Positions 1-64,000 of a stretch of DNA of 64,000 nucleotides are shown here, piece by piece (within the stretch, counting starts at the first letter, position 1; every line of letters starts with the position of its first letter). This DNA is from Agromyces atrinae (GTDB lineage: Bacteria; Actinomycetota; Actinomycetes; Actinomycetales; Microbacteriaceae): NCBI RefSeq assembly GCF_013407835.1, contig NZ_JACCBI010000001.1:2294001-2358000 (forward strand). The letters run 5' to 3'. The notes beneath the pieces were generated by a model. It was not told the DNA's origin. It worked only from the letters and a program-made list of their open reading frames with translations, and did not search any database. Made by a program: the position numbers and the translations under genes.

Positions 1-1045
1 CGAACTCGCCGATGACGGCGACGGATGCCTCGGGCGCGAGCGGCAGCACGGGCCCCTCGTTCTTCAGCAGCACGACGCTGCGCTCGGCGGCTTCGCGGGC
101 GAGCGCGTGGTGGGTGTCGACGTCGAACGAGTGACCGGCACGAGCACCGGCGACCGACTTCTGCACGAGGTCGACGACGCGGCGGGCGGCGGTGTCGATC
201 GAGGCCTCGGCGATCGTGCCGGCCTGCACGGCGGCGACGAGCTGGGCGTCGGTGCGTCCGCCGCTCGACGGCATCTCGAGGTCGAGGCCCGCGACGACAC
301 CCGTGACACGGTCGTTGACGGCGCCCCAGTCGGAGACGACGAGACCCTCGAAGCCCCACTCGTCGCGCAGCACGCTCGTGAGCAGCCACGGGTCCTCGGA
401 GGTCCACACGCCGTTGAGGCGGTTGTACGAGCACATGACCGTCCACGGCTGGGCGTCCTCGACGACGCGCTGGAAGCCGCGCAGGTAGATCTCACGGAGC
501 GGGCGCGGGTCGACGTCGGCGCTCACGCGCAGGCGGTCGGCCTCCTGGTTGTTGGCGGCGAAGTGCTTGAGCGAGGCGCCGACGCCGCGCGACTGCAGGC
601 CGCGCACGAGAGCGGTGCCGAGCACGCCCGAGACGAGCGGGTCCTCCGAGAGGTACTCGAAGTTGCGGCCGCAGAACGGCGAGCGCTTGATGTTGATGCC
701 GGGGCCGAGCAGCACGGCGACGTTCTCGGCGAGCGACTCGTCGCCGAGGGCCGCGCCGACGCGCTCGAGCAGCTCGGGGTCGAAGCTCGAGCCGAGGGCG
801 ACGGCGGGCGGGAAGCACGTCGCGGGAACGCTGTCGGCGATGCCGAGGTGGTCGCCGCCCTCGCGCTGCTTGCGCACGCCGTGCGGGCCGTCGGTGAGCA
901 TGATCGCGGGGATTCCCGCGCGCTCGACGGGCTTCGTGTACCAGAAGCTCGCGCCGCTCGTGAGCGACGCCTTCTCGTCGAGGGTGAGGCTCGCGACGAC
1001 CTCGTCGGCCGAGGCGGTACGGATGTCGGGGGGTGTGGTGGTCAC
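1..1045 (-). CDS. GH3 family beta-glucosidase (partial, C-terminus outside window)
   Basis: This is a glycoside hydrolase family 3 enzyme that hydrolyses terminal beta-glycosides. About 348 N-terminal residues are present and the gene runs off the left edge. The translated minus strand contains the GH3 catalytic signature GLVVSDWGA near 325-350, where the Asp of SDW is the family's nucleophile. It also has the N-terminal segments LTDGPHGVR, LGPGINIKRSP and KHFAANNQE. The start is GTG at 1045, preceded by GAGGAG. No signal peptide is seen, so it is probably cytosolic and acts on imported oligosaccharides. It diverges from the TetR gene, and the shared region carries two 8-bp direct repeats that may be the operator. 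The exact substrate cannot be told from sequence. Confidence 0.93.
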   Translation of the reverse strand, partial: MTTTPPDIRTASADEVVASLTLDEKASLTSGASFWYTKPVERAGIPAIMLTDGPHGVRKQREGGDHLGIADSVPATCFPPAVALGSSFDPELLERVGAALGDESLAENVAVLLGPGINIKRSPFCGRNFEYLSEDPLVSGVLGTALVRGLQSRGVGASLKHFAANNQEADRLRVSADVDPRPLREIYLRGFQRVVEDAQPWTVMCSYNRLNGVWTSEDPWLLTSVLRDEWGFEGLVVSDWGAVNDRVTGVVAGLDLEMPSSGGRTDAQLVAAVQAGTIAEASIDTAARRVVDLVQKSVAGARAGHSFDVDTHHALAREAAERSVVLLKNEGPVLPLAPEASVAVIGEF

Positions 1046-1074
1046 AGAGGTTCTCCTCGTCGAGGTCGGTCGCG

Positions 1075-1132
1075 TCACACTAACATGCAAAACCGAATGA
1101 CACTAGGTATGTGTGAGCGGGGTCGATACGAT
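1075..1132. promoter_or_regulatory. Divergent GH3/TetR promoter region with 8-bp direct repeats
   Basis: TCACACTA (1075-1082) and TGACACTA (1098-1105) are near-identical direct repeats 23 bp apart. They lie between the GH3 start and the TetR start. A TANNNT-type -10 box, TACGAT (1127-1132), sits 7 nt before the TetR ATG, which suggests a leaderless transcript. The repeats fall where the -10/-35 region of the GH3 gene is expected. They are an inferred site for the neighbouring TetR protein. Confidence 0.4.
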
Positions 1133-1139
1133 CGAGACC

Positions 1140-1724
1140 ATGACTGCAAAGGGGCCCTACGCGAAGGGCATCGCCAAGCGCGAAGAGATCCTGACCACGG
1201 CCCTCGGCGTCATCGCCCGCAACGGCTACCGCCGCACGTCGGTGCGCGAGCTCGCCGACGCCGTCGGCCTCAGCCAGGCGGGCCTCCTGCACTACTTCAC
1301 CTCGAAGGAAGAACTCTTCACCGAAGTTCTGCGGAAGCGCGACGAGGTCGACCGCGAGACCTACATCGACGGCACCGAAGATCCGCTCGAGGCGTTCGTC
1401 GGCGTCATCCGCCACAACGCCGACGTGCCGGGCCTCGTGCAGCTCTACTCGCGCCTCGCCGTCGATTCGACCGACCCCGATCACGCCGCCCACGACTTCT
1501 TCGTCGAACGCTTCGCGGGCGATCGCACCGAGATCACCGCGGCCATCGCCGCCGAGCAGAAGGCCGGCCGCATCGACGCCGGGCTCGACCCCGAACGCCT
1601 CGCCTCCGTCATCCTCGCCGCCGCCGACGGACTGCAGACGCAGTGGCTGCTCGACCCCTCGATCGACATGGCCGCGCACCTCTCCGAACTCTGGCGCGCA
1701 CTCACGAGCGGAGCCGCCCGATGA
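1140..1724 (+). CDS. TetR/AcrR family transcriptional regulator
   Basis: 194 aa. The N-terminal helix-turn-helix is clear (IARNGYRRTSVRELADAVG followed by LLHYFTSKEELF, roughly residues 20-60). The C-terminal ligand-binding domain has no recognisable ligand. ATG 1140 was chosen over upstream GTG 1113 because TACGAT lies 7 nt before it and the HTH then starts at the usual distance. The stop overlaps the esterase start (ATGA), so the two are co-translated. It probably controls the esterase and perhaps the divergent GH3 gene. Confidence 0.9.
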   Translation: MTAKGPYAKGIAKREEILTTALGVIARNGYRRTSVRELADAVGLSQAGLLHYFTSKEELFTEVLRKRDEVDRETYIDGTEDPLEAFVGVIRHNADVPGLVQLYSRLAVDSTDPDHAAHDFFVERFAGDRTEITAAIAAEQKAGRIDAGLDPERLASVILAAADGLQTQWLLDPSIDMAAHLSELWRALTSGAAR

Positions 1725-3193
1725 GCGCCCCGGTCGCCCAGACGCGATCCGGCGCGGTGCGCGGGGTGTGGCGGGATGACGCGGGCGGGCGTTCGGCGGC
1801 ATTCCTCGGCATCCCGTTCGCGGCGGCCCCCGTGGGCGAACTGCGCTTCGCCGCGCCCGCACCGCACCCCGCGTGGGAGGGCGAGCGCGACGCGACGGAG
1901 TTCGGCGCGACGCCGTTCCGCGACGACGGAACCGGTGGCGTGACCCTCATCCCCGAGCCCGGCATCGTCGGCGACTCGACCCTCAACGTCAACGTCTTCA
2001 CGCCCGACCCGGATGCCGCGGGGCTTCCGGTGCTCGTCTACATCCACGGCGGGGGCTACGTCTCGGGCTCGCCCTCGAGCTCGTGGTACGACGGAGCCGC
2101 GTTCAACCGCGACGGCATCGTGACCGTGAGCGTCTCGTACCGGCTCGGATTCGACGGCTTCGGCTGGATCGAGGACGCCCCGCACAACCGCGCCGTGCTC
2201 GACTGGATCGCCGCGCTCGAGTGGGTGCAGGGCAACATCGCGGACTTCGGCGGCGACCCGGAGCGCGTCACGATCGCGGGCCAGTCGGCGGGCGGCGGGG
2301 CCGTGCTCACGCTGCTCGGCGTGCCGCGGGCGCGTGGCCTCTTCCACCGCGCGATCTCGATGTCGGGCGTGCTGAGCGCGACCCCGCTCGGCCGCGCCGA
2401 AGAGCTGGGGCGACGTCTCGCCGCCGAGCTCGGCGTCGAACCGACCCGCGCCGCTCTCGCCGCGCTGCCCGAGGAACGCGTGCTCGCCGCGCAGAAGGCC
2501 GTCGAACCGAAGCTCACCGCCCACCCGCTCGCGGCCGTGCGTCAGATGATCGGCGACGGCGTGCCGTGGTCGCCCGTGATCGACGGAGACCTCGTGCCCC
2601 ACGCGCCGCTCGATGCCGCCGCGGCCGGCGCCTCGGCCGACGTGCCGCTCATCGTCAGCTCGGTCGACGACGAGTTCTCGATGGCGACCGACCGGCTGCA
2701 GGGCGCGCTGCGACTCATCCCCGCGAGTGCGGGACTCGGGCTGCTGGGGCTCGCCCGCGACATCCGCCGCCCCTACCTCGCGGCCAACGTCGACGTGCAC
2801 GCGAAGGGCACGGCGGCCATGCTCGGGCGCTACGTCTCCGACGCGGTGTTCCGCTCGGCGGCGCTCGCGTTCACGCGCGCCCGCGGCGATGCCCCGACGT
2901 GGCTCGCGCGCTTCACGTGGCCGTCGCCCGCGTTCGCCGGACGAGCCGTGCACTGCCTCGACGTGCCGTTCTTCTTCGACTGCCTCGGCGCCGAGCGCAT
3001 CGCGCACCTCGCGGGCGACGCTCCCCCGCAGTCGCTCGCCGATGCCCTGCACGGTTCGGCGGTCGCGTTCATCTCAGGCGGAGACCCCGGTTGGGAGCGG
3101 TGGGATGCCGCGAGCGAACCCACCCGCCTGTGGGAGGTTCCGCCGACCGTGGCGCCGCACGCGTACGCGTCGGTCGAGCCGCTGCTCGGCTGA
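1721..3193 (+). CDS. Type-B carboxylesterase (para-nitrobenzyl esterase-like)
   Basis: 490 aa alpha/beta hydrolase of the carboxylesterase type-B family. It shows the N-terminal FLGIPFAAAPVGELRF, the oxyanion-hole motif YIHGGGY at about 105-112, and the nucleophile elbow GQSAGGG at about 188-194 with the catalytic Ser. No signal peptide is evident, so it is intracellular. The start overlaps the TetR stop by 4 nt (ATGA), giving a two-gene operon. It hydrolyses carboxyl esters; the physiological substrate is unknown. The gene ends about 30 nt before repeat A1. Confidence 0.92.
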   Translation: MSAPVAQTRSGAVRGVWRDDAGGRSAAFLGIPFAAAPVGELRFAAPAPHPAWEGERDATEFGATPFRDDGTGGVTLIPEPGIVGDSTLNVNVFTPDPDAAGLPVLVYIHGGGYVSGSPSSSWYDGAAFNRDGIVTVSVSYRLGFDGFGWIEDAPHNRAVLDWIAALEWVQGNIADFGGDPERVTIAGQSAGGGAVLTLLGVPRARGLFHRAISMSGVLSATPLGRAEELGRRLAAELGVEPTRAALAALPEERVLAAQKAVEPKLTAHPLAAVRQMIGDGVPWSPVIDGDLVPHAPLDAAAAGASADVPLIVSSVDDEFSMATDRLQGALRLIPASAGLGLLGLARDIRRPYLAANVDVHAKGTAAMLGRYVSDAVFRSAALAFTRARGDAPTWLARFTWPSPAFAGRAVHCLDVPFFFDCLGAERIAHLAGDAPPQSLADALHGSAVAFISGGDPGWERWDAASEPTRLWEVPPTVAPHAYASVEPLLG

Positions 3194-3220
3194 GGCTGCG
3201 TCACGCCTCTCTCTGGCGGC

Positions 3221-3380
3221 GAATAAGGAGATCCGACCCGACACGCCGGCCCGAGGCATCCCCCCGGCGGCGCGCCGCCCGCGATCTCCTTATCCGCGTG
3301 CACGGATGCTGCCGAATCGGCCGCTCACCGCGTGTCGGATGACGCACGGCGGCGTGTCGGGCCGATCCGCAGCATCCGTG
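3221..3380. repeat. Palindromic elements A1 + B1
   Basis: A1 (3221-3297) has perfect 11-bp arms ATAAGGAGATC / GATCTCCTTAT. Inside are GACACGCCG and GGCGCGCC, which can form an inner stem. B1 (3301-3380) has perfect 12-bp arms CACGGATGCTGC / GCAGCATCCGTG and contains CGCGTGTCG and CGGCGTGTC. The pair fills the gap between two convergent genes, so it may act as a bidirectional terminator. Both types recur many times up to position 24,609. Confidence 0.9.
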
Positions 3381-3402
3381 ATCGGGGGCTGCGCACCCCG
3401 CG

Positions 3403-3726
3403 TCAGTGGACGTGCGGCTGATCGCGCTCGAAGCCCCACTCATCGGCGAACTGTTCGGGGCTGAGCGTCTCGAGCTCCTCGATCGCGAGGCCGAGCAACG
3501 CTTCGGCCGTGTCACCGTCGTTCTGGCTCGCGCGGTACATGACGTGCCCGTCCGAGATGCGGCGGATGACGAGGTCGGCCGTACCGGGCCCCCAGCTCTC
3601 GCCGCCGAGTCCGACGAAACTCGCCGCGAGCGCTCCGACGGTCGCGACAGTGCGCACGACGGCCTTGAGGGGCGACAGCGGCACGAGCTCGATCTCGGCG
3701 ATCCACAGTTCGGAGGCGGTCGTCAT
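3403..3726 (-). CDS. Conserved hypothetical protein, 107 aa
   Basis: I do not recognise a named family. The protein begins MTTASELWIAEIELVPL, has one hydrophobic stretch (VVRTVATVGALAASFVGLGG, residues about 20-39) and ends in an acidic, histidine-containing tail. ATG 3726 is preferred to the in-frame upstream start because GGGGGG precedes it and the upstream residues look non-coding. It lies between two A/B repeat pairs and is convergent with the esterase. Confidence 0.6.
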   Translation of the reverse strand: MTTASELWIAEIELVPLSPLKAVVRTVATVGALAASFVGLGGESWGPGTADLVIRRISDGHVMYRASQNDGDTAEALLGLAIEELETLSPEQFADEWGFERDQPHVH

Positions 3727-3768
3727 CCCCCCATCGAACCAGATGACGGATGACGCGTGCGGGTTGTT

Positions 3769-3951
3769 CACGGATGCTGCAGATCAGGCGGCATGACGCG
3801 TGTCGCCTGTCGCGCCGCGGCGTGTCGCCCTCATCCGCAGCATCCGTGACCGGGGCGACCGCCCGCTCGCGCGACGGATCAGGAGATCCGGGCCGCCACG
3901 CCGGCGAGCGTCATCCGCTCACCGGCGTGTCGGAGAGATTCTCCTTATCGG
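3769..3951. repeat. Palindromic elements B2 + A2
   Basis: B2 (3769-3848) has 12-bp arms CACGGATGCTGC / GCAGCATCCGTG. A2 (3874-3951) is more diverged, with arms GGATCAGGAGA / GATTCTCCTTATC. In A2 the inner CACGCCGGCG pairs with CGGCGTGTCGG. The right arm of A2 contains the TAA stop codon of the galactanase gene (3945-3947). B2 lies just upstream of the 107-aa gene. Confidence 0.88.
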
Positions 3952-5828
3952 GCGACGCGCCGGCGACGGAGGCCGAGCAGCGCGAGGCCGGCCAGCACCA
4001 CGAGTGCGGCGAGGCCGAGCGCCGGGGCCACCGATGTGCCGGCCGTCGCGAGTGCCGCGCGGTCGGAGCCGGGCGCCGCCGTGTCGGACCCCGACCCGCC
4101 GGGCGTCGAGCCCGAATCGGGTCCGGAACCACCGGGCGACGGCACGGGGCCGGGCGAGGGAACGGGTTCGGGCGACGGTTCGGGTTCCGGCGACGGCTCT
4201 GGCTCGGGCGAAGGCTCCGGCTCCACCGCGGGCTCCGACCGGTCATCCGCCGCGAACGCCGCGATGCTCGGCAGCGCGCGACCGTCGAAGTCGAAGACGG
4301 CCTGGTTCTCCCACGCGTTGCCCGAGGCCGGATCGGCCGGGTCCCAGCCGTTGCCGGCAACGGCCGTCCACGCGGGTTCCCAGTACACGGCGCCGAGGCC
4401 GCGACCGCCGGGTGCTGCCGCGACGACGTCCTGCACGGCACGGAAGTTCGCCTGCTGACCCTCGACCGTCGCGGGGTAACCCGTGACGAGCTGCTCCTCG
4501 CGGGCGATCACGTTCTCCCACGGTGCGACCAGGTTGTCGTCGAGGGTGAACGGGTAGGCGGTCTCGACGACGAGCACGTCGCGGTCGTACCGATCGGAGA
4601 GCACCGAGACGGCCTCCTGCAGGTCGGCGAGACTGCCGTGCCAGTAGCCGTAATACGAGAGTCCGATGAGGTCGAAGGGCACGGCGCGTGCCGTCACCTC
4701 GTCGAACCACCACGTGAGTCCGCCGATGCCGTTGTTGATGTTCGTGAGGTGCAGGATGACCTCGGTCGACGGGTCGACGGCCTTCACGGCGTTCGCACCG
4801 GCGGTAAGGAAGAGCGCGAGGTTGTCCCACTGGGCGCCGTCGACGCCGTCGTCGGGGATCACGTCCCACGTCTGGCCGCTCGGCCACAGCATGCCCGGGT
4901 TGATCTCGTTGCCGACCTGCACGTAGTCGGCCGTGATGCCCGTGTCCTTGAGCGCTTGCAGCACGTCGGTGGTGTGCGCGGCGACGTCGGCGGCGAGCTG
5001 CGCGGGCGTGTGTCCGACCCACGCGGCGGGAACGCCCTGCGCTCCCGGGTCGGTCCAGCGGTCGGAGTAGTGGAAGTCGACGAGGAGCTCCATGCCGGCA
5101 TCCACGATGCGCTCGGCCATCGCGACGACCTGCGGCGTCATGTTGTAGCCGTCGGCCGAGTCGACCCACACCTTCAGGCGGCCGATGTTCGCGCCCGCGT
5201 CGGCGAGGATCTCGACGGGGTCGCCCGCCGTGCCGTCCTCCGACGAGTAGACGGCGCCGAAGTCCTCGTTCTTCGGCACACCCGAGAGGTCGGCGCCGCG
5301 AAGGCCGCGGTCGACCGTGCCCTGCTCGATCGACACCGCGTCGAGGCTCGCCCACGAGCCGGCGGGCCCGTCGGTCACGAGGCCGACCGTGCACGCGGCA
5401 TCCCCCGTCGCATAGCCGGAGACCGCGAGGTGCAGCCACGCGTCATCCGTCTCGGTCGACGGCACGACGACGCTGCCGTCGGTGCCGCACCCCGAGAACA
5501 CGAGCCGGGATGCCGCGAGCGAGCCGCCCGACTTCACCTGGGCGCGCAGTGTGTGCCAGCCCTCGGGCAGGGTGAGCTGCTGCGTCGTCGAGATGCGTCC
5601 GTCGGTCGGGAGCCAGTGCGTCAGCCGGAGCCCGCCGTCGATCCCGACCGACTCGACCGCGGCGGCGCCGCTCGTCGACTCGGTGGTCCAGCCGGTGAGC
5701 CCGTCGTCGAAGCCCGGGTTGACGAGCTCCGGCGTCGCTGCGGCGAAGGCGGGTGCCGCGGGTGCGGCGATGAGCGCGAGCGCGGTCACCACCGCCCCGA
5801 GAACTCGCGGGGTGCGTGATCGTGTCAT
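3945..5828 (-). CDS. ganB: Arabinogalactan endo-beta-1,4-galactanase, GH53, surface-anchored
   Basis: 627 aa secreted enzyme that cleaves beta-1,4-galactan to galacto-oligosaccharides. Residues 1-30 are a signal peptide ending AAPAFAA. An N-terminal carbohydrate-binding-like domain follows (about 31-175), then the GH53 barrel. The acid/base Glu is in YVQVGNEINPG and the nucleophile Glu in VLVVETAYPF. A Pro-Glu-Ser repeat spacer (PEPSPEPEPS) leads to LATAGTS, a hydrophobic helix and RRRR, resembling a sortase signal although LATAG is not the canonical LAxTG. The ATG at 5828 has AAGGAGG. It lies 41 nt after the GH42 gene, so the two are one operon, equivalent to Bacillus ganA-ganB. Its stop codon is inside repeat A2. 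Confidence 0.93.
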   Translation of the reverse strand: MTRSRTPRVLGAVVTALALIAAPAAPAFAAATPELVNPGFDDGLTGWTTESTSGAAAVESVGIDGGLRLTHWLPTDGRISTTQQLTLPEGWHTLRAQVKSGGSLAASRLVFSGCGTDGSVVVPSTETDDAWLHLAVSGYATGDAACTVGLVTDGPAGSWASLDAVSIEQGTVDRGLRGADLSGVPKNEDFGAVYSSEDGTAGDPVEILADAGANIGRLKVWVDSADGYNMTPQVVAMAERIVDAGMELLVDFHYSDRWTDPGAQGVPAAWVGHTPAQLAADVAAHTTDVLQALKDTGITADYVQVGNEINPGMLWPSGQTWDVIPDDGVDGAQWDNLALFLTAGANAVKAVDPSTEVILHLTNINNGIGGLTWWFDEVTARAVPFDLIGLSYYGYWHGSLADLQEAVSVLSDRYDRDVLVVETAYPFTLDDNLVAPWENVIAREEQLVTGYPATVEGQQANFRAVQDVVAAAPGGRGLGAVYWEPAWTAVAGNGWDPADPASGNAWENQAVFDFDGRALPSIAAFAADDRSEPAVEPEPSPEPEPSPEPEPSPEPVPSPGPVPSPGGSGPDSGSTPGGSGSDTAAPGSDRAALATAGTSVAPALGLAALVVLAGLALLGLRRRRVAR

Positions 5829-5869
5829 GTCGTCCTCCTTGACGTGGTGACCGCGGGCGCGGGGTGCGC

Positions 5870-7948
5870 TCAGCGGGGCGAAGCGATGATGCGGTAGCCG
5901 GCGCCCGGCACGGTGATCTCGCCGTCGACGTGGTCGCCGGTCAGCAGATCGGTGCCGTGCGCCGCGACGACGGCGGGCTCGTCGGCGTGGTTGATGTGGA
6001 AGGCGAAGCGCCGTTCGCCGTCGACGCGCTCGACCGACTCGAGTCCCGCGGGCGGTGCCGCGTGTGCGACGCCGGCTCGGGCGAGCACGCCGTCGACGAA
6101 GGACTGCAGGTCGTCGCCCGTGAGCTTCGTCGAGACGTACCACGCGGTGCCGTCGCCGCGGGCGTTGCGCGTGATGGCGGGGCCGCCCGCGGCGGGGCCG
6201 GTCGCGTAGAGCGCTTCGCTCTCGGCACCGGTGAGCACGATCTCCTCGCTCCAGGCCGCACCGCGGCGACCGTCTCCGAGGTCGACCGTCTCGCCCTCGT
6301 GCAGCGGCAGGAACTCGTGGATCTCGAGGCCGAGCACGTCGCGCAGCGCTCCCGGCGAGGCACCCGCGGCGACCTCGTCGTTCGCTCCGACGATGCCCGA
6401 GAAGTACGAGACGACGAGCGTGCCGCCGCCCGCGACGTAGCGGTCGAGCGACGCGGCGCCCTCGTCGCCGAGCAGGTAGAGGCTCGGCGCGAAGACGACG
6501 TCGTAGCCGCTCAGGTCGTGCTCGGGCAGCACGAAGTCGATCGTCACGCCGCGGTTCCAGAGCGCGGTGTAGAAGGCTTCGACGCGCTCGCGGTGGCCGA
6601 GTTCGACCGAGGGCCGCCACTCGAGGTCGAGGGCCCAGAACGATTCGATGCTCCAGACGACGGCGACGGATGCCTCGACGCGGCTGCCGCGCACGGGGCC
6701 GAGCGCGCCGAGCGCCGAGCCCAGCTCCTCGACCTCGCGCCAGATCCGCGTGCCGGTGCCGGCGTGCGGCAGCATCGCCGAGTGGAACTTCTCGGCGCCG
6801 AAGCGGCTTGCGCGGAACTGGAAGAACATGATGGCGTCGGCGCCGCGAGCGAAGTGGCTCAGGCTGTTGCGGGCGAGCTCGCCGGGGCGCTTCGCGATGT
6901 TGCGCGGCTGCCAGTTGACGGCCGACGTCGAGTGCTCCATGAGGATCCAGGGGCGACCGCCCGCGAGCGACCGGGTGAGGTCGGCGTCCATCGCGAGCAT
7001 GACGTGGTTGTCGCGGCGTTCGGCGACGAGGTAGTGGTCGTTCGCGACGACGTCGACCTCGCGCGCCCACGACCAGTAGTCGACCGAGGGGCAGTTCGTC
7101 GCCATGAAGTTCGTCGTGATGGGGGTCGTCTGCGTGTAGCGACGGATGACGTCGCGCTCGGCGACGTAGCAGGCGAGCAGCGCGTCGGACGTGAAGCGCT
7201 GGTAGTCGAGGCGCTGGGCCTGGTTCGAGACGCTCGCCGAGAGACGCGGGGCGTCGATCTCGTCCCAGTCGCCGTAGCGCTGCCCCCAGAAGAGCGTTCC
7301 CCACGCGGCGTTGAGCGCGTCGAGGGTCGTGTACCGGGCTCGCGCCCACTCACGGAACGCCGCAACCGAGTAGTCGTCGTAGCTGTCGCTGATGGGGGCG
7401 CCGTACTCGTTGTGGATGTGCCACATGACGACGGCGGGGTTCGAGGCGTACCGGCGGGCGAGCTGCTCGGTGATGCCGGTCGCGGCACGGCGGTACTCGG
7501 GCGAGCTAGGGCTGACCATGCCGCGCGAGCCGAAGCCGAGGCGGATGCCGTCGCGCGTGACGGGGTGCGCCTCGGGGTACTTCTTCCAGAACCACGCGGG
7601 GGGCGCGGCCGTCGGCGTGCCGAGGTCGACGTCGATGCCGGCTTCGGCGAGCAGGCCGATGAGGTCGTCGAGGAACGTGAAATCGTACTCACCCTCACGC
7701 GGCTCGAGCAGGACCCACGAGAAGATGCCGACGCTCACGAGGTTGACGCCCGCGCGCCTCATGAGCTCGATGTCCTCGATCCAGACGTCGCGGCTCCACT
7801 GCTCGGGGTTGTAGTCGCCGCCGTAGCGGACCTCCCGCCCGGGAATGCGGTGCACCGAGGATGACTCGCGCGTCGGTTCGGCGAGAGCGGGCGAATCGGT
7901 CGCCGCCACTCGTCGCGAATCGAGGACTTCGGAAGTGGGCGTCGACAT
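5870..7948 (-). CDS. ganA: Beta-galactosidase, GH42
   Basis: 692 aa. GH42 features are N-terminal VRYGGDYNPEQW, the acid/base Glu in WHIHNEYG (about 158-165), and the nucleophile Glu in PWILMEHST (about 325). The usual barrel, trimerisation and beta domains follow. No signal peptide is present, so it acts in the cytosol on imported galacto-oligosaccharides made by the GH53 enzyme. The start ATG 7948 has AAAGGAG upstream. It is divergent from the binding-protein gene across a symmetric promoter and is presumably under the LacI regulator. The role follows the Bacillus gan locus by synteny. Confidence 0.95.
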   Translation of the reverse strand: MSTPTSEVLDSRRVAATDSPALAEPTRESSSVHRIPGREVRYGGDYNPEQWSRDVWIEDIELMRRAGVNLVSVGIFSWVLLEPREGEYDFTFLDDLIGLLAEAGIDVDLGTPTAAPPAWFWKKYPEAHPVTRDGIRLGFGSRGMVSPSSPEYRRAATGITEQLARRYASNPAVVMWHIHNEYGAPISDSYDDYSVAAFREWARARYTTLDALNAAWGTLFWGQRYGDWDEIDAPRLSASVSNQAQRLDYQRFTSDALLACYVAERDVIRRYTQTTPITTNFMATNCPSVDYWSWAREVDVVANDHYLVAERRDNHVMLAMDADLTRSLAGGRPWILMEHSTSAVNWQPRNIAKRPGELARNSLSHFARGADAIMFFQFRASRFGAEKFHSAMLPHAGTGTRIWREVEELGSALGALGPVRGSRVEASVAVVWSIESFWALDLEWRPSVELGHRERVEAFYTALWNRGVTIDFVLPEHDLSGYDVVFAPSLYLLGDEGAASLDRYVAGGGTLVVSYFSGIVGANDEVAAGASPGALRDVLGLEIHEFLPLHEGETVDLGDGRRGAAWSEEIVLTGAESEALYATGPAAGGPAITRNARGDGTAWYVSTKLTGDDLQSFVDGVLARAGVAHAAPPAGLESVERVDGERRFAFHINHADEPAVVAAHGTDLLTGDHVDGEITVPGAGYRIIASPR

Positions 7949-8002
7949 GGCGCGATCTCCTTTGACTGTGTGCGGTCACAGTTCTATCACAGCCATGGAT
8001 GC

Positions 8003-8056
8003 CGCTGTCAAACGTCATCGCTGTGTTGACAGCGATCTTTTTGTGTGGATTACTAA
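8003..8056. promoter_or_regulatory. Back-to-back divergent gan promoter inside an inverted repeat
   Basis: CGCTGTCAA (8003-8011) and TTGACAGCG (8026-8034) form a 9-bp perfect inverted repeat with 14 bp between. Each arm contains a consensus TTGACA -35 box, one facing each way. The rightward -10 candidates are ATTACT (8049-8054) or TACTAA (8051-8056). Leftward, GATAGAAC lies near 7984-7991. A LacI protein bound here would block both units at once. A second short repeat, CTGTG-N6-CACAG, lies at about 7966-7982. Confidence 0.6.
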
Positions 8057-8151
8057 TACCGGTCACAGGCTCACCGACGTTCCTCCGAGTGTCAGCGAGC
8101 GACCACCCCCCCCTCGCATCACACAGTCAGCTTTTCGACAAGGAGGACGAA

Positions 8152-9453
8152 ATGCGCTCATCTCTTCGCATGGGAGCCATCGCCACCGCCGCTACTGCGG
8201 CTTTGCTTCTCGCCGGTTGTTCGGCCGATGCCGGGGGCGGTGAATCCGGCCCCGTCGAGCTCACATACTGGGCATGGGCTCCGAACCTCGAGCAGGTCGT
8301 CGAGATCTGGAACGAGAAGAACCCCGACATCCAGGTCACCGTGAACAAGCAGGACGGCGGCGACCCCGCCATCACCAAGCTGCTCACGGCGATCAAGGCG
8401 GGCAGCGGCGCTCCCGACATGATCCAGGCCGAGTACCAGAAGCTCCCGACGCTCGTGTCGGCCGACGCGCTCGCCGACATCTCCGACGCACTCGGCTCCG
8501 ACGTCGCCGAGGGCTTCCCCTCGGCCGTGTGGGACTCGGTCACGCTCGGCGGCGACGCCGTCTACGCCGTCCCGCAGGACACCGGCCCCATGATGGCCTA
8601 CTACCGCACCGACATCCTCGACCAGTACGGTCTCTCGATCCCCACCACGTGGGACGAGTACGCCGAGACGGCGCGTGCCCTCCACGCCGCCGACCCGTCG
8701 AAGTACCTCGGCACGTTCTCGGCCAACGACGCCGGCTGGTTCGCCGGTCTCGCGCAGCAGGCCGGCGCCTCGTGGTGGTCCATCGACGGCGACGCCTGGG
8801 GCGTCGGCATCGACGAGGAGCCCACGCAGAAGGTCGCCGAGTACTGGGGCGAGCTCGTCGAGGAAGGCGTCATCGACAACAAGCCGATGTACACCCCCGA
8901 GTGGAACGCCGGCCTCAACGACGGCACACAGGTCGGTTGGGTCTCGTCGGTCTGGGGCCCCGGAGTGCTGAACGGCAACGCCGCAGACACCGCCGGCCTC
9001 TGGACCGCGGCGACGATCCCCGCGTGGGATGCCTCGGAGCCGACCAACGGCAACTGGGGCGGTTCCTCGACCGCTGTCACGACGCAGTCGAAGCACCCCG
9101 AGCAGGCCGCCGAGTTCATCACGTGGCTCAACACCGACCCCGAGGCGATCGCCGCTCTCATCCAGACGTCGGGCATCTACCCGGCCGACTCCGAGGCCGC
9201 GGCCGCCGCGCTCACCGAGCCGCCCGCGTTCTTCAGCGGCCAGGCCGACTTCTACGACATCGCCGCAGAAGCCGCGTCCGCCGTGCAGCCCTTCACCTAC
9301 GGCCCGAACGTCAACGTCGCGTACAGCGCGTACAACGACGAGTTCGCCAAGGCGGCCGAGGCGAAGACCGCCGACGCCTTCACGAAGGCCGTCGCCGAGA
9401 TGCAGTCGATCACGATCGACGACCTCACGAAGAGCGGCTTCACCGTCAAGTAG
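8152..9453 (+). CDS. ganS: Galacto-oligosaccharide ABC transporter substrate-binding lipoprotein
   Basis: 433 aa family 1 extracellular solute-binding protein. A signal peptide with lipobox LLLAGC (Cys about 23) shows lipoprotein anchoring. The mature region starts with the typical VELTYWAWAPN. ATG 8152 has AAGGAGGACGA directly upstream; the longer in-frame extension crosses the promoter and is rejected. It is the first gene of the rightward operon with two permeases and LacI. It lies next to the GH42/GH53 genes, so galactan-derived oligosaccharides are the likely ligand. A strong hairpin (9459-9487) directly after the stop would favour higher expression of this gene than of the permeases. 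Confidence 0.9.
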   Translation: MRSSLRMGAIATAATAALLLAGCSADAGGGESGPVELTYWAWAPNLEQVVEIWNEKNPDIQVTVNKQDGGDPAITKLLTAIKAGSGAPDMIQAEYQKLPTLVSADALADISDALGSDVAEGFPSAVWDSVTLGGDAVYAVPQDTGPMMAYYRTDILDQYGLSIPTTWDEYAETARALHAADPSKYLGTFSANDAGWFAGLAQQAGASWWSIDGDAWGVGIDEEPTQKVAEYWGELVEEGVIDNKPMYTPEWNAGLNDGTQVGWVSSVWGPGVLNGNAADTAGLWTAATIPAWDASEPTNGNWGGSSTAVTTQSKHPEQAAEFITWLNTDPEAIAALIQTSGIYPADSEAAAAALTEPPAFFSGQADFYDIAAEAASAVQPFTYGPNVNVAYSAYNDEFAKAAEAKTADAFTKAVAEMQSITIDDLTKSGFTVK

Positions 9454-9458
9454 CACCC

Positions 9459-9487
9459 GAGGGGCGCGGCCACCGGCCGCGCCCCTC
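9459..9487 (+). terminator. Perfect 13-bp hairpin between ganS and ganP
   Basis: GAGGGGCGCGGCC and GGCCGCGCCCCTC form a perfect 13-bp stem with a 3-nt loop, starting 6 nt after the stop codon. There is no long T-tract. Such hairpins after binding-protein genes act as partial terminators or 3' mRNA stabilisers in other ABC operons. That role is inferred here. Confidence 0.7.
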
Positions 9488-9531
9488 TCCCCTTCCACCG
9501 CGGAGCGATCCGCCTACCCCCGGAGGCAGTC

Positions 9532-10509
9532 GTGACCTCAGTCGCCGATCGACCCCGTGTCGACGCCGCACCCCGGCCGTCGAAGAAGCGGCCCGCACAG
9601 AATCGCAACCAGCGTGCGCTCACCCGCACGGCCTACGCGATGCTCGCGCCCGGCATCGTGCTCTTCGTCGTCTTCATGGCTGCGCCGATCTTCTACACGC
9701 TCTTCCTGAGCTTCCAGAAGAAGCAGGTCGTGGGCCTCGGACTCGGCTCGGGTTCGACAACGACGGCGTTCGCGGGCTTCGAGAACTACATCTCGTCGTT
9801 CACCGACCCCGAGTTCGCCGCGAGCGTCGGGCGCGTGCTGCTCTACGGCGTCGTGCTCATCCCGACGATGCTCGGCCTCGCGCTGCTCTTCGCACTCCTC
9901 CTCGACTCGCGCCGCACCCGCGCGACGACGTTCTCGCGCACCGCGATCTTCCTGCCGTATGCCGTGCCGGCCGTCATCAGCTCACTGCTCTGGGGCTTCC
10001 TCTACCTGCCCGCCGTGAGCCCCTTCTACTACGTGTTCGACCAGTTCGGATGGGAGGTGCCGTCGCTCCTGTCATCCCCCCTCGTGCTCTTCGGCATCGC
10101 GAACATCGCCCTGTGGGGCGGCGTGGGCTTCAACATGATCGTGATGTACACGTCGCTCAAGGCCGTGCCGACCGAGATCTACGAGGCCGCGAAGATCGAC
10201 GGCGCGAGCGAGGTGCAGATCGCGCTCCGCATCAAGGTGCCGATCATCGCGCCCGCCCTCGTCATGACGGCGCTGTTCTCGATGATCGCGACGCTGCAGG
10301 TGTTCGCCGAACCGACGACGCTCCGCCCCCTTACGAACAGCCTCTCGACGAGCTGGTCGCCGCTCATGCTCGTCTACCGCGACGCCTTCACGCGCGATGA
10401 CATCTACTCGGCCGCGGCGACCTCGATCGTCATCGCCGTCGCGACGTTCGTCGTCTCGTTCCTTTTCCTCCGTGTCGTCCAGAAGCGCGCCTTCGGACAG
10501 GAAGACTGA
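9532..10509 (+). CDS. ganP: ABC transporter permease, MalF type
   Basis: 325 aa membrane protein with six or more hydrophobic segments. The first is near residues 35-55 (YAMLAPGIVLFVVFMAAPIF). The cytoplasmic EAA loop, EIYEAAKIDGASE, would contact the ATPase. GTG 9532 has GGAGG upstream. It is followed after 1 nt by the second permease. No ATP-binding subunit is encoded nearby, so a shared MsmX/UgpC-like ATPase elsewhere is likely, as in the Bacillus gan system. Confidence 0.9.
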   Translation: MTSVADRPRVDAAPRPSKKRPAQNRNQRALTRTAYAMLAPGIVLFVVFMAAPIFYTLFLSFQKKQVVGLGLGSGSTTTAFAGFENYISSFTDPEFAASVGRVLLYGVVLIPTMLGLALLFALLLDSRRTRATTFSRTAIFLPYAVPAVISSLLWGFLYLPAVSPFYYVFDQFGWEVPSLLSSPLVLFGIANIALWGGVGFNMIVMYTSLKAVPTEIYEAAKIDGASEVQIALRIKVPIIAPALVMTALFSMIATLQVFAEPTTLRPLTNSLSTSWSPLMLVYRDAFTRDDIYSAAATSIVIAVATFVVSFLFLRVVQKRAFGQED

Positions 10510-10510
10510 C

Positions 10511-11422
10511 ATGACCGCCACGACGTCCCCGACCCTCCGCACGCCTCTTCCCGGGCAGCCCCTCTCGAGCGGCCGACGCCGATCGAAGGACGGCGAGCGC
10601 CCGAGCTACGTGTCGACGAGCATCCTTCTCATCGGCGCGCTCTACTGCCTGTTCCCCGTCTTCTGGGTGCTCATGGCCTCGACGAAGAGCGGCGCCGAAC
10701 TCTTCTCGACGTTCACGCTCGCACCGAGCACTCACCTGTGGGACAACATCGTCGCCCTCACGCAGTACCGCGACGGCCTCTACTGGCGCTGGATGCTCAA
10801 CACCGCCCTCTATGCCGGCGTCGGCGCGATCCTCTCGACCTACGTCTCGGCGCTCTCGGGCTACGTGCTCGCGAAGTTCGCCTTCCCGGGCAAGTCGATG
10901 GTCTTCCGCATCCTGCTCATGGGCGTGCTCGTGCCGGGCGTCATCCTCGCGATCCCGCAGTACTTCCTCATGGCGCAGGTCGGCCTGACGAACACCTACT
11001 GGGCCGTGCTGCTGCCGCAGATCATCAGCCCGTACGGCATCTACCTCGCGCGCATCTACTCGGCCGCCGCCGTGCCGACCGAGGTCGTCGAGGCCGCGCG
11101 CACCGAGGGCGCGAGCGAGATGCGCATCTTCAGCCGCATCGCGATGCCGATGATGCTGCCGGGACTCGTGACGATCTTCCTCTTCCAGTTCGTCGCGATC
11201 TGGAACAACTTCATGCTCCCGTACATCATGCTCGGCAGCGACAACCTGTTCCCGATCACGGTCGGCCTCAACGGACTGCTGAACCAGGGTGCGACGGCGC
11301 CGGCGCTCTACACGCTCGTCATCACGGGTGCGCTGCTGTCGATCATCCCGCTCATCGCGCTCTTCCTGCTGCTGCAGCGGTTCTGGCGGGTCGACCTCGC
11401 CGCCGGCGCCGTGAAGGCGTGA
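10511..11422 (+). CDS. ganQ: ABC transporter permease, MalG type
   Basis: 303 aa inner-membrane permease of the carbohydrate ABC family. The EAA loop EVVEAARTEGASEMRIF is followed by RIAMPMMLPGL. Helices start at about residue 40 (ILLIGALYCLFPVFWVLMAS). ATG 10511 begins 1 nt after the ganP stop; the upstream in-frame ORF extension overlaps ganP and is not used. It partners the preceding permease and the lipoprotein. Confidence 0.9.
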   Translation: MTATTSPTLRTPLPGQPLSSGRRRSKDGERPSYVSTSILLIGALYCLFPVFWVLMASTKSGAELFSTFTLAPSTHLWDNIVALTQYRDGLYWRWMLNTALYAGVGAILSTYVSALSGYVLAKFAFPGKSMVFRILLMGVLVPGVILAIPQYFLMAQVGLTNTYWAVLLPQIISPYGIYLARIYSAAAVPTEVVEAARTEGASEMRIFSRIAMPMMLPGLVTIFLFQFVAIWNNFMLPYIMLGSDNLFPITVGLNGLLNQGATAPALYTLVITGALLSIIPLIALFLLLQRFWRVDLAAGAVKA

Positions 11423-11460
11423 CCCCGCGCGAGCGTCGAGCTGCCCCCTATGCTGGCTCC

Positions 11461-12477
11461 GTGACCGATCCCAGCAGCCGCCGTCGCCCGACGATCGACG
11501 ACGTCGCCCGTGAGGCGGGGGTCTCACGGGGCACGGTGTCGCGAGTTCTGAACGGTGGTCACTGGGTCAGCCCCGACGCCCTCACGGCCGTCAACGGCGC
11601 GATCAAGAAGACCGGCTACCGCATCAACCCGCACGCACGCAGCCTCGCGACGAGCCGCGCGAACTCGATCGCGTTCCTCCTCACCGAGTCGCACGAGCGC
11701 CTCTTCGAGGACCCGAACTTCTCGGTGCTCATGCGCGGAGCCGCCGAGGCCCTCGCCGAGCGCGACATGTCGCTCGTGCTGCTCATGGCAGGCTCCGACG
11801 ACGAGCAGCGCCGCGCGACCGAGTTCATCACTGCCGGACACGTCGACGGCGTGCTGCTCGTGTCGTCGCACCGCGGCCGCCAGGCGTTCATGTCGGAACT
11901 CGTCGGGTCTCGCGTGCCCGCGATCTCGTGCGGCATCCCCCTCGGTTTCGAACGCAAGATCGGCTCGGTGTCGGCCGACGACGCCGAGGGCGCACGCGTC
12001 GCCGTCGAGCACCTGCGCTCGCTCGGCCGCTCGCGCATCGCGACGATCGCCGGCCCGCAAGACACGTCGGGCGGACTCACGCGACTGCAGGGCTACCGTC
12101 TCGAGATGGATGCCGGTGCCGACGACTCACTCATCGCCTACGGCGACTACAGCCGGGTGAGCGGGGCCGCTGCAATGCGCGAGCTTCTCGACCGGCGGCC
12201 CGACCTCGACGCCGTCTTCATCGGCAACGACCTCATGGCGGCGGGAGCACTCGAGGTGCTCGCTGCGGCCGGTCGACGCGTGCCCGAGGATGTCGCCGTG
12301 ATCGGGTTCGACGACTCCCCCGTCGCCGTCACGACCGACCCGCAGCTCACGACGATGCGTCAGCCCTTCGAGCGCATCAGCCACGAGATGGTGCGCCTCC
12401 TGCTGCAGGTCATCGAGGGTCAGCCCGCCGCGACGGTCACACTCCCCACCGAACTCGTCGTGCGCGCGAGCGCCTGA
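11461..12477 (+). CDS. ganR: LacI family regulator of the galactan locus
   Basis: 338 aa. The N-terminal LacI HTH is complete (TIDDVAREAGVSRGTVSRVLNG, residues about 10-31), followed by a periplasmic-binding-protein-like effector domain with VIGFDDSPVAVTTDPQLTTMRQP. GTG 11461 lies 6 nt after TATGCT (11449-11454), so it probably has its own leaderless promoter in addition to read-through from the operon. It is inferred to repress the divergent ganA-ganB and ganS units at 8003-8034. The gene symbol is assigned by position, not by measured function. Confidence 0.9.
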   Translation: MTDPSSRRRPTIDDVAREAGVSRGTVSRVLNGGHWVSPDALTAVNGAIKKTGYRINPHARSLATSRANSIAFLLTESHERLFEDPNFSVLMRGAAEALAERDMSLVLLMAGSDDEQRRATEFITAGHVDGVLLVSSHRGRQAFMSELVGSRVPAISCGIPLGFERKIGSVSADDAEGARVAVEHLRSLGRSRIATIAGPQDTSGGLTRLQGYRLEMDAGADDSLIAYGDYSRVSGAAAMRELLDRRPDLDAVFIGNDLMAAGALEVLAAAGRRVPEDVAVIGFDDSPVAVTTDPQLTTMRQPFERISHEMVRLLLQVIEGQPAATVTLPTELVVRASA

Positions 12478-12508
12478 GTACTCGCGGCTGGTCCCCATCC
12501 CGCGCCGA

Positions 12509-12689
12509 CGGATAAGGAGATCTGACCCGACACGCCCGCCCGCGTCATCCGCTCACCGGCGCGCCGCCCGCAATCTCCTTATCCGACCCCCGGCCCACCC
12601 CACCCCGTGCGCGGATGCTGCCGATCAGGCAACGCCCCGCGCGTCGGGCGTCGCGAAGCGGCGTGTCACCCGAATCCGCAGCATCCGTG
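12509..12689. repeat. Palindromic elements A3 + B3
   Basis: A3 (12509-12585) has perfect 13-bp arms CGGATAAGGAGAT / ATCTCCTTATCCG. B3 (12610-12689) has perfect 10-bp arms CGGATGCTGC / GCAGCATCCG. The pair fills the convergent junction between the LacI gene and the POT transporter. A3 shares the inner segment CGTCATCCGCTCACCGGCG with A2. Confidence 0.9.
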
Positions 12690-12729
12690 ACCGGCGAACC
12701 GAGACCGGATGCCACACCCGACGCCACCC

Positions 12730-14106
12730 TCAGCGCACGCCCTTCATGAGGCGCAGCACCCCGCGGCTCGCGACCCACAGCAGCACGCCGACGATGACGG
12801 CGACGAGGCCGAGCACGCCGAAGTACGGCACCTCGTTCGTGGGCGAGTACAGCTCGGCGAGCTGACCCGCGATCGCCGTGCCGAGCGCGACGGAGAGGAA
12901 GAAGAGCGCGACCATCTGCGTGTGGAACACCGCCGGGGCGAGTTTCGTCGTGACCGAGAGCCCGATCGGCGAGATGAAGAGTTCGGCGACGGTGAACGTG
13001 AAGAGGATTCCGACGATCGCGAGCAGGGGCGTCGTGTTCTCGCCCCCGTTCGCGAACGGAAGGAACAACCAGAACGCGAGGCCCATGACGATCGCTCCGA
13101 GGGCGAACTTCACGGGCGTCGTGGGCTGGCGCCGGCCGAGCTTCGTCCAGATCGCGGCGAAGACGCCCGAGAGGATGATGATGAAGATCGGGTTGATCGA
13201 CTGCACCCACGACACCGGCATCTCCCAGCCGAAGAGGTCGCGGTTCAGCCGCTTGTCGGAGTAGATCGTGAGCACCGTGAACTGCTGCTGGTAGAGCGAC
13301 CAGAACGCGACGCTCACGATGAAGAGCGGGATGAAGCCGAAGACGCGCGTCCGCTCGGTCGACGAGAGGCGCGAGCTCGAGAGGATGACGGCGAAGTACG
13401 CGATCGCGGCGACGACGGTCAGCCCGATGACGATGAGGGCGAGGTTGTCGGCCGTGATGAGGCCGAGGAGCACGGCGATGAGGATGACGACGACGGCGCC
13501 GACCGCGATGCCGATCCACATCGGGCGCTTGCCCCGCGGCAGCGGGTTGGGGATCTCGTGGGCCTCGACCGGCAGGCGCTTCCGCCCGAAGCTGTACTGC
13601 ACGAGTCCGATGAACATGCCGACGGCGGCGAGGCCGAAGCCCCAGTGGAACCCGAGCGTCGTCTGCAGCAGCCCCGTGAGGATGGGGCCGAGGAACGCAC
13701 CGAGGTTGATGCCGAGGTAGAACAGCGAGAAGCCGGCATCCCGTCGCACGTCGTCGGGCGTGTAGAGCGTGCCGACGACGGATGTCGCGTTGGCCTTGAG
13801 CCCTCCCGAGCCGAGCGCGACGAGCACGAGACCGACTCCCACTCCGGCGAAGCCGGGGATGAGCGCGAGACCGATGTGCCCGAGCATGATGACGACGGCG
13901 CTGTAGAACAGCACGCGCTCCGAGCCGAGCAGCCGGTCGGCGAGCCACGCGCCGATGATCGTCGCGAGGTAGACCGAGCCGCCGTACGCGCCGACGATGC
14001 CCGCGGCCGTCGCCTGCGGCAGTCCGAGCCCGCCCTCGCTCGCCGAGTAGTACAGGTAGATGAGCAGGATGCCCTGCATGCCGTAGAAGCTGAACCGCTC
14101 CCACAT
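12730..14106 (-). CDS. POT/PTR2 family proton-dependent oligopeptide transporter (start unclear)
   Basis: At least 458 aa. POT signatures are EMWERFSFYGMQ at the N-terminus and FSLFYLGINLGAFLGP in the middle, with about 12-14 hydrophobic helices. It imports di/tripeptides with protons. The conserved sequence continues upstream of ATG 14106 (FFGQPRSLATVFGVE and TPEEPARSEAHGDSDRG), so the real protein is longer by 30-45 residues. In that frame I find no ATG, GTG or TTG before repeat B4, which ends 140 nt upstream. ATG 14106 has no ribosome site and would cut into the family signature. Either a rare start codon is used or the 5' end was damaged. Confidence 0.85.
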   Translation of the reverse strand: MWERFSFYGMQGILLIYLYYSASEGGLGLPQATAAGIVGAYGGSVYLATIIGAWLADRLLGSERVLFYSAVVIMLGHIGLALIPGFAGVGVGLVLVALGSGGLKANATSVVGTLYTPDDVRRDAGFSLFYLGINLGAFLGPILTGLLQTTLGFHWGFGLAAVGMFIGLVQYSFGRKRLPVEAHEIPNPLPRGKRPMWIGIAVGAVVVILIAVLLGLITADNLALIVIGLTVVAAIAYFAVILSSSRLSSTERTRVFGFIPLFIVSVAFWSLYQQQFTVLTIYSDKRLNRDLFGWEMPVSWVQSINPIFIIILSGVFAAIWTKLGRRQPTTPVKFALGAIVMGLAFWLFLPFANGGENTTPLLAIVGILFTFTVAELFISPIGLSVTTKLAPAVFHTQMVALFFLSVALGTAIAGQLAELYSPTNEVPYFGVLGLVAVIVGVLLWVASRGVLRLMKGVR

Positions 14107-14247
14107 CTCGACGCCGAAGACGGTCGCGAGCGAACGCGGCTGGCCGAAGAATCCGCGGTCGGAGTCGCCGTGAGCCTCGCTGCGGGCGGGTTCTTCGGGG
14201 GTGTTCCCGGCCGGCCCGGGGTGCGGATGACGCGCCGAACGCTCGTT

Positions 14248-14328
14248 CGCGGATGCTGCCGATCCTGCCGAGACCCGCGTGTCGCTCGCCGCTCGGCGGC
14301 GTGTCGGCCGATTCGGCAGCTTCCGCGC
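14248..14328. repeat. Palindromic element B4 (diverged)
   Basis: GCGGATGCTGCC and GGCAGCTTCCGC form a 12-bp stem with one mismatch. The interior keeps CCGCGTGTCG and CGGCGTGTCGG. Unlike most copies it lies in a divergent intergenic region, between the POT and GT1 genes, where promoters would be expected. The right end is 17 nt before the GT1 start. Confidence 0.82.
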
Positions 14329-14345
14329 AATGGGACAGTGAAACC

Positions 14346-15644
14346 GTGCCCTCCCTCCTCATCGCGTGCACCCCTGTCCACGGCCACGTGCAGCCGCTGC
14401 TCGCCGTCGCGCGGCATCTGATCGGCCACGGCCATCGCGTGCGGTTCCTCACGGGCGAGCGCTACCGCTCGGCAGTGGAGGCGACCGGCGCCGAGTACCT
14501 CGCCCTCCCCCGCGACATCGACTACGACGACTCCGACGTCGACGCCGCATTCCCTGATCGCGTCGGCCGCACGGGGGTCGCGGGCATCCGGTGGGATGTC
14601 GAGAACATCTTCCTCGCGCCCGCACCTCTGCAGCTCGCCGCGCTCGATGAGGCGATCGCCGCCGAGCAGACCGATGCCGTCCTCGTCGAGAGCATGTTCG
14701 TCGGTGCTGTCGCTCTCGTGAGCCGGCCCCGCGGCGAGCGCCCGCCCGTCGTCAACCTCGGCATCATCCCGCTCGGGCTCTCGAGCGTCGACACGGCACC
14801 GTTCGGACTCGGCATCGCGCCGATGCCCGGCCTCCGCGGCCGCATCCGCAATCGCGCGCTGCGCTTCGTAGCCGAGCACGTCATCTTCGGCGCGCTGCAG
14901 CGCTCGGCCCAGCGCATGGTGCGAGAGACCACGGGACACGAGCTCGAGGGGTTCTTCCTCGGTTCTGCCGCCCTCGCCGACGCCGTCGTGCAGTTCACGG
15001 TGCCCGAGTTCGAGTATCCGCGCAGCGACCTTCCCGAGCACGTGCACTTCGTCGGCCCCGTCGCACGATCGCGACCGTCATCCGCCGCCCTTCCCGAGTG
15101 GTGGGGCGACCTCGACGGCTCGCGTCCGGTCGTGCACGTGACGCAGGGCACCGTCGCGAACGCCGATCTCGGCGCCCTCATCGTGCCGACGGTCGAGGCC
15201 CTCGCGAGCGATGACGTGCTCGTCGTCGTGAGCACGGGCGGGCGCCCCCTCACCGACCTGCCCGCGCTGCCCTCGAACGTGCGCGCCGCCGAGTACCTGC
15301 CCTACGACGCCCTGCTGCCGCTCACCGACGTCGTCGTCACGAACGGCGGCTACGGCGGCGTGCACTACGCGATGGAGCACGGAGTGCCGCTCGTCGTCGC
15401 GGGCACGACCGAGGACAAGATCGAGGTCTCGGCGCGCGTCGCGTGGTCGGGCGTCGGCATCGACCTGCGCACCGAGCGCCCGACGACGGATGCCGTTCGA
15501 CGCGCCGTTCGCACAGCACTCGCCGACCCGTCGTATCGTGCCGCGAGCGAGCGAGTGGGTGCCGCGATCCGCGCGTCGGCGGGTCTCGACGGTCTCGATG
15601 AAGTGCTGATGGACCTCATCGCCCGGGCTCCTGCCGCCGGATAA
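14346..15644 (+). CDS. GT1-family glycosyltransferase (MGT/UGT-like)
   Basis: 432 aa GT-B fold enzyme that transfers a sugar from a nucleotide sugar to a small-molecule acceptor. The N-terminus has the GT1 motif ACTPVHGHVQPLLAVARHL. The C-terminal donor-binding region contains VTQGTVANADLG, VVVTNGGYGGVHYAMEHGVPLVVAGTTEDK (seen in pieces), matching macrolide/flavonoid glycosyltransferases. GTG 14346 is chosen because the family motif starts at once; a GACAGT box 6 nt upstream fits a leaderless start. The TAA stop is supplied by repeat A5. The acceptor is unknown; drug inactivation or natural-product tailoring are both possible beside an ABC-F gene and an NRPS. Confidence 0.88.
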   Translation: MPSLLIACTPVHGHVQPLLAVARHLIGHGHRVRFLTGERYRSAVEATGAEYLALPRDIDYDDSDVDAAFPDRVGRTGVAGIRWDVENIFLAPAPLQLAALDEAIAAEQTDAVLVESMFVGAVALVSRPRGERPPVVNLGIIPLGLSSVDTAPFGLGIAPMPGLRGRIRNRALRFVAEHVIFGALQRSAQRMVRETTGHELEGFFLGSAALADAVVQFTVPEFEYPRSDLPEHVHFVGPVARSRPSSAALPEWWGDLDGSRPVVHVTQGTVANADLGALIVPTVEALASDDVLVVVSTGGRPLTDLPALPSNVRAAEYLPYDALLPLTDVVVTNGGYGGVHYAMEHGVPLVVAGTTEDKIEVSARVAWSGVGIDLRTERPTTDAVRRAVRTALADPSYRAASERVGAAIRASAGLDGLDEVLMDLIARAPAAG

Positions 15645-15714
15645 GGAGATCGCGCCCGACACGCCGCCGCGCGGCATCCCCGGCTCGGCGCGTCGCCGCG
15701 ATTCTCCTTATCCG
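15638..15714. repeat. Palindromic element A5
   Basis: Arms are CGGATAAGGAGA and TCTCCTTATCCG, with inner GACACGCCG and CGGCGCGTC able to pair. The TAA of the left arm (15642-15644) is the stop codon of the glycosyltransferase. No B element accompanies it. It separates two tandem genes. Confidence 0.9.
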
Positions 15715-15773
15715 CCGCCGCCCTCGACGCGGTCGGCCCGGCACACGGAGCCCCGCGCCCATAGGGTCGAGGC

Positions 15774-16394
15774 ATGAGCCGGATGCCGCTGCGACTGCCG
15801 CGCGGGGTGCACGTCTCCGCGCGCGACAGCCCCGGTGACCGCGCCCTCGACCTGCTCACCCCCGCCGAGCGCACACGCTTCGACGACGAGACGCCCGCCC
15901 GTGCCGCGCGCTTCCTGCTCGGCCGCTTCACCCTGCGCGCGCTCGCGCTGGATGTCACGGGCGCGCCCCTCGAGAGCATCATCGTGCGCGCGGCCTGCCC
16001 GCACTGCGGCCGCGAGCACGGGCGACCGCGAGTCGAGCTGGCGAACGGGCGACGGATGACGGCGAGCCTGTCATTCCACGGAGGCCTCGCCGTCGCGGCG
16101 GTCGACGTGGGCGATCGCCCCCTCGGCATCGACGTCTCGGCCGCGACGCTCACGCACGACCAGGCCGCGGGCGTCGAGGCCGTGCTCGGAGGACCCCTCC
16201 GTGACCCCGCCCGAGCGTGGCGCGCCGCCGAGGCAACACTTAAGGCCGACGGCCGCGGCCTCGACCGTGACCCCACGGGCGTGCGGCACGTCCTCGGCGG
16301 CACGCGCCTCGACGGCCACCGCTACCGGGTCGTCGACCGTGAGCTCTCGCCCGGCATCCGTCTCGCCGTCGCACGGGGCCGGCGCCCCGGGTGA
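15774..16394 (+). CDS. 4'-phosphopantetheinyl transferase, Sfp-type-like
   Basis: 206 aa. It has the CPHCGREHGRP motif, PLGIDVS (metal-binding Asp; the usual second acidic residue is Ser here) and WRAAEATLKADGRGL, which matches the W-x-x-KEA-x-x-K signature of Sfp-type enzymes. The family moves phosphopantetheine from CoA to the Ser of carrier proteins. The obvious local target is the thiolation domain of the NRPS at 19.8-23.7 kb. ATG 15774 lies 6 nt after TAGGGT, so it is probably leaderless. The loss of the second acidic residue lowers certainty about activity. Confidence 0.8.
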   Translation: MSRMPLRLPRGVHVSARDSPGDRALDLLTPAERTRFDDETPARAARFLLGRFTLRALALDVTGAPLESIIVRAACPHCGREHGRPRVELANGRRMTASLSFHGGLAVAAVDVGDRPLGIDVSAATLTHDQAAGVEAVLGGPLRDPARAWRAAEATLKADGRGLDRDPTGVRHVLGGTRLDGHRYRVVDRELSPGIRLAVARGRRPG

Positions 16395-16407
16395 GGCGGC
16401 GACACGA

Positions 16408-16484
16408 CGGATAAGGAGATCGGGCACGACACGCCGCTGCGCGGCATCCCTCACCCCGCGCGTCGCCGCGGATCTCCTCATCCG
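16408..16484. repeat. Palindromic element A6
   Basis: CGGATAAGGAGATC and GATCTCCTCATCCG are near-perfect arms, with inner GACACGCCG / CGCGCGTCG. It lies between convergent genes (phosphopantetheinyl transferase and ABC-F), a position suited to a bidirectional terminator. Confidence 0.9.
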
Positions 16485-16495
16485 CCGCACTCGCC

Positions 16496-18130
16496 TCAGA
16501 CCCTCGCCGCCATCAGCTCGATGCGCGGCCACTCGCGAACGTCACGGAGCAGCTGCCGGTCGTGCGTCGAGAGCACGACCGCGGCATCGGTCGCCCCGAG
16601 CGCCTCGGTGAGCTCGTCGACGAGCGCGATCGACAGGTGATTCGTCGGCTCGTCGAGCAGCAGCACGTGCGGACGCGCCGCGAGCACGAGCGCGAGGTCG
16701 AGCCGGCGCTGCTGCCCCATCGAGAGCTCGCCCACGCGCTTGCCCGACTCGCGCGCCCGCAGCAGGCCGAGCTGCGCGAGCCCGCCGGCCTCCGCGGACG
16801 ACAGCACCCCCGACGCGACGAGCGCCTCAACGTGCGTCGCGAATACCTCGCTCGCCCGCCGGTCGAGTGCCAGCGCGCTCTCCTGCCGGAGATGGCCGAG
16901 ACGGATGTCGCGCGGCGAGCGCACCACCCCCGAGTCGGGCGTCAGCTCGCCAGCGGCGACCGCGAGGAGCGTCGACTTTCCCGCACCGTTCGGGCCGGTC
17001 ACGACGAGTCGACCGCGATGCGTGAGCGCGAACGTCGTCTCGCCGAGCCGCCCCTCGACGCGCACACCGTCGACGTCGAGCAGGGTCGCCCCCGTGCGCG
17101 TCTGCAACTCGGGAAAGCGGAATCGCTGCGGCGGCTCGGGCACCGCGAGCGCGTGGGCATCGAGAGCCTCCTGCCGACGGTGCACGCTCTGCACGAGCCC
17201 GCCCGCACGCGTCGCCCGCCCGTGCTTGTTGGTGCCCTTGTCGGGTCGCCACCCCGACACGAGACGGTTCTGCGCAGAACTCAGATCGTCGCTGAGGCGC
17301 GCGTACTCGGCCTGCTGCTTCTCGTAGTCGCGTTCCCAGCGCTCCCGTTCGGCCGAACGCCCCGCCCGGTAGCCGGCGAAGCCTCCGCCGAAGACGCGCG
17401 GGCGGTCATCCGGTGTCGGGTCGAGGTCGACGATCGTCTCGGCGACATCCGTCAATAGCGCGCGGTCGTGACTGACGACGACCACGCCGCCGCGCCGCGC
17501 GCGGAGCTCGGCGGTGAGGAAGTCGAGCCCGCTCCGATCGAGGTGATTGGTCGGTTCGTCGAGCAGCAGGAAGTCGTCGTCGGCGCCGAGCAGACAGGCG
17601 AGGCGCACGCGGTAGCGCTGCCCGACCGAGAGGTCGGCGAGCGGGCGGCGCACCTCGGTCTCGGCATCGAGCGACTCGAGGGCGACCTGCACGCGACGCT
17701 CGGCGTCCCACGCGTCGAGCGCCTCGGCGTGCTCGAGTGCGACGGCGTAGCTGTCGGCCGCATCGGGATGCCCGTCGGCGAGCCGCGCGGCTGTCGCATC
17801 GAGCCGGGCCAGGGCGTCGAGCGACGCGGCGATCGCCTCGGCGACGGCTTGGCCTACGGTGCGGTCGTCGGCGATCATCTCCTGTTCGGCGACGCCGACC
17901 GTGCCGACGAGGTTCACCGAACCGTGATCAGGCGGCAGGGTTCCCGCGAGCACGTGGAGCAGCGTGGACTTTCCGCGGCCGTTCTCGCCGACGATCCCGA
18001 TGCGGGAGCCGGGCGCGACGACGAGATCGACGTCGGTGAGCACGGGCGAGGCGCCGCGCATCACCGAGACGGAGGAGGCGAGGAGTTGGGCGCGATGGCG
18101 CGCCGGATGACGGTGGGCTGAGGTGGGCAT
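16496..18130 (-). CDS. ABC-F family ATPase, antibiotic-resistance type
   Basis: 544 aa with two ATP-binding domains and no membrane segment. Walker A motifs are GIVGENGRGKST (45-56) and GPNGAGKST (379-387). ABC signatures are LSVGQ (about 167) and LSMGQ. Walker B motifs are LLLDEPTNHLD and LLLDEPTNHLS. The interdomain linker is about residues 250-330 and rich in charged residues. ABC-F proteins bind the ribosome E site, and ARE members displace ribosome-targeting drugs. ATG 18130 has AAGGA 8 nt upstream. The upstream region encodes a 7-codon leader peptide and hairpins, as expected for drug-induced attenuation. It follows the NRPS/M1 operon on the same strand but has its own promoter. Confidence 0.9.
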   Translation of the reverse strand: MPTSAHRHPARHRAQLLASSVSVMRGASPVLTDVDLVVAPGSRIGIVGENGRGKSTLLHVLAGTLPPDHGSVNLVGTVGVAEQEMIADDRTVGQAVAEAIAASLDALARLDATAARLADGHPDAADSYAVALEHAEALDAWDAERRVQVALESLDAETEVRRPLADLSVGQRYRVRLACLLGADDDFLLLDEPTNHLDRSGLDFLTAELRARRGGVVVVSHDRALLTDVAETIVDLDPTPDDRPRVFGGGFAGYRAGRSAERERWERDYEKQQAEYARLSDDLSSAQNRLVSGWRPDKGTNKHGRATRAGGLVQSVHRRQEALDAHALAVPEPPQRFRFPELQTRTGATLLDVDGVRVEGRLGETTFALTHRGRLVVTGPNGAGKSTLLAVAAGELTPDSGVVRSPRDIRLGHLRQESALALDRRASEVFATHVEALVASGVLSSAEAGGLAQLGLLRARESGKRVGELSMGQQRRLDLALVLAARPHVLLLDEPTNHLSIALVDELTEALGATDAAVVLSTHDRQLLRDVREWPRIELMAARV

Positions 18131-18149
18131 ACGAATCCTTCGAATCGAC

Positions 18150-18203
18150 GCACGGCGCCGCGCTCGCGAACGCGTGCGGAATGACGGTGACCCCCGCGGG
18201 GTC
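18150..18203 (-). promoter_or_regulatory. Hairpins in the ABC-F leader (candidate attenuator)
   Basis: Between the leader peptide and the ABC-F start are GACCCC-N3-GGGGTC (18189-18203) and a longer structure closed by GCACG / CGTGC (18150-18177). They lie in the transcribed leader. They are candidates for a stem that blocks expression unless a stalled ribosome on the leader peptide changes the folding. No mutually exclusive pairing was computed. Confidence 0.4.
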
Positions 18204-18261
18204 GGATCGATCGGCCGCCGGCTCGGAGGAACTCAACGAGCGCGGTGGGCCTACTCAGCCG

Positions 18262-18285
18262 TCACAGGAAGAACAAATAGTGCAC
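18262..18285 (-). CDS. Leaderless 7-residue leader peptide MHYLFFL upstream of ABC-F
   Basis: On the minus strand a TACCCT -10 box (18292-18297) is followed after exactly 6 nt by GTG, then six codons and TGA, giving M-H-Y-L-F-F-L. The 6-nt gap is the same as at the other leaderless starts in this window. The short aromatic/hydrophobic peptide ends 131 nt before the ABC-F start and is followed by GC-rich hairpins. Such peptides are known upstream of inducible ABC-F, erm and cat genes, where drug-stalled ribosomes open an attenuator. The function here is inferred. Confidence 0.6.
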   Translation of the reverse strand: MHYLFFL

Positions 18286-18392
18286 CTGACCAGGGTAGCA
18301 GGGGCGATCAGCCCGCCGAAAGGTCGATCTCTCGGGGTGCGCGGGGCGTGCGACCCCGTTCGATTGACCCCTCGAGCGCGAGAATGGCGCGA

Positions 18393-18478
18393 GAGGGGGC
18401 GAGCGCGAGGCGCGAGGACGTGCGGGGGCGAGCGCGAGGCGCGAGGACGTGCGGGGGCGAGCGCGAGAGGGCACGAGT
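18393..18478. repeat. 29-bp tandem repeat, about three units
   Basis: The unit TGCGGGGGCGAGCGCGAGGC plus GCGAGGACG is present at 18421-18449. A nearly complete copy precedes it (18393-18420), and a partial copy follows (18450-18478). It lies between the ABC-F promoter and the end of the M1 peptidase gene. The repeats contain no gene. Slippage expansion is the likely origin. Confidence 0.85.
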
Positions 18479-18484
18479 CCCGCG

Positions 18485-19798
18485 CTAGCGCGGGAACGCC
18501 GGCAGCGCGCGCTCGGCGAGCCAGGGGGCGAGCACGGCGGTCGCGCCCGGGGCGAGCTCCTCGGCGAGCGCGAGCAGGTCGTCGGTGGTCGCGAGGCCGT
18601 GACGGTACCGCGTCGTCCACGCGTGGAGGATGTCGGTGAAGACCGCATCACCCGCGAAGACGCGCAGCGCGTGGACGGCGAGGGCGCCCCGCTTGTAGAC
18701 GCGGTCGTCGAACATGTCGTCGACGCCCGGGTCGACGAGCAGCAGATCCTGCGGGGCCGAGGCGAGGGCCCGGTGGTGACGCCGCGCGAGGGTCTCGACG
18801 CGCTCCGACCCCGACGCCTCCGACCACAGCCATTCGGCGTAGCAGCAGAAGCCCTCGTTGAGCCAGATGTCGCTCCAGCGGCGCAGCCCCACACTGTTGC
18901 CGAACCACTGGTGGGCGAGTTCGTGGGCGACGAGGCGTTCCTCACGGCCCGATCCGTCGAGATGGTTCGAGCCGAACGTCGCGATGCCCTGCGCTTCGAG
19001 GGGGATCTCGATCTCGTCCTCGGTGACGACGACGCCGTAGCCGTCGAACGGGTACGGCCCGAAGGTGCGCTCGAAGAGCGTCATCATCTCGGGAAGACGC
19101 TCGAGCTCGCGGTCGACGACGGGAGCGATCGCCGCGGGCCGGTGCAGCGTGCCGGCGACTCCCGCGAGGTCGACGGGCACGCTCGCGAGCCGCCCGACCT
19201 GCACGGCGACGAGGTACGTCGGGGTGGGCGCCGCCTGCTCGAAGCGCCACACGCCGCGGCCTCCCACGATCCGGCGTGAGACGAGCGCGCCGCTCGCGAT
19301 GACCGTGTACGCGGCATCCGTTGCGAACGTCACCCGATAGGTCGCCTTGTCCGACGGATGATCGTTGCAGGGGTACCAGCTCGGCGCACCCGAGGGCTGC
19401 GAGGCGACGAGCACGCCGTCGTCGAGCTCTTCCCAGCCGATGGTTCCCCAGCGCGAGCGACGGGGACGCGGCGCCCCCGCGTACTCGACGACGACCGTCA
19501 CGGTCGCCCCTGCGGCGAGCGCCTTCTCGGGGGTGATGCGCACCTTGCCGTCGGCGTGACGGAACGGGGTCTTCCGCCCGTCGACGCGCACGCGCTTCAC
19601 GCCGAGTCCGACGAGGTCGAGGCTGAACCGCGAGAGCTTCTGGTCGGTCACGATCGTGAGGGTCGCGGTGCCCTCGAGCCGGTTGGTCGGCACCCGGTAC
19701 GTCAGGTCGAGGTCGTACGACGCGACGCGGTATCCGCCGTTGCCGCTGCGGGGGATGTACGGGTCACCGGCGGTCTCGGCACCGGCGACGGCCGGCAT
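18485..19798 (-). CDS. M1-family zinc metallopeptidase coupled to the NRPS
   Basis: 437 aa. The zinc motif HELAHQWFGN and downstream NEGFCCYAEW (HExxH-x18-E) are intact, and the upstream domain has the M1-type beta sandwich. It is shorter than housekeeping PepN (about 850 aa) because the C-terminal domains are missing. No signal peptide is seen, so it is cytosolic. ATG 19798 overlaps the NRPS stop (TGATG), so translation is coupled. Poly-lysine producers are reported to carry polymer-degrading peptidases; by position this could cut or trim the NRPS product. That link is inference. It could also be a general aminopeptidase. Confidence 0.88.
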   Translation of the reverse strand: MPAVAGAETAGDPYIPRSGNGGYRVASYDLDLTYRVPTNRLEGTATLTIVTDQKLSRFSLDLVGLGVKRVRVDGRKTPFRHADGKVRITPEKALAAGATVTVVVEYAGAPRPRRSRWGTIGWEELDDGVLVASQPSGAPSWYPCNDHPSDKATYRVTFATDAAYTVIASGALVSRRIVGGRGVWRFEQAAPTPTYLVAVQVGRLASVPVDLAGVAGTLHRPAAIAPVVDRELERLPEMMTLFERTFGPYPFDGYGVVVTEDEIEIPLEAQGIATFGSNHLDGSGREERLVAHELAHQWFGNSVGLRRWSDIWLNEGFCCYAEWLWSEASGSERVETLARRHHRALASAPQDLLLVDPGVDDMFDDRVYKRGALAVHALRVFAGDAVFTDILHAWTTRYRHGLATTDDLLALAEELAPGATAVLAPWLAERALPAFPR

Positions 19799-22700
19799 CA
19801 GCGCACCTTCGGGTGATAGTCCGAGACGCGCACAGCCCGCCACGGACCGATGGGGTTGCCGCTCCAGCGGCTTCCGACGGGAACGCTCTCACCGCGCATG
19901 ACGAGCGACGCGGGGCCGACGGTCGCGTGCGCGCCGATCGACGCGGCGGGCAGGATCACGCTGTGCGGCCCGAGCGTCGCACCGTTCTCGAGGGTGACGG
20001 CATCCATGCTCATGATTCGATCATGGAACAGGTGCGTCTGCACGACGCAGCCCCGGTTGACGGTCGATCCGTCGCCGAGAGTGACGAGATCCGCCTCGGG
20101 CAACCAGTAGCTCTCGCACCACACGCCGCGCCCGATGCGTGCGCCGAGCGAACGCAGCCAGACGTTCAACGCGGGCGTTCCCGACGCCGACTTCGCGAAC
20201 CACGGCGCAGCGACCATCTCGACGAACGTGTCGGCGACTTCGGTGCGCCACACGAAGCTCGACCAGAGCGGCTGCTCGTCGGCGGGGATGCGCCCGACGA
20301 TGACCCACTTCGCGACGGTCGAGACACCGGCGGCGACGGCACCGGCGGCGAGCATGACGACACCGCTCAGCAGGATCGTGACGAGCACGCCGAACATCGT
20401 CACGAGGCCGGCGAACGCGAACATCACGGCGATGCCGATGAGCACCGACACGACGACGGGCACGAAGCGGCAGAGTTCCCACAGTGTGCGCGCGACGCGC
20501 AGGCCCGCACCGGGTCGGTAGGTGCGGGCGTCATCCGAGTCGACCGCCGTCCGCCGCAGTCGCACGGGCGGCGAACCGAGCCACGACGTTCCGGGCTTCG
20601 ACTTCTGCGGCGCGACCGAGAGTACGGCGACGAGCGAATCGCGCGCGACGCGCATGCCCGGCGTCGCGAGGCCCGAATTGCCGAGGAACGCGCGCTTGCC
20701 GATCGAGACGCGGCCGAGGTTCATCCACCCGCCACGCAGTTCGTACGACGCGACCATCGTGTCGTCGGCGAGGAACGCGTGATCGCCGATCGACGTCATC
20801 GACGGAATGAGCAGCACGGTCGACGCCTCGACGCCGCGCCCCACCTCGGCGCCGAGCATGCGCAACCACACAGGCGTGAAGAGGCTCGAGTAGAGCGGGA
20901 AGAGGAGCGTGCGGCTGAGGTCGAGCAGTCGCTCGGTCGTCCACGCCTGCCACGCGACGCGGCTGCGCACCGGGTGCAGGCCCTCGGTGAGGCCGATCGC
21001 AAGCACGCGCACGAGCACGACGACGGCGCCCGCGAGCACGACGCCCGCGACGAGCGTCGCGGGAACGACCCAGACGAGAGCGGCGAGGGATGCCTCGGCG
21101 AGCGAAGCCGACCCACGGATGCCGGCGGCGAACACCGCCGCGCCCGCGACGAACGCGACGACGGGCAGGAGCGAGATCGCCGTCGAGGCGAGCGCGTACG
21201 CCACGAGCCACCGGCGCGGCTTGGGAGCCGTCGCTTCGGCCTTCGCCGCGGGGCCGATGCGTTCGGCGGGCGAACCGGCCCACTTCTGGCCCGACGGCAC
21301 GCGACCGAAGACGGCCGACCCCGGCGCGATCTCGGCGTGCTTGCCGATGCGCGCACCCGGCAGGAGCGTCGATCGCGCGCCGACCGTCGCGTGGGCACCG
21401 ATGCGCACCCGGCCGAGCCGCAGCACGTCGCCGTCGATCCAGTAGCCCGCGAGGTCGACCTCGGGCTCGATCGAGGCTCCCGCGCCGACGGTGAGCATGC
21501 CCGTGACCGGCGGCAACGTGTGCAGGTCGACGCCCTCGCCGATCTTCGCGCCGAGCGCCCGCGCGTAGAGAAGGATCCAGGGGGCGCCCGCGAGGCCGAC
21601 GGCCCCGATCTGCTGCGCGATCTGCTCGGCGAGCCACAGCCGCAGGTGCACCGAACCTCCGCGCGGATGATCACCCGGCTCGACGCCCGCGAGCAGCGCC
21701 CGCGCCGCGACGACCGCGATGAGCATGCGCCCCCACGGCGTCGCGAAGATGCCGAGCCCGACGATGAGCACCCACAGATCGACGGCGGGGAGGAACTCGA
21801 ACCCGCCCACCTCGTGCAGGATGCTGCCCGCGGTGAGCAGATAGAACAGCCACCGGATGCCGCTGAGGATGAACAACGGGATGCCGATGAGCGTCTGGAA
21901 CCACTGCGTCCGACGCGGGGTGGGGCCCGGCCGGTGGAAGGTCACGGCGTCGTCGCCCGTGTCGCGCGCCGCGAGCTCCGCGGCCTGCTGTGCGAGACGC
22001 GGGTGGTCGTAGATGTGGGCGACCGTGAACTCGGGGTCACGCGCCCGCAGGCGCCCGACGAGTTGCGCGGCCGAGAGCGATCCTCCGCCGAGGTCGAAGA
22101 AGTTCGATTCGGCATCGGGCACGGGAACCCCGAGCACGGCCTGCCACTCGCCCGCGAGCCACGCCTCGGTGTCGGTGAAACCGTCGGCGTCGGCATCCAC
22201 TCCGGGCAGCGGCCACGGAAGCGCGGCGCGGTCGACCTTGCCCGACACACGCGTCGGCAGGTCGTCGACGATCGCGAGCAGCGGCACGAGTGCGGCGGGC
22301 AGCTCTTCGGCGAGGCGTCGGCGCGCGGCATCCCGATCGAAGGCGGGGGTGACGGCGAGGTAGCCGACGAGCACGCTGTTGCCGGCGTCGGTCTTCCGCA
22401 CGGCGGCCGCGGCGCCCGAGACGCCGGGCAGGTTCTGCAGGGCCGACTCGATCTCGCCGAGCTCGATGCGACGCCCGCCGACCTTGACCTGGTCGTCGGC
22501 GCGGCCCTGGAAGAGGATGCCGGTGCCGTCGAAACTCACGAGGTCGCCCGAGCGGTAGGCGCGCTCCCAGCCGAGGGTCGGCATCGGCGCGTACTTCTCG
22601 GCGTCCTTCTCGGGGTCGAGGTAACGCGCGAGCCCGACGCCGCCGATGATGAGCTCACCGACCTCGCCCGGCGCGACCGGCTCGCCCGAGCCATCCACGA

Positions 22701-23715
22701 TCGCGAGGTCCCAGCCGTCGAGGGGCAGGCCGATGTAGATCGGGCCGCTGCCGTCGAGCAGCGCGCCGCACGAGACGACGGTCGCCTCGGTGGGGCCGTA
22801 CGTGTTCCAGACCTCACGCCCGTCGGCGGCGAGACGCGCGACGAGTTCGGGCGGGCAGGCCTCGCCGCCGAAGATGAGCAGACGCACATTCTCGATCGAC
22901 TCGGCGGGCCAGAGCGCTGCGAGGGTCGGCACGGTCGAGACGACGGTGATGCCGTGGCTCAGCAGCCAGGGACCGAGGTCCATGCCGCTCTTCACGAGCG
23001 AACGCGGCGCGGGCACGAGGCACGCGCCGTGCCGCCACGCGAGCCACATCTCTTCGCACGACGCGTCGAACGCGACCGAGAGGCCCGCGAGTACGCGATC
23101 GCCGGGGCCGAGCGGTTCGCCCTGCAGGAACATGCGGGCTTCGGCGTCGACGAACGCGGCGGCCGAGCGGTGGGTGACGGCGACGCCCTTCGGCACGCCC
23201 GTCGAGCCCGAGGTGAAGATGATCCACGCATCGTCGCTCGGCTGCGGCGGCGTCGCGACGGGGATCGTGGCGGTGCTCGCGTGCGGAGGCTCGCCGTCGA
23301 AGAGCTCGGCCGACAGTTCACCCGAGGGCGTGAACTGGCCGCCGCCCGCGATGACGCCCGCGACCCCGGCCGCGCCGAACACGAGCTCGGCACGCTCCTC
23401 GGGGTCGTCGACGTCGACCGGCACGTAGGCGGCACCCGCGGCGATCACGCCGAGGATCGCGATGTACAGCTCGCGCGACCCCGACGGCATGCGCACGCCG
23501 ACCCGGTCGCCGCGTCGCACGCCCGCTTCGTGGAGGCGCGCAGCGGTGCGGATGACGCGCGCCATGAGTTCGCGATAGCTGAGCGCACCGGCACCGTCGT
23601 CGATCGCCGACGACTCGGGATGACGCGCCGCCGTCTCACGCAGGATGTCGAGGAGCGTGCGCGGCTCGGGTGCCCGGCTCGCGAGGCGGAGCTGATCGGC
23701 GTCCGTCGAAATCAC
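19798..23715 (-). CDS. Pls/PosA-family nonribosomal peptide synthetase (poly-amino-acid synthetase)
   Basis: 1305 aa, close to the epsilon-poly-lysine synthetase Pls (about 1319 aa). Order: adenylation domain (1-510) with FTSGSTGVPKG (167-177), FDASCEEMW (216-224), NTYGPTE (304-310), YRSGDL and the PTRVSGKVDR lysine; thiolation domain with DLGGGSLS (Ser about 546); then about 700 residues alternating six membrane segments with three hexapeptide-repeat-like soluble domains (about 605-1305), which in Pls couple monomers iteratively. There are no classical condensation or thioesterase domains. GTG 23715 has AGGAGG upstream. The product is predicted to be a homopolymer of a cationic amino acid. 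A TATCGT -10 candidate lies at 23810-23815. Confidence 0.92.
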   Translation of the reverse strand: MISTDADQLRLASRAPEPRTLLDILRETAARHPESSAIDDGAGALSYRELMARVIRTAARLHEAGVRRGDRVGVRMPSGSRELYIAILGVIAAGAAYVPVDVDDPEERAELVFGAAGVAGVIAGGGQFTPSGELSAELFDGEPPHASTATIPVATPPQPSDDAWIIFTSGSTGVPKGVAVTHRSAAAFVDAEARMFLQGEPLGPGDRVLAGLSVAFDASCEEMWLAWRHGACLVPAPRSLVKSGMDLGPWLLSHGITVVSTVPTLAALWPAESIENVRLLIFGGEACPPELVARLAADGREVWNTYGPTEATVVSCGALLDGSGPIYIGLPLDGWDLAIVDGSGEPVAPGEVGELIIGGVGLARYLDPEKDAEKYAPMPTLGWERAYRSGDLVSFDGTGILFQGRADDQVKVGGRRIELGEIESALQNLPGVSGAAAAVRKTDAGNSVLVGYLAVTPAFDRDAARRRLAEELPAALVPLLAIVDDLPTRVSGKVDRAALPWPLPGVDADADGFTDTEAWLAGEWQAVLGVPVPDAESNFFDLGGGSLSAAQLVGRLRARDPEFTVAHIYDHPRLAQQAAELAARDTGDDAVTFHRPGPTPRRTQWFQTLIGIPLFILSGIRWLFYLLTAGSILHEVGGFEFLPAVDLWVLIVGLGIFATPWGRMLIAVVAARALLAGVEPGDHPRGGSVHLRLWLAEQIAQQIGAVGLAGAPWILLYARALGAKIGEGVDLHTLPPVTGMLTVGAGASIEPEVDLAGYWIDGDVLRLGRVRIGAHATVGARSTLLPGARIGKHAEIAPGSAVFGRVPSGQKWAGSPAERIGPAAKAEATAPKPRRWLVAYALASTAISLLPVVAFVAGAAVFAAGIRGSASLAEASLAALVWVVPATLVAGVVLAGAVVVLVRVLAIGLTEGLHPVRSRVAWQAWTTERLLDLSRTLLFPLYSSLFTPVWLRMLGAEVGRGVEASTVLLIPSMTSIGDHAFLADDTMVASYELRGGWMNLGRVSIGKRAFLGNSGLATPGMRVARDSLVAVLSVAPQKSKPGTSWLGSPPVRLRRTAVDSDDARTYRPGAGLRVARTLWELCRFVPVVVSVLIGIAVMFAFAGLVTMFGVLVTILLSGVVMLAAGAVAAGVSTVAKWVIVGRIPADEQPLWSSFVWRTEVADTFVEMVAAPWFAKSASGTPALNVWLRSLGARIGRGVWCESYWLPEADLVTLGDGSTVNRGCVVQTHLFHDRIMSMDAVTLENGATLGPHSVILPAASIGAHATVGPASLVMRGESVPVGSRWSGNPIGPWRAVRVSDYHPKVR

Positions 23716-23921
23716 GAGGCGTCCTCCTGATCGAGCGCCCCGCGGGTCGCGGCGCGAGAGTCGATCCACTGTCGCCCCGGTCGGGAAACGGCAGATGGAC
23801 TTTCGGTGAACGATACGCGCACACCGCGCCACATCCCGCGCCGCGTGTCGCCCCGTGGCGCGTCGCCGGCGCCGACCCCACTCAGCTTCGGCCACGGCCC
23901 GGCCCCCGACCCCACCCCGGT

Positions 23922-24609
23922 CACGGATGCTGCAGATCGAACGCTTCCCCGCATGTCACACGCTTCGCGGCGGCGTGTCACCCCGATCCGCAGCATCCGC
24001 GCACGGGGACGACCCTGTCTCAGCCCGGCCCAACCAGCAGATAAGGAGATCTGACCCGACACGCCGCAACGCGGCATCCCCCACCCGGCGCGCCCCGCCG
24101 AATCTCCTTATCCGCCGCGGGCGAGCCGCACAGGAAGTACGGGATGGAGAGAAGTACAAGAGTGAGAGCGGGGAGAAGACGAGAGGATGCCGCAGCATCG
24201 GTCATCCGCCAGCTCCCACCCCCCACCACCGATCACGGATGCTGCCGATCGAACGCTTCCCCGCGTGTCGCACCCCGCTCGGCGGCGTGTCACCCCGATT
24301 CGCAGCATCCGCGCACGGGGAAGACCCTGTCTCAGCCCGGCCCTCCTCAGCGGATAAGGAGATCTGACCCGACACGCCGCAACGCGGCATCCCCCACCCG
24401 GCGCGCCCCACCGATTCTCCCTATCCGCCGCGGGAGCAACCGGGAGGGAGAAGCAGTGAGGAAAGGGATGAGGGGATGCCGCGGGCGAGCTGCACGAGAA
24501 AGACAGGGGGGGGTGAGGCGAGAGCCGATCACGGATGCTGCCGATCGAACGCTTCCCCGCGTGTCGCCCGCTTCGCGGCGGCGTGTCGCCCCGATCCGCA
24601 GCATCGGTG
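23922..24609. repeat. B7-A7-B8-A8-B9 repeat array upstream of the NRPS
   Basis: The order is B7 (23922-24000), A7 (24038-24116), B8 (24234-24312), A8 (24352-24428), B9 (24530-24609). The spacer between B and A, including GACCCTGTCTCAGCCCGGCC, is also conserved in both B-A units. The array therefore arose by tandem duplication of a composite unit with a period near 300 bp; the third unit lacks A. A collapsed B remnant, GGATGCCGCAGCATC, lies at 24185-24199. The array fills most of the 936-bp gene-free stretch between the NRPS start and the rocD stop. The rest of it is purine-rich filler (about 24120-24180 and 24430-24520) with no gene. Confidence 0.92.
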
Positions 24610-24651
24610 CACGGGGTCGACCCGACGAGCGGCCGGATGACGCGGGCGGAG

Positions 24652-25926
24652 CTAACCCGCGAGGTCGGCGAGCACGTTCTCAAGCGCGTCGACGGCGCCG
24701 TCGAGGTCGGCCTCCGACACGACGAGGGGCGGTGCGAGTCGGATCGTCGAACCGTGCGTGTCCTTCGCGAGCACGCCGCGCTGCATGAGGCGTTCGCACA
24801 CCTCGCGGCCGGTCGCGAGCTCGGGGTCGATGTCGATGCCCGCCCAGAGGCCGGCACCGCGCACGGCGACGACACCGCGGCCGATGAGGGAGTCGAGCCG
24901 TCCGCGGAGGTGATCTCCGAGCACGCGCCCGCGCTCCTGGTACTCCCCCGTCGCGAGCAGACGCACGACCTCGAGGCCGACGGCCGCGGCGAGCGGGTTT
25001 CCGCCGAACGTCGATCCGTGCTGCCCGGGAGTGAGCACGCCGAGCACGTCGTGGTTGCCGACGACGGCCGACACGGGCACGACTCCCCCGCCGAGCGCCT
25101 TGCCGAGCAGGTAGAGGTCGGGCACGACGTCGACGAGGTCGCACGCGAACGTCGCGCCGACCCGGCCGAGCCCCGACTGGATCTCGTCGGCGATGAGCAG
25201 CACGTTCTTCTCGGTGCAGAGCGCGCGCACGTCGGGCAGGAACGACGCGGGCGGCACGATGATGCCGGCCTCGCCCTGGATCGGCTCGACGAGCACGGCG
25301 ACGGTGTTCTCGTCGATCGCGTCGGCGACGGCCGCGGCATCGCCGTAGGGAACCGTGCGGAACCCCGGCGTGAACGGCCCGAAGCCGTCGCGCGCGTCGG
25401 GGTCGTCGCTGAACGACACGATCGAGATCGTGCGGCCGTGGAAGTTGCCGGCCATGACGACGATGTTCGCCGCATCGGGTGCGACGCCCTTCACGCGGTA
25501 CCCCCACGCGCGGGCGACCTTGATGCCCGACTCGACGGCCTCGGCGCCCGTGTTCATCGGCAGCACCATGTCTTTGCCGCACAGCTCGGCGAGCTCGGTG
25601 ACGAACTGACCGAGACGGTCGTTGTGGAACGCGCGGCTCGTGAGCGTGATGCGCTCGAGCTGGGAGCGCGCGGCTTCGATGAGGGCGGGATGACCGTGTC
25701 CGAAGTTCACCGCCGAGTAGGCGGCGAGGCAATCGAGGTAGCGTCGCCCTTCGACATCCGTCACCCACGCGCCCGCACCCGTCGCGACGACGATCGGAAG
25801 CGGGTGGTAGTTGTGGGCGGTGTGCGCCTCTTCGAGCTCGATCGCCTCGGTCGTGATCGAGCCCGCCGTGAGCGAGCCCGCCGTGAGCGAGCCCGCCGTG
25901 AGAGCCCCGGTCGTCTGCGCGCTCAT
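24652..25926 (-). CDS. rocD: Ornithine aminotransferase
   Basis: 424 aa PLP class-III aminotransferase that converts ornithine plus 2-oxoglutarate to glutamate semialdehyde plus glutamate. Seen motifs are YSAVNFGHGHP, MNTGAEAVESGIKVARAWGY, VEPIQGEAGIIVP, LIADEIQSGLGRVG, the PLP-lysine segment LLGKALGGG, and GSTFGGNPLAAAV. The start ATG 25926 overlaps the dimethylargininase stop (ATGA). The N-terminus is unusual, with three copies of a 5-residue repeat (LTAGS) encoded by a 15-bp tandem repeat. It is next to an NRPS of a family that can use ornithine, so it may affect precursor supply. Confidence 0.95.
   Translation of the reverse strand: MSAQTTGALTAGSLTAGSLTAGSITTEAIELEEAHTAHNYHPLPIVVATGAGAWVTDVEGRRYLDCLAAYSAVNFGHGHPALIEAARSQLERITLTSRAFHNDRLGQFVTELAELCGKDMVLPMNTGAEAVESGIKVARAWGYRVKGVAPDAANIVVMAGNFHGRTISIVSFSDDPDARDGFGPFTPGFRTVPYGDAAAVADAIDENTVAVLVEPIQGEAGIIVPPASFLPDVRALCTEKNVLLIADEIQSGLGRVGATFACDLVDVVPDLYLLGKALGGGVVPVSAVVGNHDVLGVLTPGQHGSTFGGNPLAAAVGLEVVRLLATGEYQERGRVLGDHLRGRLDSLIGRGVVAVRGAGLWAGIDIDPELATGREVCERLMQRGVLAKDTHGSTIRLAPPLVVSEADLDGAVDALENVLADLAG
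25859..25903. repeat. 15-bp tandem repeat in the rocD 5' end
   Basis: GAGCCCGCCGTGAGC occurs three times in a row (25859-25873, 25874-25888, 25889-25903 with one mismatch). It encodes A/S-L-T-A-G units before the conserved fold begins. It is in frame and likely to vary in copy number. Confidence 0.9.
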
Positions 25927-26777
25927 CGGCGGAGCTCCAGCGTGCAGCACTTCACTCCGCCGCCGCCGAGCAGCAGCTCGGAGAGGTCGACCCCGATCGG
26001 GTTGTACCCGTGTTCGCGGAGTTGCCGTTCGAAGTCGACGGCGCGCGAGGCGATGACGATGTTGTACCCGTCGCTGAACGAGTTGAGTCCGAGCACGGCG
26101 GCATCCGTCTCGGTCACGATGATCGCGTCGGGGTAACGCTCGCGCAGGATCGCGAGCGAGGGCTCGTCGAACGCGCTCGGCAGGTAGGCGATGTGCTCCT
26201 GACCGGGGGTTCCGTCGAGCACGGCGACCGCGGTGTCGAGGTGGTAGAAGCTCGGGTTCACGAGGTTCAGGGTGACGACCTCGCGGCCGAAGATGCCGGC
26301 GATCTCCTGGTGCGAGCGCGAGTCGCTGCGGAAGCCCGTGCCCGCGAGGATCGTGTCGCCGACGAGCAGGAAGTCGCCTTCGCCCTCGTTGATCTCGACG
26401 GGCACGCGCACGTCGAAACCGGCGCTTCGGAACCAGTCCATGTACGCGGGGCCCTCGGGCTGACGCTCGGGGTAGGTGAAGCTCGCGCCGTAGGCGATGC
26501 CGTCGATGACGAACCCGCCGTTCGCGGCGTAGACCATGTCGGGCAGGCCCTCGACCGGGTCGATGAGCTGCACGTCGTAGCCGAGCGCGATGTACGCGTC
26601 GTAGAGCGTCTGCCACTGGCGCACGGCGAGGCTCGTGTCGGTCGGCAGCGCCGGGTCCATCCACGGGTTGATCCGGTAGACGACGGTGAAGTGCTCGGGC
26701 CGGCACATGAGCACCGAACGTGTCGTCGCGGTGCGTGTGGGCCGAGCGGGAAGGGTGTGCGGGTCGATGAGCGTCAT
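25923..26777 (-). CDS. ddaH: Dimethylargininase (DDAH)
   Basis: 284 aa guanidino-modifying enzyme that hydrolyses N-methylated arginine to citrulline and methylamines. Seen motifs are MCRPEHFTVVYRINPWM, MVYAANGGF, the His in NPSFYHLDT and the catalytic Cys in GGGGVKCCTLELRR. ATG 26777 has GGAGG upstream; longer in-frame starts cross the promoter region. It precedes rocD with a 4-nt overlap, a pairing common in actinomycetes. The region 26778-27160 upstream (383 bp) holds a candidate Lrp-type operator and a hairpin but no gene. Confidence 0.92.
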   Translation of the reverse strand: MTLIDPHTLPARPTRTATTRSVLMCRPEHFTVVYRINPWMDPALPTDTSLAVRQWQTLYDAYIALGYDVQLIDPVEGLPDMVYAANGGFVIDGIAYGASFTYPERQPEGPAYMDWFRSAGFDVRVPVEINEGEGDFLLVGDTILAGTGFRSDSRSHQEIAGIFGREVVTLNLVNPSFYHLDTAVAVLDGTPGQEHIAYLPSAFDEPSLAILRERYPDAIIVTETDAAVLGLNSFSDGYNIVIASRAVDFERQLREHGYNPIGVDLSELLLGGGGVKCCTLELRR

Positions 26778-26981
26778 GACGGTGTCCTCCGAGAGAGGCG
26801 ACGGATGACGGTGGAGCGCGCGCGGCGATCGAGCCGAATCCGTTGCCGATGTGCAGATGTCGGTCGGCGGACCAGGTCGCCCGTCGGGATCGAACCCCGT
26901 GAGCCCGATCCCGTGCTGACACGGTCTCGAGACGCCACCTCCAGTGTCACACACGCGTCGCGCTGCTTCCCGCGACCGTGC

Positions 26982-27023
26982 GCACGATTCGAGCGCAAAC
27001 ACTCATTCACATGCAACGAATCG
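26982..27023. promoter_or_regulatory. Candidate Lrp/AsnC operator upstream of ddaH-rocD
   Basis: GCACGATTCG (26982-26991) and GCAACGAATCG (27013-27023) contain the inverted halves CGATTCG / CGAATCG. The same two motifs with the same 31-bp spacing and orientation occur before the Lrp gene at 28035-28076. They are about 205-245 nt upstream of ddaH. The binding protein is inferred from position. Confidence 0.55.
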
Positions 27024-27082
27024 CCACGCTGAGCGCCCCACACGCGTCATCCCACCCCCTCACCTCACTCCCCGAACACAAA

Positions 27083-27145
27083 CGCTGAGGGGTCAGAAAC
27101 TCCATGAATACAGGCCCGAAAGCCGGAGTTACTGACCCCTCAGCG
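27083..27145. terminator. Long hairpin E after the LLM gene
   Basis: CGCTGAGGGGTCAG pairs with CTGACCCCTCAGCG, and AACTCC with GGAGTT after a single A-A mismatch, giving about 20 bp of stem around a 21-nt loop. It lies 16 nt beyond the LLM stop codon on the minus strand, so it probably terminates that transcript. It has no T-tract. Confidence 0.65.
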
Positions 27146-27160
27146 GGAGCGAGCGTGAGC

Positions 27161-27958
27161 TCAGCTGTTCTTGGCGTCGCGCCAGGCGATCCAGCGCTCG
27201 AGCTCGGTGAAGTCGTAGTCGGGGCCGCCGACGCCGATCGTGAAGAGACGCACGCCGCCGTCGAAGAGGGCGTCGGCCTCGGCGGTCTCCTTCTTGCCGA
27301 GCTCGTTCGAGATGATGAGGTTCGACGTGTCGCGACCGACCTCGTCGGCCCACTTCTCGATGACCCCGAGCTTGTGGGCGAGGTTCTCGACGGGCGTGAA
27401 GCTGTGCCAGATGTCGGCGTGACGCGCGACGATCTTGAGCGTCTTCCTCTCGCCGCCGCCGCCGATGAGCACGGGAATGTGCCGCGTGGGAGCGGGGTTG
27501 AGCTTCGCCCAGCGGGCCTCGATGCGCGGCATCGCGTCGGCGAGGTCGTTGAGGCGCGAGCCGGCGGTGCCGAACTCGTAGCCGTACTCCTCGTAGTCGC
27601 GCTCGAACCAGCCCGAACCGGTTCCGAAGATGAAGCGGCCCTCGCCGCCCTTGGCGCTGATGTGGTCGATCGTGCGGGCCATGTCGGCCTGGAGGTCGGC
27701 GTTGCGGTAGCTGTTGCAGTTCACGAGGGCACCGAACTCGATGCGCTCGGTCTGCTCGGCCCACGCGGCGAGGAGGGTCCACGACTCGAAGTGCTCGCCC
27801 TCGGGGTCGCCGTAGAGGGGGTAGAAGTGGTCCCAGTTGAAGGCGATGTCGACGCCGAGGTCTTCCGCGCGCAGCACTGCGTCGCGGATCTGGGTGTAGT
27901 TGGCGTGCTGCGGCTGGATCTGGACGCCGAGGCGCACCGGAGTATCGAGAAGAGGCAT
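27161..27958 (-). CDS. LLM-class (luciferase-like, F420-type) oxidoreductase
   Basis: 265 aa. It begins RLGVQIQPQHANYTQIRDAV and continues with FNWDHFYPLYGDPEGEHFESW, the pattern of actinomycete F420-dependent LLM enzymes. ATG 27958 is chosen because the conserved fold begins at once. It diverges from the Lrp gene, with the paired CGATTCG motifs in between. The substrate is unknown. Confidence 0.88.
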   Translation of the reverse strand: MPLLDTPVRLGVQIQPQHANYTQIRDAVLRAEDLGVDIAFNWDHFYPLYGDPEGEHFESWTLLAAWAEQTERIEFGALVNCNSYRNADLQADMARTIDHISAKGGEGRFIFGTGSGWFERDYEEYGYEFGTAGSRLNDLADAMPRIEARWAKLNPAPTRHIPVLIGGGGERKTLKIVARHADIWHSFTPVENLAHKLGVIEKWADEVGRDTSNLIISNELGKKETAEADALFDGGVRLFTIGVGGPDYDFTELERWIAWRDAKNS

Positions 27959-28034
27959 GACAACGACAACGGGCACCGTCTCCATCGCATTCCCACTCGA
28001 GCCGATCTCAGAGATAACAGAGCCGCAACGCTTC

Positions 28035-28076
28035 GCACGATTCGTGCGCCCGAGGGGCCCGGTGCGCAACGAATCG
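28035..28076. promoter_or_regulatory. Candidate Lrp autoregulatory operator
   Basis: GCACGATTCG (28035-28044, inside the palindrome GCACGATTCGTGC) and GCAACGAATCG (28066-28076) lie just upstream of TACAAT (28080-28085), the -10 box of the Lrp gene. The arrangement matches 26982-27023 exactly in spacing. Confidence 0.55.
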
Positions 28077-28091
28077 GCCTACAATCCCGGA

Positions 28092-28529
28092 ATGGACAAC
28101 CTCGATCGGTCGATTCTCGATCTCCTTCGGCAGAATGCCCGCGCCGGATACGGCGACATCGGGTCGTCGGTCGGCCTCTCGGCATCGGCCGTGAAACGTC
28201 GGGTCGACCGCTTGGTCGCCGACGGCGTCATCCGTTCGTTCACGATCCAGGTCGACCCCACGGTCGACGGCATGAGTACCGAGGCGTACGTCGAGCTCTT
28301 CTGCCGCGGAACGGTCGCCCCCGACGAACTGCAGCGCATCCTCCAGGGCGTGCCCGAGGTCATCTACGCCGGCACCGTGACGGGCTCGGCCGACGCAATC
28401 GTGCACATGCGGGCGCGCGACATCGCGAGCCTCGAAGACGCCCTCGAGCGCGTGCGCATCGCGCCGAACGTCGATCACACCCGCAGCGCGATCGTGCTCT
28501 CGCGCCTCGTGCACCGCGAGCACGACTGA
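28092..28529 (+). CDS. Lrp/AsnC family regulator
   Basis: 145 aa. An N-terminal HTH (LDRSILDLLRQNARAGYGDIG, then LSASAVKRRVDRL) is followed by a RAM-type domain for amino-acid binding and oligomerisation (residues about 65-140). ATG 28092 lies 6 nt after TACAAT, so it is probably leaderless. It likely senses an amino acid such as arginine or ornithine and controls ddaH-rocD, the LLM gene and itself through the shared paired motifs. Confidence 0.92.
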   Translation: MDNLDRSILDLLRQNARAGYGDIGSSVGLSASAVKRRVDRLVADGVIRSFTIQVDPTVDGMSTEAYVELFCRGTVAPDELQRILQGVPEVIYAGTVTGSADAIVHMRARDIASLEDALERVRIAPNVDHTRSAIVLSRLVHREHD

Positions 28530-28556
28530 CCCACACCCGAGACATCCCCCACCGCC

Positions 28557-28608
28557 GAGAATCGCCGTTCGTGTCGAGAATCGCCGGTAGAGCGGCGATT
28601 CTCGACAC
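28557..28608. repeat. Hairpin element C1
   Basis: GTGTCGAGAATCGCCG and CGGCGATTCTCGACAC form a perfect 16-bp stem with a 6-nt loop (28571-28608). It is preceded by a direct half-repeat GAGAATCGCCG at 28557. A second copy of the same element is at 56823-56890. It follows the Lrp gene. Confidence 0.85.
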
Positions 28609-28640
28609 CAACAGCGACACTCGAGACCGCATCCCCACTT

Positions 28641-28661
28641 TGTACTGATACAATCGGTACA
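28641..28661. promoter_or_regulatory. GntR-type operator over the -10 box
   Basis: TGTAC (28641-28645) and GTACA (28657-28661) are inverted around TACAAT (28649-28654), a good -10. The membrane-protein/GntR operon starts at 28681 with AAGGGG upstream. YtrA-type GntR proteins bind GTAC-rich palindromes, so this is a probable autorepression site. Confidence 0.6.
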
Positions 28662-28680
28662 TCGATCGGAAGGGGATGAC

Positions 28681-29655
28681 ATGAACGAACCGATCCTGAC
28701 GACCATCTCGGTGGTGGTGGCAGCAGCCGTCGTGGCGGTGTTGGTCATCGCGCTCGTGCGATCCGCCGGCGAGCGGGGCATGCAGCGCTTCGCCCGGATG
28801 CACGGCCTCGACCGCATCAGCGGGGCGGATGACGCGAGCGACGCCGAACAGCAGAGCATCGATGCGACGCTGCGCCGGGCCATCATCACGCGAGCACGCT
28901 GGACCGCCGGGATCGGCGCACTCGGCGTGGCCGCCATCGCCCTCATCTGCCTCCTGGTGCCCGACCTCTTCGCCGCTCCGTACTGGACGCTCCCGCTCAT
29001 CGCCGTGCTCTACCTCTCGATCGTCGTCGCTTCGGCGACCTCGAGCACCCTGAGCGCCGTGCGCGAGCGGCACGCGGCCGGCCCGCGCGTCGCGCGCCTC
29101 GACAGCCCGTCGCTCACCGACTACGTTCCGCCGATCGAACTCGTGTCGATGCGCATCACCGCGGGGCTCGCCCTGGTGGCATCCGTCACCCTCGTCGTGC
29201 TCCTGGTCGCCCTGCCCGACGTCGCCGATCGCGCGACCGGCATCTGGTCGGCGGCGAGCGCCGCGATCACGCTCGCCGCGCTGTTCGTCGTCGTCGAGAG
29301 CGTGGTGCGCCTCATCGTGTCGAACCCGCGTCGGGCGTCGACCGAGCACGCGCTGCAGTGGGACGATGCCCTGCGTTCCTCGACGATCCGCGGCCTCGTC
29401 AACCTGCCGACCGTGCTCGCGATGCTCGTCGGCCTCTTCGTCGCCTCACAGCTCAGCTCGCTGCTCGAGCCCGCCGGCATCGTCGTGGTGATGGTCGCGT
29501 TCCTGGTCTTCCCCGGAATCGTGCTGACGCTCGCGATCATCGCCGCCGCGAACAGCCCCGAGCTCTACTACCTGAAGCGTCTCTGGCCCGAACAGGCCAC
29601 ACGCGTCGACGCGTCGTTCCGCACGCAGTCGGTCGAGGAGCACGCGCGCTCGTGA
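28681..29655 (+). CDS. Integral membrane protein, unknown function
   Basis: 324 aa with about seven hydrophobic segments: one at residues 8-26, a pair at about 78-120, a pair at about 158-200, and a pair at about 240-285. A cytoplasmic basic/acidic loop lies between segments 1 and 2. I do not recognise a named family. The stop overlaps the GntR start (GTGA), so the regulator probably controls it. Small GntR proteins of this type often pair with membrane or ABC proteins of envelope stress. Confidence 0.75.
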   Translation: MNEPILTTISVVVAAAVVAVLVIALVRSAGERGMQRFARMHGLDRISGADDASDAEQQSIDATLRRAIITRARWTAGIGALGVAAIALICLLVPDLFAAPYWTLPLIAVLYLSIVVASATSSTLSAVRERHAAGPRVARLDSPSLTDYVPPIELVSMRITAGLALVASVTLVVLLVALPDVADRATGIWSAASAAITLAALFVVVESVVRLIVSNPRRASTEHALQWDDALRSSTIRGLVNLPTVLAMLVGLFVASQLSSLLEPAGIVVVMVAFLVFPGIVLTLAIIAAANSPELYYLKRLWPEQATRVDASFRTQSVEEHARS

Positions 29656-30011
29656 TCATTGAGATCGACCCCTCGTCGCCGAAACCGCCGTTCGAACAGC
29701 TGCGGTCGGCGGTCATCGCCGCGGTGCGCGAGGGCACACTCGCCCCGGGTGCGAAGCTGCCGCCGGTGCGTCGTCTCGCCGAGGATCTCGGCCTCGCAGC
29801 CAACACGGTCGCGCGCGCCTACCGCGAACTCGAGGCCGACGGCGTCGTCGTCACGCGCGGCCGGAACGGCACGGTCATCGCCGAGACGGGCGATGCCGCG
29901 CACCAGACCCTGCAGCGCGCCGCGACCGACTACGCGGCCACGGCAGCCCGCCTCGGGGTCGACGCCGATGAGGCTCTCGCGATCGTCGAAGCGGCGATGC
30001 GCGCCCACTAG
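29652..30011 (+). CDS. YtrA-type (short) GntR regulator
   Basis: 119 aa. The winged HTH is clear (PPFEQLRSAVIAAVREGTL, KLPPVRRLAEDLGLAANTV, ARAYRELEADGVVVTRGR). The C-terminus is only about 45 residues, as in the YtrA subfamily, without a large effector domain. GTG 29652 overlaps the preceding stop. It probably binds the palindrome at 28641-28661. Confidence 0.92.
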   Translation: MIIEIDPSSPKPPFEQLRSAVIAAVREGTLAPGAKLPPVRRLAEDLGLAANTVARAYRELEADGVVVTRGRNGTVIAETGDAAHQTLQRAATDYAATAARLGVDADEALAIVEAAMRAH

Positions 30012-30035
30012 CCCTTCGAGGACTACAGTCTCCTC

Positions 30036-31190
30036 GTGCGCATCGCCCTCATCGGCGGCGTCCTCTTCCTGGTCGGGCTCGTCGCGATCGCGACGGGCGC
30101 CCTTCCCCTTCCCGCGGTCGGCGAGCTCGCCGAGCGCGTCGTGCCGATCCTCGTCTTCGTCGTCGCGATCACGATCGTCGCCGAGTTGGCGGCCGAGGCG
30201 GGCGTGTTCCGCGCCCTCGCCGAATGGCTGGCGGATGTCGCGCGCGGGCGAGGCTGGCTGCTGTGGGTACTCGTCGTGGTGCTCGCGACGCTCTCGACGG
30301 TGTTCCTCTCGCTCGACACGACGGCGGTGCTCCTCACGCCCATCGTCATCGCTCTCGCCCAGCACGCGCGCATCTCGCCGATCCCCCTCGCCCTGACGAC
30401 CGTGTGGCTCGCGAACACGGGGTCGTTGCTCCTGCCCGTGTCGAACCTCACCAACCTGCTCGCGGCGCACGAACTCGGCGGCATGACCCCGCTCGCGTTT
30501 GCGGCGATCACGTGGGCGCCCGCACTCGTCGCGGTCGTCGTGCCGGCGGCGGTGATCTTCGCGACGCGTCCCCGTCAGATCGTCGCGCGATACACGCCGG
30601 AGCATGCGACGCCCGTGGCCGACCGCACCCTGTTCCTGATCTCGGCGATCGTCGTCGCGTTGCTCATCCCGGCATTCGTCAGCGGGGTCGAGGTCTGGAT
30701 CCCGGCGAGCATCGCCGCCGTCATCCTCATCGGAGTGTTCGCCGTGCGGAAGCGCTCGGTGCTCGAGTTCCGGCTCGTGCCGTGGCAGCTCGTCGTCTTC
30801 GCGGGCGGCCTCTTCCTCGTGATGGAGGCCGCGCACTCCATCGGGGCGACCGATGTGCTCGCGGCCGTCGCGGGCACGGGGCGCTCACCGCTCGACCTGC
30901 TGCAGCTTGCGGGAGCCGGGGCGACGAGCGCGAACCTCATCAACAACCTGCCCGCCTACCTCGCGCTCGAGCCGTTCGCGGGCGACCCCGTGCGACTCGT
31001 CGCGCTGCTCATCGGAGTCAATGCCGGCGCCATCATCACACCGTGGGGCTCGCTCGCGACGCTGCTCTGGCACGAACGCCTCGTCGCGATGGGCGTCGAG
31101 ATCTCGTGGGTGAAGTTCATGCTGCTCGGCCTCGTCGCCGCCCCGCTGACGGTCGTCGCCGCCGTGCTCGCCCTCTCGCTGACCGCCTGA
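30036..31190 (+). CDS. SLC13/ArsB-like ion transporter permease
   Basis: 384 aa with about 10-11 hydrophobic segments. ArsB/SLC13-type features are SLDTTAVLLTPIVIAL, WLANTGSLLLPVSNLTNLL and a second-half repeat ATSANLINNLPAYLAL and NAGAIITPWGSLATLLW. It is an ion-transporter superfamily permease; the ion (arsenite, dicarboxylate or other) cannot be assigned. GTG 30036 lies 6 nt after TACAGT (30024-30029), so it is probably leaderless despite being only 24 nt after the GntR stop. Confidence 0.85.
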   Translation: MRIALIGGVLFLVGLVAIATGALPLPAVGELAERVVPILVFVVAITIVAELAAEAGVFRALAEWLADVARGRGWLLWVLVVVLATLSTVFLSLDTTAVLLTPIVIALAQHARISPIPLALTTVWLANTGSLLLPVSNLTNLLAAHELGGMTPLAFAAITWAPALVAVVVPAAVIFATRPRQIVARYTPEHATPVADRTLFLISAIVVALLIPAFVSGVEVWIPASIAAVILIGVFAVRKRSVLEFRLVPWQLVVFAGGLFLVMEAAHSIGATDVLAAVAGTGRSPLDLLQLAGAGATSANLINNLPAYLALEPFAGDPVRLVALLIGVNAGAIITPWGSLATLLWHERLVAMGVEISWVKFMLLGLVAAPLTVVAAVLALSLTA

Positions 31191-31222
31191 CCCGCGCGGC
31201 CCGCACCCCTCACCCCTACACC

Positions 31223-31285
31223 CGTCTCGGCGTCACGACACGCTGGCTATGCGGCGCAGAACCAGCGTGTCGTGACGCCGAGACG
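31223..31285. terminator. Perfect 24-bp hairpin F between convergent genes
   Basis: The left arm 31223-31246 (starting CGTCTCGGCGTCACG) is the exact reverse complement of 31262-31285, with a 15-nt loop. It lies between the permease and putA stops, so it is a likely bidirectional terminator. No T-tract is present. Confidence 0.8.
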
Positions 31286-31335
31286 AGGGGGGGGTCGGAG
31301 CGCGGCGAGCGGATGACGCGCGCCCGCCCCGCGCG

Positions 31336-34300
31336 TCAGATGACGTCGTCGGAGAGATCCGTCGGGTTACCGAAGCGGTGGTTCGTGATCGAGATCGCCT
31401 GCTCGCGCACGAACGGGAGCATCTCGACGCGGCCCGACGCGGTCACGGGGTGCGACCAGACGGCGACATCCGGCGAGCCGCCGAGGGCGTCGTACAGGGC
31501 GCGTTCCGAACCGCCGACGAGGCGCACGCGCGTCGCGTCGAGCGCTCCACGGGCCGCGCGCGAGAGCCACTGGGCGTCGCTCTCGCGGCGGATCGGCACC
31601 TCGCGCGCGTCGAGCACGGTCTGAACGCCGCGCGGCAGCTCGATCGCCGTCGACACCGAGAAGTCGGCGCGCGACAGCAGCCCCGCCGCGATGAGGCGCA
31701 GCGCATCGACGAGCGTCGCGTCGTCGCTGAAGCGCAGCGTCAGCTCGGCCGGCCGGTAACGGAAGAGGTTCCGCTCGACTCCGAGGCCCGCGGCATCCTT
31801 CACCTGACCGAACTCCTCGCGCCACGCGAGGGCGTCCGAGAGGGCGGCCCGGCGCAGCGTGTCGAACTCCTCGTACCCGAGCGCGGGCTGGGCGAACTCG
31901 ATGAGCTCGGAGACGCGGCGGTCGAGCCCGCGCAGGTGCAGCGTCGACGACGAGCGACCCGACTCGGGCACCCACGAGCCGAGGCCGAAGAGGTAGTTGG
32001 GGCCGCCGGCCTTGGCGCCCGCGCCGACCGACGACCGCTTCCAGCCGCCGAAGGGCTGACGCTCGACGATGGCGCCCGTGATGCCGCGGTTGACGTAGAG
32101 GTTTCCGGCCTGCACCGTGCCGAGCCACTCGTCGAGCTCATCGGAGTCGAGCGAGTGCAGCCCCGCGGTGAGCCCGTAGTCGACGGCGTTCTGGAACCGG
32201 ATCGCCTCCTCGAGCGTCGCCGCGTGCATGATGCCGAGCACGGGCCCGAAGAACTCGGTGAGGTGGAAGTACGAGCCCGGCGCGACGCCCGTCTTGATGC
32301 CCGGCGACCACAGCCGCCCGGTGTCATCGAGGCGACGCGGTTCGACGAGCCACTTCTCGCCGATGCCGAGTTCGGTGAGCGCCGAGAGCAGCTTGCCTGA
32401 GGCCGGTTCGATGACGGGGCCCACCTGGCTCGCGGCATCCTCGGGGTAGCCGACGCGCATCGAACGCGTCGCGTCGGCGAGCTGCCCGAGGAAGCGCTTC
32501 GAGCGCGCGACCGAACCGACGAGGATGACGAGGGAGGCCGCCGAGCACTTCTGCCCGGCGTGACCGAAGGCGCTTCGTGCGACATCCGCCGCGGCGAGGT
32601 CGAGGTCGGCCGACGGCGTGACGATGATCGCGTTCTTGCCGCTCGTCTCGGCGAGGAGCGGCAGGTCGGGCCGGAACGAACGGAAGAGCTTGGCCGTCTC
32701 GTAGGCGCCGGTGAGGATGACGCGGTCGACGCGCGGGTGGGCGATGAGGCGCTTCCCGAGGTCGGACTCGTCGACGTCGACGAGGGCGAGCAGTTCACGC
32801 GGAACGCCGGCCTCCCAGAGCGCCTCGACCATGACGGCACCCGAGCGACGGGCCTGCGGCGCGGGCTTGATGATGACGCCCGAGCCCGCGGCGAGCGCCG
32901 AGAGCACGGAGCCCGCCGGGATCGCGACGGGGAAGTTCCACGGCGGCGTGACGACGGTCAGTGCCGCGGGCACGAAGACGGCGCCTTGCACGCGGTCGAG
33001 TTCGCGGGCGCGCTCGGCGTAGTAGTGGGCGAAGTCGATCGCCTCACTCACCTCGGGGTCGGCCTCGCCGATCGTCTTGCCCGTCTCGGAGGCCATGACC
33101 TCGATGAGGCGGTCGCGGTTGGCGGCGAGAGCGAGGCCCGCGCGGTGCAGCACGGCGGCGCGCTCGGCTCCGGGCAGCTCGCCCCACTGCCGACCGCGGT
33201 CGGCGACGGATGCCACGAGCGAGTCGAGCTTGTCGGCCGAGTCGATACGCGCAGCGTCGATCGTGTCGGTGCCGAGCGTCGAGTCGGCGACCCGGGCGAG
33301 GATGTTCCGCCCCCACTCGCGGTTCGCGGGGAGTGCGGGGTCGGTGTCGGGCTCGTTGACGAAGGAGGGGCGCAGCACGCCCGCCGAGCCGCGCGTGAGG
33401 CCGAGCACGGCAGCGGTGAGCTCGGGGTCGGCGCCGGGCGCGAGGTCGTCGAGACCGCGGGGTGCCGCCGTGAGCTGCTCGGGGTCGAGTCGGTTCTGCG
33501 TGCGGTTCGGGCTGGGCACGGTCTCGTCGAGCGCCTGCACCGATGAGAGGAAGCGTGCCTTCTCGCGCTCGAAGAGCCCGCGGTCGTCGGCGAGTTCGAA
33601 GACGGCCGACATGAAGTTCTCGCTCGACGCGTTCTCTTCGAGGCGGCGGATGAGGTACGCGATCGCGACGTCGAACTCGGCAGGATTCACGACGGGCGTG
33701 TAGAGGAGGAGCTGCCCGACGTCGCGCTTGACGGCTTCGGCCTGACCGGTCGCCATGCCGAGCAGCATCTCGAAGTCGATGCCCTTCTCGACGCCGTTCC
33801 GCTTCGCGAGCAGCCACGCGTAGGCGACGTCGAAGAGGTTGTGGCCGGCGACGCCGATCGTCACGGCGTCGATGCGCTCGGGGCGCAGGGCCGCGTGCAG
33901 CACGCGCTTGTAGTTGGTGTCGCTGTCCTGCTTCGTGCCGTACGTCGCGACGGGCCATCCGTGGATCGCGGCGTCGACGTGCTCCATGGCGAGGTTCGCG
34001 CCCTTGACGAGTCGCACCTTGATCGAGGAGCCGCCGGCCGCGCGGCGAGCGGTCGCCCACTCGGTGAGCTCGTTGAGCGCTCCGAGCGCGTCGGGCAGGT
34101 ACGCCTGCAGCACGATGCCCGCCTCGAGCTTCTGCAGTTTCGGCTGGTCGAGCAGACGCCGGAAGACCGCGATCGTCAGGTCGAGGTCGCGGTACTCCTC
34201 CATGTCGAGGTTGATGAACTTCGGCGTGGGGCTCGCGGCGGCGAGTTCGTACAGCGGGGTGAGGGTCTCGGCGATGCGCTCGACGGCCTCGTCGAACGCC

Positions 34301-34860
34301 CACATCGAGAGCTGGCTGACGACGCTCGAGACCTTGATCGAGACGTAGTCGACGTCGTCACGAGCGAGGAACGCGCGCGTTCCGGCGAGGCGTCGTGCGG
34401 CTTCCTTCTCGCCGAGCACGGCCTCGCCGAGCAGGTTGAGGTTCAGGCGGTCGCCGCCTTCGCGCAGGTGCGCGATCGCGGGGCCGAGCTTCGCGGGGCT
34501 CGCGTCGAGCACGAGGTGGCCGACCATCTCGCGCAGCACGCGGCGCGCGATGGGCACGACGATCCAGGGGATGACGGGGCCGAGCGCTCCTCCGAGACGG
34601 ATGGCGGCCCGCAGGTACCACGGCAGGAACTTCGGGGTACGACGCGCGACGTGCGCGAGAGCGCGCCCGGCGACGTGCAGGTCTTCGGGGCGCATGACGC
34701 CGTCGACGAACCCGACGGTGAAGGCGAGCCCGTTCGGATCCTTCAGCACACCGGCCAGCCGCTCGGCGCTGACTTCGCTCGGGAATTCGGCGCTCGCCTG
34801 GAGCCACCGCTTCACGAGCGCGACGGATTCGCCGGTGAGATCGGTGTCGACGTTCTGCAT
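31336..34860 (-). CDS. putA: Bifunctional proline dehydrogenase / glutamate-semialdehyde dehydrogenase
   Basis: 1174 aa. It oxidises proline to P5C and then to glutamate. The proline dehydrogenase barrel spans about residues 100-420 (KVSSVVSQLSMWAFDE, IKVRLVKGANLAMEHVD, GVAGHNLFDVAYAW). The aldehyde dehydrogenase spans about 560-1000 with TPPWNFPVAIPAG, the Glu in LLAETSGKN and catalytic Cys in FGHAGQKCSAAS. The PutA DNA-binding N-terminus is absent, so regulation is probably by the divergent LysR. ATG 34860 lies 7 nt after TACGCT on the minus strand and is probably leaderless. It also takes up the semialdehyde made by ornithine aminotransferase. Confidence 0.94.
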   Translation of the reverse strand: MQNVDTDLTGESVALVKRWLQASAEFPSEVSAERLAGVLKDPNGLAFTVGFVDGVMRPEDLHVAGRALAHVARRTPKFLPWYLRAAIRLGGALGPVIPWIVVPIARRVLREMVGHLVLDASPAKLGPAIAHLREGGDRLNLNLLGEAVLGEKEAARRLAGTRAFLARDDVDYVSIKVSSVVSQLSMWAFDEAVERIAETLTPLYELAAASPTPKFINLDMEEYRDLDLTIAVFRRLLDQPKLQKLEAGIVLQAYLPDALGALNELTEWATARRAAGGSSIKVRLVKGANLAMEHVDAAIHGWPVATYGTKQDSDTNYKRVLHAALRPERIDAVTIGVAGHNLFDVAYAWLLAKRNGVEKGIDFEMLLGMATGQAEAVKRDVGQLLLYTPVVNPAEFDVAIAYLIRRLEENASSENFMSAVFELADDRGLFEREKARFLSSVQALDETVPSPNRTQNRLDPEQLTAAPRGLDDLAPGADPELTAAVLGLTRGSAGVLRPSFVNEPDTDPALPANREWGRNILARVADSTLGTDTIDAARIDSADKLDSLVASVADRGRQWGELPGAERAAVLHRAGLALAANRDRLIEVMASETGKTIGEADPEVSEAIDFAHYYAERARELDRVQGAVFVPAALTVVTPPWNFPVAIPAGSVLSALAAGSGVIIKPAPQARRSGAVMVEALWEAGVPRELLALVDVDESDLGKRLIAHPRVDRVILTGAYETAKLFRSFRPDLPLLAETSGKNAIIVTPSADLDLAAADVARSAFGHAGQKCSAASLVILVGSVARSKRFLGQLADATRSMRVGYPEDAASQVGPVIEPASGKLLSALTELGIGEKWLVEPRRLDDTGRLWSPGIKTGVAPGSYFHLTEFFGPVLGIMHAATLEEAIRFQNAVDYGLTAGLHSLDSDELDEWLGTVQAGNLYVNRGITGAIVERQPFGGWKRSSVGAGAKAGGPNYLFGLGSWVPESGRSSSTLHLRGLDRRVSELIEFAQPALGYEEFDTLRRAALSDALAWREEFGQVKDAAGLGVERNLFRYRPAELTLRFSDDATLVDALRLIAAGLLSRADFSVSTAIELPRGVQTVLDAREVPIRRESDAQWLSRAARGALDATRVRLVGGSERALYDALGGSPDVAVWSHPVTASGRVEMLPFVREQAISITNHRFGNPTDLSDDVI

Positions 34861-34938
34861 GCTCACGAGCGTAGTTTCCCTCGGTCGATTCGCCGCGGGA
34901 CCGTGCGGCACGTGGCCAGTGTCGCTCGCGCTAAGGTT

Positions 34939-34972
34939 CACGTAAAGCGATGGGTTCTTACGTGTACCCATC
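34939..34972. promoter_or_regulatory. Overlapping inverted repeats between putA and lysR
   Basis: CACGTAA (34939-34945) / TTACGTG (34958-34964) and GATGGGT (34949-34955) / ACCCATC (34966-34972) are interlocked inverted repeats. They lie 29-62 nt before the LysR start and about 80 nt from putA. This is a likely LysR binding region for autoregulation and putA control. Confidence 0.5.
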
Positions 34973-35000
34973 AGTTTTTCCGAACGATCGGAGGCGCACG

Positions 35001-35924
35001 ATGCTCGACGTCCGCCGCTTGCGCCTTCTCGTCGAACTGGACCGACGCGGAACCCTCGCGGCCGTCGCCGATGCGCTCGCCTACAGCCCGTCATCCGTCT
35101 CGCAACAGCTCGCGCTCCTCGAGCGCGAGGCCGGGGTGCCTCTGCTCGAGAAGACCGGCCGTCGCGTGCAGCTCACACCGCAGGCGCACGTGCTCGTCGA
35201 GCACGCGACGGCGGTGCTCGATCTGCTCGAACAGGCCGAAGCGGATGTCGCTCGCACACTCACCGCGGTGAGCGGCGTCATCCGTGTCGCCGTCTTCCAG
35301 TCGGCAGCGCACGCGATCCTGCCGCGCGCCCTCAGCGACCTGCGCGCCGCTCATCCCGCGCTCCGCGTGGAGATGGTCGAGCGCGAGCCCGACGAAGGCC
35401 TCGTCGAACTCTCGGCGCGCGACTTCGATCTCGTGATCGCGGAGCAGTACCCGGGTCACGTGCGAGAGCTCCGACCCGACCTCGACCGGGTCGGACTCGC
35501 GACCGACGCGATGCGCCTCGCGTTGCCGCCGCTCGGCGTGCGCACCGAGGTCGATGCCGTTCAGTCCCTCGCCGATGCCGCGCAGCTGCCCTGGGTGCTC
35601 GAGCCGGTGGGAACGGCCTCGCGCCAGTGGGCCGTTCAGCTCTGCCGGGCCGCGGGCTTCGAACCCGATGTGCAGTTCGAGACCGCCGACCTCACGGCCC
35701 ACGTGCGACTCATCCGATCGGGCAACGCCGTCGGTCTCGTGCCCGACCTGCTGTGGACGGGCGAGCTGCCGAGCGTGCGCGTGCTCGACCTGCCCGGTTC
35801 ACCGCGCCGCGAGATCTTCACGTCGACGCGGCGCGCTGCGGCCGGCCGGCCGGCCGTCGTCGCCTGCCGTGCCGCTCTCGCGGTCGCCGCTCAGGCCGCG
35901 CCGGGCCTCACCGCCGCGTCGTGA
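35001..35924 (+). CDS. LysR family transcriptional regulator
   Basis: 307 aa. The N-terminal HTH reads MLDVRRLRLLVELDRRGTLAAV and AYSPSSVSQQLALLEREAG, followed by a type-2 periplasmic-binding-like effector domain. ATG 35001 has GGAGG upstream. It diverges from putA, so proline catabolism is its likely target. Its last 17 nt overlap the convergent surface-protein gene. Confidence 0.92.
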   Translation: MLDVRRLRLLVELDRRGTLAAVADALAYSPSSVSQQLALLEREAGVPLLEKTGRRVQLTPQAHVLVEHATAVLDLLEQAEADVARTLTAVSGVIRVAVFQSAAHAILPRALSDLRAAHPALRVEMVEREPDEGLVELSARDFDLVIAEQYPGHVRELRPDLDRVGLATDAMRLALPPLGVRTEVDAVQSLADAAQLPWVLEPVGTASRQWAVQLCRAAGFEPDVQFETADLTAHVRLIRSGNAVGLVPDLLWTGELPSVRVLDLPGSPRREIFTSTRRAAAGRPAVVACRAALAVAAQAAPGLTAAS

Positions 35925-38067
35925 CCGAGCGGCGGCGACGCACCTCGAGCAGTACAGCCGCGCCTCCCAGTGCGAGTAGCCCGAGGGCGAGCACCCACGC
36001 ACCGGCGACCTCGGGGCCCGTGCCGGCGAGACCACCGGGGGTGGGCGCGGGCGTCGGGCTCGGCGGCGGTGTCGGCCGCGGGGCCGGCGCCGCGTAGGTG
36101 TTCGTCACGACGATGGTCGACGTCTGACCGGCCGCGATCGTCGCGACCGGCGGCTCGATGCTCGTCGACGTGACGACGGTCGTGGCGTTCGCGCCGTTCT
36201 CGCTCTGCGTGACCGAGCACTCGGTTCCGGGGACGAGGTCGGGGATCGTCGCGACTGTGCTCGTTCCCGTGACGGCTGCCGGCACGGTGATGTCGCGCGT
36301 GACGACGGCCTCGCCCACGACGCACGTCGCGGTGAGCGCGAGGGCCGACTGGGCTCCGGCGCGCGTCCCGGCGATCGTCACGTCGACCTGCAGGGTGCCG
36401 ACGACGGGTACGGGCGCGGCGTAGGTGTTCGTCACGGTGATCGTCGACGTCTCGGCGTCGACGATCGACACGGATGCCGGCAGGATCGTCGTCCCCGTGA
36501 TGAGCGCGTCGGCGTTCCGCCCGTCGTTCGTCTGCACGACGTCGCACTCGGCACCGACGGGAAGGTCGGTGACGGTCGCGACGGTCGTCGTTCCCGTGAG
36601 GCCTGCGGCGACGGGGATGTCGCGGGCGATCGTCTCTCCCTCGATCGTGCACGACGCGGTGAGGTCGAGCGCCGACTGGGCGCCGGCGGCGTCACCGGCG
36701 ATCGTGACGTCGACCGCGAGCGAACCGGTCGGCGGCGTCGGGATCGCGTAGACGTTGGTGAGCGTCATCTCGGCGACCTCGTCGGATGCGATGACGACCG
36801 ATGCGGGCTCGATCGTCGATGACGTCAGGGTCGCGTAGGCGTTCGCACCGTCATCCGTCTGCTCGATCGTGCACTCGGCGCCGACGACGAGGTTCGGCAG
36901 CTCGGCGAGCACGAACTCGCCCGCCGGCGTGCGCGCGGGGATCGAGAAGGTGCGCTGCAGCTCCCACGTACCGTCGACGCACGTGACGTCGAGATCGATG
37001 CGCGACTGGTCGCCGGCCGCGTCGCCGGCGAGCACCGCGTTCACGCGCAGCGTGCCCGACTCGGGCGGCACGATCGCCGCCGACGCCCGCACGGGAACGG
37101 GCGCGTCACTCGCGAGGATGAGCTTCTGCGCGGTCTGGAGGGGCGGGTTGCCGCCGTCGTAAAGGAAGACGTTGCCCGCGGGAACGGTGCCGAACGCCGT
37201 CAGGGTGAAGCCCTGATCGGCGACGCCCGGGTCGTACCGCAGATAGAGCCGCGCGCCGTTCGGCACGGCGTCGCCGTCGGCGACCGGGAGGGTTCCCGCC
37301 TCGTCGGCGTAGGCCTCGGTGCCGGGGTTCAGGGCGATCGTCGACGACGTGACGCTGCCGCCGACCGCATAGGCGCCGTAGAGCTCACCGGGCACGAGCG
37401 GCACGTCGGCATCGAGCTCGACGGTGAGGGTCGGCAGAGGCGGCGGGGTCGGCGTCGGGTTCTGCACGGCGGCCTGCGCGGCTTCGACGATCGTGCGCAC
37501 GGCGGTGCGCTCGGCGGGGTAGAAGCGCGATACGACGAACTGATCGGTGAAGTACCAGATCGCGCCCTGCACGGCCCGTACCTTCTCGGCGGTCGAACCC
37601 GTCGACGGCTGCGCGGGGTTGTCGGGGTAGTAGTTGTCGAGGATCCACTGCACGTACGGGAGGTTCGGCACGTTCGCCTCGCTCCACTCGCCGAGCTCGT
37701 AGTGCACACCGATCGTCGTGTCGGTCTCGAGGTCGATGCAGTAGGTCACCATCTGTTCGCCCGGGCCGAGCTCGGGGGCATCGAGCACGATCTGCGCCGT
37801 CGTCACGTCGCGCTGGTTCTGCAGTCCGCTCGACGGGTAGGGCGTCGTCGCGGTCGCCGACGGAACCTCGCCGCCGAAGAGCGCGCTCGTGTAGAGCATG
37901 TCGACGATGGTCGCTTCGGTCGACGGACCGGGGTCGGTGGGGAACGGCACGGGGTCGGCGGGCGGGGCGGCTGCGGCGGGCGCGGTGACGAGAACGGATG
38001 CCGCGAGCGCGATGGGCACGAGTGCGAATGCCGCGAAGCGGCGGACAACGGATGCGCGAGACACCAT
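35908..38067 (-). CDS. Cell-wall-anchored thioester-domain surface protein
   Basis: 719 aa. Signal peptide (about 1-34, ending PAAAA), then a thioester-type (TQXA) domain with Cys in TYCIDLETDT and Gln in VQGAIWYFTD, which in characterised members form an internal Cys-Gln thioester for covalent host or surface attachment. A Pro-rich hinge and a 100-residue spacer domain follow. Three DUF5979-like repeats of about 100 aa come next (SGTLRVNAVLAGDAAG, TGSLAVDVTIAGDAAG, VGTLQVDVTIAGTRAG), each ending near TNVYA or TNTYA. The C-terminus has LAGTG, a hydrophobic helix and RRRR, a sortase signal. ATG 38067 has a GGGGGAG site. Confidence 0.88.
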   Translation of the reverse strand: MVSRASVVRRFAAFALVPIALAASVLVTAPAAAAPPADPVPFPTDPGPSTEATIVDMLYTSALFGGEVPSATATTPYPSSGLQNQRDVTTAQIVLDAPELGPGEQMVTYCIDLETDTTIGVHYELGEWSEANVPNLPYVQWILDNYYPDNPAQPSTGSTAEKVRAVQGAIWYFTDQFVVSRFYPAERTAVRTIVEAAQAAVQNPTPTPPPLPTLTVELDADVPLVPGELYGAYAVGGSVTSSTIALNPGTEAYADEAGTLPVADGDAVPNGARLYLRYDPGVADQGFTLTAFGTVPAGNVFLYDGGNPPLQTAQKLILASDAPVPVRASAAIVPPESGTLRVNAVLAGDAAGDQSRIDLDVTCVDGTWELQRTFSIPARTPAGEFVLAELPNLVVGAECTIEQTDDGANAYATLTSSTIEPASVVIASDEVAEMTLTNVYAIPTPPTGSLAVDVTIAGDAAGAQSALDLTASCTIEGETIARDIPVAAGLTGTTTVATVTDLPVGAECDVVQTNDGRNADALITGTTILPASVSIVDAETSTITVTNTYAAPVPVVGTLQVDVTIAGTRAGAQSALALTATCVVGEAVVTRDITVPAAVTGTSTVATIPDLVPGTECSVTQSENGANATTVVTSTSIEPPVATIAAGQTSTIVVTNTYAAPAPRPTPPPSPTPAPTPGGLAGTGPEVAGAWVLALGLLALGGAAVLLEVRRRRSVTTRR

Positions 38068-38176
38068 GTTTCTCCCCCTGGCGTCCCCCGATGGACACCG
38101 GCTCCACTGTGCCACAGCCGCCCCGTCCGGGGGGAGTCCCCGTTTCGCGTCACACGCGCCCGCTACCCTCGAACGC

Positions 38177-39724
38177 ATGACCCACCACGACGTCGTCATC
38201 GTCGGGGGCGGCCACAACGCCCTCACCGCCGCCGCCTATCTGGCCCTCGCGGGACGCGACGTGCTGCTGCTCGAGCGCGACGATCACGTCGGCGGGGCGG
38301 CGATCTCGGCGGAGGCGTTCGCCGGCGTCGACGCGCGGCTCTCGCGCTACTCGTACCTCGTGAGCCTGCTGCCGAAGCGCATCATCGACGACCTCGGGCT
38401 CCGCATCGACCTCGTGCGCCGCGCGCACTCCTCCTACACGCCCGACCCGGAAGACCCCGCGCGCGGACTCCTCATCGAGCGGGATGCCGCGGGCGGAGCC
38501 GCCTTCGCCCGCATCGACGCCGCCGACGAGGCCGGCGCCTGGTCGGCGTTCGGTGACGACACGGCACGTCTCGCCGAATCGCTCTTCCCGACCCTCACCG
38601 AGCCGCTGCCGACACGGTCGGAGGCGCGGCGTCTCGTCGGCGACGACCGCATCTGGAACGAGTTCATCGAGCGGCCGATCGGCGAGGCCATCGAGTCGCG
38701 CTTCTCGAACGACCTCGTGCGCGGCGTCGTCGCGACCGACGCGCTGATCGGAACGTTCACCGACCCGAACGACGGCGCACTCGACGCGAACCGCTGCTTC
38801 CTGTACCACGTGATCGGCGGCGGAACGGGCGACTGGGACGTGCCCGTCGGCGGCATGGGCGCCGTGAGCGGAGAGCTCGCCCGGGCCGCGAAGCTCGCCG
38901 GTGCACGCCTCGAGACGGGCGCCGAGGTGACGTCGGTCTCCCCCGACGGCAACGTCTCCTACCGCCAGGGCGGGGTCGATCGTGTGGCGACCGGCACCGT
39001 CATCCTCTCCGGAGTCGCCCCCCATGTTCTCGATCGCCTCGTCGGCGCACCGGAGCAGCCGAAGCCCGAGGGCGCCCAGGTGAAGGTCAACCTGCTGCTC
39101 TCGCGGCTGCCGAGGCTGCGCGACACGTCGGTCGACCCTGCGGCGGCGTTCGGCGGCACCTTCCACGTCAACGAGACGTACTCGCAGCTCGCGGCCGCGC
39201 ACGCCGCGGCGAGCGCCGGCACGATCCCCACTCCGCTGCCGCTCGAGATCTACTGCCACACGCTGAGCGACCGGTCGATCCTCGGGCCCGAGCTCGCCGA
39301 GACGAGCGCGCAGACCCTCACGGTCTTCGGACTCCACACGCCCGACCGTCTTCTCGACACGCACGACCCCGACGAGTTGCGCGCCGCCCTGCAGGCCGCC
39401 GTCATCGCCTCGCTCGACGCCGTACTCGCCGAACCGATCGAGTCGCTTCTCCTGACCGACGCCGCAGGGTCGCCGACGATCGAGACGAAGACGACGCGCG
39501 ACATCGAGCTCGCCCTCGCGATGCCCGGCGGCAACATCTTCCACGGGCCGCTGTCGTGGCCGTTCGTCGACGACGACGCCCCGCTCACGACGCCCGCCGA
39601 GCGGTGGGGCGTCGCGACGGCGCACCCGCGTATCCTCGTGTGCGGCTCGGGCGCCGTGCGCGGCGGTGCCGTGAGCGGCATCGGCGGGCACAACGCCGCG
39701 ATGGCCGTGCTCGAGTCTCTCTAG
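38177..39724 (+). CDS. FAD-dependent oxidoreductase, phytoene-desaturase-like
   Basis: 515 aa. It opens with the FAD-binding motif DVVIVGGGHNALTAAAYLA and LLLERDDHVGGAA, and ends with VCGSGAVRGGAVSGIGGHNAA, both typical of the crtI/NAD(P)-FAD amine-oxidase-like superfamily. No other carotenoid gene is nearby, so the substrate is unknown. ATG 38177 lies 7 nt after TACCCT, consistent with a leaderless mRNA. It is divergent from the surface-protein gene. Confidence 0.88.
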   Translation: MTHHDVVIVGGGHNALTAAAYLALAGRDVLLLERDDHVGGAAISAEAFAGVDARLSRYSYLVSLLPKRIIDDLGLRIDLVRRAHSSYTPDPEDPARGLLIERDAAGGAAFARIDAADEAGAWSAFGDDTARLAESLFPTLTEPLPTRSEARRLVGDDRIWNEFIERPIGEAIESRFSNDLVRGVVATDALIGTFTDPNDGALDANRCFLYHVIGGGTGDWDVPVGGMGAVSGELARAAKLAGARLETGAEVTSVSPDGNVSYRQGGVDRVATGTVILSGVAPHVLDRLVGAPEQPKPEGAQVKVNLLLSRLPRLRDTSVDPAAAFGGTFHVNETYSQLAAAHAAASAGTIPTPLPLEIYCHTLSDRSILGPELAETSAQTLTVFGLHTPDRLLDTHDPDELRAALQAAVIASLDAVLAEPIESLLLTDAAGSPTIETKTTRDIELALAMPGGNIFHGPLSWPFVDDDAPLTTPAERWGVATAHPRILVCGSGAVRGGAVSGIGGHNAAMAVLESL

Positions 39725-39772
39725 CCGGCGACGCCGCACCCTCGCGACCCTCACACCCCATACCTCGCGCAC

Positions 39773-39832
39773 GAGTGCCGTTCGCGCGCGCGAGTGCCGC
39801 AGCACGCGAACTCCGCCGCGCGAACGGCACTC
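39773..39832. terminator. Hairpin G between convergent genes
   Basis: GAGTGCCGTTCGCGCG (39773-39788) and CGCGCGAACGGCACTC (39817-39832) form a perfect 16-bp stem. It lies between two convergent stop codons. A third GAGTGCCG lies in the loop. Confidence 0.75.
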
Positions 39833-39845
39833 CCGCGGGTGGGAA

Positions 39846-40205
39846 CTAGAAGACGAAAAGCTGGCCGAGCACCACGACGGCGATGATCAGCAGGATCGCG
39901 ATGGCACCGATGACGGTGAGCACGCGCTTGTTGTGGATCGACGCGATGCCGAATCCGACGCCGAACGGCAGCGCGGCGAGGAGGAGCGTGACGACCCACC
40001 AGAACGCCATGTAACCGCCGCGCGTCGCTTCCTCGAGTCGACCGGCGAAGAGGTTCTGCGTGTCGGGGTGCGTCGCGAACGCGAACGACGCCGACAGGGG
40101 CACGGCGATGAGGGCCGCGACGATGATGCCGGCGAAGGCACCCCATCCTCCGGGCGAGAACATTCCGAGATGCTCGGTTTCCGATGACACACGCTTCTGG
40201 CTCAT
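39846..40205 (-). CDS. Small membrane protein, 119 aa
   Basis: Two or three hydrophobic segments are seen at about residues 18-45 (GGWGAFAGIIVAALIAVPLS), 66-88 and 95-118, with short charged loops. I do not recognise a family. ATG 40205 lies 7 nt after TAGTGT on the minus strand, so it is probably leaderless. It diverges from the AI-2E family gene. Confidence 0.7.
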   Translation of the reverse strand: MSQKRVSSETEHLGMFSPGGWGAFAGIIVAALIAVPLSASFAFATHPDTQNLFAGRLEEATRGGYMAFWWVVTLLLAALPFGVGFGIASIHNKRVLTVIGAIAILLIIAVVVLGQLFVF

Positions 40206-40273
40206 GGCGATCACACTAGCGGCACCGGAACTCCGTCCGACGCCAGCGCCCACCTGAGCCCTAGACTTCGCCC

Positions 40274-41365
40274 ATGGATACGAGAGGGCGCCTGCGCCGC
40301 TTCCCCGCGCCTGAGGCGTCGAACAGCATCAGTTCGCGGCCCTATCGCTGGGGATTCGTCGTCACCCTCGGCGTGCTCTCGGCGGCGCTCCTCGCTCTCG
40401 CCGCGGTCGGACTCAAGAGCGTGCTGCTCTCGGTGTTCATCGCCGTCTTCGTCGCCCTCGGGCTCGACCCGCTCATCCGCTGGTTCCAGCGCCGCGGCCT
40501 CAAGCGCGCCTGGGCGATCGTCACGGTCATCGTGCTCTTCATCCTCGTCGTCGCGGGCATCGTGCTCATCCTCGTGCCGCCCGTCGTCGGCCAGGCCGTC
40601 TCGCTCGTCGCCAACATCCCCACGTTCATCACGAACCTCCGCGACTCCGGCTGGTTCGAGACCGTCAACGAACAGTCGAACGGCGTCGCCGCGACCGTCG
40701 CGCAGAACATCGGCGCATTCCTCTCCGACCCGAACGTGTGGGCGACCGTCGGCGGCGGTGCCCTGCAGTTCGGCGCGGCCGTCATCGACGGCGTCTCGAC
40801 GAGCTTCTTCGTCGTCGTGCTGAGCATCTACTTCATCGCGACGCTCGACCAGTCGAAGCAGGCCTGCTACCTCCTCATCCCCGCGTCGAAGCGCCCGACG
40901 GTCGTCGACTACGCCGAACGCATCATGGCCTCGGTCGGCAAGTACCTGAGCGGCATGGTCGTGCTCGCGTTCATCAACGCGGTGTTCTCGACGATCCTGC
41001 TCTCCCTCGTCGGTGTGCCCTACGCGCTCATCCTCGGTGTCATCGCGCTGTTCGTGACGCTCATCCCGCTCATCGGTACCGTGCTCACCACGACGCTCAT
41101 GACGATCGTGTCGTTCTTCGTCTCGCCGACGGCCGGCGTCATCGTGCTCGTCGTGATGCTCGCGTACATGCAGCTCGAGGCGTACGTGCTGACGCCGCGC
41201 GTCATGGGCAAGGCCGTCCAGGTGCCGGGCACGATCGTGCTCATCTCGGCCCTCGCCGGAGGCACGCTGCTCGGTCTGCTCGGCGCCCTCGTCGCGATCC
41301 CGATCTCGGCCGGCATCCTCATGATCATCCGCGAGGTCGTGATCCCGCGCCGCGCGCGGAGCTGA
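40274..41365 (+). CDS. AI-2E family transporter (PF01594-type membrane protein)
   Basis: 363 aa with about eight helices. Typical family pattern: paired N-terminal helices, a soluble middle segment (residues about 110-170), then ALILGVIALFVTLIPLIG and LTPRVMGKAVQVPGTIVL near the C-terminus. Family members export small molecules or ions; the AI-2 name is historical. ATG 40274 lies 6 nt after TAGACT, so it is probably leaderless. Confidence 0.9.
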   Translation: MDTRGRLRRFPAPEASNSISSRPYRWGFVVTLGVLSAALLALAAVGLKSVLLSVFIAVFVALGLDPLIRWFQRRGLKRAWAIVTVIVLFILVVAGIVLILVPPVVGQAVSLVANIPTFITNLRDSGWFETVNEQSNGVAATVAQNIGAFLSDPNVWATVGGGALQFGAAVIDGVSTSFFVVVLSIYFIATLDQSKQACYLLIPASKRPTVVDYAERIMASVGKYLSGMVVLAFINAVFSTILLSLVGVPYALILGVIALFVTLIPLIGTVLTTTLMTIVSFFVSPTAGVIVLVVMLAYMQLEAYVLTPRVMGKAVQVPGTIVLISALAGGTLLGLLGALVAIPISAGILMIIREVVIPRRARS

Positions 41366-41368
41366 GCG

Positions 41369-41926
41369 TCAGTCCCAGATCGACGGCGCCTCGCCGCGCG
41401 TCGACGGCAGCGCGACCTCATCGGCCCAACCGCGAATCCACTCGGGCAGCTCGCGCGGCATCGCCCCGACGGCCTCGATCAGCTCGTCGATCGGCACGAC
41501 ACCGCCCGACTTCTTGAGGAAGCGACCGCGGATGACGCCGAGCGCGTAGATCTCGGGGCGGCCGTCCTTGCCCGGGCGCACGAAGCGCTGCTCGACGAAC
41601 ACCGACTTCTCGTCGAAGCCGAGGATGCGCGACTCGATCGTGAACCGCTGCCAGAGCGTGAGGGACTTCCGGAACGAGATCGTCTCCGACACGACGACGG
41701 GGTACCAGCCGCGCTCCTGGAAGATGCGCCAGACGCCGTTCCGCACGAGCATGTCGAAGCGCGCGACGTCCATGATCGACAGGTACACGCCGTTGTTCAT
41801 GTGGCCGAGGATGTCCTGGTCGGTCGGCAGCGTGATGAAACGCGTCCGCGCGACGTCGTAGTGGCCGATCCGCCGGCCGAAGCGCGCGAGGATCAGATGC
41901 AGGGCCGTACGGAAGAACATGTGCAC
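41369..41926 (-). CDS. Acyl-CoA thioesterase, hotdog fold (4HBT-like)
   Basis: 185 aa. The hotdog pattern is TRFITLPTDQDILGHMNNGVYLSIMDVARFDM, seen at about residues 28-59, followed by VVVSETISFRKSLTLWQRF. The family hydrolyses acyl-CoA thioesters. GTG 41926 lies 6 nt after TAGGCT on the minus strand, so the GTG rather than the ATG two codons later is taken as start. Only 3 nt separate it from the convergent AI-2E gene. Confidence 0.85.
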   Translation of the reverse strand: MHMFFRTALHLILARFGRRIGHYDVARTRFITLPTDQDILGHMNNGVYLSIMDVARFDMLVRNGVWRIFQERGWYPVVVSETISFRKSLTLWQRFTIESRILGFDEKSVFVEQRFVRPGKDGRPEIYALGVIRGRFLKKSGGVVPIDELIEAVGAMPRELPEWIRGWADEVALPSTRGEAPSIWD

Positions 41927-42021
41927 GCGTCGAGCCTAGGCAGGAGCGCGCGACGACCGTCATCCGTTGGCGTCGGCCCACAAAGGCGACGGCGACGCAC
42001 CCGGCGCCGCTGTGCGAACCC

Positions 42022-42846
42022 TCAGCCGCGCACGGCCCCTGTCGTGAGGCCGCCGATGAGCCAGCGCTGCAGGAACACGGCGACGGCGAAGACGGGGATG
42101 ACGCCGATGAGCGACGCGGCGGCGATCTTGCCGAAGTGCGGCGTGCGGTCGCCGTAGAACATCGAGAGCGCGACGGGGAACGTCTGCGCGTCGACGCTCT
42201 GGGTGAGGAACGTCGCGAGCAGGAACTCGTTGTAGTTGAGGATCGCGACGATGATGCCGACGGCGACGAGCGCGGGCAACACGAGCGGCACGACGATGCT
42301 CACGAGCGTGCGGAACGTGCCCGCTCCGTCGATCGTCGCGGCCTCTTCGATCTCGCCCGGGATCGCGCGGATGAAGCCCTCGAGCAGCCAGATCGCGACG
42401 GGGATGTTGACGAGCGCGTACACGAGCGTCAACCCGATGAGGGTGTTGTTGAGGCCGAGGATGCGGAGGAGCGTGAGCAGCGGCACCACGGCGACGATGG
42501 GCGGCAGCAGCCACGGGCTCATGAGCGTCGCGCCGAGGGTCGCGCCTCCGGTGCGGAACCGCACGATGGCCCAGGCTCCCGGAACCGCGAGGGCGAGCGA
42601 GAGCAGTGCCCCGCCGATCGCCGCGGCGAGGGAGCGCGCGACGCCGCCCGGGATGTTCGAGGCGGTGAGCACATCGCCCCAGTTCGACCACGAGGGATCG
42701 GGGCTCCAGAGGATGCCGGAGACCGTCTCACCGCGGCCCATGAGCGACACCGAGAACAGGTAGAGGATCGGCACGAGCGTGCCGATGAGGAAGAGACCGA
42801 CGACCGCGGAGGCGATCGGCGAGCGTGAGGCGCGGCGGCTACGCAT
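42022..42846 (-). CDS. Carbohydrate-type ABC transporter permease (second)
   Basis: 274 aa, six helices, with the EAA loop EIEEAATIDGAGTFRTLVSI and IVVPLVLPALVAVG. It is the MalG-like partner of the upstream permease, whose stop overlaps its start (ATGCGTAG). No ATPase is encoded in the locus. Confidence 0.9.
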   Translation of the reverse strand: MRSRRASRSPIASAVVGLFLIGTLVPILYLFSVSLMGRGETVSGILWSPDPSWSNWGDVLTASNIPGGVARSLAAAIGGALLSLALAVPGAWAIVRFRTGGATLGATLMSPWLLPPIVAVVPLLTLLRILGLNNTLIGLTLVYALVNIPVAIWLLEGFIRAIPGEIEEAATIDGAGTFRTLVSIVVPLVLPALVAVGIIVAILNYNEFLLATFLTQSVDAQTFPVALSMFYGDRTPHFGKIAAASLIGVIPVFAVAVFLQRWLIGGLTTGAVRG

Positions 42847-43681
42847 CGCGGTGCACCTTCCGGGTCAGTGCCACGATCGGCAGGGTCACGAGGGTGACGA
42901 CGACGGCGAGGAGGAGCGTGATCGCCGACGCACGGCCGACGTCGAACTCCTTGAGGGCGACCTGGTAGATCAGGTACGACGTCGTCGTCGTGGCCTGACC
43001 CGGCCCGCCCGACGTCATCACGAACACGAGGTCGAAGACCTTGAAGGCGATGACGAGCCGGATGAAGAACGCGGCTGCGACGGCACCGGCGATCGCGGGG
43101 AGCGTGATCGAACGGAAGAGCCGCCACCCGTGTGCACCGTCGAGGGCGGCGGCCTCGCGCGTCGCCTCGTCCTGGCCGAGCAGCGACGTGTAGACGAGCA
43201 GGATGACGAGCGGCGTCCACTCCCAGACATCCGTCAGCGCGATCGCGGGCAGTGCCCACGCGGTCGACGAGAGCGGCGCGAGAGCCGCGCCGTCGCCGCC
43301 GAAGAACTCGACGATCGTCGAGAGCAGTCCGCCGCCGGGGTTGAAGATGAGCTTCCAGAGCGTGCCCACGACGACGGGCGGGATGATGAGCGGGAGCAGC
43401 AGGATCGTCTTCACGATCGACCCGCCGCGCGTCGCGCGCTCGAGGGCGACGGCCGCGACGACACCGAGCGCGACGCTCGCGAGGCTCACGGCGAGCGCGT
43501 AGGCGACGGTGCGCCAGAGCGACGCGACGACGTCTCCGTCGGCGAGCACCGTCTCGAAGTTCTCGGTTCCCGTCCACGCGCGGAAGGGCTTGCCGAGCGA
43601 CGAGTCAGAGACCGACGCGGCGATGATGAAGAGGAGCGGATACGCCCCCAGCACGAGGAGCGCGAGCACGCTCGGGCTCAC
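42839..43681 (-). CDS. Carbohydrate-type ABC transporter permease (first; start uncertain)
   Basis: About 280 aa, MalF/UgpA-like, with helices from residue 5 and the EAA loop DEATREAAALDGAHGWRLF. GTG 43681 is a working choice. The in-frame ORF extends to 43819, but that would overlap the end of the binding-protein gene and run through a hairpin. The only good ribosome site, AGGAGG, is inside the hairpin about 22 nt upstream, so translation could be controlled by its folding. Confidence 0.8.
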   Translation of the reverse strand: MSPSVLALLVLGAYPLLFIIAASVSDSSLGKPFRAWTGTENFETVLADGDVVASLWRTVAYALAVSLASVALGVVAAVALERATRGGSIVKTILLLPLIIPPVVVGTLWKLIFNPGGGLLSTIVEFFGGDGAALAPLSSTAWALPAIALTDVWEWTPLVILLVYTSLLGQDEATREAAALDGAHGWRLFRSITLPAIAGAVAAAFFIRLVIAFKVFDLVFVMTSGGPGQATTTTSYLIYQVALKEFDVGRASAITLLLAVVVTLVTLPIVALTRKVHRDA

Positions 43682-43689
43682 GAGAGAAC

Positions 43690-43739
43690 GGCGCGCCCAC
43701 CGCTCCCTCCTCGAGACGAGGAGGTGGGGTGGGCGCGCC
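43690..43739 (-). terminator. Two-part hairpin between binding protein and permease genes
   Basis: The outer stem GGCGCGCCCACC / GGTGGGCGCGCC (12 bp) encloses an inner stem CCTCCTCG / CGAGGAGG (8 bp). It starts about 10 nt after the binding-protein stop. It can lower permease expression, either as a partial terminator or by hiding AGGAGG. It mirrors the hairpin after the gan binding-protein gene. Confidence 0.7.
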
Positions 43740-43748
43740 GCGGTGCGG

Positions 43749-45089
43749 CTAAGAGCCAAGAATCTTCTCCCACTCGGCCTGCACGCGGTCGAGCGTCTCC
43801 TGGGCGGTGCCGCCGTCACCGGCGATGAGCTTCGCGAGCTCGTCGGTCAGGATCTGGGCGGCCTGCGAGGCGTTCTCACCGGTCGGCCAGGCGAGTGCGC
43901 CGTCGAGCGTCGCACGGTTGACCTGCTGCAGCTCGGGGTAGGTCTCGCCGTAGGCCGCGCTCTCGAGCGACGACACACGGTTCGGGTCGATGCCGGTCTG
44001 CGGGTCGGCGACGAGGAGCTCGGAGTTGACGTCGCTCGACGACGCGAACTCGATGAAGGCCTTCGCGAGGTCGGTCTTCTCGGTGTTGGCCGCGATCACC
44101 CACGTGAAGCCCGCGACGAGTGAGGCGCGCGGCGTGGTCTGCTCGCCACCGACGGGAAGCGTCACGACGCCCCACTTGCCGGCGACGGTCGAGTCGGGGT
44201 TCGTCTCCGAGCCGACGCCGAGGTCGGTCCAGTTCTCGATGAAGCCGACCTTGCCGTCGTACCAGGCGCCGTTGCCGACACCGAAGTCGGTCTCGGCCGG
44301 GGTCGGGAAGGCGTAGGGGATGACGTCGACGAGCGCTTGCGCGGCTTCGACGGCCTCGGGCGAGTTGATCGTCGGCTTGCCCGACGCGTCGACGAACTCT
44401 CCGCCGAAGCCCGCGAGGCGGTTGGCGAAGGCGGCACCGAGGATGAGCGGCGACTTCTGACCGAAGACGGCCGAGCCGTAGACGCCGTTCGCGCCCTCGT
44501 TCTCGGTGATGATCTTCACGTCTTCGAGGTACTCGTCCCACGTGGCGGGGGGCTCGGTGATGCCGTTCCGCTCGAGGATCTCGGTGTTGTAGAAGAGCAC
44601 GTGGGTGTCGCCGTCGAACGGCAGTCCGTAGGTGCGGCCGTCGACGACCGTGTACGGCTCGTTGATCGCGGGGATGAAGTCGTCGGTGTCGAGCGACGGG
44701 GTCTCGGCGACCCAGTCGGTGAGGTCCTGGATGGAACCGCTCGCGGCGAGGTCGCCGATCGAGACGTACCAGGGCGCCGCCACGTCGACGGCGTTCGCGC
44801 CCGACTGCTGGTCGAGGGCGAGCGTCGAGCCGATCTCGTCGTAGGGAACGATCTGGAGGTTGACGGTCGCGCCGGTCTCCTTCTCGAAGCGCTCCTTGAG
44901 CCAGTTCGCCGCGCCCTCGTGAGACGTGATGAGCAGGGCGTTGAGCTCCTGACCGGAGAAGTCGCCATCGGCGGCCGCCGTGTCGGACCCGGTCGCGGTC
45001 GAGGCGCACGACGCGAGGGCGAGGGCGGCGACGAGGCCACCGGCGAGGATTCCGACGCGTCTCGCGAGGGATCGACTGTTCTGAGGCAT
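43749..45089 (-). CDS. ABC transporter substrate-binding lipoprotein (family 1)
   Basis: 446 aa. The signal peptide has lipobox LALASC (Cys about 28). The mature protein has the sugar-binding-protein pattern (LPFDGDTHVLFYNTEIL, WDEYLEDVKIITENEG). ATG 45089 has AGGAG upstream. It heads an operon with two permeases and diverges from the oxidative gene set. The ligand is therefore presumably the substrate of those enzymes. The -10 box overlaps a perfect palindrome at 45154-45167. Confidence 0.9.
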   Translation of the reverse strand: MPQNSRSLARRVGILAGGLVAALALASCASTATGSDTAAADGDFSGQELNALLITSHEGAANWLKERFEKETGATVNLQIVPYDEIGSTLALDQQSGANAVDVAAPWYVSIGDLAASGSIQDLTDWVAETPSLDTDDFIPAINEPYTVVDGRTYGLPFDGDTHVLFYNTEILERNGITEPPATWDEYLEDVKIITENEGANGVYGSAVFGQKSPLILGAAFANRLAGFGGEFVDASGKPTINSPEAVEAAQALVDVIPYAFPTPAETDFGVGNGAWYDGKVGFIENWTDLGVGSETNPDSTVAGKWGVVTLPVGGEQTTPRASLVAGFTWVIAANTEKTDLAKAFIEFASSSDVNSELLVADPQTGIDPNRVSSLESAAYGETYPELQQVNRATLDGALAWPTGENASQAAQILTDELAKLIAGDGGTAQETLDRVQAEWEKILGS

Positions 45090-45153
45090 GGAAGAACTCC
45101 TGTGGTGGGGGGAGGAAGCAGGCACGACAACCGGTGCAGAAGGCGTCGAGTGG

Positions 45154-45207
45154 GCCTAACGTTAGGCAGTCGCGGGGTGGCCGTCCACGCGGAACGTAAG
45201 TTTCCGC
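45154..45207. promoter_or_regulatory. Divergent promoter with palindromic operators
   Basis: GCCTAACGTTAGGC (45154-45167) is a perfect 14-bp palindrome containing TAACGT, a -10 for the leftward operon. TGGACG lies 17 bp upstream as its -35. GCGGAA-N7-TTCCGC (45189-45207) is a second inverted repeat. The rightward promoter probably uses TAATTT (45283-45288). No regulator gene is adjacent. Confidence 0.55.
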
Positions 45208-45323
45208 AATGAAGCGATTTCGCCCCCGTCGGCTGCATGACTCCCCGTGTCATCCGGGTTCGAGTCGCGCCTCGGGCGCTGGTAATTTCGGCAGACCCCC
45301 CGCCCCTGCCGCCCCGGAGAGCC

Positions 45324-46772
45324 GTGACCTCGCGCATCATTCTCAACGCCTTCGACATGTCCTGCGTCACCCACCAGGCACCCGGCCTCTGGCGTCATCC
45401 CGACAATCGGGCCGCCGACTACAACACCCTCGACTACTGGGTGGGTCTCGCCGAACTGCTCGAACGCGGTACCTTCGACGCCCTCTTCATCGCCGATGTC
45501 GTCGGCGTCTACGACGTCTACCGCGGCTCGGCTGCCGCGGCCCTCGAGGGTGCCGCGCAGATCCCGGTCGGAGACCCGATCGCCCAGGTCTCGGCGATGG
45601 CGCACGCGACCGAGCACCTCGGTTTCGGCGTGACCGTCGCGCTCACCTACGAACTGCCGTACCAGTTGGCACGCCGCTTCAGCACCCTCGACCACTTCAC
45701 GCAGGGCCGGGTCGGCTGGAACGTCGTCACGTCGTACCTCAACAGCGCCGCGCAGAACCTCGGCCTCGACACGCAGATCCCCCACGACGTGCGCTACGAC
45801 ATCGCCGACGAGTTCCTCGACGTCACGTACAAGCTCTGGGAGGGCTCGTGGGAGGACGGCGCGGTCGTGAAGGATCGCGAGCGCGGCGTCTTCACCGACC
45901 CGTCGCGCGTGCACTCGATCGCCCACGAGGGCACGCACTTCCGCGTTCCCGGCATCCACCTCTCCGAGCCGAGCCCTCAGCGCACCCCCGCGATCTTCCA
46001 GGCCGGGGCGTCGCCGCGCGGCCGTGAGTTCGCGGCGAAGCACGGTGAAGCGGTCTTCATCAACGGCCTCGTGCCCGAGCTCACGCGCCCCATCACCGAC
46101 GACATCCGCGACCGTGCCGAGCGCCTCGGCCGCTCGCGCGACAGCGTCAAGATCCTCTCGCTCGCGACCGTCATCGTCGCCGAGACCGACGAGGCCGCCC
46201 AGGCGAAGCTCGCCGAGTACCGCGAGTACGTCGACCTCGAGGGAGCCCTCGCGCTCTACGGCGGCTGGTCGGGCCTCGACCTGTCGACCTTCGACCCCGA
46301 CACCCCCCTCAAGTACGTCGATACGGATGCCGCGCGCTCGGCGCTCTCGATCTTCACGATCGCCGACCCCGAGCGGGCGTGGACCCCGCGCGACATCGCC
46401 GAATACGTCGGCATCGGCGGCATCGGGCCGGTCATCGTCGGCAGCCCGTCGACCGTCGCCGACGAGATAGAACGCTGGGTCGAGGTCGGCGGCATCGACG
46501 GCTTCAACCTCGCCTACGTCGTGACGCCCGGCACCTTCGAGGACTTCGTCGACCTCGCCGTGCCCGAGCTGCGCCGCCGCGGCCGCGTGTGGGACGACTA
46601 CCCCGAGGGCACGCTGCGTGGTCGCCTGAACGGCACCGGCTCCCCCGTCATCCCCGACTGGCACCCCGCCCACGCCTATCGCGGCGCCTTCGTCGGCGGG
46701 CCGAGTGCCGCCGACGGCACCGCTCCCCGACTCGCCGAACGCCCCGCCGACACCTCAGAAGGAACACGATGA
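45324..46772 (+). CDS. NtaA/SnaA/DszA-family FMN-dependent monooxygenase
   Basis: 482 aa luciferase-like flavin monooxygenase. Family features are LNAFDMSCVTHQAPGLW near the start, HFTQGRVGWNVVTSYLNSAA, and QAGASPRGREFAAKHGEAVF. Members oxidise chelators, sulfones or pristinamycin-type substrates with FMNH2 and O2. GTG 45324 has GGAGAG upstream. It overlaps the next gene by ATGA. No flavin reductase is in the cluster, so FMNH2 must come from elsewhere. Confidence 0.88.
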   Translation: MTSRIILNAFDMSCVTHQAPGLWRHPDNRAADYNTLDYWVGLAELLERGTFDALFIADVVGVYDVYRGSAAAALEGAAQIPVGDPIAQVSAMAHATEHLGFGVTVALTYELPYQLARRFSTLDHFTQGRVGWNVVTSYLNSAAQNLGLDTQIPHDVRYDIADEFLDVTYKLWEGSWEDGAVVKDRERGVFTDPSRVHSIAHEGTHFRVPGIHLSEPSPQRTPAIFQAGASPRGREFAAKHGEAVFINGLVPELTRPITDDIRDRAERLGRSRDSVKILSLATVIVAETDEAAQAKLAEYREYVDLEGALALYGGWSGLDLSTFDPDTPLKYVDTDAARSALSIFTIADPERAWTPRDIAEYVGIGGIGPVIVGSPSTVADEIERWVEVGGIDGFNLAYVVTPGTFEDFVDLAVPELRRRGRVWDDYPEGTLRGRLNGTGSPVIPDWHPAHAYRGAFVGGPSAADGTAPRLAERPADTSEGTR

Positions 46773-47971
46773 CCACGACCCGCCCCGCCGTCGCGAGCGA
46801 CGCCGAACTCGATCACTGGCGCACCGTCGCCGAGCGCGTCGCCGCGACCCTCGGCGAAGACGCCCTCGAGCGCGACCGCCGCGGCGACGACCCCACGGTC
46901 GAACTCGACCTGCTGCGCGAGTCGGGCCTCGTCGACCTGCTGCACCCGGCCGAGTTCGGCGGAGGCGGCGGACACTGGCAGTCGGCGCTCCTCGCCGTGC
47001 GCATCCTCTCGCGCACCGACGCCTCGGTCGCGCAGGTGCTCGCGTACCACTACATCAACTCGTCGAACATCGGCTTCGCCGCCCCCGAGGCCGATCGCGC
47101 CGACTGGTACCGGCGCACGACCGCGGACCACTGGCTGTGGGGCGACTCGGTCAACCCCGTCGACCCCGACCTCCTCCTCACGCCGGCCGACGGCGGATTC
47201 CGCCTGAACGGTCGCAAGCGCTTCTCGACCGGAGCCTCCTCGGGCGACGTCGTGCTCGCCGCAGCGCGCATCGAGGGCGGTGACCGCGACGGCGAGACCG
47301 TCTTCGTCGTCCTCGATCACGACCGCGCCGGCATCCACTACCTCGGCGATTGGGATGCCCTCGGTCAGCGCCTCTCGGCGAGCGGATCGGTCGACTTCGT
47401 CGACGTCGCGGTCGACCCCGCCGACATCCTCGGGTCGCTCGGGGACGGGCCCTTCCAGAACCTCATCACCCCCGGCATCCAGCTCGCGTTCGGCAACATC
47501 TACCTCGGCATCGCCGAGGGTGCGCTCGAGCAGGGACTCGAGATCGCTCGGGCTCGGAAGAACTCGTGGTTCCTGAGCGGCGCCGACCTGTACCGCAACG
47601 ACCCGTTCGTGCAGCGCGTCGTCGGCGAGTTCTCGTCGGGCATCGCCGCCGTCGAGGCCCTCGCCGACCGCGCCGCACGGCGTTTCGACGAGACCGTCTC
47701 GCTCGGCGACGCCGTCACGGCCGAGCAGCGCGGGCACATCGAGATCGAGATCGCGAAGCTCAAGGTCGTCTCGACCGATCTCGGCGTCGAGGTCGCCAAC
47801 CGCATCTTCGAGATCACCGGATCGAGCTCGGCGAAGGCCTCGGTCGGCCTCGACCTGTTCTGGCGGAACGTGCGCACGCACACCCTGCACGACCCCGTCG
47901 ACTACAAGAAGCTCGAGGTCGGCGCCTGGGAGCTCAACGGGGAGCTTCAGCCCCTGTCGCTCTACACATGA
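46769..47971 (+). CDS. Acyl-CoA-dehydrogenase-fold flavoprotein, SfnB/DszC-like (1)
   Basis: 400 aa. The fold is that of acyl-CoA dehydrogenases (LLHPAEFGGGGGHWQSALL, RKRFSTGASSGD, LWGDSVNP), but the overall pattern fits the SfnB/DszC group, which are monooxygenases or sulfur-acquisition oxidoreductases. It overlaps both neighbours by 4 nt. A role in oxidising an organosulfur or related compound is likely but not proven. Confidence 0.82.
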   Translation: MTTTRPAVASDAELDHWRTVAERVAATLGEDALERDRRGDDPTVELDLLRESGLVDLLHPAEFGGGGGHWQSALLAVRILSRTDASVAQVLAYHYINSSNIGFAAPEADRADWYRRTTADHWLWGDSVNPVDPDLLLTPADGGFRLNGRKRFSTGASSGDVVLAAARIEGGDRDGETVFVVLDHDRAGIHYLGDWDALGQRLSASGSVDFVDVAVDPADILGSLGDGPFQNLITPGIQLAFGNIYLGIAEGALEQGLEIARARKNSWFLSGADLYRNDPFVQRVVGEFSSGIAAVEALADRAARRFDETVSLGDAVTAEQRGHIEIEIAKLKVVSTDLGVEVANRIFEITGSSSAKASVGLDLFWRNVRTHTLHDPVDYKKLEVGAWELNGELQPLSLYT

Positions 47972-49188
47972 GCGCGCGTTTCGACACGGCCGCGGCACGC
48001 CTGCGACCCGTCTTCGCCCAGATCGCGACCGGCACCGTCGAGCGTGAGCGCGAGCACCGGCTGCCGTTCGACGAGGTGCGAGCCCTGAAGGATGCCGGTT
48101 TCGGCGCACTCCGCGTGCCCGTCGAGTTCGGTGGAGACGGCCTCAGCATCGCCGAGGTCGCCGAACTGCTCGTCGAGCTCGCGACGGCCGACTCGAACCT
48201 GCCGCAGATCTTCCGCGGGCACCTCGCCTACCTCGAAGACCGACTCGTGGCCGAGCCGAGCGCCGAGCGCGACGCGTGGCTCACGCGGCTCGGCTCGGGC
48301 GAGATCGTCGGCAACGCGTGGAGCGAGGTCGGTGCGGGCGGTCTCGGCTCGCCCACGACGCGCGCGACGCGTGACGGCGACGCCTGGCGCGTCGACGGAC
48401 GGAAGTTCTACACGACGGGCTCGATCTTCGCCGACTGGACCGACGTCACCGCGGCGAGCGACGACGGCGACGTCACGGCGCTCGTGCGCACCGACGCACC
48501 CGGCGTGACGATCCACGACGACTGGGACGGCTTCGGCCAGCCGCTCACGGGCACCGGCACCATCGTCTTCGACGGTGCGCCGAGCGAGCACGTCGCCCTG
48601 TTCGGCGAACGCTTCCGCTACCAGACGGCCCACTACCAGCTCGTCCTGCTCGCGGTCCTCGCGGGCATCGCGACCGCGGTCGAGCGCGACGCGGGTCACG
48701 AGATCCGATCCCGAACCCGCGTGTACAGCCACGGTCTCGCGGCTCGCGTGCAGGACGACGCGCAGATCCAGTCCGTCGTGGGCGAGATCTCGTCGATCGC
48801 GTACACCGCGAAGCAGCTCGTGCGCGGCGTCGCGTCCGCCCTCGACGCTGCGGCGGCGACCGCTCTCGAGCGCGATTCGGCGGCGGATGTCGCGGCCAAT
48901 GTCGAGGCCGAGATCCGCGCCGCGCAGGCTCAGGTCGTGCTGAGCGAGTTCGTCCCGCGCGCCGCGACGCTGCTCTTCAACACGCTCGGGGCCTCCGCGA
49001 CATCCACGACGAAGGCCCTCGACCGACACTGGCGGAATGCCCGGACCGTCGCGTCGCACAACCCCGTCATCTACAAGTCGCGTATCGTCGGCGATTGGTC
49101 GATCAACGGCACACCGCCTCCCTTCATCTGGAGCATCGGTACCGCCGAGTCGACAGGCATCACCGCTGATACCGAGGAGAAGTCATGA
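47968..49188 (+). CDS. Acyl-CoA-dehydrogenase-fold flavoprotein, SfnB/DszC-like (2)
   Basis: 406 aa paralog of the previous gene with the same fold (LRVPVEFGGDGLSIAEVAELL, GNAWSEVGAGGLGSP, RKFYTTGSIFADW). The two are clearly diverged from each other. It overlaps the aldo/keto reductase start by ATGA. Two such flavoproteins with an NtaA-type enzyme suggest sequential or heteromeric oxygenation. Confidence 0.82.
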   Translation: MSARFDTAAARLRPVFAQIATGTVEREREHRLPFDEVRALKDAGFGALRVPVEFGGDGLSIAEVAELLVELATADSNLPQIFRGHLAYLEDRLVAEPSAERDAWLTRLGSGEIVGNAWSEVGAGGLGSPTTRATRDGDAWRVDGRKFYTTGSIFADWTDVTAASDDGDVTALVRTDAPGVTIHDDWDGFGQPLTGTGTIVFDGAPSEHVALFGERFRYQTAHYQLVLLAVLAGIATAVERDAGHEIRSRTRVYSHGLAARVQDDAQIQSVVGEISSIAYTAKQLVRGVASALDAAAATALERDSAADVAANVEAEIRAAQAQVVLSEFVPRAATLLFNTLGASATSTTKALDRHWRNARTVASHNPVIYKSRIVGDWSINGTPPPFIWSIGTAESTGITADTEEKS

Positions 49189-50252
49189 CCGAGACCGTCC
49201 ACGTCGCCGCCGGCGTACCCGACATCCACGCGCCGTACGTCGCCGCAGCCGACCGATACACGCACTTCGGCTACCGCCGGGTCGGCACGTCGGGCCTCCT
49301 GCTGCCCCCGATCTCGCTCGGCCTCTGGTACAACTTCGGCGACAACAAGCCGTTCCAGGGCCAGCGCGACATCCTGCGCCACGCGTTCGACCGCGGCATC
49401 ACCCACTTCGACCTCGCGAACAACTACGGCCCGCCCCACGGCAGCGCGGAGGAGAACTTCGGGCGCATCCTGCGCACCGACTTCAAGCCGTACCGCTCCG
49501 AACTCATCGTCTCGACGAAGGCCGGCTGGCCGCACTGGCCGGGCCCCTACGGCGACTTCGGTTCGCGGAAGTACCTGCTCAACAGCCTCGACGAATCGCT
49601 CGAACGCCTGTCGACCGATTACGTCGACATCTTCTACTCGCACCGCGTCGACGCGTCGACGCCCCTCGAGGAGACGATCGGCGCCCTCGACACGGCCGTC
49701 CGCCAGGGCAAGGCCCTCTACGCCGGCATCTCGTCGTACTCGGCGGAGCGCACCGCGAAGGCTGTCGAGATCGCGAAGGCGCTCGGCACTCCGCTCGTCA
49801 TCCACCAGCCCGCGTACTCGCTCGTGAACCGCTGGGTCGAAGAGGAGCTGCTCGAGACCCTCGACGCGAACGGCCTCGGCTCGATCGCGTTCACGCCGCT
49901 CGCGCAGGGGCTCCTCACCGACAAGTTCCTCGTCGACCCGAACGCCGAGCACGCGACGCCGCGCCCGTCGTTCCGCGACGGAACACTCTCCGAGGACAAC
50001 CTGCGACGCCTCCGCGGACTCGACGCGATCGCGAAGGGCCGCGGCCAGTCGCTCGCGCAGCTCGCCCTGTCGTGGGTGCTGCGACCCGGCGGCGTGACAT
50101 CCGCCCTCATCGGCGTCTCGTCGGTCGCCCAGCTCGACGAGAACCTCGGCGCGCTCGACGCCGCCCCCTTCACCGACGAGGAGCTCGCCGCGATCGACGA
50201 GTTCGCCGGCGACGCGGGCGTCAACCTGTGGGCGATCTCGTCCGAACTGTGA
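49185..50252 (+). CDS. Aldo/keto reductase, YghZ/MgrA-like
   Basis: 355 aa NADPH-dependent aldo/keto reductase. Seen are ISLGLWYNFGDNK, HFDLANNYGPPHGSAEENFG (the Asp and Tyr of the active site), IVSTKAGWPHWPGPYGDFGSRK and SALIGVSSVAQLDENL. The close group reduces glyceraldehyde or methylglyoxal-like aldehydes. As the last gene of the oxidative operon it probably reduces the aldehyde or ketone released by the monooxygenases. Confidence 0.9.
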   Translation: MTETVHVAAGVPDIHAPYVAAADRYTHFGYRRVGTSGLLLPPISLGLWYNFGDNKPFQGQRDILRHAFDRGITHFDLANNYGPPHGSAEENFGRILRTDFKPYRSELIVSTKAGWPHWPGPYGDFGSRKYLLNSLDESLERLSTDYVDIFYSHRVDASTPLEETIGALDTAVRQGKALYAGISSYSAERTAKAVEIAKALGTPLVIHQPAYSLVNRWVEEELLETLDANGLGSIAFTPLAQGLLTDKFLVDPNAEHATPRPSFRDGTLSEDNLRRLRGLDAIAKGRGQSLAQLALSWVLRPGGVTSALIGVSSVAQLDENLGALDAAPFTDEELAAIDEFAGDAGVNLWAISSEL

Positions 50253-50281
50253 GCCGCTGACGCGCAGAGCCTCTGACACAC

Positions 50282-50334
50282 AGAACGGCCGCCGGGCAGT
50301 CATCCTGCCGGCGGCCGTTCTTCTGTTTCTCGCG
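50282..50334 (+). terminator. Intrinsic terminator after the aldo/keto reductase
   Basis: AGAACGGCCGCC and GGCGGCCGTTCT form a strong stem extended by GGGCAG / CTGCC, followed by a T-rich run (TTCTGTTTCT). It lies between convergent genes and can act in both directions; it is the clearest rho-independent terminator in the window. Confidence 0.85.
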
Positions 50335-50336
50335 GC

Positions 50337-51458
50337 TCAGTCCTTGACGGGTACGTCGCGCTCATCGACGCCGTTGTAGACCGAGAGCGGGCGGATGAGG
50401 GCGTTCGCCGCGCGCTGCTCGAGGATGTGCGCCGTCCAGCCCGTGACGCGGCTCGCCACGAAGAGCGGCGTGAACATCTCGGTGTCGAAACCCATGAGGT
50501 GGTACGCGGGGCCCGACGGGTAGTCGAGGTTCGGGTAGATGCCCTTGCGACCCACGAAGTCGGCCTCGAGCGCGTCGTAGAGTTCGGCGAGATCGGGACG
50601 CTCGTAGTAGTCGACGAGCGTGTCGAGCGCGGCCTTCATCGTCGGCACGCGCGAGTCGCCGTTCTTGTAGACGCGGTGACCGAAGCCCATGATCTTGCGC
50701 TTCGTCGACAACGCCTCGTCGAGCCAGGGGCCGACGCGGTCGGCCGTGCCGATCTCGTCGAAGACGTGCATGACGGCCTCGTTGGCACCGCCGTGCAGCG
50801 CGCCCTTCAGTGCGCCGATCGCTCCCGTGACCGCCGAGTAGAGGTCGGCGAGCGTCGAGGTGATGACGCGGGCGGTGAACGTCGACGCGTTGAACGAGTG
50901 CTCCGCGTAGAGGATCATCGACACGTCGAAGGCCGAGACGACGGGAAGCTCGGGCACCTCGTCGAAGGTCTGGAAGAGGAAGTTCGCCGAGTAGCCGAGG
51001 TCGTCGCGCGGCTCGACGAAGTGCAGGCCGCGGCGGCGACGCTGATCGTACGAGACGATCGAGGGCAGCTGCGCGAGGAGGCGCAGGGACTTGTCGAGAT
51101 CGGCCTCGCGCGAGTCATCCGCCGTCGTCGGGTCGGAGGCGCCGATGACGCTCACCGCCGTGCGCACGACGTCCATGGGGTGCGCCGTGAGCGGCAGCTC
51201 GTCGATGATGCGCTTGATGTGGTGCTCGAGGCCCCGGTAGGAGCGCTCCTTCTCCTCGAAGGCGGCGAGCTCGGCATCCGTCGGCAGTTCGCCGTTCCAC
51301 AGCAGGAACGCGACCTCTTCGAACGTCGAGTTCGCAGCGAGCTGCTGCACGGGGTAACCCCGGTAGAGCAGCGAGTTCGTCTCGGGATTGACCTTCGAAA
51401 TCGCGGTGTAGTCGACGGGCACGCCCGCGAGCCCCTTGTAGATCTCCTGCTCGCTCAT
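50337..51458 (-). CDS. prpC: 2-methylcitrate synthase / citrate synthase
   Basis: 373 aa. Citrate-synthase-family residues are LLYRGYPVQQLA, the His in LYAEHSFNAST, GALKGALHGGANEAV and FGHRVYKNGDSR. Its length and the prpB/prpD genes nearby favour the methylcitrate cycle, condensing propionyl-CoA with oxaloacetate. ATG 51458 has GAAGGGG upstream, and TAGGCT (51491-51496, minus) is a -10. Hairpin D1 lies just upstream of that promoter, and a foreign-looking gene separates it from prpB. Confidence 0.92.
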   Translation of the reverse strand: MSEQEIYKGLAGVPVDYTAISKVNPETNSLLYRGYPVQQLAANSTFEEVAFLLWNGELPTDAELAAFEEKERSYRGLEHHIKRIIDELPLTAHPMDVVRTAVSVIGASDPTTADDSREADLDKSLRLLAQLPSIVSYDQRRRRGLHFVEPRDDLGYSANFLFQTFDEVPELPVVSAFDVSMILYAEHSFNASTFTARVITSTLADLYSAVTGAIGALKGALHGGANEAVMHVFDEIGTADRVGPWLDEALSTKRKIMGFGHRVYKNGDSRVPTMKAALDTLVDYYERPDLAELYDALEADFVGRKGIYPNLDYPSGPAYHLMGFDTEMFTPLFVASRVTGWTAHILEQRAANALIRPLSVYNGVDERDVPVKD

Positions 51459-51521
51459 GCGTTCCCCTTCGATGCTCGTGGCGTCCGATCAGCCTACTCG
51501 GCGCCGCCCCCGCGCAATTCT

Positions 51522-51581
51522 GCGAGTTGCCACAAATGCCCCGTCCGAGAGGCGCTCAAGGGGGCATTCGCGGCAACTCGC
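51522..51581. repeat. Hairpin element D1
   Basis: GCGAGTTGCC-acaAATGCCCC (51522-51542) pairs with GGGGCATT-cgcGGCAACTCGC (51561-51581), leaving a 3-nt internal mismatch. Its sequence, including GAGGCGCTC in the loop, matches D2 at 52561-52616. It sits between the prpC promoter and the DUF559 gene. Confidence 0.85.
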
Positions 51582-51671
51582 GCGGCCTCCACAGGGTGGA
51601 GCGGCGCGGCAGCTTTCCCCAGCGCCGGCCGATGCGGTGAGCTTTCGCGGGGCGCCCGCGAGCATGAGCGG

Positions 51672-52559
51672 ATGACTCGACGCAACGACCTGCCTGAAGA
51701 GCTCACCGCCCGACCGTTCCGCGTCGAAGAAGCCCGCGCGCTCGGTCTCTCTCGCAAGAGACTCCAGGCCAGTGACCTCGCGAGCCCGTTCTGGGGCGTA
51801 CGGCGTGAGGCGGCGCCCGATCTCGATTACGCCGCTCGATGCAGCGACCTCATTGCGGCACTCGATCGACCGGCGATTCTCAGTGGAGTCAGTGCGGCGA
51901 GGCTGCACGGTCTCCCACTGCCCCGCCGGTGTGACGACGTCGGGTTCGAGGTCGCCGTGCGCCCTCCGGCGCGCGCTGTACGCCGGCCCGGAGTCACCGG
52001 GCGGCGGCTCGCCATCGCCGACATCGACGTCATGACTCACGGTTCGCTCGTGCTGACGACTCCCGCCCGCACGTGGTGCGATCTCGCCACTCGGCTGACG
52101 TTTCACGAACTCGTCGCCGTCGGCGATGAAGTGACTCGCCGAGCCGGCGACGCGGCTGGCGAATCGCTCCGTGCCGTACTCAGCCGATTGGTCTCACCCC
52201 GTCACTCGACGAAGCTTCGCCTCGCACTCGACTTCGTCGATCCGCGCGCCGAGTCGCCGAAGGAGAGCGAGCTCAGGATGATCCTGCACGAGGCGGGCTT
52301 ACCGACCCCCGAAGTGAATCCGTCGATCTACGATGGCACTCGGTTCGTGGCGCGCGTGGATCTGCTGTTCCGCGATGAGCGTGTCGTCGTCGAGTATCAG
52401 GGCGACCAGCACCGCACCGACCGGACTCAATGGAGGCGTGACATCACGCGCCGGGCCGAGCTCGAGTCGCTCGGCTACACGGTTATCGAGGTCACTCAGG
52501 CCGACCTTATCCGGCCCTCCGCGCTCATCACCCGCATCCGCCGGGTCCTCGCCTCATGA
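51672..52559 (+). CDS. DUF559/PD-(D/E)XK nuclease-like protein with AbiEi-like N-terminus
   Basis: 295 aa. The C-terminal 100 residues have the DUF559/Vsr-like nuclease pattern: Glu in KESELRMILHEAGLP, Asp in ARVDLLFRDERVVVEYQGDQH (the D...ExQ core) and GYTVIEVTQADL. The N-terminal part resembles AbiEi-type wHTH/antitoxin proteins (LGLSRKRLQASDL, ILSGVSAARLHGLPLP). Such proteins are frequent accessory genes in actinomycetes, function mostly unknown. ATG 51672 is the working start. It is on the opposite strand inside the prp cluster and bracketed by D1 and D2. GC looks slightly lower than the neighbours by eye. Confidence 0.78.
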   Translation: MTRRNDLPEELTARPFRVEEARALGLSRKRLQASDLASPFWGVRREAAPDLDYAARCSDLIAALDRPAILSGVSAARLHGLPLPRRCDDVGFEVAVRPPARAVRRPGVTGRRLAIADIDVMTHGSLVLTTPARTWCDLATRLTFHELVAVGDEVTRRAGDAAGESLRAVLSRLVSPRHSTKLRLALDFVDPRAESPKESELRMILHEAGLPTPEVNPSIYDGTRFVARVDLLFRDERVVVEYQGDQHRTDRTQWRRDITRRAELESLGYTVIEVTQADLIRPSALITRIRRVLAS

Positions 52560-52560
52560 C

Positions 52561-52616
52561 GAGTTGCCACGATTGCCCCGTGCGAGGCGCTCTGCACGGG
52601 GCAATCGTGGCAACTC
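52561..52616. repeat. Perfect 23-bp hairpin element D2
   Basis: Bases 52561-52583 (starting GAGTTGCCACGATTGC) are the exact reverse complement of 52594-52616, with a 10-nt loop GAGGCGCTCT. It begins 2 nt after the DUF559 stop and ends 10 nt before the prpB stop. It is a second copy of D1 in the same orientation. Confidence 0.9.
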
Positions 52617-52626
52617 GCAGAAATAA

Positions 52627-53526
52627 TCAGCGCTCGACGGTGAAGGTGAAGACGGAGTCGTCGAAGCGGCCGTAGCCCTCGTAGTCGATGAGGTCGTAGA
52701 GGTCGGCGCGGTGCTGCATCTGATCGAGCAGGCCCGTGAGGCGGCCGGCGTTCTCGAGCTCGTCGAGGCCGCGCGAGGCGGCGCCCATCGCGAGGCGCAG
52801 GAGTGAGACGGGCCAGATCACGAGGTTCATGCCCACGTCGGCGAGCTGCTGCACGGTGAACAGCTCGCTCTTGCCGAACTCGGTCATGTTGGCGAGCAGC
52901 GGCACGTCGACCGCGGCGCGGATCGCCGCGAACTCGTCAAGCGAGGCCATCGCTTCGGGGAAGATCGCGTCGGCACCGGCATCCACGAGCTTCTTCGCGC
53001 GGTCGACGGCGGCCGCGAGACCATCGACGGCACGGATGTCGGTGCGCGCCATGATCAGGAAGTTGGGGTCGCGGCGCGCATCGACGGCCGCACGCACGCG
53101 CTGGAGCGCCGTGTTCTCGTCGACGACCTGCTTGCCGTCGAGGTGACCGCAGCGCTTGGGGTTGACCTGGTCCTCGATGTGGAGGCCCGCGAGTCCGGCA
53201 TCCTCCATCTCCTGCACGGTGCGCGCGACGTTCATCGCCTCGCCGAAGCCCGTGTCGGCGTCGACGATCGCGGGCAGATCGGTCATGCGCGCGATCTGCT
53301 TGGCGCGAGTCGCGACCTCGGTGAGCGTCGTGAGTCCGATGTCGGGGAGGCCGAGGTCGGCCGAGAGCACGGCGCCCGAGATGTAGACGCCGTCGAAGCC
53401 CTTCTGCTCGATGAGGCGTGCCGAGAGCGGGTTGAACGCGCCCGGGAAGCGCTGCAGCTCACCGCTCGCGAGCGCCGCCCGGAAGTCGGCGCGCTTGTCG
53501 GCCGGCCTCTTCTGCGAGTACAGCAT
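52627..53526 (-). CDS. prpB: Methylisocitrate lyase
   Basis: 299 aa of the isocitrate lyase/PEP mutase superfamily. It has FPGAFNPLSARLIEQKGFDGVYISGAVLSA, IVDADTGFGEAMNVARTV, LHIEDQVNPKRCGHLDGK (the KRCGH active-site loop) and ARTDIRAVDG, seen in pieces. It cleaves 2-methylisocitrate to pyruvate and succinate. ATG 53526 overlaps the prpD stop (TGATG). Confidence 0.95.
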   Translation of the reverse strand: MLYSQKRPADKRADFRAALASGELQRFPGAFNPLSARLIEQKGFDGVYISGAVLSADLGLPDIGLTTLTEVATRAKQIARMTDLPAIVDADTGFGEAMNVARTVQEMEDAGLAGLHIEDQVNPKRCGHLDGKQVVDENTALQRVRAAVDARRDPNFLIMARTDIRAVDGLAAAVDRAKKLVDAGADAIFPEAMASLDEFAAIRAAVDVPLLANMTEFGKSELFTVQQLADVGMNLVIWPVSLLRLAMGAASRGLDELENAGRLTGLLDQMQHRADLYDLIDYEGYGRFDDSVFTFTVER

Positions 53527-55064
53527 CAGAACAGTCCCTTCGGGGTCTCGACCGAGGTCAGTACGCCCGGTGCGGCGACGAACGTGAGGCCGCCGAGCTC
53601 GTGCGGGGCGAGGTCGGGCAGACGCTCCGCGACCGAGAGGAAGCGCTCGATCTCGGCAGGCTCGAGCACGGGGCCGGCGAGCGTGCGGAACTTCTGCACG
53701 TAGTCGGCGCGGGCGAACGGTCGGGCACCGAGCGGATGCGCATCGGCGACGGCGATCTCGTCGACGATCTCGCCGCCGTCGGCGAGGGTGATGACGACAC
53801 GTCCGCCGAAGGCCTTCTCGCTGATGTCGAGCGAGTGGTAGCGGCGCGTCCACTCCTCGTCCTCACGCGTCGTGACCTTGTTCCACAGGGCGACGGTGTC
53901 GGGGCGGTTGGCGCGCTCGGGGGTGTACGAGTCGACGTGGTGCCACGAGCCGTCCTGCAGTGCGACGGTGAAGATGTACGGGATCGAGTGATCGAGCGTC
54001 TCGCGGCTCGCGCTCGGGTCGTACTTCTGCGGGTCGTTCGCGCCCGAGCCGATGACGTAGTGCGTGTGGTGCGACGTGTGAAGCACGATCGACTCGATGC
54101 GGTCGGGGTCGTCGAGGATGAGCGGGTACGCCTCGTGCAGGCGCCGCGCGAGGTCGATCCAGGCCTGCGCCTGGTACTCCGCCGAGTGCTCCTTCGTGTA
54201 CGAGTCGAGGATGGCGCGCTTGGCCTCACCGGCATCCGGAACCGGCACCTCGTACGAGCCGTCGGGGCCGTCGAGCAGCCACGCGATCACTCCGTCTTCG
54301 CCCTCGTAGATAGGGACGGGGCTCGTCTGCCCGCGCATCGCGCGGTCGACGGCCTCGACCGCCATCTTGCCGGCGAAGGCCGGGGCGTGCGCCTTCCACG
54401 TCGAGATCTCGCCCTTCCGCGACTGGCGCGTGGCGGTCGTCGTGTGGAGGCCCTGGCCGATGGCCTGGAAGATCGTCTCGGTGTCGAGTCCGAGCAGGGT
54501 TCCGATGCCGGCCGCGGCGCTGGGGCCGAGGTGCGCGACGTGGTCGATCTTGTGCTTGTGCAGTGAGATGCCCTTGACGAGGTCGATCTGCACTTCGTAT
54601 CCGGTCGCGATTCCGCGGACGACATCGCGGCCGGTGAGGCCCCGAACGGATGCCAGGTGCTGGGCGACAGCGAGGATCGGGGGGATGTTGTCGCCGGGGT
54701 GCGAGTACTCGGCGGCGAGGAACGTGTCGTGGTAGTCGAGCTCGCGCACGGCCACGCCGTTCGCCCAGGCGGCCCACTCGGGCGAGGTGCGCCGAGCCGA
54801 GTCGACGCCGAACACGGTCGCGCCTTCGCCGCCGATCGAGACGGGGTGGCTGAGCGCCTGCCCGCGGGCCGAGACGATCGGGCCGCGCACGAGCGAGGCT
54901 GCGGCGACCGCCGCGTTGTCGATGACGCGGTTGACGATCATCTCGGTGACATCGGCGTCGACCTCGACGGGATCGGTCGCGACCTCGGCGAGCTTCCAGG
55001 CGAGCTGGCCCTCGCGGGCGAGGTTCTCGTCGCTGCGGTGGGTGCGTACGCGGTGCTGGTGCAT
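53526..55064 (-). CDS. prpD: 2-methylcitrate dehydratase, MmgE/PrpD
   Basis: 512 aa. The MmgE/PrpD pattern includes [38 protein letters not shown] and [19 protein letters not shown]. It dehydrates 2-methylcitrate in propionate breakdown. ATG 55064 has AAAGGAA upstream. It starts the prpD-prpB unit; prpC is now separated. Confidence 0.94.
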
Positions 55065-55094
55065 GGGTGTTTCCTTTCGGGCGCCTGGTTCAGG

Positions 55095-56135
55095 CTACGG
55101 CCAGAGTGCCGTGGGTACGTCGTGGTGGAGTGCGGAGTCTGCGGTGGTCGGCGCGACCTCGGCGAGGGTCGCCGGGTTCCAGCGCGGGGTGCGGTCCTTA
55201 TCGATGACCTGAGCGCGGATGCCCTCGGTGAGGTCGGGCTGCTCGAAGAACCACGTCACGAGGCGCAGTTCCTGTTCGAGCGCCGCGCGCAGGTCGGGCA
55301 GTTCGCGCGCGGCACGCACCGACGCGAGGGAGACGACGAGTGCCGTCGGCGAGTTCTTCTCGATCTCGGCGAGGGCGGCGAGCGCGGCCTCGGTTCCGAG
55401 CGCGCGCAGCCGGTCGAGGATGTCGGCGACGGTGTCACCCGAGAAGGCCTCGTCGATCCACGAACGGTTCGCTTCGAGTTCCGACGGGCCCGGGGTGTCG
55501 TCGAAGAGCAGCACGATCTCGGACGGCGAACCCGGGTCGGCGCGTTCGGCCAGCGCGCGACGGAGGTGCGGCAGCCGGTCGCTCTCGAGGAAGTAGTCGG
55601 CGAAGCCCGCGTAGATGGCGTCGGCGCCGGTCATGGTCGACGAGGTGAGCGCGAGGAACTCTCCGATGCGACCGGGTGCGCGACCGAGCAACCACGAGCC
55701 GCCGACATCCGGGGTGAATCCGATGCGGGTCTCGGGCATCGCGACGCGCGAGCGCTCCGTGACGATGCGGATCGACGCGTGCCCCGCGAGACCGACCCCG
55801 CCGCCCATGGTCACGCCGTCCATGAGCGCGACGACGGGCTTCGGGAACTCGTGGATCGCGGCATCCAGCCGGTACTCCTCTTCGAAGAAGTGCACCGCCT
55901 CGCCGCCCTGACCCGTCGAGACGAGGCCGTAGAGGTTGCGGATGTCGCCGCCCGCGCAGAACCCGCGGTCGCCCGCGCCGTCGAGCACGACGAGCGCGAC
56001 CTCGGCGTCGGAGCGCCAGTCGTCGAGAGAAGCGGTGAGCTCGCGCACCATGTCGAGCGTGAGCGCGTTGAGCGCATCGGGCCGATCGAGGGTGAGATGC
56101 CCGACTCCGTCGGACACGCTCGCGAGAACACTCAT
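55095..56135 (-). CDS. 3-hydroxyisobutyryl-CoA hydrolase / enoyl-CoA hydratase family
   Basis: 346 aa crotonase-fold enzyme. The pattern FCAGGDIRNLYGL, PVVALMDGVTMGGGVGLAGHASIRIVTE (in pieces), MPETRIGFTPDVGGSWLLGR and the long C-terminal region fit 3-hydroxyisobutyryl-CoA hydrolases of valine catabolism, a propionyl-CoA source that suits the downstream prp genes. ATG 56135 lies 6 nt after TACCGT on the minus strand, probably leaderless. Confidence 0.88.
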   Translation of the reverse strand: MSVLASVSDGVGHLTLDRPDALNALTLDMVRELTASLDDWRSDAEVALVVLDGAGDRGFCAGGDIRNLYGLVSTGQGGEAVHFFEEEYRLDAAIHEFPKPVVALMDGVTMGGGVGLAGHASIRIVTERSRVAMPETRIGFTPDVGGSWLLGRAPGRIGEFLALTSSTMTGADAIYAGFADYFLESDRLPHLRRALAERADPGSPSEIVLLFDDTPGPSELEANRSWIDEAFSGDTVADILDRLRALGTEAALAALAEIEKNSPTALVVSLASVRAARELPDLRAALEQELRLVTWFFEQPDLTEGIRAQVIDKDRTPRWNPATLAEVAPTTADSALHHDVPTALWP

Positions 56136-56171
56136 CCCCTCACGGTATCGCGGCAGGGATACGATCACGGC

Positions 56172-56804
56172 ATGGTCCCCGTCGAGAACCTGATCGGTTT
56201 CATCGTGGCATCCGCTGTGCTCGTCGTCATGCCGGGGCCGAGCGTGCTCTTCGTCATCGGCCGCACCCTCGCCCTGGGTCGCACGGGCGGACTGCTGAGC
56301 GTGCTCGGCAACGCCCTCGGCATGCTGCCGCTCGTCGCCGCCGTCGCGCTCGGTGTCGGTGCGCTCGTCGCGCAGTCGGTCGTCCTCTTCACCATCGTGA
56401 AGATCGCCGGTGCGCTCTACCTCGTCTGGCTCGGCGTGCAGGCGATCAGGCACCGACGGGATGCCGCGGCGACGAGTGACGTCGCACCGCGATCGCCGTG
56501 GCGGCTGCTCGCCGAGGGCTTCGTCGTGGGTGTCACGAACCCGAAGACGATCGCGTTCTTCGTCGCCGTGCTTCCGCAGTTCGTGTCGTTCCCGGCGGGG
56601 GCGATCCCTCTGCAGCTCGCCGAGCTCGGCGTCGCCTTCATCGTGCTCGCCCTCGCGTTCGACAGCGTCTGGGTGTTCGCGGCGGGCGCGGCCCGGTCGT
56701 GGTTCGGCCGCTCGCCGAAGCGCATCGAGCACCTGTCGGCCGCGGGCGGCGTCATGATGATCGGCCTCGGCGGCGTGCTCGCCGTCAGCGGCAACAAGCA
56801 CTGA
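56172..56804 (+). CDS. LysE/RhtB family amino-acid exporter
   Basis: 210 aa with about six helices. Family pattern VVMPGPSVLFVIGRTLALGRTGGLLSVLGN near the start, and GFVVGVTNPKTIAFFVAVLPQF in the middle. Members export amino acids such as lysine, threonine or homoserine. ATG 56172 lies 6 nt after TACGAT, probably leaderless, divergent from the hydrolase. Confidence 0.9.
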   Translation: MVPVENLIGFIVASAVLVVMPGPSVLFVIGRTLALGRTGGLLSVLGNALGMLPLVAAVALGVGALVAQSVVLFTIVKIAGALYLVWLGVQAIRHRRDAAATSDVAPRSPWRLLAEGFVVGVTNPKTIAFFVAVLPQFVSFPAGAIPLQLAELGVAFIVLALAFDSVWVFAAGAARSWFGRSPKRIEHLSAAGGVMMIGLGGVLAVSGNKH

Positions 56805-56822
56805 GCGGCGGCCGCGCCCCTT

Positions 56823-56890
56823 GAGAGTCGCCGTTCGTGTCGAGAATCGCCGGTCTACCGGGTCGACTCGACGCAAACGGCGATTCTCGG
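56823..56890. repeat. Hairpin element C2
   Basis: GAGAATCGCCG (56842-56852) and CGGCGATTCTC (56878-56888) form the stem. The 30-bp left part (56823-56852) matches C1 at 28557-28586 with one difference. It lies between the convergent LysE gene and the 229-aa gene. Confidence 0.85.
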
Positions 56891-56904
56891 CGGCGGGACA
56901 TGTG

Positions 56905-57594
56905 TCAGTCGGGTAGGCGCGGCTCTGCGTCGGCGAGCGAGGCGATCGCGACCTCGTCGCCTCCCGCGGCGGCTTTCCATCTCCACTCGGATGCCTCGTC
57001 GTCGCGCCCCTCGGCAAGCAAGTCGAGTGACAGGTTCCATGCCGCATGCGCATCGCCGAGCTCATACGCTCGGCGATAGACCAGCTCGGCTCCAGCGAGG
57101 TCACCGCAGCGCGACAGGATGTTCGCATACGGAAGCATGCACATGAGCTCTTCTGCTTCCGCTCCCTCTCTCAATACGCGCGTGCCCTCGTCGACGCGAC
57201 CCGTCACCCGGAGGAGGTTGCCGAGATCGGCCCACGCCGAGCCGTAGTGGTACATGCCCTCGCGCAACTGCGACTCGGCCTCCACCTCGGCGAAGTGCTG
57301 CCACCGCCAACACCCGACGGTGCCGACGGCCGCGAGTCGCTCGTCACCGTCGAGCACATCGATCGCCGCCGTCATCGACGCGATCGCCGATCTCATGTCG
57401 CCGAGCTCGCTGTGCACCCAGGCCGCTTCGGTCAGTCCGATCGGGTAGCCGAGCGCCCACACCTCGGCACAGACGATGAGCGCCTCATCGAGCGCGCCGT
57501 CGGCGACGAGGGCCTCGATGTAGCGCAGGCCCGTCTGCCCGCTCGGCAGTGAGACCCACGCCGCGCGGAAGGCGTCGAGGTCGTCATCCGTCAC
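56905..57594 (-). CDS. TPR/Sel1-like repeat protein, 229 aa
   Basis: Helical repeats of about 35 residues are seen (ALDEALIVCAEVWALGYPIGLTEAAWVHSELGDMRSAI in pieces; YGSAWADLGNLLRVTGRVDEGTRVL; LAGAELVYRRAYELGDAHAAW). It resembles tetratricopeptide or Sel1-type scaffolds; no catalytic domain or signal peptide. GTG 57594 lies 6 nt after TAGGGT on the minus strand, so it is probably leaderless. Partners are unknown. Confidence 0.75.
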   Translation of the reverse strand: MTDDDLDAFRAAWVSLPSGQTGLRYIEALVADGALDEALIVCAEVWALGYPIGLTEAAWVHSELGDMRSAIASMTAAIDVLDGDERLAAVGTVGCWRWQHFAEVEAESQLREGMYHYGSAWADLGNLLRVTGRVDEGTRVLREGAEAEELMCMLPYANILSRCGDLAGAELVYRRAYELGDAHAAWNLSLDLLAEGRDDEASEWRWKAAAGGDEVAIASLADAEPRLPD

Positions 57595-57654
57595 CCCCGC
57601 ACCCTACCGCCGCCCGTGATCTCGGCACGGGGCGCGCACGTCTAAGATTCTCGG

Positions 57655-58551
57655 GTGCCCGTCGCGAAAGTCCTGCTGTACTACGTCTTCACGCCGCTCG
57701 CCGACCCCGAGGCCGTGCGCGTGTGGCAGCGCGACCTGTGCGAGGGTCTGGGGCTGCGCGGGCGCATCCTGATCTCGGAGCACGGCATCAACGGCACGGT
57801 CGGCGGCGAGCTCGGCGCGCTCAAGCGCTACGTCCGCAAGTTCCACTCGTACGGGCCGTTCGCGGGCGTCGAGATGAAGTGGAGCGAAGGCCGCGGGCTC
57901 GATGACGACGGCGCGAGCCTCGACTTCCCGAAGCTCAGCGTCAAGGTGCGCGACGAGATCGTGAGCTTCGGCGCCCCGGGCGAGCTGCAGGTCGACTCGA
58001 GCGGTGTCATCGGCGGCGGCATCAAGCTCTCCCCCGACGAACTCCACGGTCTGCTCGCCGAACGCGACGACGTCGTCTTCTTCGACGGCCGCAACCGCAT
58101 CGAGGCCGAGATCGGACGCTTCGACGGCGCCGTCGTGCCCGATGTCGCGACGACGCGCGAGTTCATCGACGAACTCGAATCGGGCCGCTACGACCACCTC
58201 AAGGACAAGCCCGTCGTCACGTACTGCACGGGCGGCATCCGTTGCGAGGTGCTCTCGGGCCTCATGAAGGCGCGCGGTTTCGACGAGGTCTACCAGCTCG
58301 ACGGCGGCATCGTGCGCTACGGCGAGCGCTTCGGCGACTCCGGCCACTGGAACGGCTCGCTCTACGTCTTCGACAAGCGCGGCTCGATCGACTTCAGCGC
58401 GAACCCGGCCGTGATCGGGCACTGCCACCGCTGCGGAGAGGCGACGAAACGCATCGAGAACTGCGCGGATGCCTCGTGCCGCGAACTGCTCGTCGTCTGC
58501 GACGCGTGCCAGGAGCGCGAGCCCGCGCACTGCGCCGAGCACTCCGCCTAG
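57655..58551 (+). CDS. trhO: tRNA uridine-34 hydroxylase (rhodanese family)
   Basis: 298 aa. The N-terminal YceA domain ([19 protein letters not shown]) is followed by a rhodanese domain with catalytic Cys in [11 protein letters not shown] and a C-terminal Cys cluster (CHRCG, NCADASC, CDACQ). TrhO makes 5-hydroxyuridine at the tRNA wobble position. GTG 57655 lies 6 nt after TAAGAT, probably leaderless. The stop overlaps the convergent gene by 4 nt. Confidence 0.93.
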
Positions 58552-59093
58552 GCGACCGACCCCCGAGCCCGGCGCTCGCGCGGCCTGCGCGCGTACGCCC
58601 GGGCTCCCTGGCTCGACAGCGCGAGCAGCACGAGGATGTCGAGGGCGAGCGTCACGAGTGTGGTGTGAACCGTGATCTCCTGCCCGCCGAGCCACCAGCC
58701 GACGAACGAACCGATGATGCTGAGCGTCGCGAACACCATCACGACGACGCGCGCCCAGTTCACGCCGCGGAAGACGAGCAGGGCGAAGAGCAGTTCGATC
58801 ACGAGCACGATGCCGCCGACGATCAAGACGGTGTTGAGGATGCCGCTCGAGATCGCTTCCTTCACGTCGTTGCCGAGCGCCTGGAAGTCGGGCTCGTCGC
58901 CGAGGCCGAGGTCGTCGAGCAGCACATCGTTCCACGAGAAGGTCAGGGCGAGCAGCCACCACACTCCCGCGAGCACGCGCAGCACGACGAGCACGGCGCC
59001 CATCGTCGTCGCCGCGGGTCGCCGCAGCACGGGCTGGGTGATCGGCCGCGCGAGGTCGGCGGGTGATTCGAAGGCGCGTCGCTTGTCACTCAC
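58548..59093 (-). CDS. Membrane protein, 181 aa, unknown function
   Basis: Four hydrophobic segments at about residues 31-53 ([20 protein letters not shown]), 85-108, 112-130 and 138-158. I do not recognise a family. GTG 59093 overlaps the stop of the upstream gene by GTGA, so the two are co-expressed. Confidence 0.75.
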
Positions 59094-59950
59094 GAGGCAT
59101 CCGCCCCCTCGACGGACGCGGCCGAAGCCGCCGGTGTCGCGACGCCCGTGACATCCACGATGGGAAGGTCGCCGTCGGTGCGGATCGAGTCGCCGCCGCC
59201 GTTCCGCGAGTGATAGCCCGTCGAGAAGTCGCGGATGACGTCGACCGAGATCGCCGGGTTCGCACTCTGAAGAGTCTGCACGATGTGGTCGCGTTCGACG
59301 TCGGTGTCGGCGTCGATCTTGTGCGTGATCTGCAGAGTGAAGACCGAGAAGCCGACGGCCCGGTCGAAGGTGCCCGCGGCGAGCCACTCGACGCGATGGC
59401 CACCGGGCAGGAGCCATCCGTCGGGGCACCGCCAGAAGCGCACGTGGTGGCGCTTCGCGGGATTGCCGGCGACCTCCTGCTGGTACGCGAAGTCCTGCTG
59501 CCTGCCGAAGAGGAAGAGGGGGCTCACCGGCGCCTCGTTGTAGCTCTTCCGCGTGATGGTCGACGTGACGATGCGCCAGCTCGACGCGAAGGTGACGTCG
59601 TCGGCGCGCGTCCACCCGGCCGTGTCGAGCGCCGCATGCAGGTCGGCTTCGCTTCCGAGCAGGGCGAGGTTGACGGGGTCGCCGAGCAGACCGTCGCTCG
59701 TGCGGGCGCGCCCGATGAAGTAATCGGGAACGTAGATGGTCGTCAGGATGCGGTGCAGCCGCGGCAGCACGAGGTACGCGAGCAACACCCAGAACGCGAC
59801 GAAGACGAGCACGCCCCACCAGCCGAACTGGAACGACTCGGTGAGCACGAGGTAAGCGAGCCAGATGGCCGCGAGACCCGCGAAGACGAAGAAGAATCCG
59901 TCGGCGAGCGCGGTGAACGAGTAGCGCCGTGACCGCGTCCCCTCCGACAT
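59090..59950 (-). CDS. LssY C-terminal domain-like membrane protein
   Basis: 286 aa. Two N-terminal helices (about 14-66) precede a soluble domain with DPVNLALLGSEADLHAALDTAGWTRADDVTF and RHHVRFWRCPD, the pattern of LssY C-terminal domain proteins, whose function is not established. ATG 59950 lies 6 nt after TACGCT on the minus strand, so it is probably leaderless. Confidence 0.8.
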   Translation of the reverse strand: MSEGTRSRRYSFTALADGFFFVFAGLAAIWLAYLVLTESFQFGWWGVLVFVAFWVLLAYLVLPRLHRILTTIYVPDYFIGRARTSDGLLGDPVNLALLGSEADLHAALDTAGWTRADDVTFASSWRIVTSTITRKSYNEAPVSPLFLFGRQQDFAYQQEVAGNPAKRHHVRFWRCPDGWLLPGGHRVEWLAAGTFDRAVGFSVFTLQITHKIDADTDVERDHIVQTLQSANPAISVDVIRDFSTGYHSRNGGGDSIRTDGDLPIVDVTGVATPAASAASVEGADAS

Positions 59951-59986
59951 GACCCCAGCGTAGCGATGCACCCCTATGCTGACGCC

Positions 59987-61183
59987 ATGGCCTACGACAT
60001 CGCCCGTATTCGCTCGATGTTCCCTTCCCTCACGACCGGCTGGGCGCACTTCGACGGCCCGGGCGGCACGCAGACGCCGCGCGCCGTCGGCGATGCGATC
60101 CAGTCGACGCTCCTGCGCCCGCTCTCGAACCGCGGAACGAGCGCTCCCTCCGAGCAGAACGCCGACGACGCCGTGACCGAGTTCCGTCTCGCGGCCGCCG
60201 ACCTGCTCGGCGCCGACCCCGCCGGGATCGTGCACGGGCGGAGCGCGACGCAGCTCGCCTACGACTTCTCCCGCCACCTCGCCCAGCGCTGGAGTCCGGG
60301 CGACGAGATCGTCGTCACGAGGCTCGACCACGACTCGAACGTGCGGCCGTGGGTGCAGGCCGCCGAGCGGGCGGGGGCCACCGTGCGCTGGATCGACCTC
60401 GACCCCGAGACGGGCGAGCTCGTGGATGCCGCGAAGGCCGTGACCTCGGCGACGCGACTCGTCGCGGTGACCGCGGCATCGAATCTCATCGGCACGAAGC
60501 CCGACGTGCGCGGCATCGCCGACGCGGCTCACGCGGTGGGCGCCCTCGTCTATGTCGATGGCGTGCACTTCACGGCTCACGAGCTGCCCGACATCCGTTC
60601 TCTCGGCGCCGACCTGTTCGTGTGCTCGCCCTACAAGTTCCTCGGACCGCACTGCGGAATCCTCGCGGCCGACCCCGCGCTGCTCGAGACGATCGAACCC
60701 GACAAGCTGCTGCCATCGACGAACCGTGTGCCCGAGCGGTTCGAGTTCGGAACACTGCCGTACGAGCAGCTCGCGGGTGTGACGGCGGCGATCGACCTGC
60801 TCGCGGGGCTCGACGATGAGGCCGCGGGATCGCGACGGGAACAGCTGACGACGTCGTTCGCCGCGATGCACGCGCACGAGTCGGCTCTGCTCGAGCGACT
60901 CGAGGCCGGTCTCCGCGAGCTGCCCGGCGCGACGATCTGGTCACGAGCCGCGCGCCGCACGCCGACCCTGCTCGTCACCGTCGACGGCGCCGACACCGCG
61001 GCCCTCTCGGCGGGGCTCGCCGAACGTCGTGTGCTCGCGCCCTCCGACAACTTCTACGCCCTCGAAGCCAGTCGGCGTCTCGGCCTCGGCGATGCCGGCG
61101 GCCTGCGTCTCGGGCTCGCGCCCTACTCGACGACGGATGACGTGGACCGTGCGATCGAGGGTCTCGCCGCTCAACTCGGCTGA
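59987..61183 (+). CDS. Class V aminotransferase / cysteine-desulfurase-like protein
   Basis: 398 aa PLP enzyme. Features are HFDGPGGTQTPRAV near the start, RLDHDSNVRPWVQAAE, YVDGVHFTAHELPDIRSLGADLF and the PLP Lys in CSPYKFLGPHCG. It matches the cysteine-desulfurase-like group, but no partner sulfur-carrier gene is adjacent. ATG 59987 lies 6 nt after TATGCT, probably leaderless. Confidence 0.88.
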   Translation: MAYDIARIRSMFPSLTTGWAHFDGPGGTQTPRAVGDAIQSTLLRPLSNRGTSAPSEQNADDAVTEFRLAAADLLGADPAGIVHGRSATQLAYDFSRHLAQRWSPGDEIVVTRLDHDSNVRPWVQAAERAGATVRWIDLDPETGELVDAAKAVTSATRLVAVTAASNLIGTKPDVRGIADAAHAVGALVYVDGVHFTAHELPDIRSLGADLFVCSPYKFLGPHCGILAADPALLETIEPDKLLPSTNRVPERFEFGTLPYEQLAGVTAAIDLLAGLDDEAAGSRREQLTTSFAAMHAHESALLERLEAGLRELPGATIWSRAARRTPTLLVTVDGADTAALSAGLAERRVLAPSDNFYALEASRRLGLGDAGGLRLGLAPYSTTDDVDRAIEGLAAQLG

Positions 61184-61236
61184 TGCCCCTCCCGGGTGTG
61201 GGAAACTGAACCCTCACGGATCCGGGGGGAATCGAA

Positions 61237-62346
61237 CTGAGTGACACCGACTTCTGGCTGAACGCCGACGGCCTGCGCGAGCAGGCGACCGCCTTCACCA
61301 TGTACGCCGACCAGGCCGCGAGCGCGAAGTCCTGGCTCACGAACCTGACCATCACGGATGCCCCGTACGACGCGTACACGCGCGTGGCGAACGCCGCGAT
61401 CGAGATCCGTTCCTCACTCATCGACTGGTTCGATCACCTCGAGCAGGTACTCGACGGAGCAGCGACCGAGCTCATCGCCGTCGCCGACGACGGCGAGAAC
61501 ATCGACATGGAGCAGGCCGCTCTCATCGATGCGACCGACCCCGACGTCTACAACGGCAACACGCAGTCGCCCGGCGGCGGTCAGGGTGAGATCGCCCCGA
61601 GCTATGACCGCACCGACGATTCGCTGCCCGTCTGGGGCCCGCCGACAGGAGGCGCCGCGTTCTTCTGCGACCTCGGCAGCTACGACGAGCTGAACCAGAT
61701 GGGCACCAACCTCATCCCCGGCGACCTCTTGAGCCCGAGCGAGTGGGTCGACACCGTGCTCGGCTGGCTCGGCGCACAGACGCTGCCCGAGCGCGTTCTC
61801 GAGACGTTCGGCGGCCGGTGGGGCGACATGGCGCAGTTCGCCGACACGATCACGGGCCTCGCCGCCCTCATCGACGACATGCGCGGGCACCTCGCGAGCG
61901 CCGTCGCCTACGCCGGTGTGCAGTGGCAGGGCTACGCGTCCAATAGTGCGCAGGCGTACTTCGCAGACCTGTTGAACGCCCTGTCCGACGCCCAGGTCGC
62001 TCTCTCCGATGCCGGTACGGTCTTCTCCGACTACTGCACGGGCGTCATCCAGGCAGCGGAAGAGATCGCCGGCGCGATCTACGGCTTCTACGACGCCGTG
62101 CTCATCGCGGCCGGTGCTGCAGCATTCGGTACGGGAACCGTCTGGACGGGCGGCGGCGGGATCATCGGTTACGGCACAGCCGGCGTCTCGCTTCTCTGGG
62201 CGCTCAAGAAGCTCGCCGATGTGAACGACGTGCTGCAGAACATCAGTTCACTGTTCTCGATCCTCGATGCGCTCGACAACCTCACGGGCGACCTCTCGAA
62301 CTTCGCCGCAACCCTTCCCGTCCCCTCCATGGAGCAGACCTCATGA
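61237..62346 (+). CDS. WXG-motif protein, first gene of a four-gene operon (CTG start proposed)
   Basis: About 369 aa. It has an N-terminal helical region (FWLNADGLREQATAFTMYA), a central WXG-type motif (VQWQGYASNSAQAYFADLL) and a glycine-rich hydrophobic segment (AAFGTGTVWTGGGGIIGYG) near the C-terminus. CTG 61237 is proposed as start because GGGGGGA lies 7 nt upstream and the next codons read SDTDFWLN. The next ATG (61300) has no ribosome site and would lose the N-terminal helix. The stop overlaps the next gene (ATGA). It is probably a type VII secretion-type substrate or partner; no secretion ATPase is in the window. Confidence 0.7.
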   Translation: MSDTDFWLNADGLREQATAFTMYADQAASAKSWLTNLTITDAPYDAYTRVANAAIEIRSSLIDWFDHLEQVLDGAATELIAVADDGENIDMEQAALIDATDPDVYNGNTQSPGGGQGEIAPSYDRTDDSLPVWGPPTGGAAFFCDLGSYDELNQMGTNLIPGDLLSPSEWVDTVLGWLGAQTLPERVLETFGGRWGDMAQFADTITGLAALIDDMRGHLASAVAYAGVQWQGYASNSAQAYFADLLNALSDAQVALSDAGTVFSDYCTGVIQAAEEIAGAIYGFYDAVLIAAGAAAFGTGTVWTGGGGIIGYGTAGVSLLWALKKLADVNDVLQNISSLFSILDALDNLTGDLSNFAATLPVPSMEQTS

Positions 62347-62648
62347 CGTCGGCCGACGAACAACTCGACCCGGATGCGGCGTTCGCCGGTCGCGTCAGCG
62401 ACGAACGCGCGCCCTTCTCACTGCCGACCGTGGCCGCGAGCGCTCCCGTGCTGATTCAGCTGAGCCGCGAGATGCGAAGCCTGCGCGACAGCACCGACGA
62501 CCCGAAGCTGCGCGAGGCACTCACCGGCGTACTCGACGGGCGCGCTTCGCTCTCGTCGATCTTCTCGAGCGGCGTGCTGCCGGAGCCGCCCACAGAAATG
62601 CCCAAAGATCTGAGGCTTATCCTCGAAGCGAACGAGGAGACGTCATGA
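62343..62648 (+). CDS. Hypothetical protein of the WXG operon, 101 aa
   Basis: No recognised family. It is acidic and soluble, with two short predicted helices (VLIQLSREMRSLRDSTDD; PKLREALTGVLDG). Both ends overlap neighbours by ATGA. It could be a chaperone for the flanking WXG proteins, by position only. Confidence 0.7.
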   Translation: MTSADEQLDPDAAFAGRVSDERAPFSLPTVAASAPVLIQLSREMRSLRDSTDDPKLREALTGVLDGRASLSSIFSSGVLPEPPTEMPKDLRLILEANEETS

Positions 62649-62932
62649 AGATCGGCCTGAAGACCGCACCAGCGCTCGGCGCCATCGCGAGCATCAACGG
62701 GGGCATCGACGAGATCGAGCGAGCACTCGATGCCCTGCAGGTCGCGGTATCGACCCTCGAGTCGCAGTGGGACGGCGACGCGCGCGAAGCAATGTCGGTG
62801 GCCGTGCGCGACTGGAACGAGTCGATCGAGCGCATGCGTCGCATCGGGCGTGAAGCGAACCGCGTCGCCCAGCAGTCCGTCGAGCGTGTGGATGCCTTCG
62901 ACCGCGGCCGCGCGGGGGCCTGGCACCGATGA
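62645..62932 (+). CDS. WXG100-like small protein, 95 aa
   Basis: 95 aa with the size and helix-turn-helix layout of WXG100 proteins. The W-x-G motif is in LESQWDGDAREAMSVAVRDW at the expected middle position (about 40-60). It has no signal peptide. Overlaps by ATGA on both sides. Such proteins usually form dimers exported by type VII systems. Confidence 0.75.
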   Translation: MKIGLKTAPALGAIASINGGIDEIERALDALQVAVSTLESQWDGDAREAMSVAVRDWNESIERMRRIGREANRVAQQSVERVDAFDRGRAGAWHR

Positions 62933-63780
62933 GGCGATTGCGCGCGTCGGCGCTCCTCGTGACCGTCGGCCTCGCACTCGGTCTCACCGCGTGCTCCACG
63001 GGCCCCTCGAACAGCGTGCAGGTCACGTACGAGATCGACGGCGCCGAGCGCACCCTCACGTTCTCGCCCGACCAGATCACGTGCACGGATGACCGCGTGC
63101 ACGGGCTCGCGATCTCGAACGACCCGCAGGGCCGCTTCTCGATCGACATCGGCGGCCAGCGCCGCGGCTCGGTCGGCGCCGGCGGCGACGACGGGCTCGT
63201 ACTCTTCGAGGGAACCGACCTGCAGTTGTCGGCATCGGGCAACGTACTTACCGTCGGCGAGTCCGAGGGCGAAGTCGCCGTCGTCGCCGACTGGAAGCCG
63301 GGGGATGACGCGAACGTCGAACCCGAGGATGCCGACCGCTACCCGGCGACGATCTCCGGCTCGATCGAGTGTGACGCGCCCGTCGCCGTGCCGACCGCTC
63401 AGCCTGAAGCCACCTCCGACCCGACGGTCACAGGCGTGAGCGTTCGTTTCACCGGTGACGGCATCTCACACACAGCGACCTTCGAGCCGAGCGACGTCTC
63501 GTGCGACAGCCGTGTGACGGCGACCGGCGTTCAGCCGCACCCCGGCACGCTCGCGCTCGACTCCTCGGGGCGCCTGCAGGTCTCGGTCGTCGACGACACC
63601 GGCACCACGCAGTTCGTCGCGACGGGAGTCAGCGCGACCCCCGAGAGCGACGGTTCGTACTGGCTGCAGAACATCACCGGCGACGTGTCGTACTGGGAAG
63701 GCGAGACGAGCGGCACCCTCTCGCCCGAAGACGCCGTCGAGGCATCGGGCACACTCAGCGCCCTGATCATCTGCCCATAG
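62929..63780 (+). CDS. Lipoprotein with two tandem LpqH-like domains
   Basis: 283 aa. The signal peptide has lipobox LGLTAC. Two related domains of about 110-120 residues follow, each with two cysteines (ITC and IEC; VSC and IIC), a pattern like the mycobacterial 19-kDa LpqH antigen. It is the last gene of the overlapping operon, so it may be the surface partner of the WXG proteins. Confidence 0.78.
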   Translation: MRRLRASALLVTVGLALGLTACSTGPSNSVQVTYEIDGAERTLTFSPDQITCTDDRVHGLAISNDPQGRFSIDIGGQRRGSVGAGGDDGLVLFEGTDLQLSASGNVLTVGESEGEVAVVADWKPGDDANVEPEDADRYPATISGSIECDAPVAVPTAQPEATSDPTVTGVSVRFTGDGISHTATFEPSDVSCDSRVTATGVQPHPGTLALDSSGRLQVSVVDDTGTTQFVATGVSATPESDGSYWLQNITGDVSYWEGETSGTLSPEDAVEASGTLSALIICP

Positions 63781-63787
63781 GCGCGTC

Positions 63788-64000
63788 CTACGCCTGGTCG
63801 GTCGGCATGATCCAGAGTTCGCCGATCGAGGCGTGGCGCGGGCGGGTGACCATGAAGGCGATGCCGTCGGCGATGTCTTCCGGTTGGAGCACCTCGACCT
63901 GCTCGAAGAACGGCGTCGTCATCGCCTCTTGGATCTCGGCGCGATTGTGCGACGCGAGTTCGGTCGCGACGCCGCCGGGCTCGAGCACGCCGACGCGCAC
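63788..64000 (-). CDS. SDR family oxidoreductase (partial, N-terminus outside window)
   Basis: The last 70 residues of a short-chain dehydrogenase are present and the gene runs off the right edge. The C-terminal pattern VGVLEPGGVATELASHN and LQPEDIADGIAFMVTRP is typical of classical SDRs after the Tyr-x-x-x-Lys site. The substrate is unknown. Confidence 0.85.
   Translation of the reverse strand: MRVGVLEPGGVATELASHNRAEIQEAMTTPFFEQVEVLQPEDIADGIAFMVTRPRHASIGELWIMPTDQA

What the first reader, a model, noticed from the sequence alone, without database searches (positions are those of the whole stretch)
3221..24609. Two interlocking palindrome families (A and B), 13 copies, confined to the left 25 kb
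A (about 78 bp, arms CGGATAAGGAGAT) and B (about 80 bp, arms CACGGATGCTGC) recur with conserved interiors that share GACACGCCG / CGGCGTGTC. They occur as A-B or B-A neighbours 4-40 bp apart, like REP/BIME units, but I do not recognise these sequences. The strong arms and the shared core suggest a mobilisable or protein-bound repeat system. Many lie between convergent genes, as if used as terminators.
Basis: seen in the sequence. Interest (0 to 1): 0.75.

Follow-up and report, generated by a model that had tools for sequence, protein, structure and literature searches.

The report
Order-wide palindromes with swappable arms
These are about 80-base DNA palindromes scattered between genes in many related bacteria: an inner motif recurs across a whole bacterial order while the outer arms differ from species to species, which points to a dispersed repeat read by an unidentified DNA-binding protein.

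Summary
The window holds 14 copies (7 A, 7 B), not 13. The genome holds at least 45 (18 A, 27 B) plus one of a third arm type; 24 of the 45 lie in 105 kb. Length is rigid (A 77 bp, B 79-80 bp). Arms and an inner motif GACACGCCG are conserved; the rest drifts. Within 130 bp, A and B always alternate (17 of 17 neighbours).

A and B arms in exact form are absent from 59 same-genus genomes, but the architecture is not. A covariance model finds it in 96 of 398 genomes of the family, a second model in 55 of 396 of the order, with arms unrelated between families and the same core and about the same length. At one orthologous site (upstream of enolase) the arms differ in place between species, with a hybrid in between. 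G-U pairs are no commoner than chance, so an RNA stem is unlikely. No Y1/RAYT gene was found in the window's genome, no terminator-like site in the stretch scanned, and no recurrent neighbour gene.

Best reading: a REPIN-like dispersed element whose ends are bipartite sites (fast-evolving arm, order-wide core) for an unidentified trans-acting DNA-binding protein. It works like a REPIN but fails REP/RAYT membership. Whether it still moves or serves the host is open.

The parts
3220..3296 (+). A copy 1 (77 bp), 4 bp from B copy 1
3301..3380 (-). B copy 1 (80 bp)
3769..3848 (-). B copy 2 (80 bp)
3875..3951 (-). A copy 2 (77 bp)
12509..12585 (+). A copy 3 (77 bp)
12610..12689 (-). B copy 3 (80 bp)
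14248..14327 (-). B copy 4 (80 bp), alone, in the window's only divergent gap with a copy
15638..15714 (+). A copy 4 (77 bp), alone (model R2 scores + best; the orientation rule gave -)
16408..16484 (+). A copy 5 (77 bp), alone
23922..24001 (-). B copy 5, first of the B-A-B-A-B array
24038..24114 (+). A copy 6 of the array
24234..24313 (-). B copy 6 of the array
24351..24427 (+). A copy 7 of the array, 95% identical to A copy 6 over 87 nt
24530..24609 (-). B copy 7, last of the array

Best explanation
A and B are two arm types of one dispersed, non-coding, REPIN-like element. Each half is a bipartite protein site: an outer arm of 13-17 bp and, about 20 bp in, the core GCGACACGCCG. A trans-acting DNA-binding protein (or a pair of proteins) recognises arm plus core, on double-stranded or hairpin DNA, at rigid spacing; the centre is only a spacer of set length. 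The core contact is old and shared across the order. The arm contact evolves quickly, and the arms of the copies in a genome follow it in place, so each species and each co-existing subfamily has its own matched arms. Copies spread in the past by a mechanism that this protein probably takes part in, and they settle mostly where transcription starts are not disturbed. SHOWN: architecture, rigid length, core in many genera of the order, species-specific arms of matching type, arms that differ in place at one orthologous site with a hybrid in between, presence and absence between species. INFERRED: the protein, its co-evolution with the arms, and its part in mobility.
For: Rigid length with drifting centre: mean pairwise identity of arms 0.91-0.95, first core 0.90 (A) and 0.81 (B), middle 0.52 (A) and 0.38 (B; 0.33 expected from composition). 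Order-wide spread: 96 of 398 and 55 of 396 genomes. Arms the models had not seen recur within their own genomes: GTGACGGT in both arms of 6 of 6 fetched G632 loci, AACCAGCGCTGCA-type arms in 3 of 3 G560 loci. All 15 arm pairs show two-sided changes; 208 cells changed on both sides, 15 on one side (most rows had been chosen for palindromic arms, so this leans that way). Arm type matches within an element although up to three types share a genome: 33 of 33 elements in five species. Upstream of enolase: GATCC/GATCC in G155 and G216 (G265 cut at a locus end), GATCC/GTTCC in G309, GTTCC/GTTCC in G346, none by eye in G377 and G075. Mixed arms in 5 of 11 elements of G309 and G346, one of them with a single-step intermediate arm. 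Extra arm copies exactly 19 bp away in 20 of 21 same-strand pairs within 70 bp (27 loci). Presence/absence: downstream of enolase present in G216 and G265, absent in G155, G377, G309 and G075. In the own genome 1 of 27 gaps with copies is divergent against 29 of 70 other gaps.
Against: No protein was identified. 50 proteins scanned in or beside the 105-kb cluster gave no transposase or integrase family above cut-off, and no neighbouring gene family recurs in more than 4 genomes. No target-site duplication was seen by eye, and no empty site with alignable flanks on both sides was obtained. All 31 A-arm matches of the genome at <=1 mismatch lie in 77-bp elements, so no autonomous parent with such A arms exists here. 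Against mobility: in G333 and G396 both elements of a 5.9-kb collinear stretch (92% identical) are shared, and one convergent gap carries an element in three genera, with different arms. Both models were built on elements that carry the core, and loci were fetched by those models, so the core's constancy and the arm matching are partly by construction. Most sampled genomes gave no hit (302 of 398, 341 of 396), through real absence or missed arms. The enolase site is itself a divergent gap, one of 6 among 82 in relatives.
Confidence: 0.5

Rival explanations
1. Host nucleoprotein landmarks: sites maintained for a chromosomal protein (organisation, segregation or regulation), with no mobility. 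The core contains GACAC, the recognition motif of WhiA, a conserved Gram-positive DNA-binding protein that acts as a monomer on an asymmetric site.
For: Recurrent core and in-place arm differences (GACAC in 69 of 73 first cores, rows anchored on the core). The paper's passages give GACAC as the WhiA motif, GACGC at a bound target, monomer binding and no fixed orientation (PMC3781837, passages only). Cores occur both inverted and direct (48 and 19 of 71). Shared positions between species and genera.
Against: Five bases is a weak match. WhiA is conserved and (recalled) single-copy, so it does not explain species-specific arms or several arm types in one genome. Presence at a site varies between close species.
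Confidence: 0.25
2. Plain MITE: ends bound by the transposase of a lost or distant DNA transposon, copies now dead.
For: Inverted ends of matching type; presence/absence between species; many copies; no coding capacity.
Against: Dead copies should decay along their whole length, but arms and core stay while the centre drifts. Arms differ in place at an orthologous site. No target-site duplication seen. No unpaired A arms at <=1 mismatch in this genome.
Confidence: 0.12
3. RNA-level elements: terminators or mRNA-stabilising 3' hairpins.
For: Divergent gaps are avoided in the own genome; outer stem with compensatory changes. Folded as single-stranded DNA, 7 of the window's 14 copies give z-scores of -1.3 to -4.8.
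Against: Among 111 non-Watson-Crick arm cells, 19 are G-U against 21.6 expected if letters were independent. Arms are conserved in sequence, not only in pairing, within a genome. No terminator-like site in 3000-4200. The direct core arrangement cannot form the inner stem of the inverted one; RNAalifold keeps only the outer 10 pairs.
Confidence: 0.08
4. True REP/REPIN units mobilised by a RAYT.
For: Same outline as Pseudomonas REPINs: conserved inverted ends at fixed distance, variable spacer, compensatory changes (PMC3116915, section 10 part 1).
Against: No Y1 transposase (PF01797) in the whole genome while the control rings in 5 of 14 genomes; arms of f10 and f15 share no tag with A or B by eye.
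Confidence: 0.05

Closest known systems
REPIN (REP doublets forming hairpins, Pseudomonas GI type)
   Same: Two conserved inverted ends at a fixed distance (71 bp between first residues of the two 16-mers in GI), variable spacer whose length matters, compensatory changes, dispersed in extragenic space, several groups per genome (PMC3116915, abstract and section 10 part 1).
   Different: No RAYT/Y1 gene in this genome; an inner core shared by species whose arms are unrelated; arms that differ in place at an orthologous site. Found in an order whose presumed phylum name does not occur in the texts of the two REP surveys I searched by term.
BIME (bacterial interspersed mosaic element)
   Same: Two palindrome types in strict alternation, 17 of 17 neighbours within 130 bp.
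   Different: Each unit here is 77-80 bp with a large spacer, not a 20-40 bp REP; gyrase or IHF binding not tested.
MITE
   Same: Short, non-coding, inverted ends, no genes of its own.
   Different: Centre drifts while ends and core stay; no target duplication seen; no parent element with A arms found in this genome.
WhiA binding sites (GACAC)
   Same: Pentamer inside the core; asymmetric, orientation-free.
   Different: In the passages seen, WhiA sites lie upstream of target genes as short motifs; these are long palindromes that mostly avoid divergent gaps.

Membership tests
REP/REPIN-RAYT | RAYT (Y1 transposase, PF01797) gene in the genome | tested here: not met
   0 matches in G000 at E<=1e-3; control 5 of 14 genomes; relatives not tested
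REP/REPIN-RAYT | Conserved inverted ends at fixed distance with variable spacer | tested here: met
REP/REPIN-RAYT | Unpaired GTAG or CGTC tag beside a short stem | tested here: inconclusive
   No common tag by eye in flanks of 45 copies or in arms of f10/f15; not scored formally
BIME | Alternating palindromic units of two types | tested here: met
   17 of 17 neighbours within 130 bp are A-B or B-A
BIME | Gyrase/IHF/Pol I binding | not testable with these tools
   needs binding assays
MITE | Target-site duplication | tested here: inconclusive
   none visible by eye at 45 copies; no clean empty site to confirm
MITE | Related autonomous transposon with the same ends | tested here: not met
   All 31 A-arm matches at <=1 mismatch lie in 77-bp elements; own genome only, single B arms not searched genome-wide
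Intrinsic terminator | GC stem-loop followed by T tract | tested here: not met
   0 found in window 3000-4200, which holds 4 of the 14 copies; other copies not scanned
RNA structural element | Pair-preserving substitutions with G-U tolerance | tested here: not met
   19 G-U observed, 21.6 expected among 111 non-WC cells; no Rfam match at gathering cut-off
WhiA site | WhiA occupancy | not testable with these tools
   motif GACAC present in 69 of 73 rows anchored on the core, nothing more

The most novel reading that the evidence does not exclude
An order-wide DNA-marking system: a conserved core-binding protein and a rapidly evolving arm-binding partner assemble on the same roughly 80-bp platform at dozens of intergenic places, and each lineage rewrites its arms across the genome, site by site, as the partner's specificity changes: a bacterial counterpart of fast-evolving centromere or satellite binding.
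Probability: 0.25. Interest if true: 0.88.

Novelty: new variant of a known kind. Interest (0 to 1): 0.7.

Why it matters
If right, a dispersed repeat family spans an order of high-GC bacteria, with a built-in control: the constant core and the variable arms separate two recognition events. Species with hybrid arms (G309, G346) let one watch binding-site turnover genome-wide, and the missing protein becomes findable by pull-down. It also warns that strict-sequence repeat searches miss families whose ends are rewritten in each species.

Tried and rejected
RAYT/Y1 link: rejected for this genome. Terminators: no support. Known RNA: no Rfam match at gathering cut-off. Phage or plasmid carriage: no exact inverted core pair in viral contigs; no plasmid match for one typed element or for A1-B1; three Streptomyces phage records match 44 bases inside an integrase gene, which I take as chance. 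Mobiliser near the cluster: 50 proteins scanned, mostly metabolic, transport and regulator families, no transposase or integrase above cut-off (one sub-threshold HTH_Tnp_1_2 hit in a TetR protein). Recurrent neighbour gene: none in more than 4 genomes. Empty sites: G155/G216 and the G396 locus gave presence/absence but no alignable junction. Exact helical phasing: arm-arm repeats are 19 bp and direct cores 21-22 bp apart, so I do not claim whole turns. Replication terminus: GC skew of the fetched stretches was too noisy to use. Exact B search of genome contigs gave 6 stretches, none with the core inside the match, taken as chance. Literature: no title or abstract on these elements in the listings (listings shown are capped at 8-20 per search; subscription papers are not held). 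PMC2267715 and PMC6106888 were looked at by term only and had nothing on them.

Rows dropped: 71 of 91 palindromes were kept; 12 named rows were dropped as chance palindromes (mostly inside genes) and the other 8 for not meeting the arm/core rule. A5 used 65 of those 71 plus 8 others (6 window copies, 2 of G056). A4 used 15 of 18 A and 20 of 27 B plus 2 of G056. One search used a wrong record for the window and was redone.
Full report
OBSERVATION. The window holds seven A and seven B palindromes between 3217 and 24616. Chromosome-wide patterns show that the window cuts a larger set: at least 18 A and 27 B (pairs listed in the fetched stretches), of which 24 of 45 lie in C1:2,214,000-2,319,000 (binomial p about 2e-25, although pairs and tandem arrays are not independent). 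A third arm type lies just upstream of the window, near C1:2,292,626-2,292,716, with arms CTGTTCGCAATTCAGG, close to the arms seen in G035 and G244.

ANATOMY. Arms and core are conserved and the centre is not. The core GACACGCCG starts 20 bp inside CGGAT in both families. The second core is inverted in many A copies and mostly direct in B, 21-22 bp from the first. Within 130 bp A and B always alternate, 17 of 17; two same-type neighbours exist at 388 and 693 bp. Every A-arm match in the genome at <=1 mismatch (31) belongs to a 77-bp element. Flanks show no target duplication by eye. RNAalifold on A4 keeps only the outer 10 pairs; 7 window copies folded as single-stranded DNA give z-scores of -1.3 to -4.8.

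RELATIVES. Exact A or B arms occur in none of 59 same-genus genomes, and the genome-contig scan gave six coreless hits taken as chance. But a BLAST match led to G056, which has A-like copies with arms CGGATGCGGAGAT and, in one locus, a neighbour with arms GTGCGAAACGAAGGAC and the same core. Model R1 (37 sequences) then found matches at E<=1e-3 in 96 of 398 genomes of the family, 38 of 85 genera, own genome included. Model R2 (73 sequences) found matches at E<=1e-4 in 55 of 396 genomes of the order, 22 of 109 genera, own included. Both runs scored only 11-12 candidates per genome with strict filters, so the numbers are floors for positives and say little about negatives; E-values are rough. The arms in f10 (GTGACGGT, 6 of 6 G632 loci) and f15 (AACCAGCGCTGCA, 3 of 3 G560 loci) are unrelated to the models' arms yet repeat within their genomes, which supports these hits independently; two f9 loci have a 61-bp short form. 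Of 71 elements from 28 genomes, 48 are inverted, 19 direct and 4 other; the four others are all from G127, and by eye they carry an arm-type site in the second core slot.

WHAT THE ARMS ARE. On alignment A5 all 15 arm pairs show two-sided changes, 208 cells against a shuffle mean of 65; 65 of its 73 rows had been chosen for palindromic arms, so the paired share is partly by construction. Among 111 non-Watson-Crick cells, 19 are G-U and 21.6 are expected if letters were independent: no sign of RNA pairing (my filter treated G-U like any other mismatch). In five species of genus g17, with up to three arm types in one genome, left and right arm types match in 33 of 33 elements (loci had been found with a palindrome model). 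In the same genus extra arms sit exactly 19 bp away in 20 of 21 same-strand pairs. Upstream of enolase, G155 and G216 have GATCC on both arms, G309 has GATCC/GTTCC, G346 has GTTCC/GTTCC, and G377 and G075 show no element by eye; G265's left arm is cut at a locus end. In G309 and G346 together 5 of 11 elements are mixed, one with a single-step intermediate. The simplest reading is that arms mutate in place towards a new preference. Gene conversion from other copies, or independent arrival at the same gap, is not excluded.

STATIC OR MOBILE. For gain or loss: two elements of G155 have no counterpart in the aligned G216 stretch although flanking genes are 85-90% identical, while a third has a related element nearby; the G396 element of L172 was not found in fetched loci of G333, G136, G249, G367 and G198; downstream of enolase 2 of 6 species have one. 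For persistence: G333 and G396 share both elements of a 5.9-kb stretch, arms unchanged and centres changed; one convergent gap holds an element in G075, G192 and G294, three genera, with different arms.

SURROUNDINGS. In the own genome 15 tandem, 11 convergent and 1 divergent gap carry copies, against 29 divergent among the 70 other gaps of 90 bp or more in the same stretches (my own gene caller); one A copy (1364430) falls inside a called gene. In relatives: 42 tandem, 34 convergent, 6 divergent, 9 inside genes, of which most look like chance palindromes. The enolase gap is one of the divergent ones. No neighbour gene family is found in more than 4 genomes. Window neighbours are ordinary: carboxylesterase, GH53, GH42, ABC transport, LacI, POT transporter, glycosyltransferase, ABC ATPase, peptidase M1-like, AMP-binding, aminotransferase.

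MECHANISM. Shown: architecture, spread, arms of matching type, arms that differ in place at one site, presence/absence between species. Inferred: a trans-acting protein reads arm plus core, and the arms follow its changing specificity. I put 0.5 on the REPIN-like reading, 0.25 on a pure host platform (WhiA is a lead for the core only; passages of PMC3781837), and less on the rest. The re-check of counts did not change these odds.

KNOWN SYSTEMS. REPINs work most alike (PMC3116915, abstract and section 10 part 1), but the defining RAYT is absent from this genome. The survey PMC3733652 (abstract, outline and passages) has no occurrence of 'Actinobacteria' in its text, nor does PMC2817692 (term search only).

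Noticed in passing
L056:14626-14716 (C1:2292626-2292716, 1.4 kb left of the window): Single copy of a third arm type (arms CTGTTCGCAATTCAGG) with the same core in the window's genome.
   Followed up: partly
L172:4422-4616 (G396), with many BLAST hits in G396, G333, G367 and G198: A different high-copy dispersed repeat (GGTCTCGATACGTCGAGC...CTACTCGACCAGCGCAG...) in genus g78, in blocks of about 50-100 bp.
   Followed up: no
L232 tail / L239 (G249): Inverted repeat TTCCCTGAGCTTGTCGAAGGG / CCCTTCGGCAAGCTCAGGAA in a gap; looks like another REP-like family.
   Followed up: no
L151:477-567 and L155:848-936 (G127): 89-91 bp palindromes with arms like CCTTGCGCTCAACAGGC and a GACATGCCG or GACACGCCG motif; a possible further arm type, left out of the counts.
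   Followed up: no
L133:715-793 and 2580-2690 (G216): Further repeats with many copies in G216 (the first also in G155), seen in the BLAST list.
   Followed up: no
C1:2252687, 2279195, 1788315: Inverted pairs of CGTCATCCGCC about 91-107 bp apart beside A/B copies; the same GTCATCCG occurs in the centre of several copies.
   Followed up: no
window 25837-25911: 15-bp tandem repeat (CGTGAGCGAGCCCGC, family D9) inside the gene called at 24652-25926.
   Followed up: no
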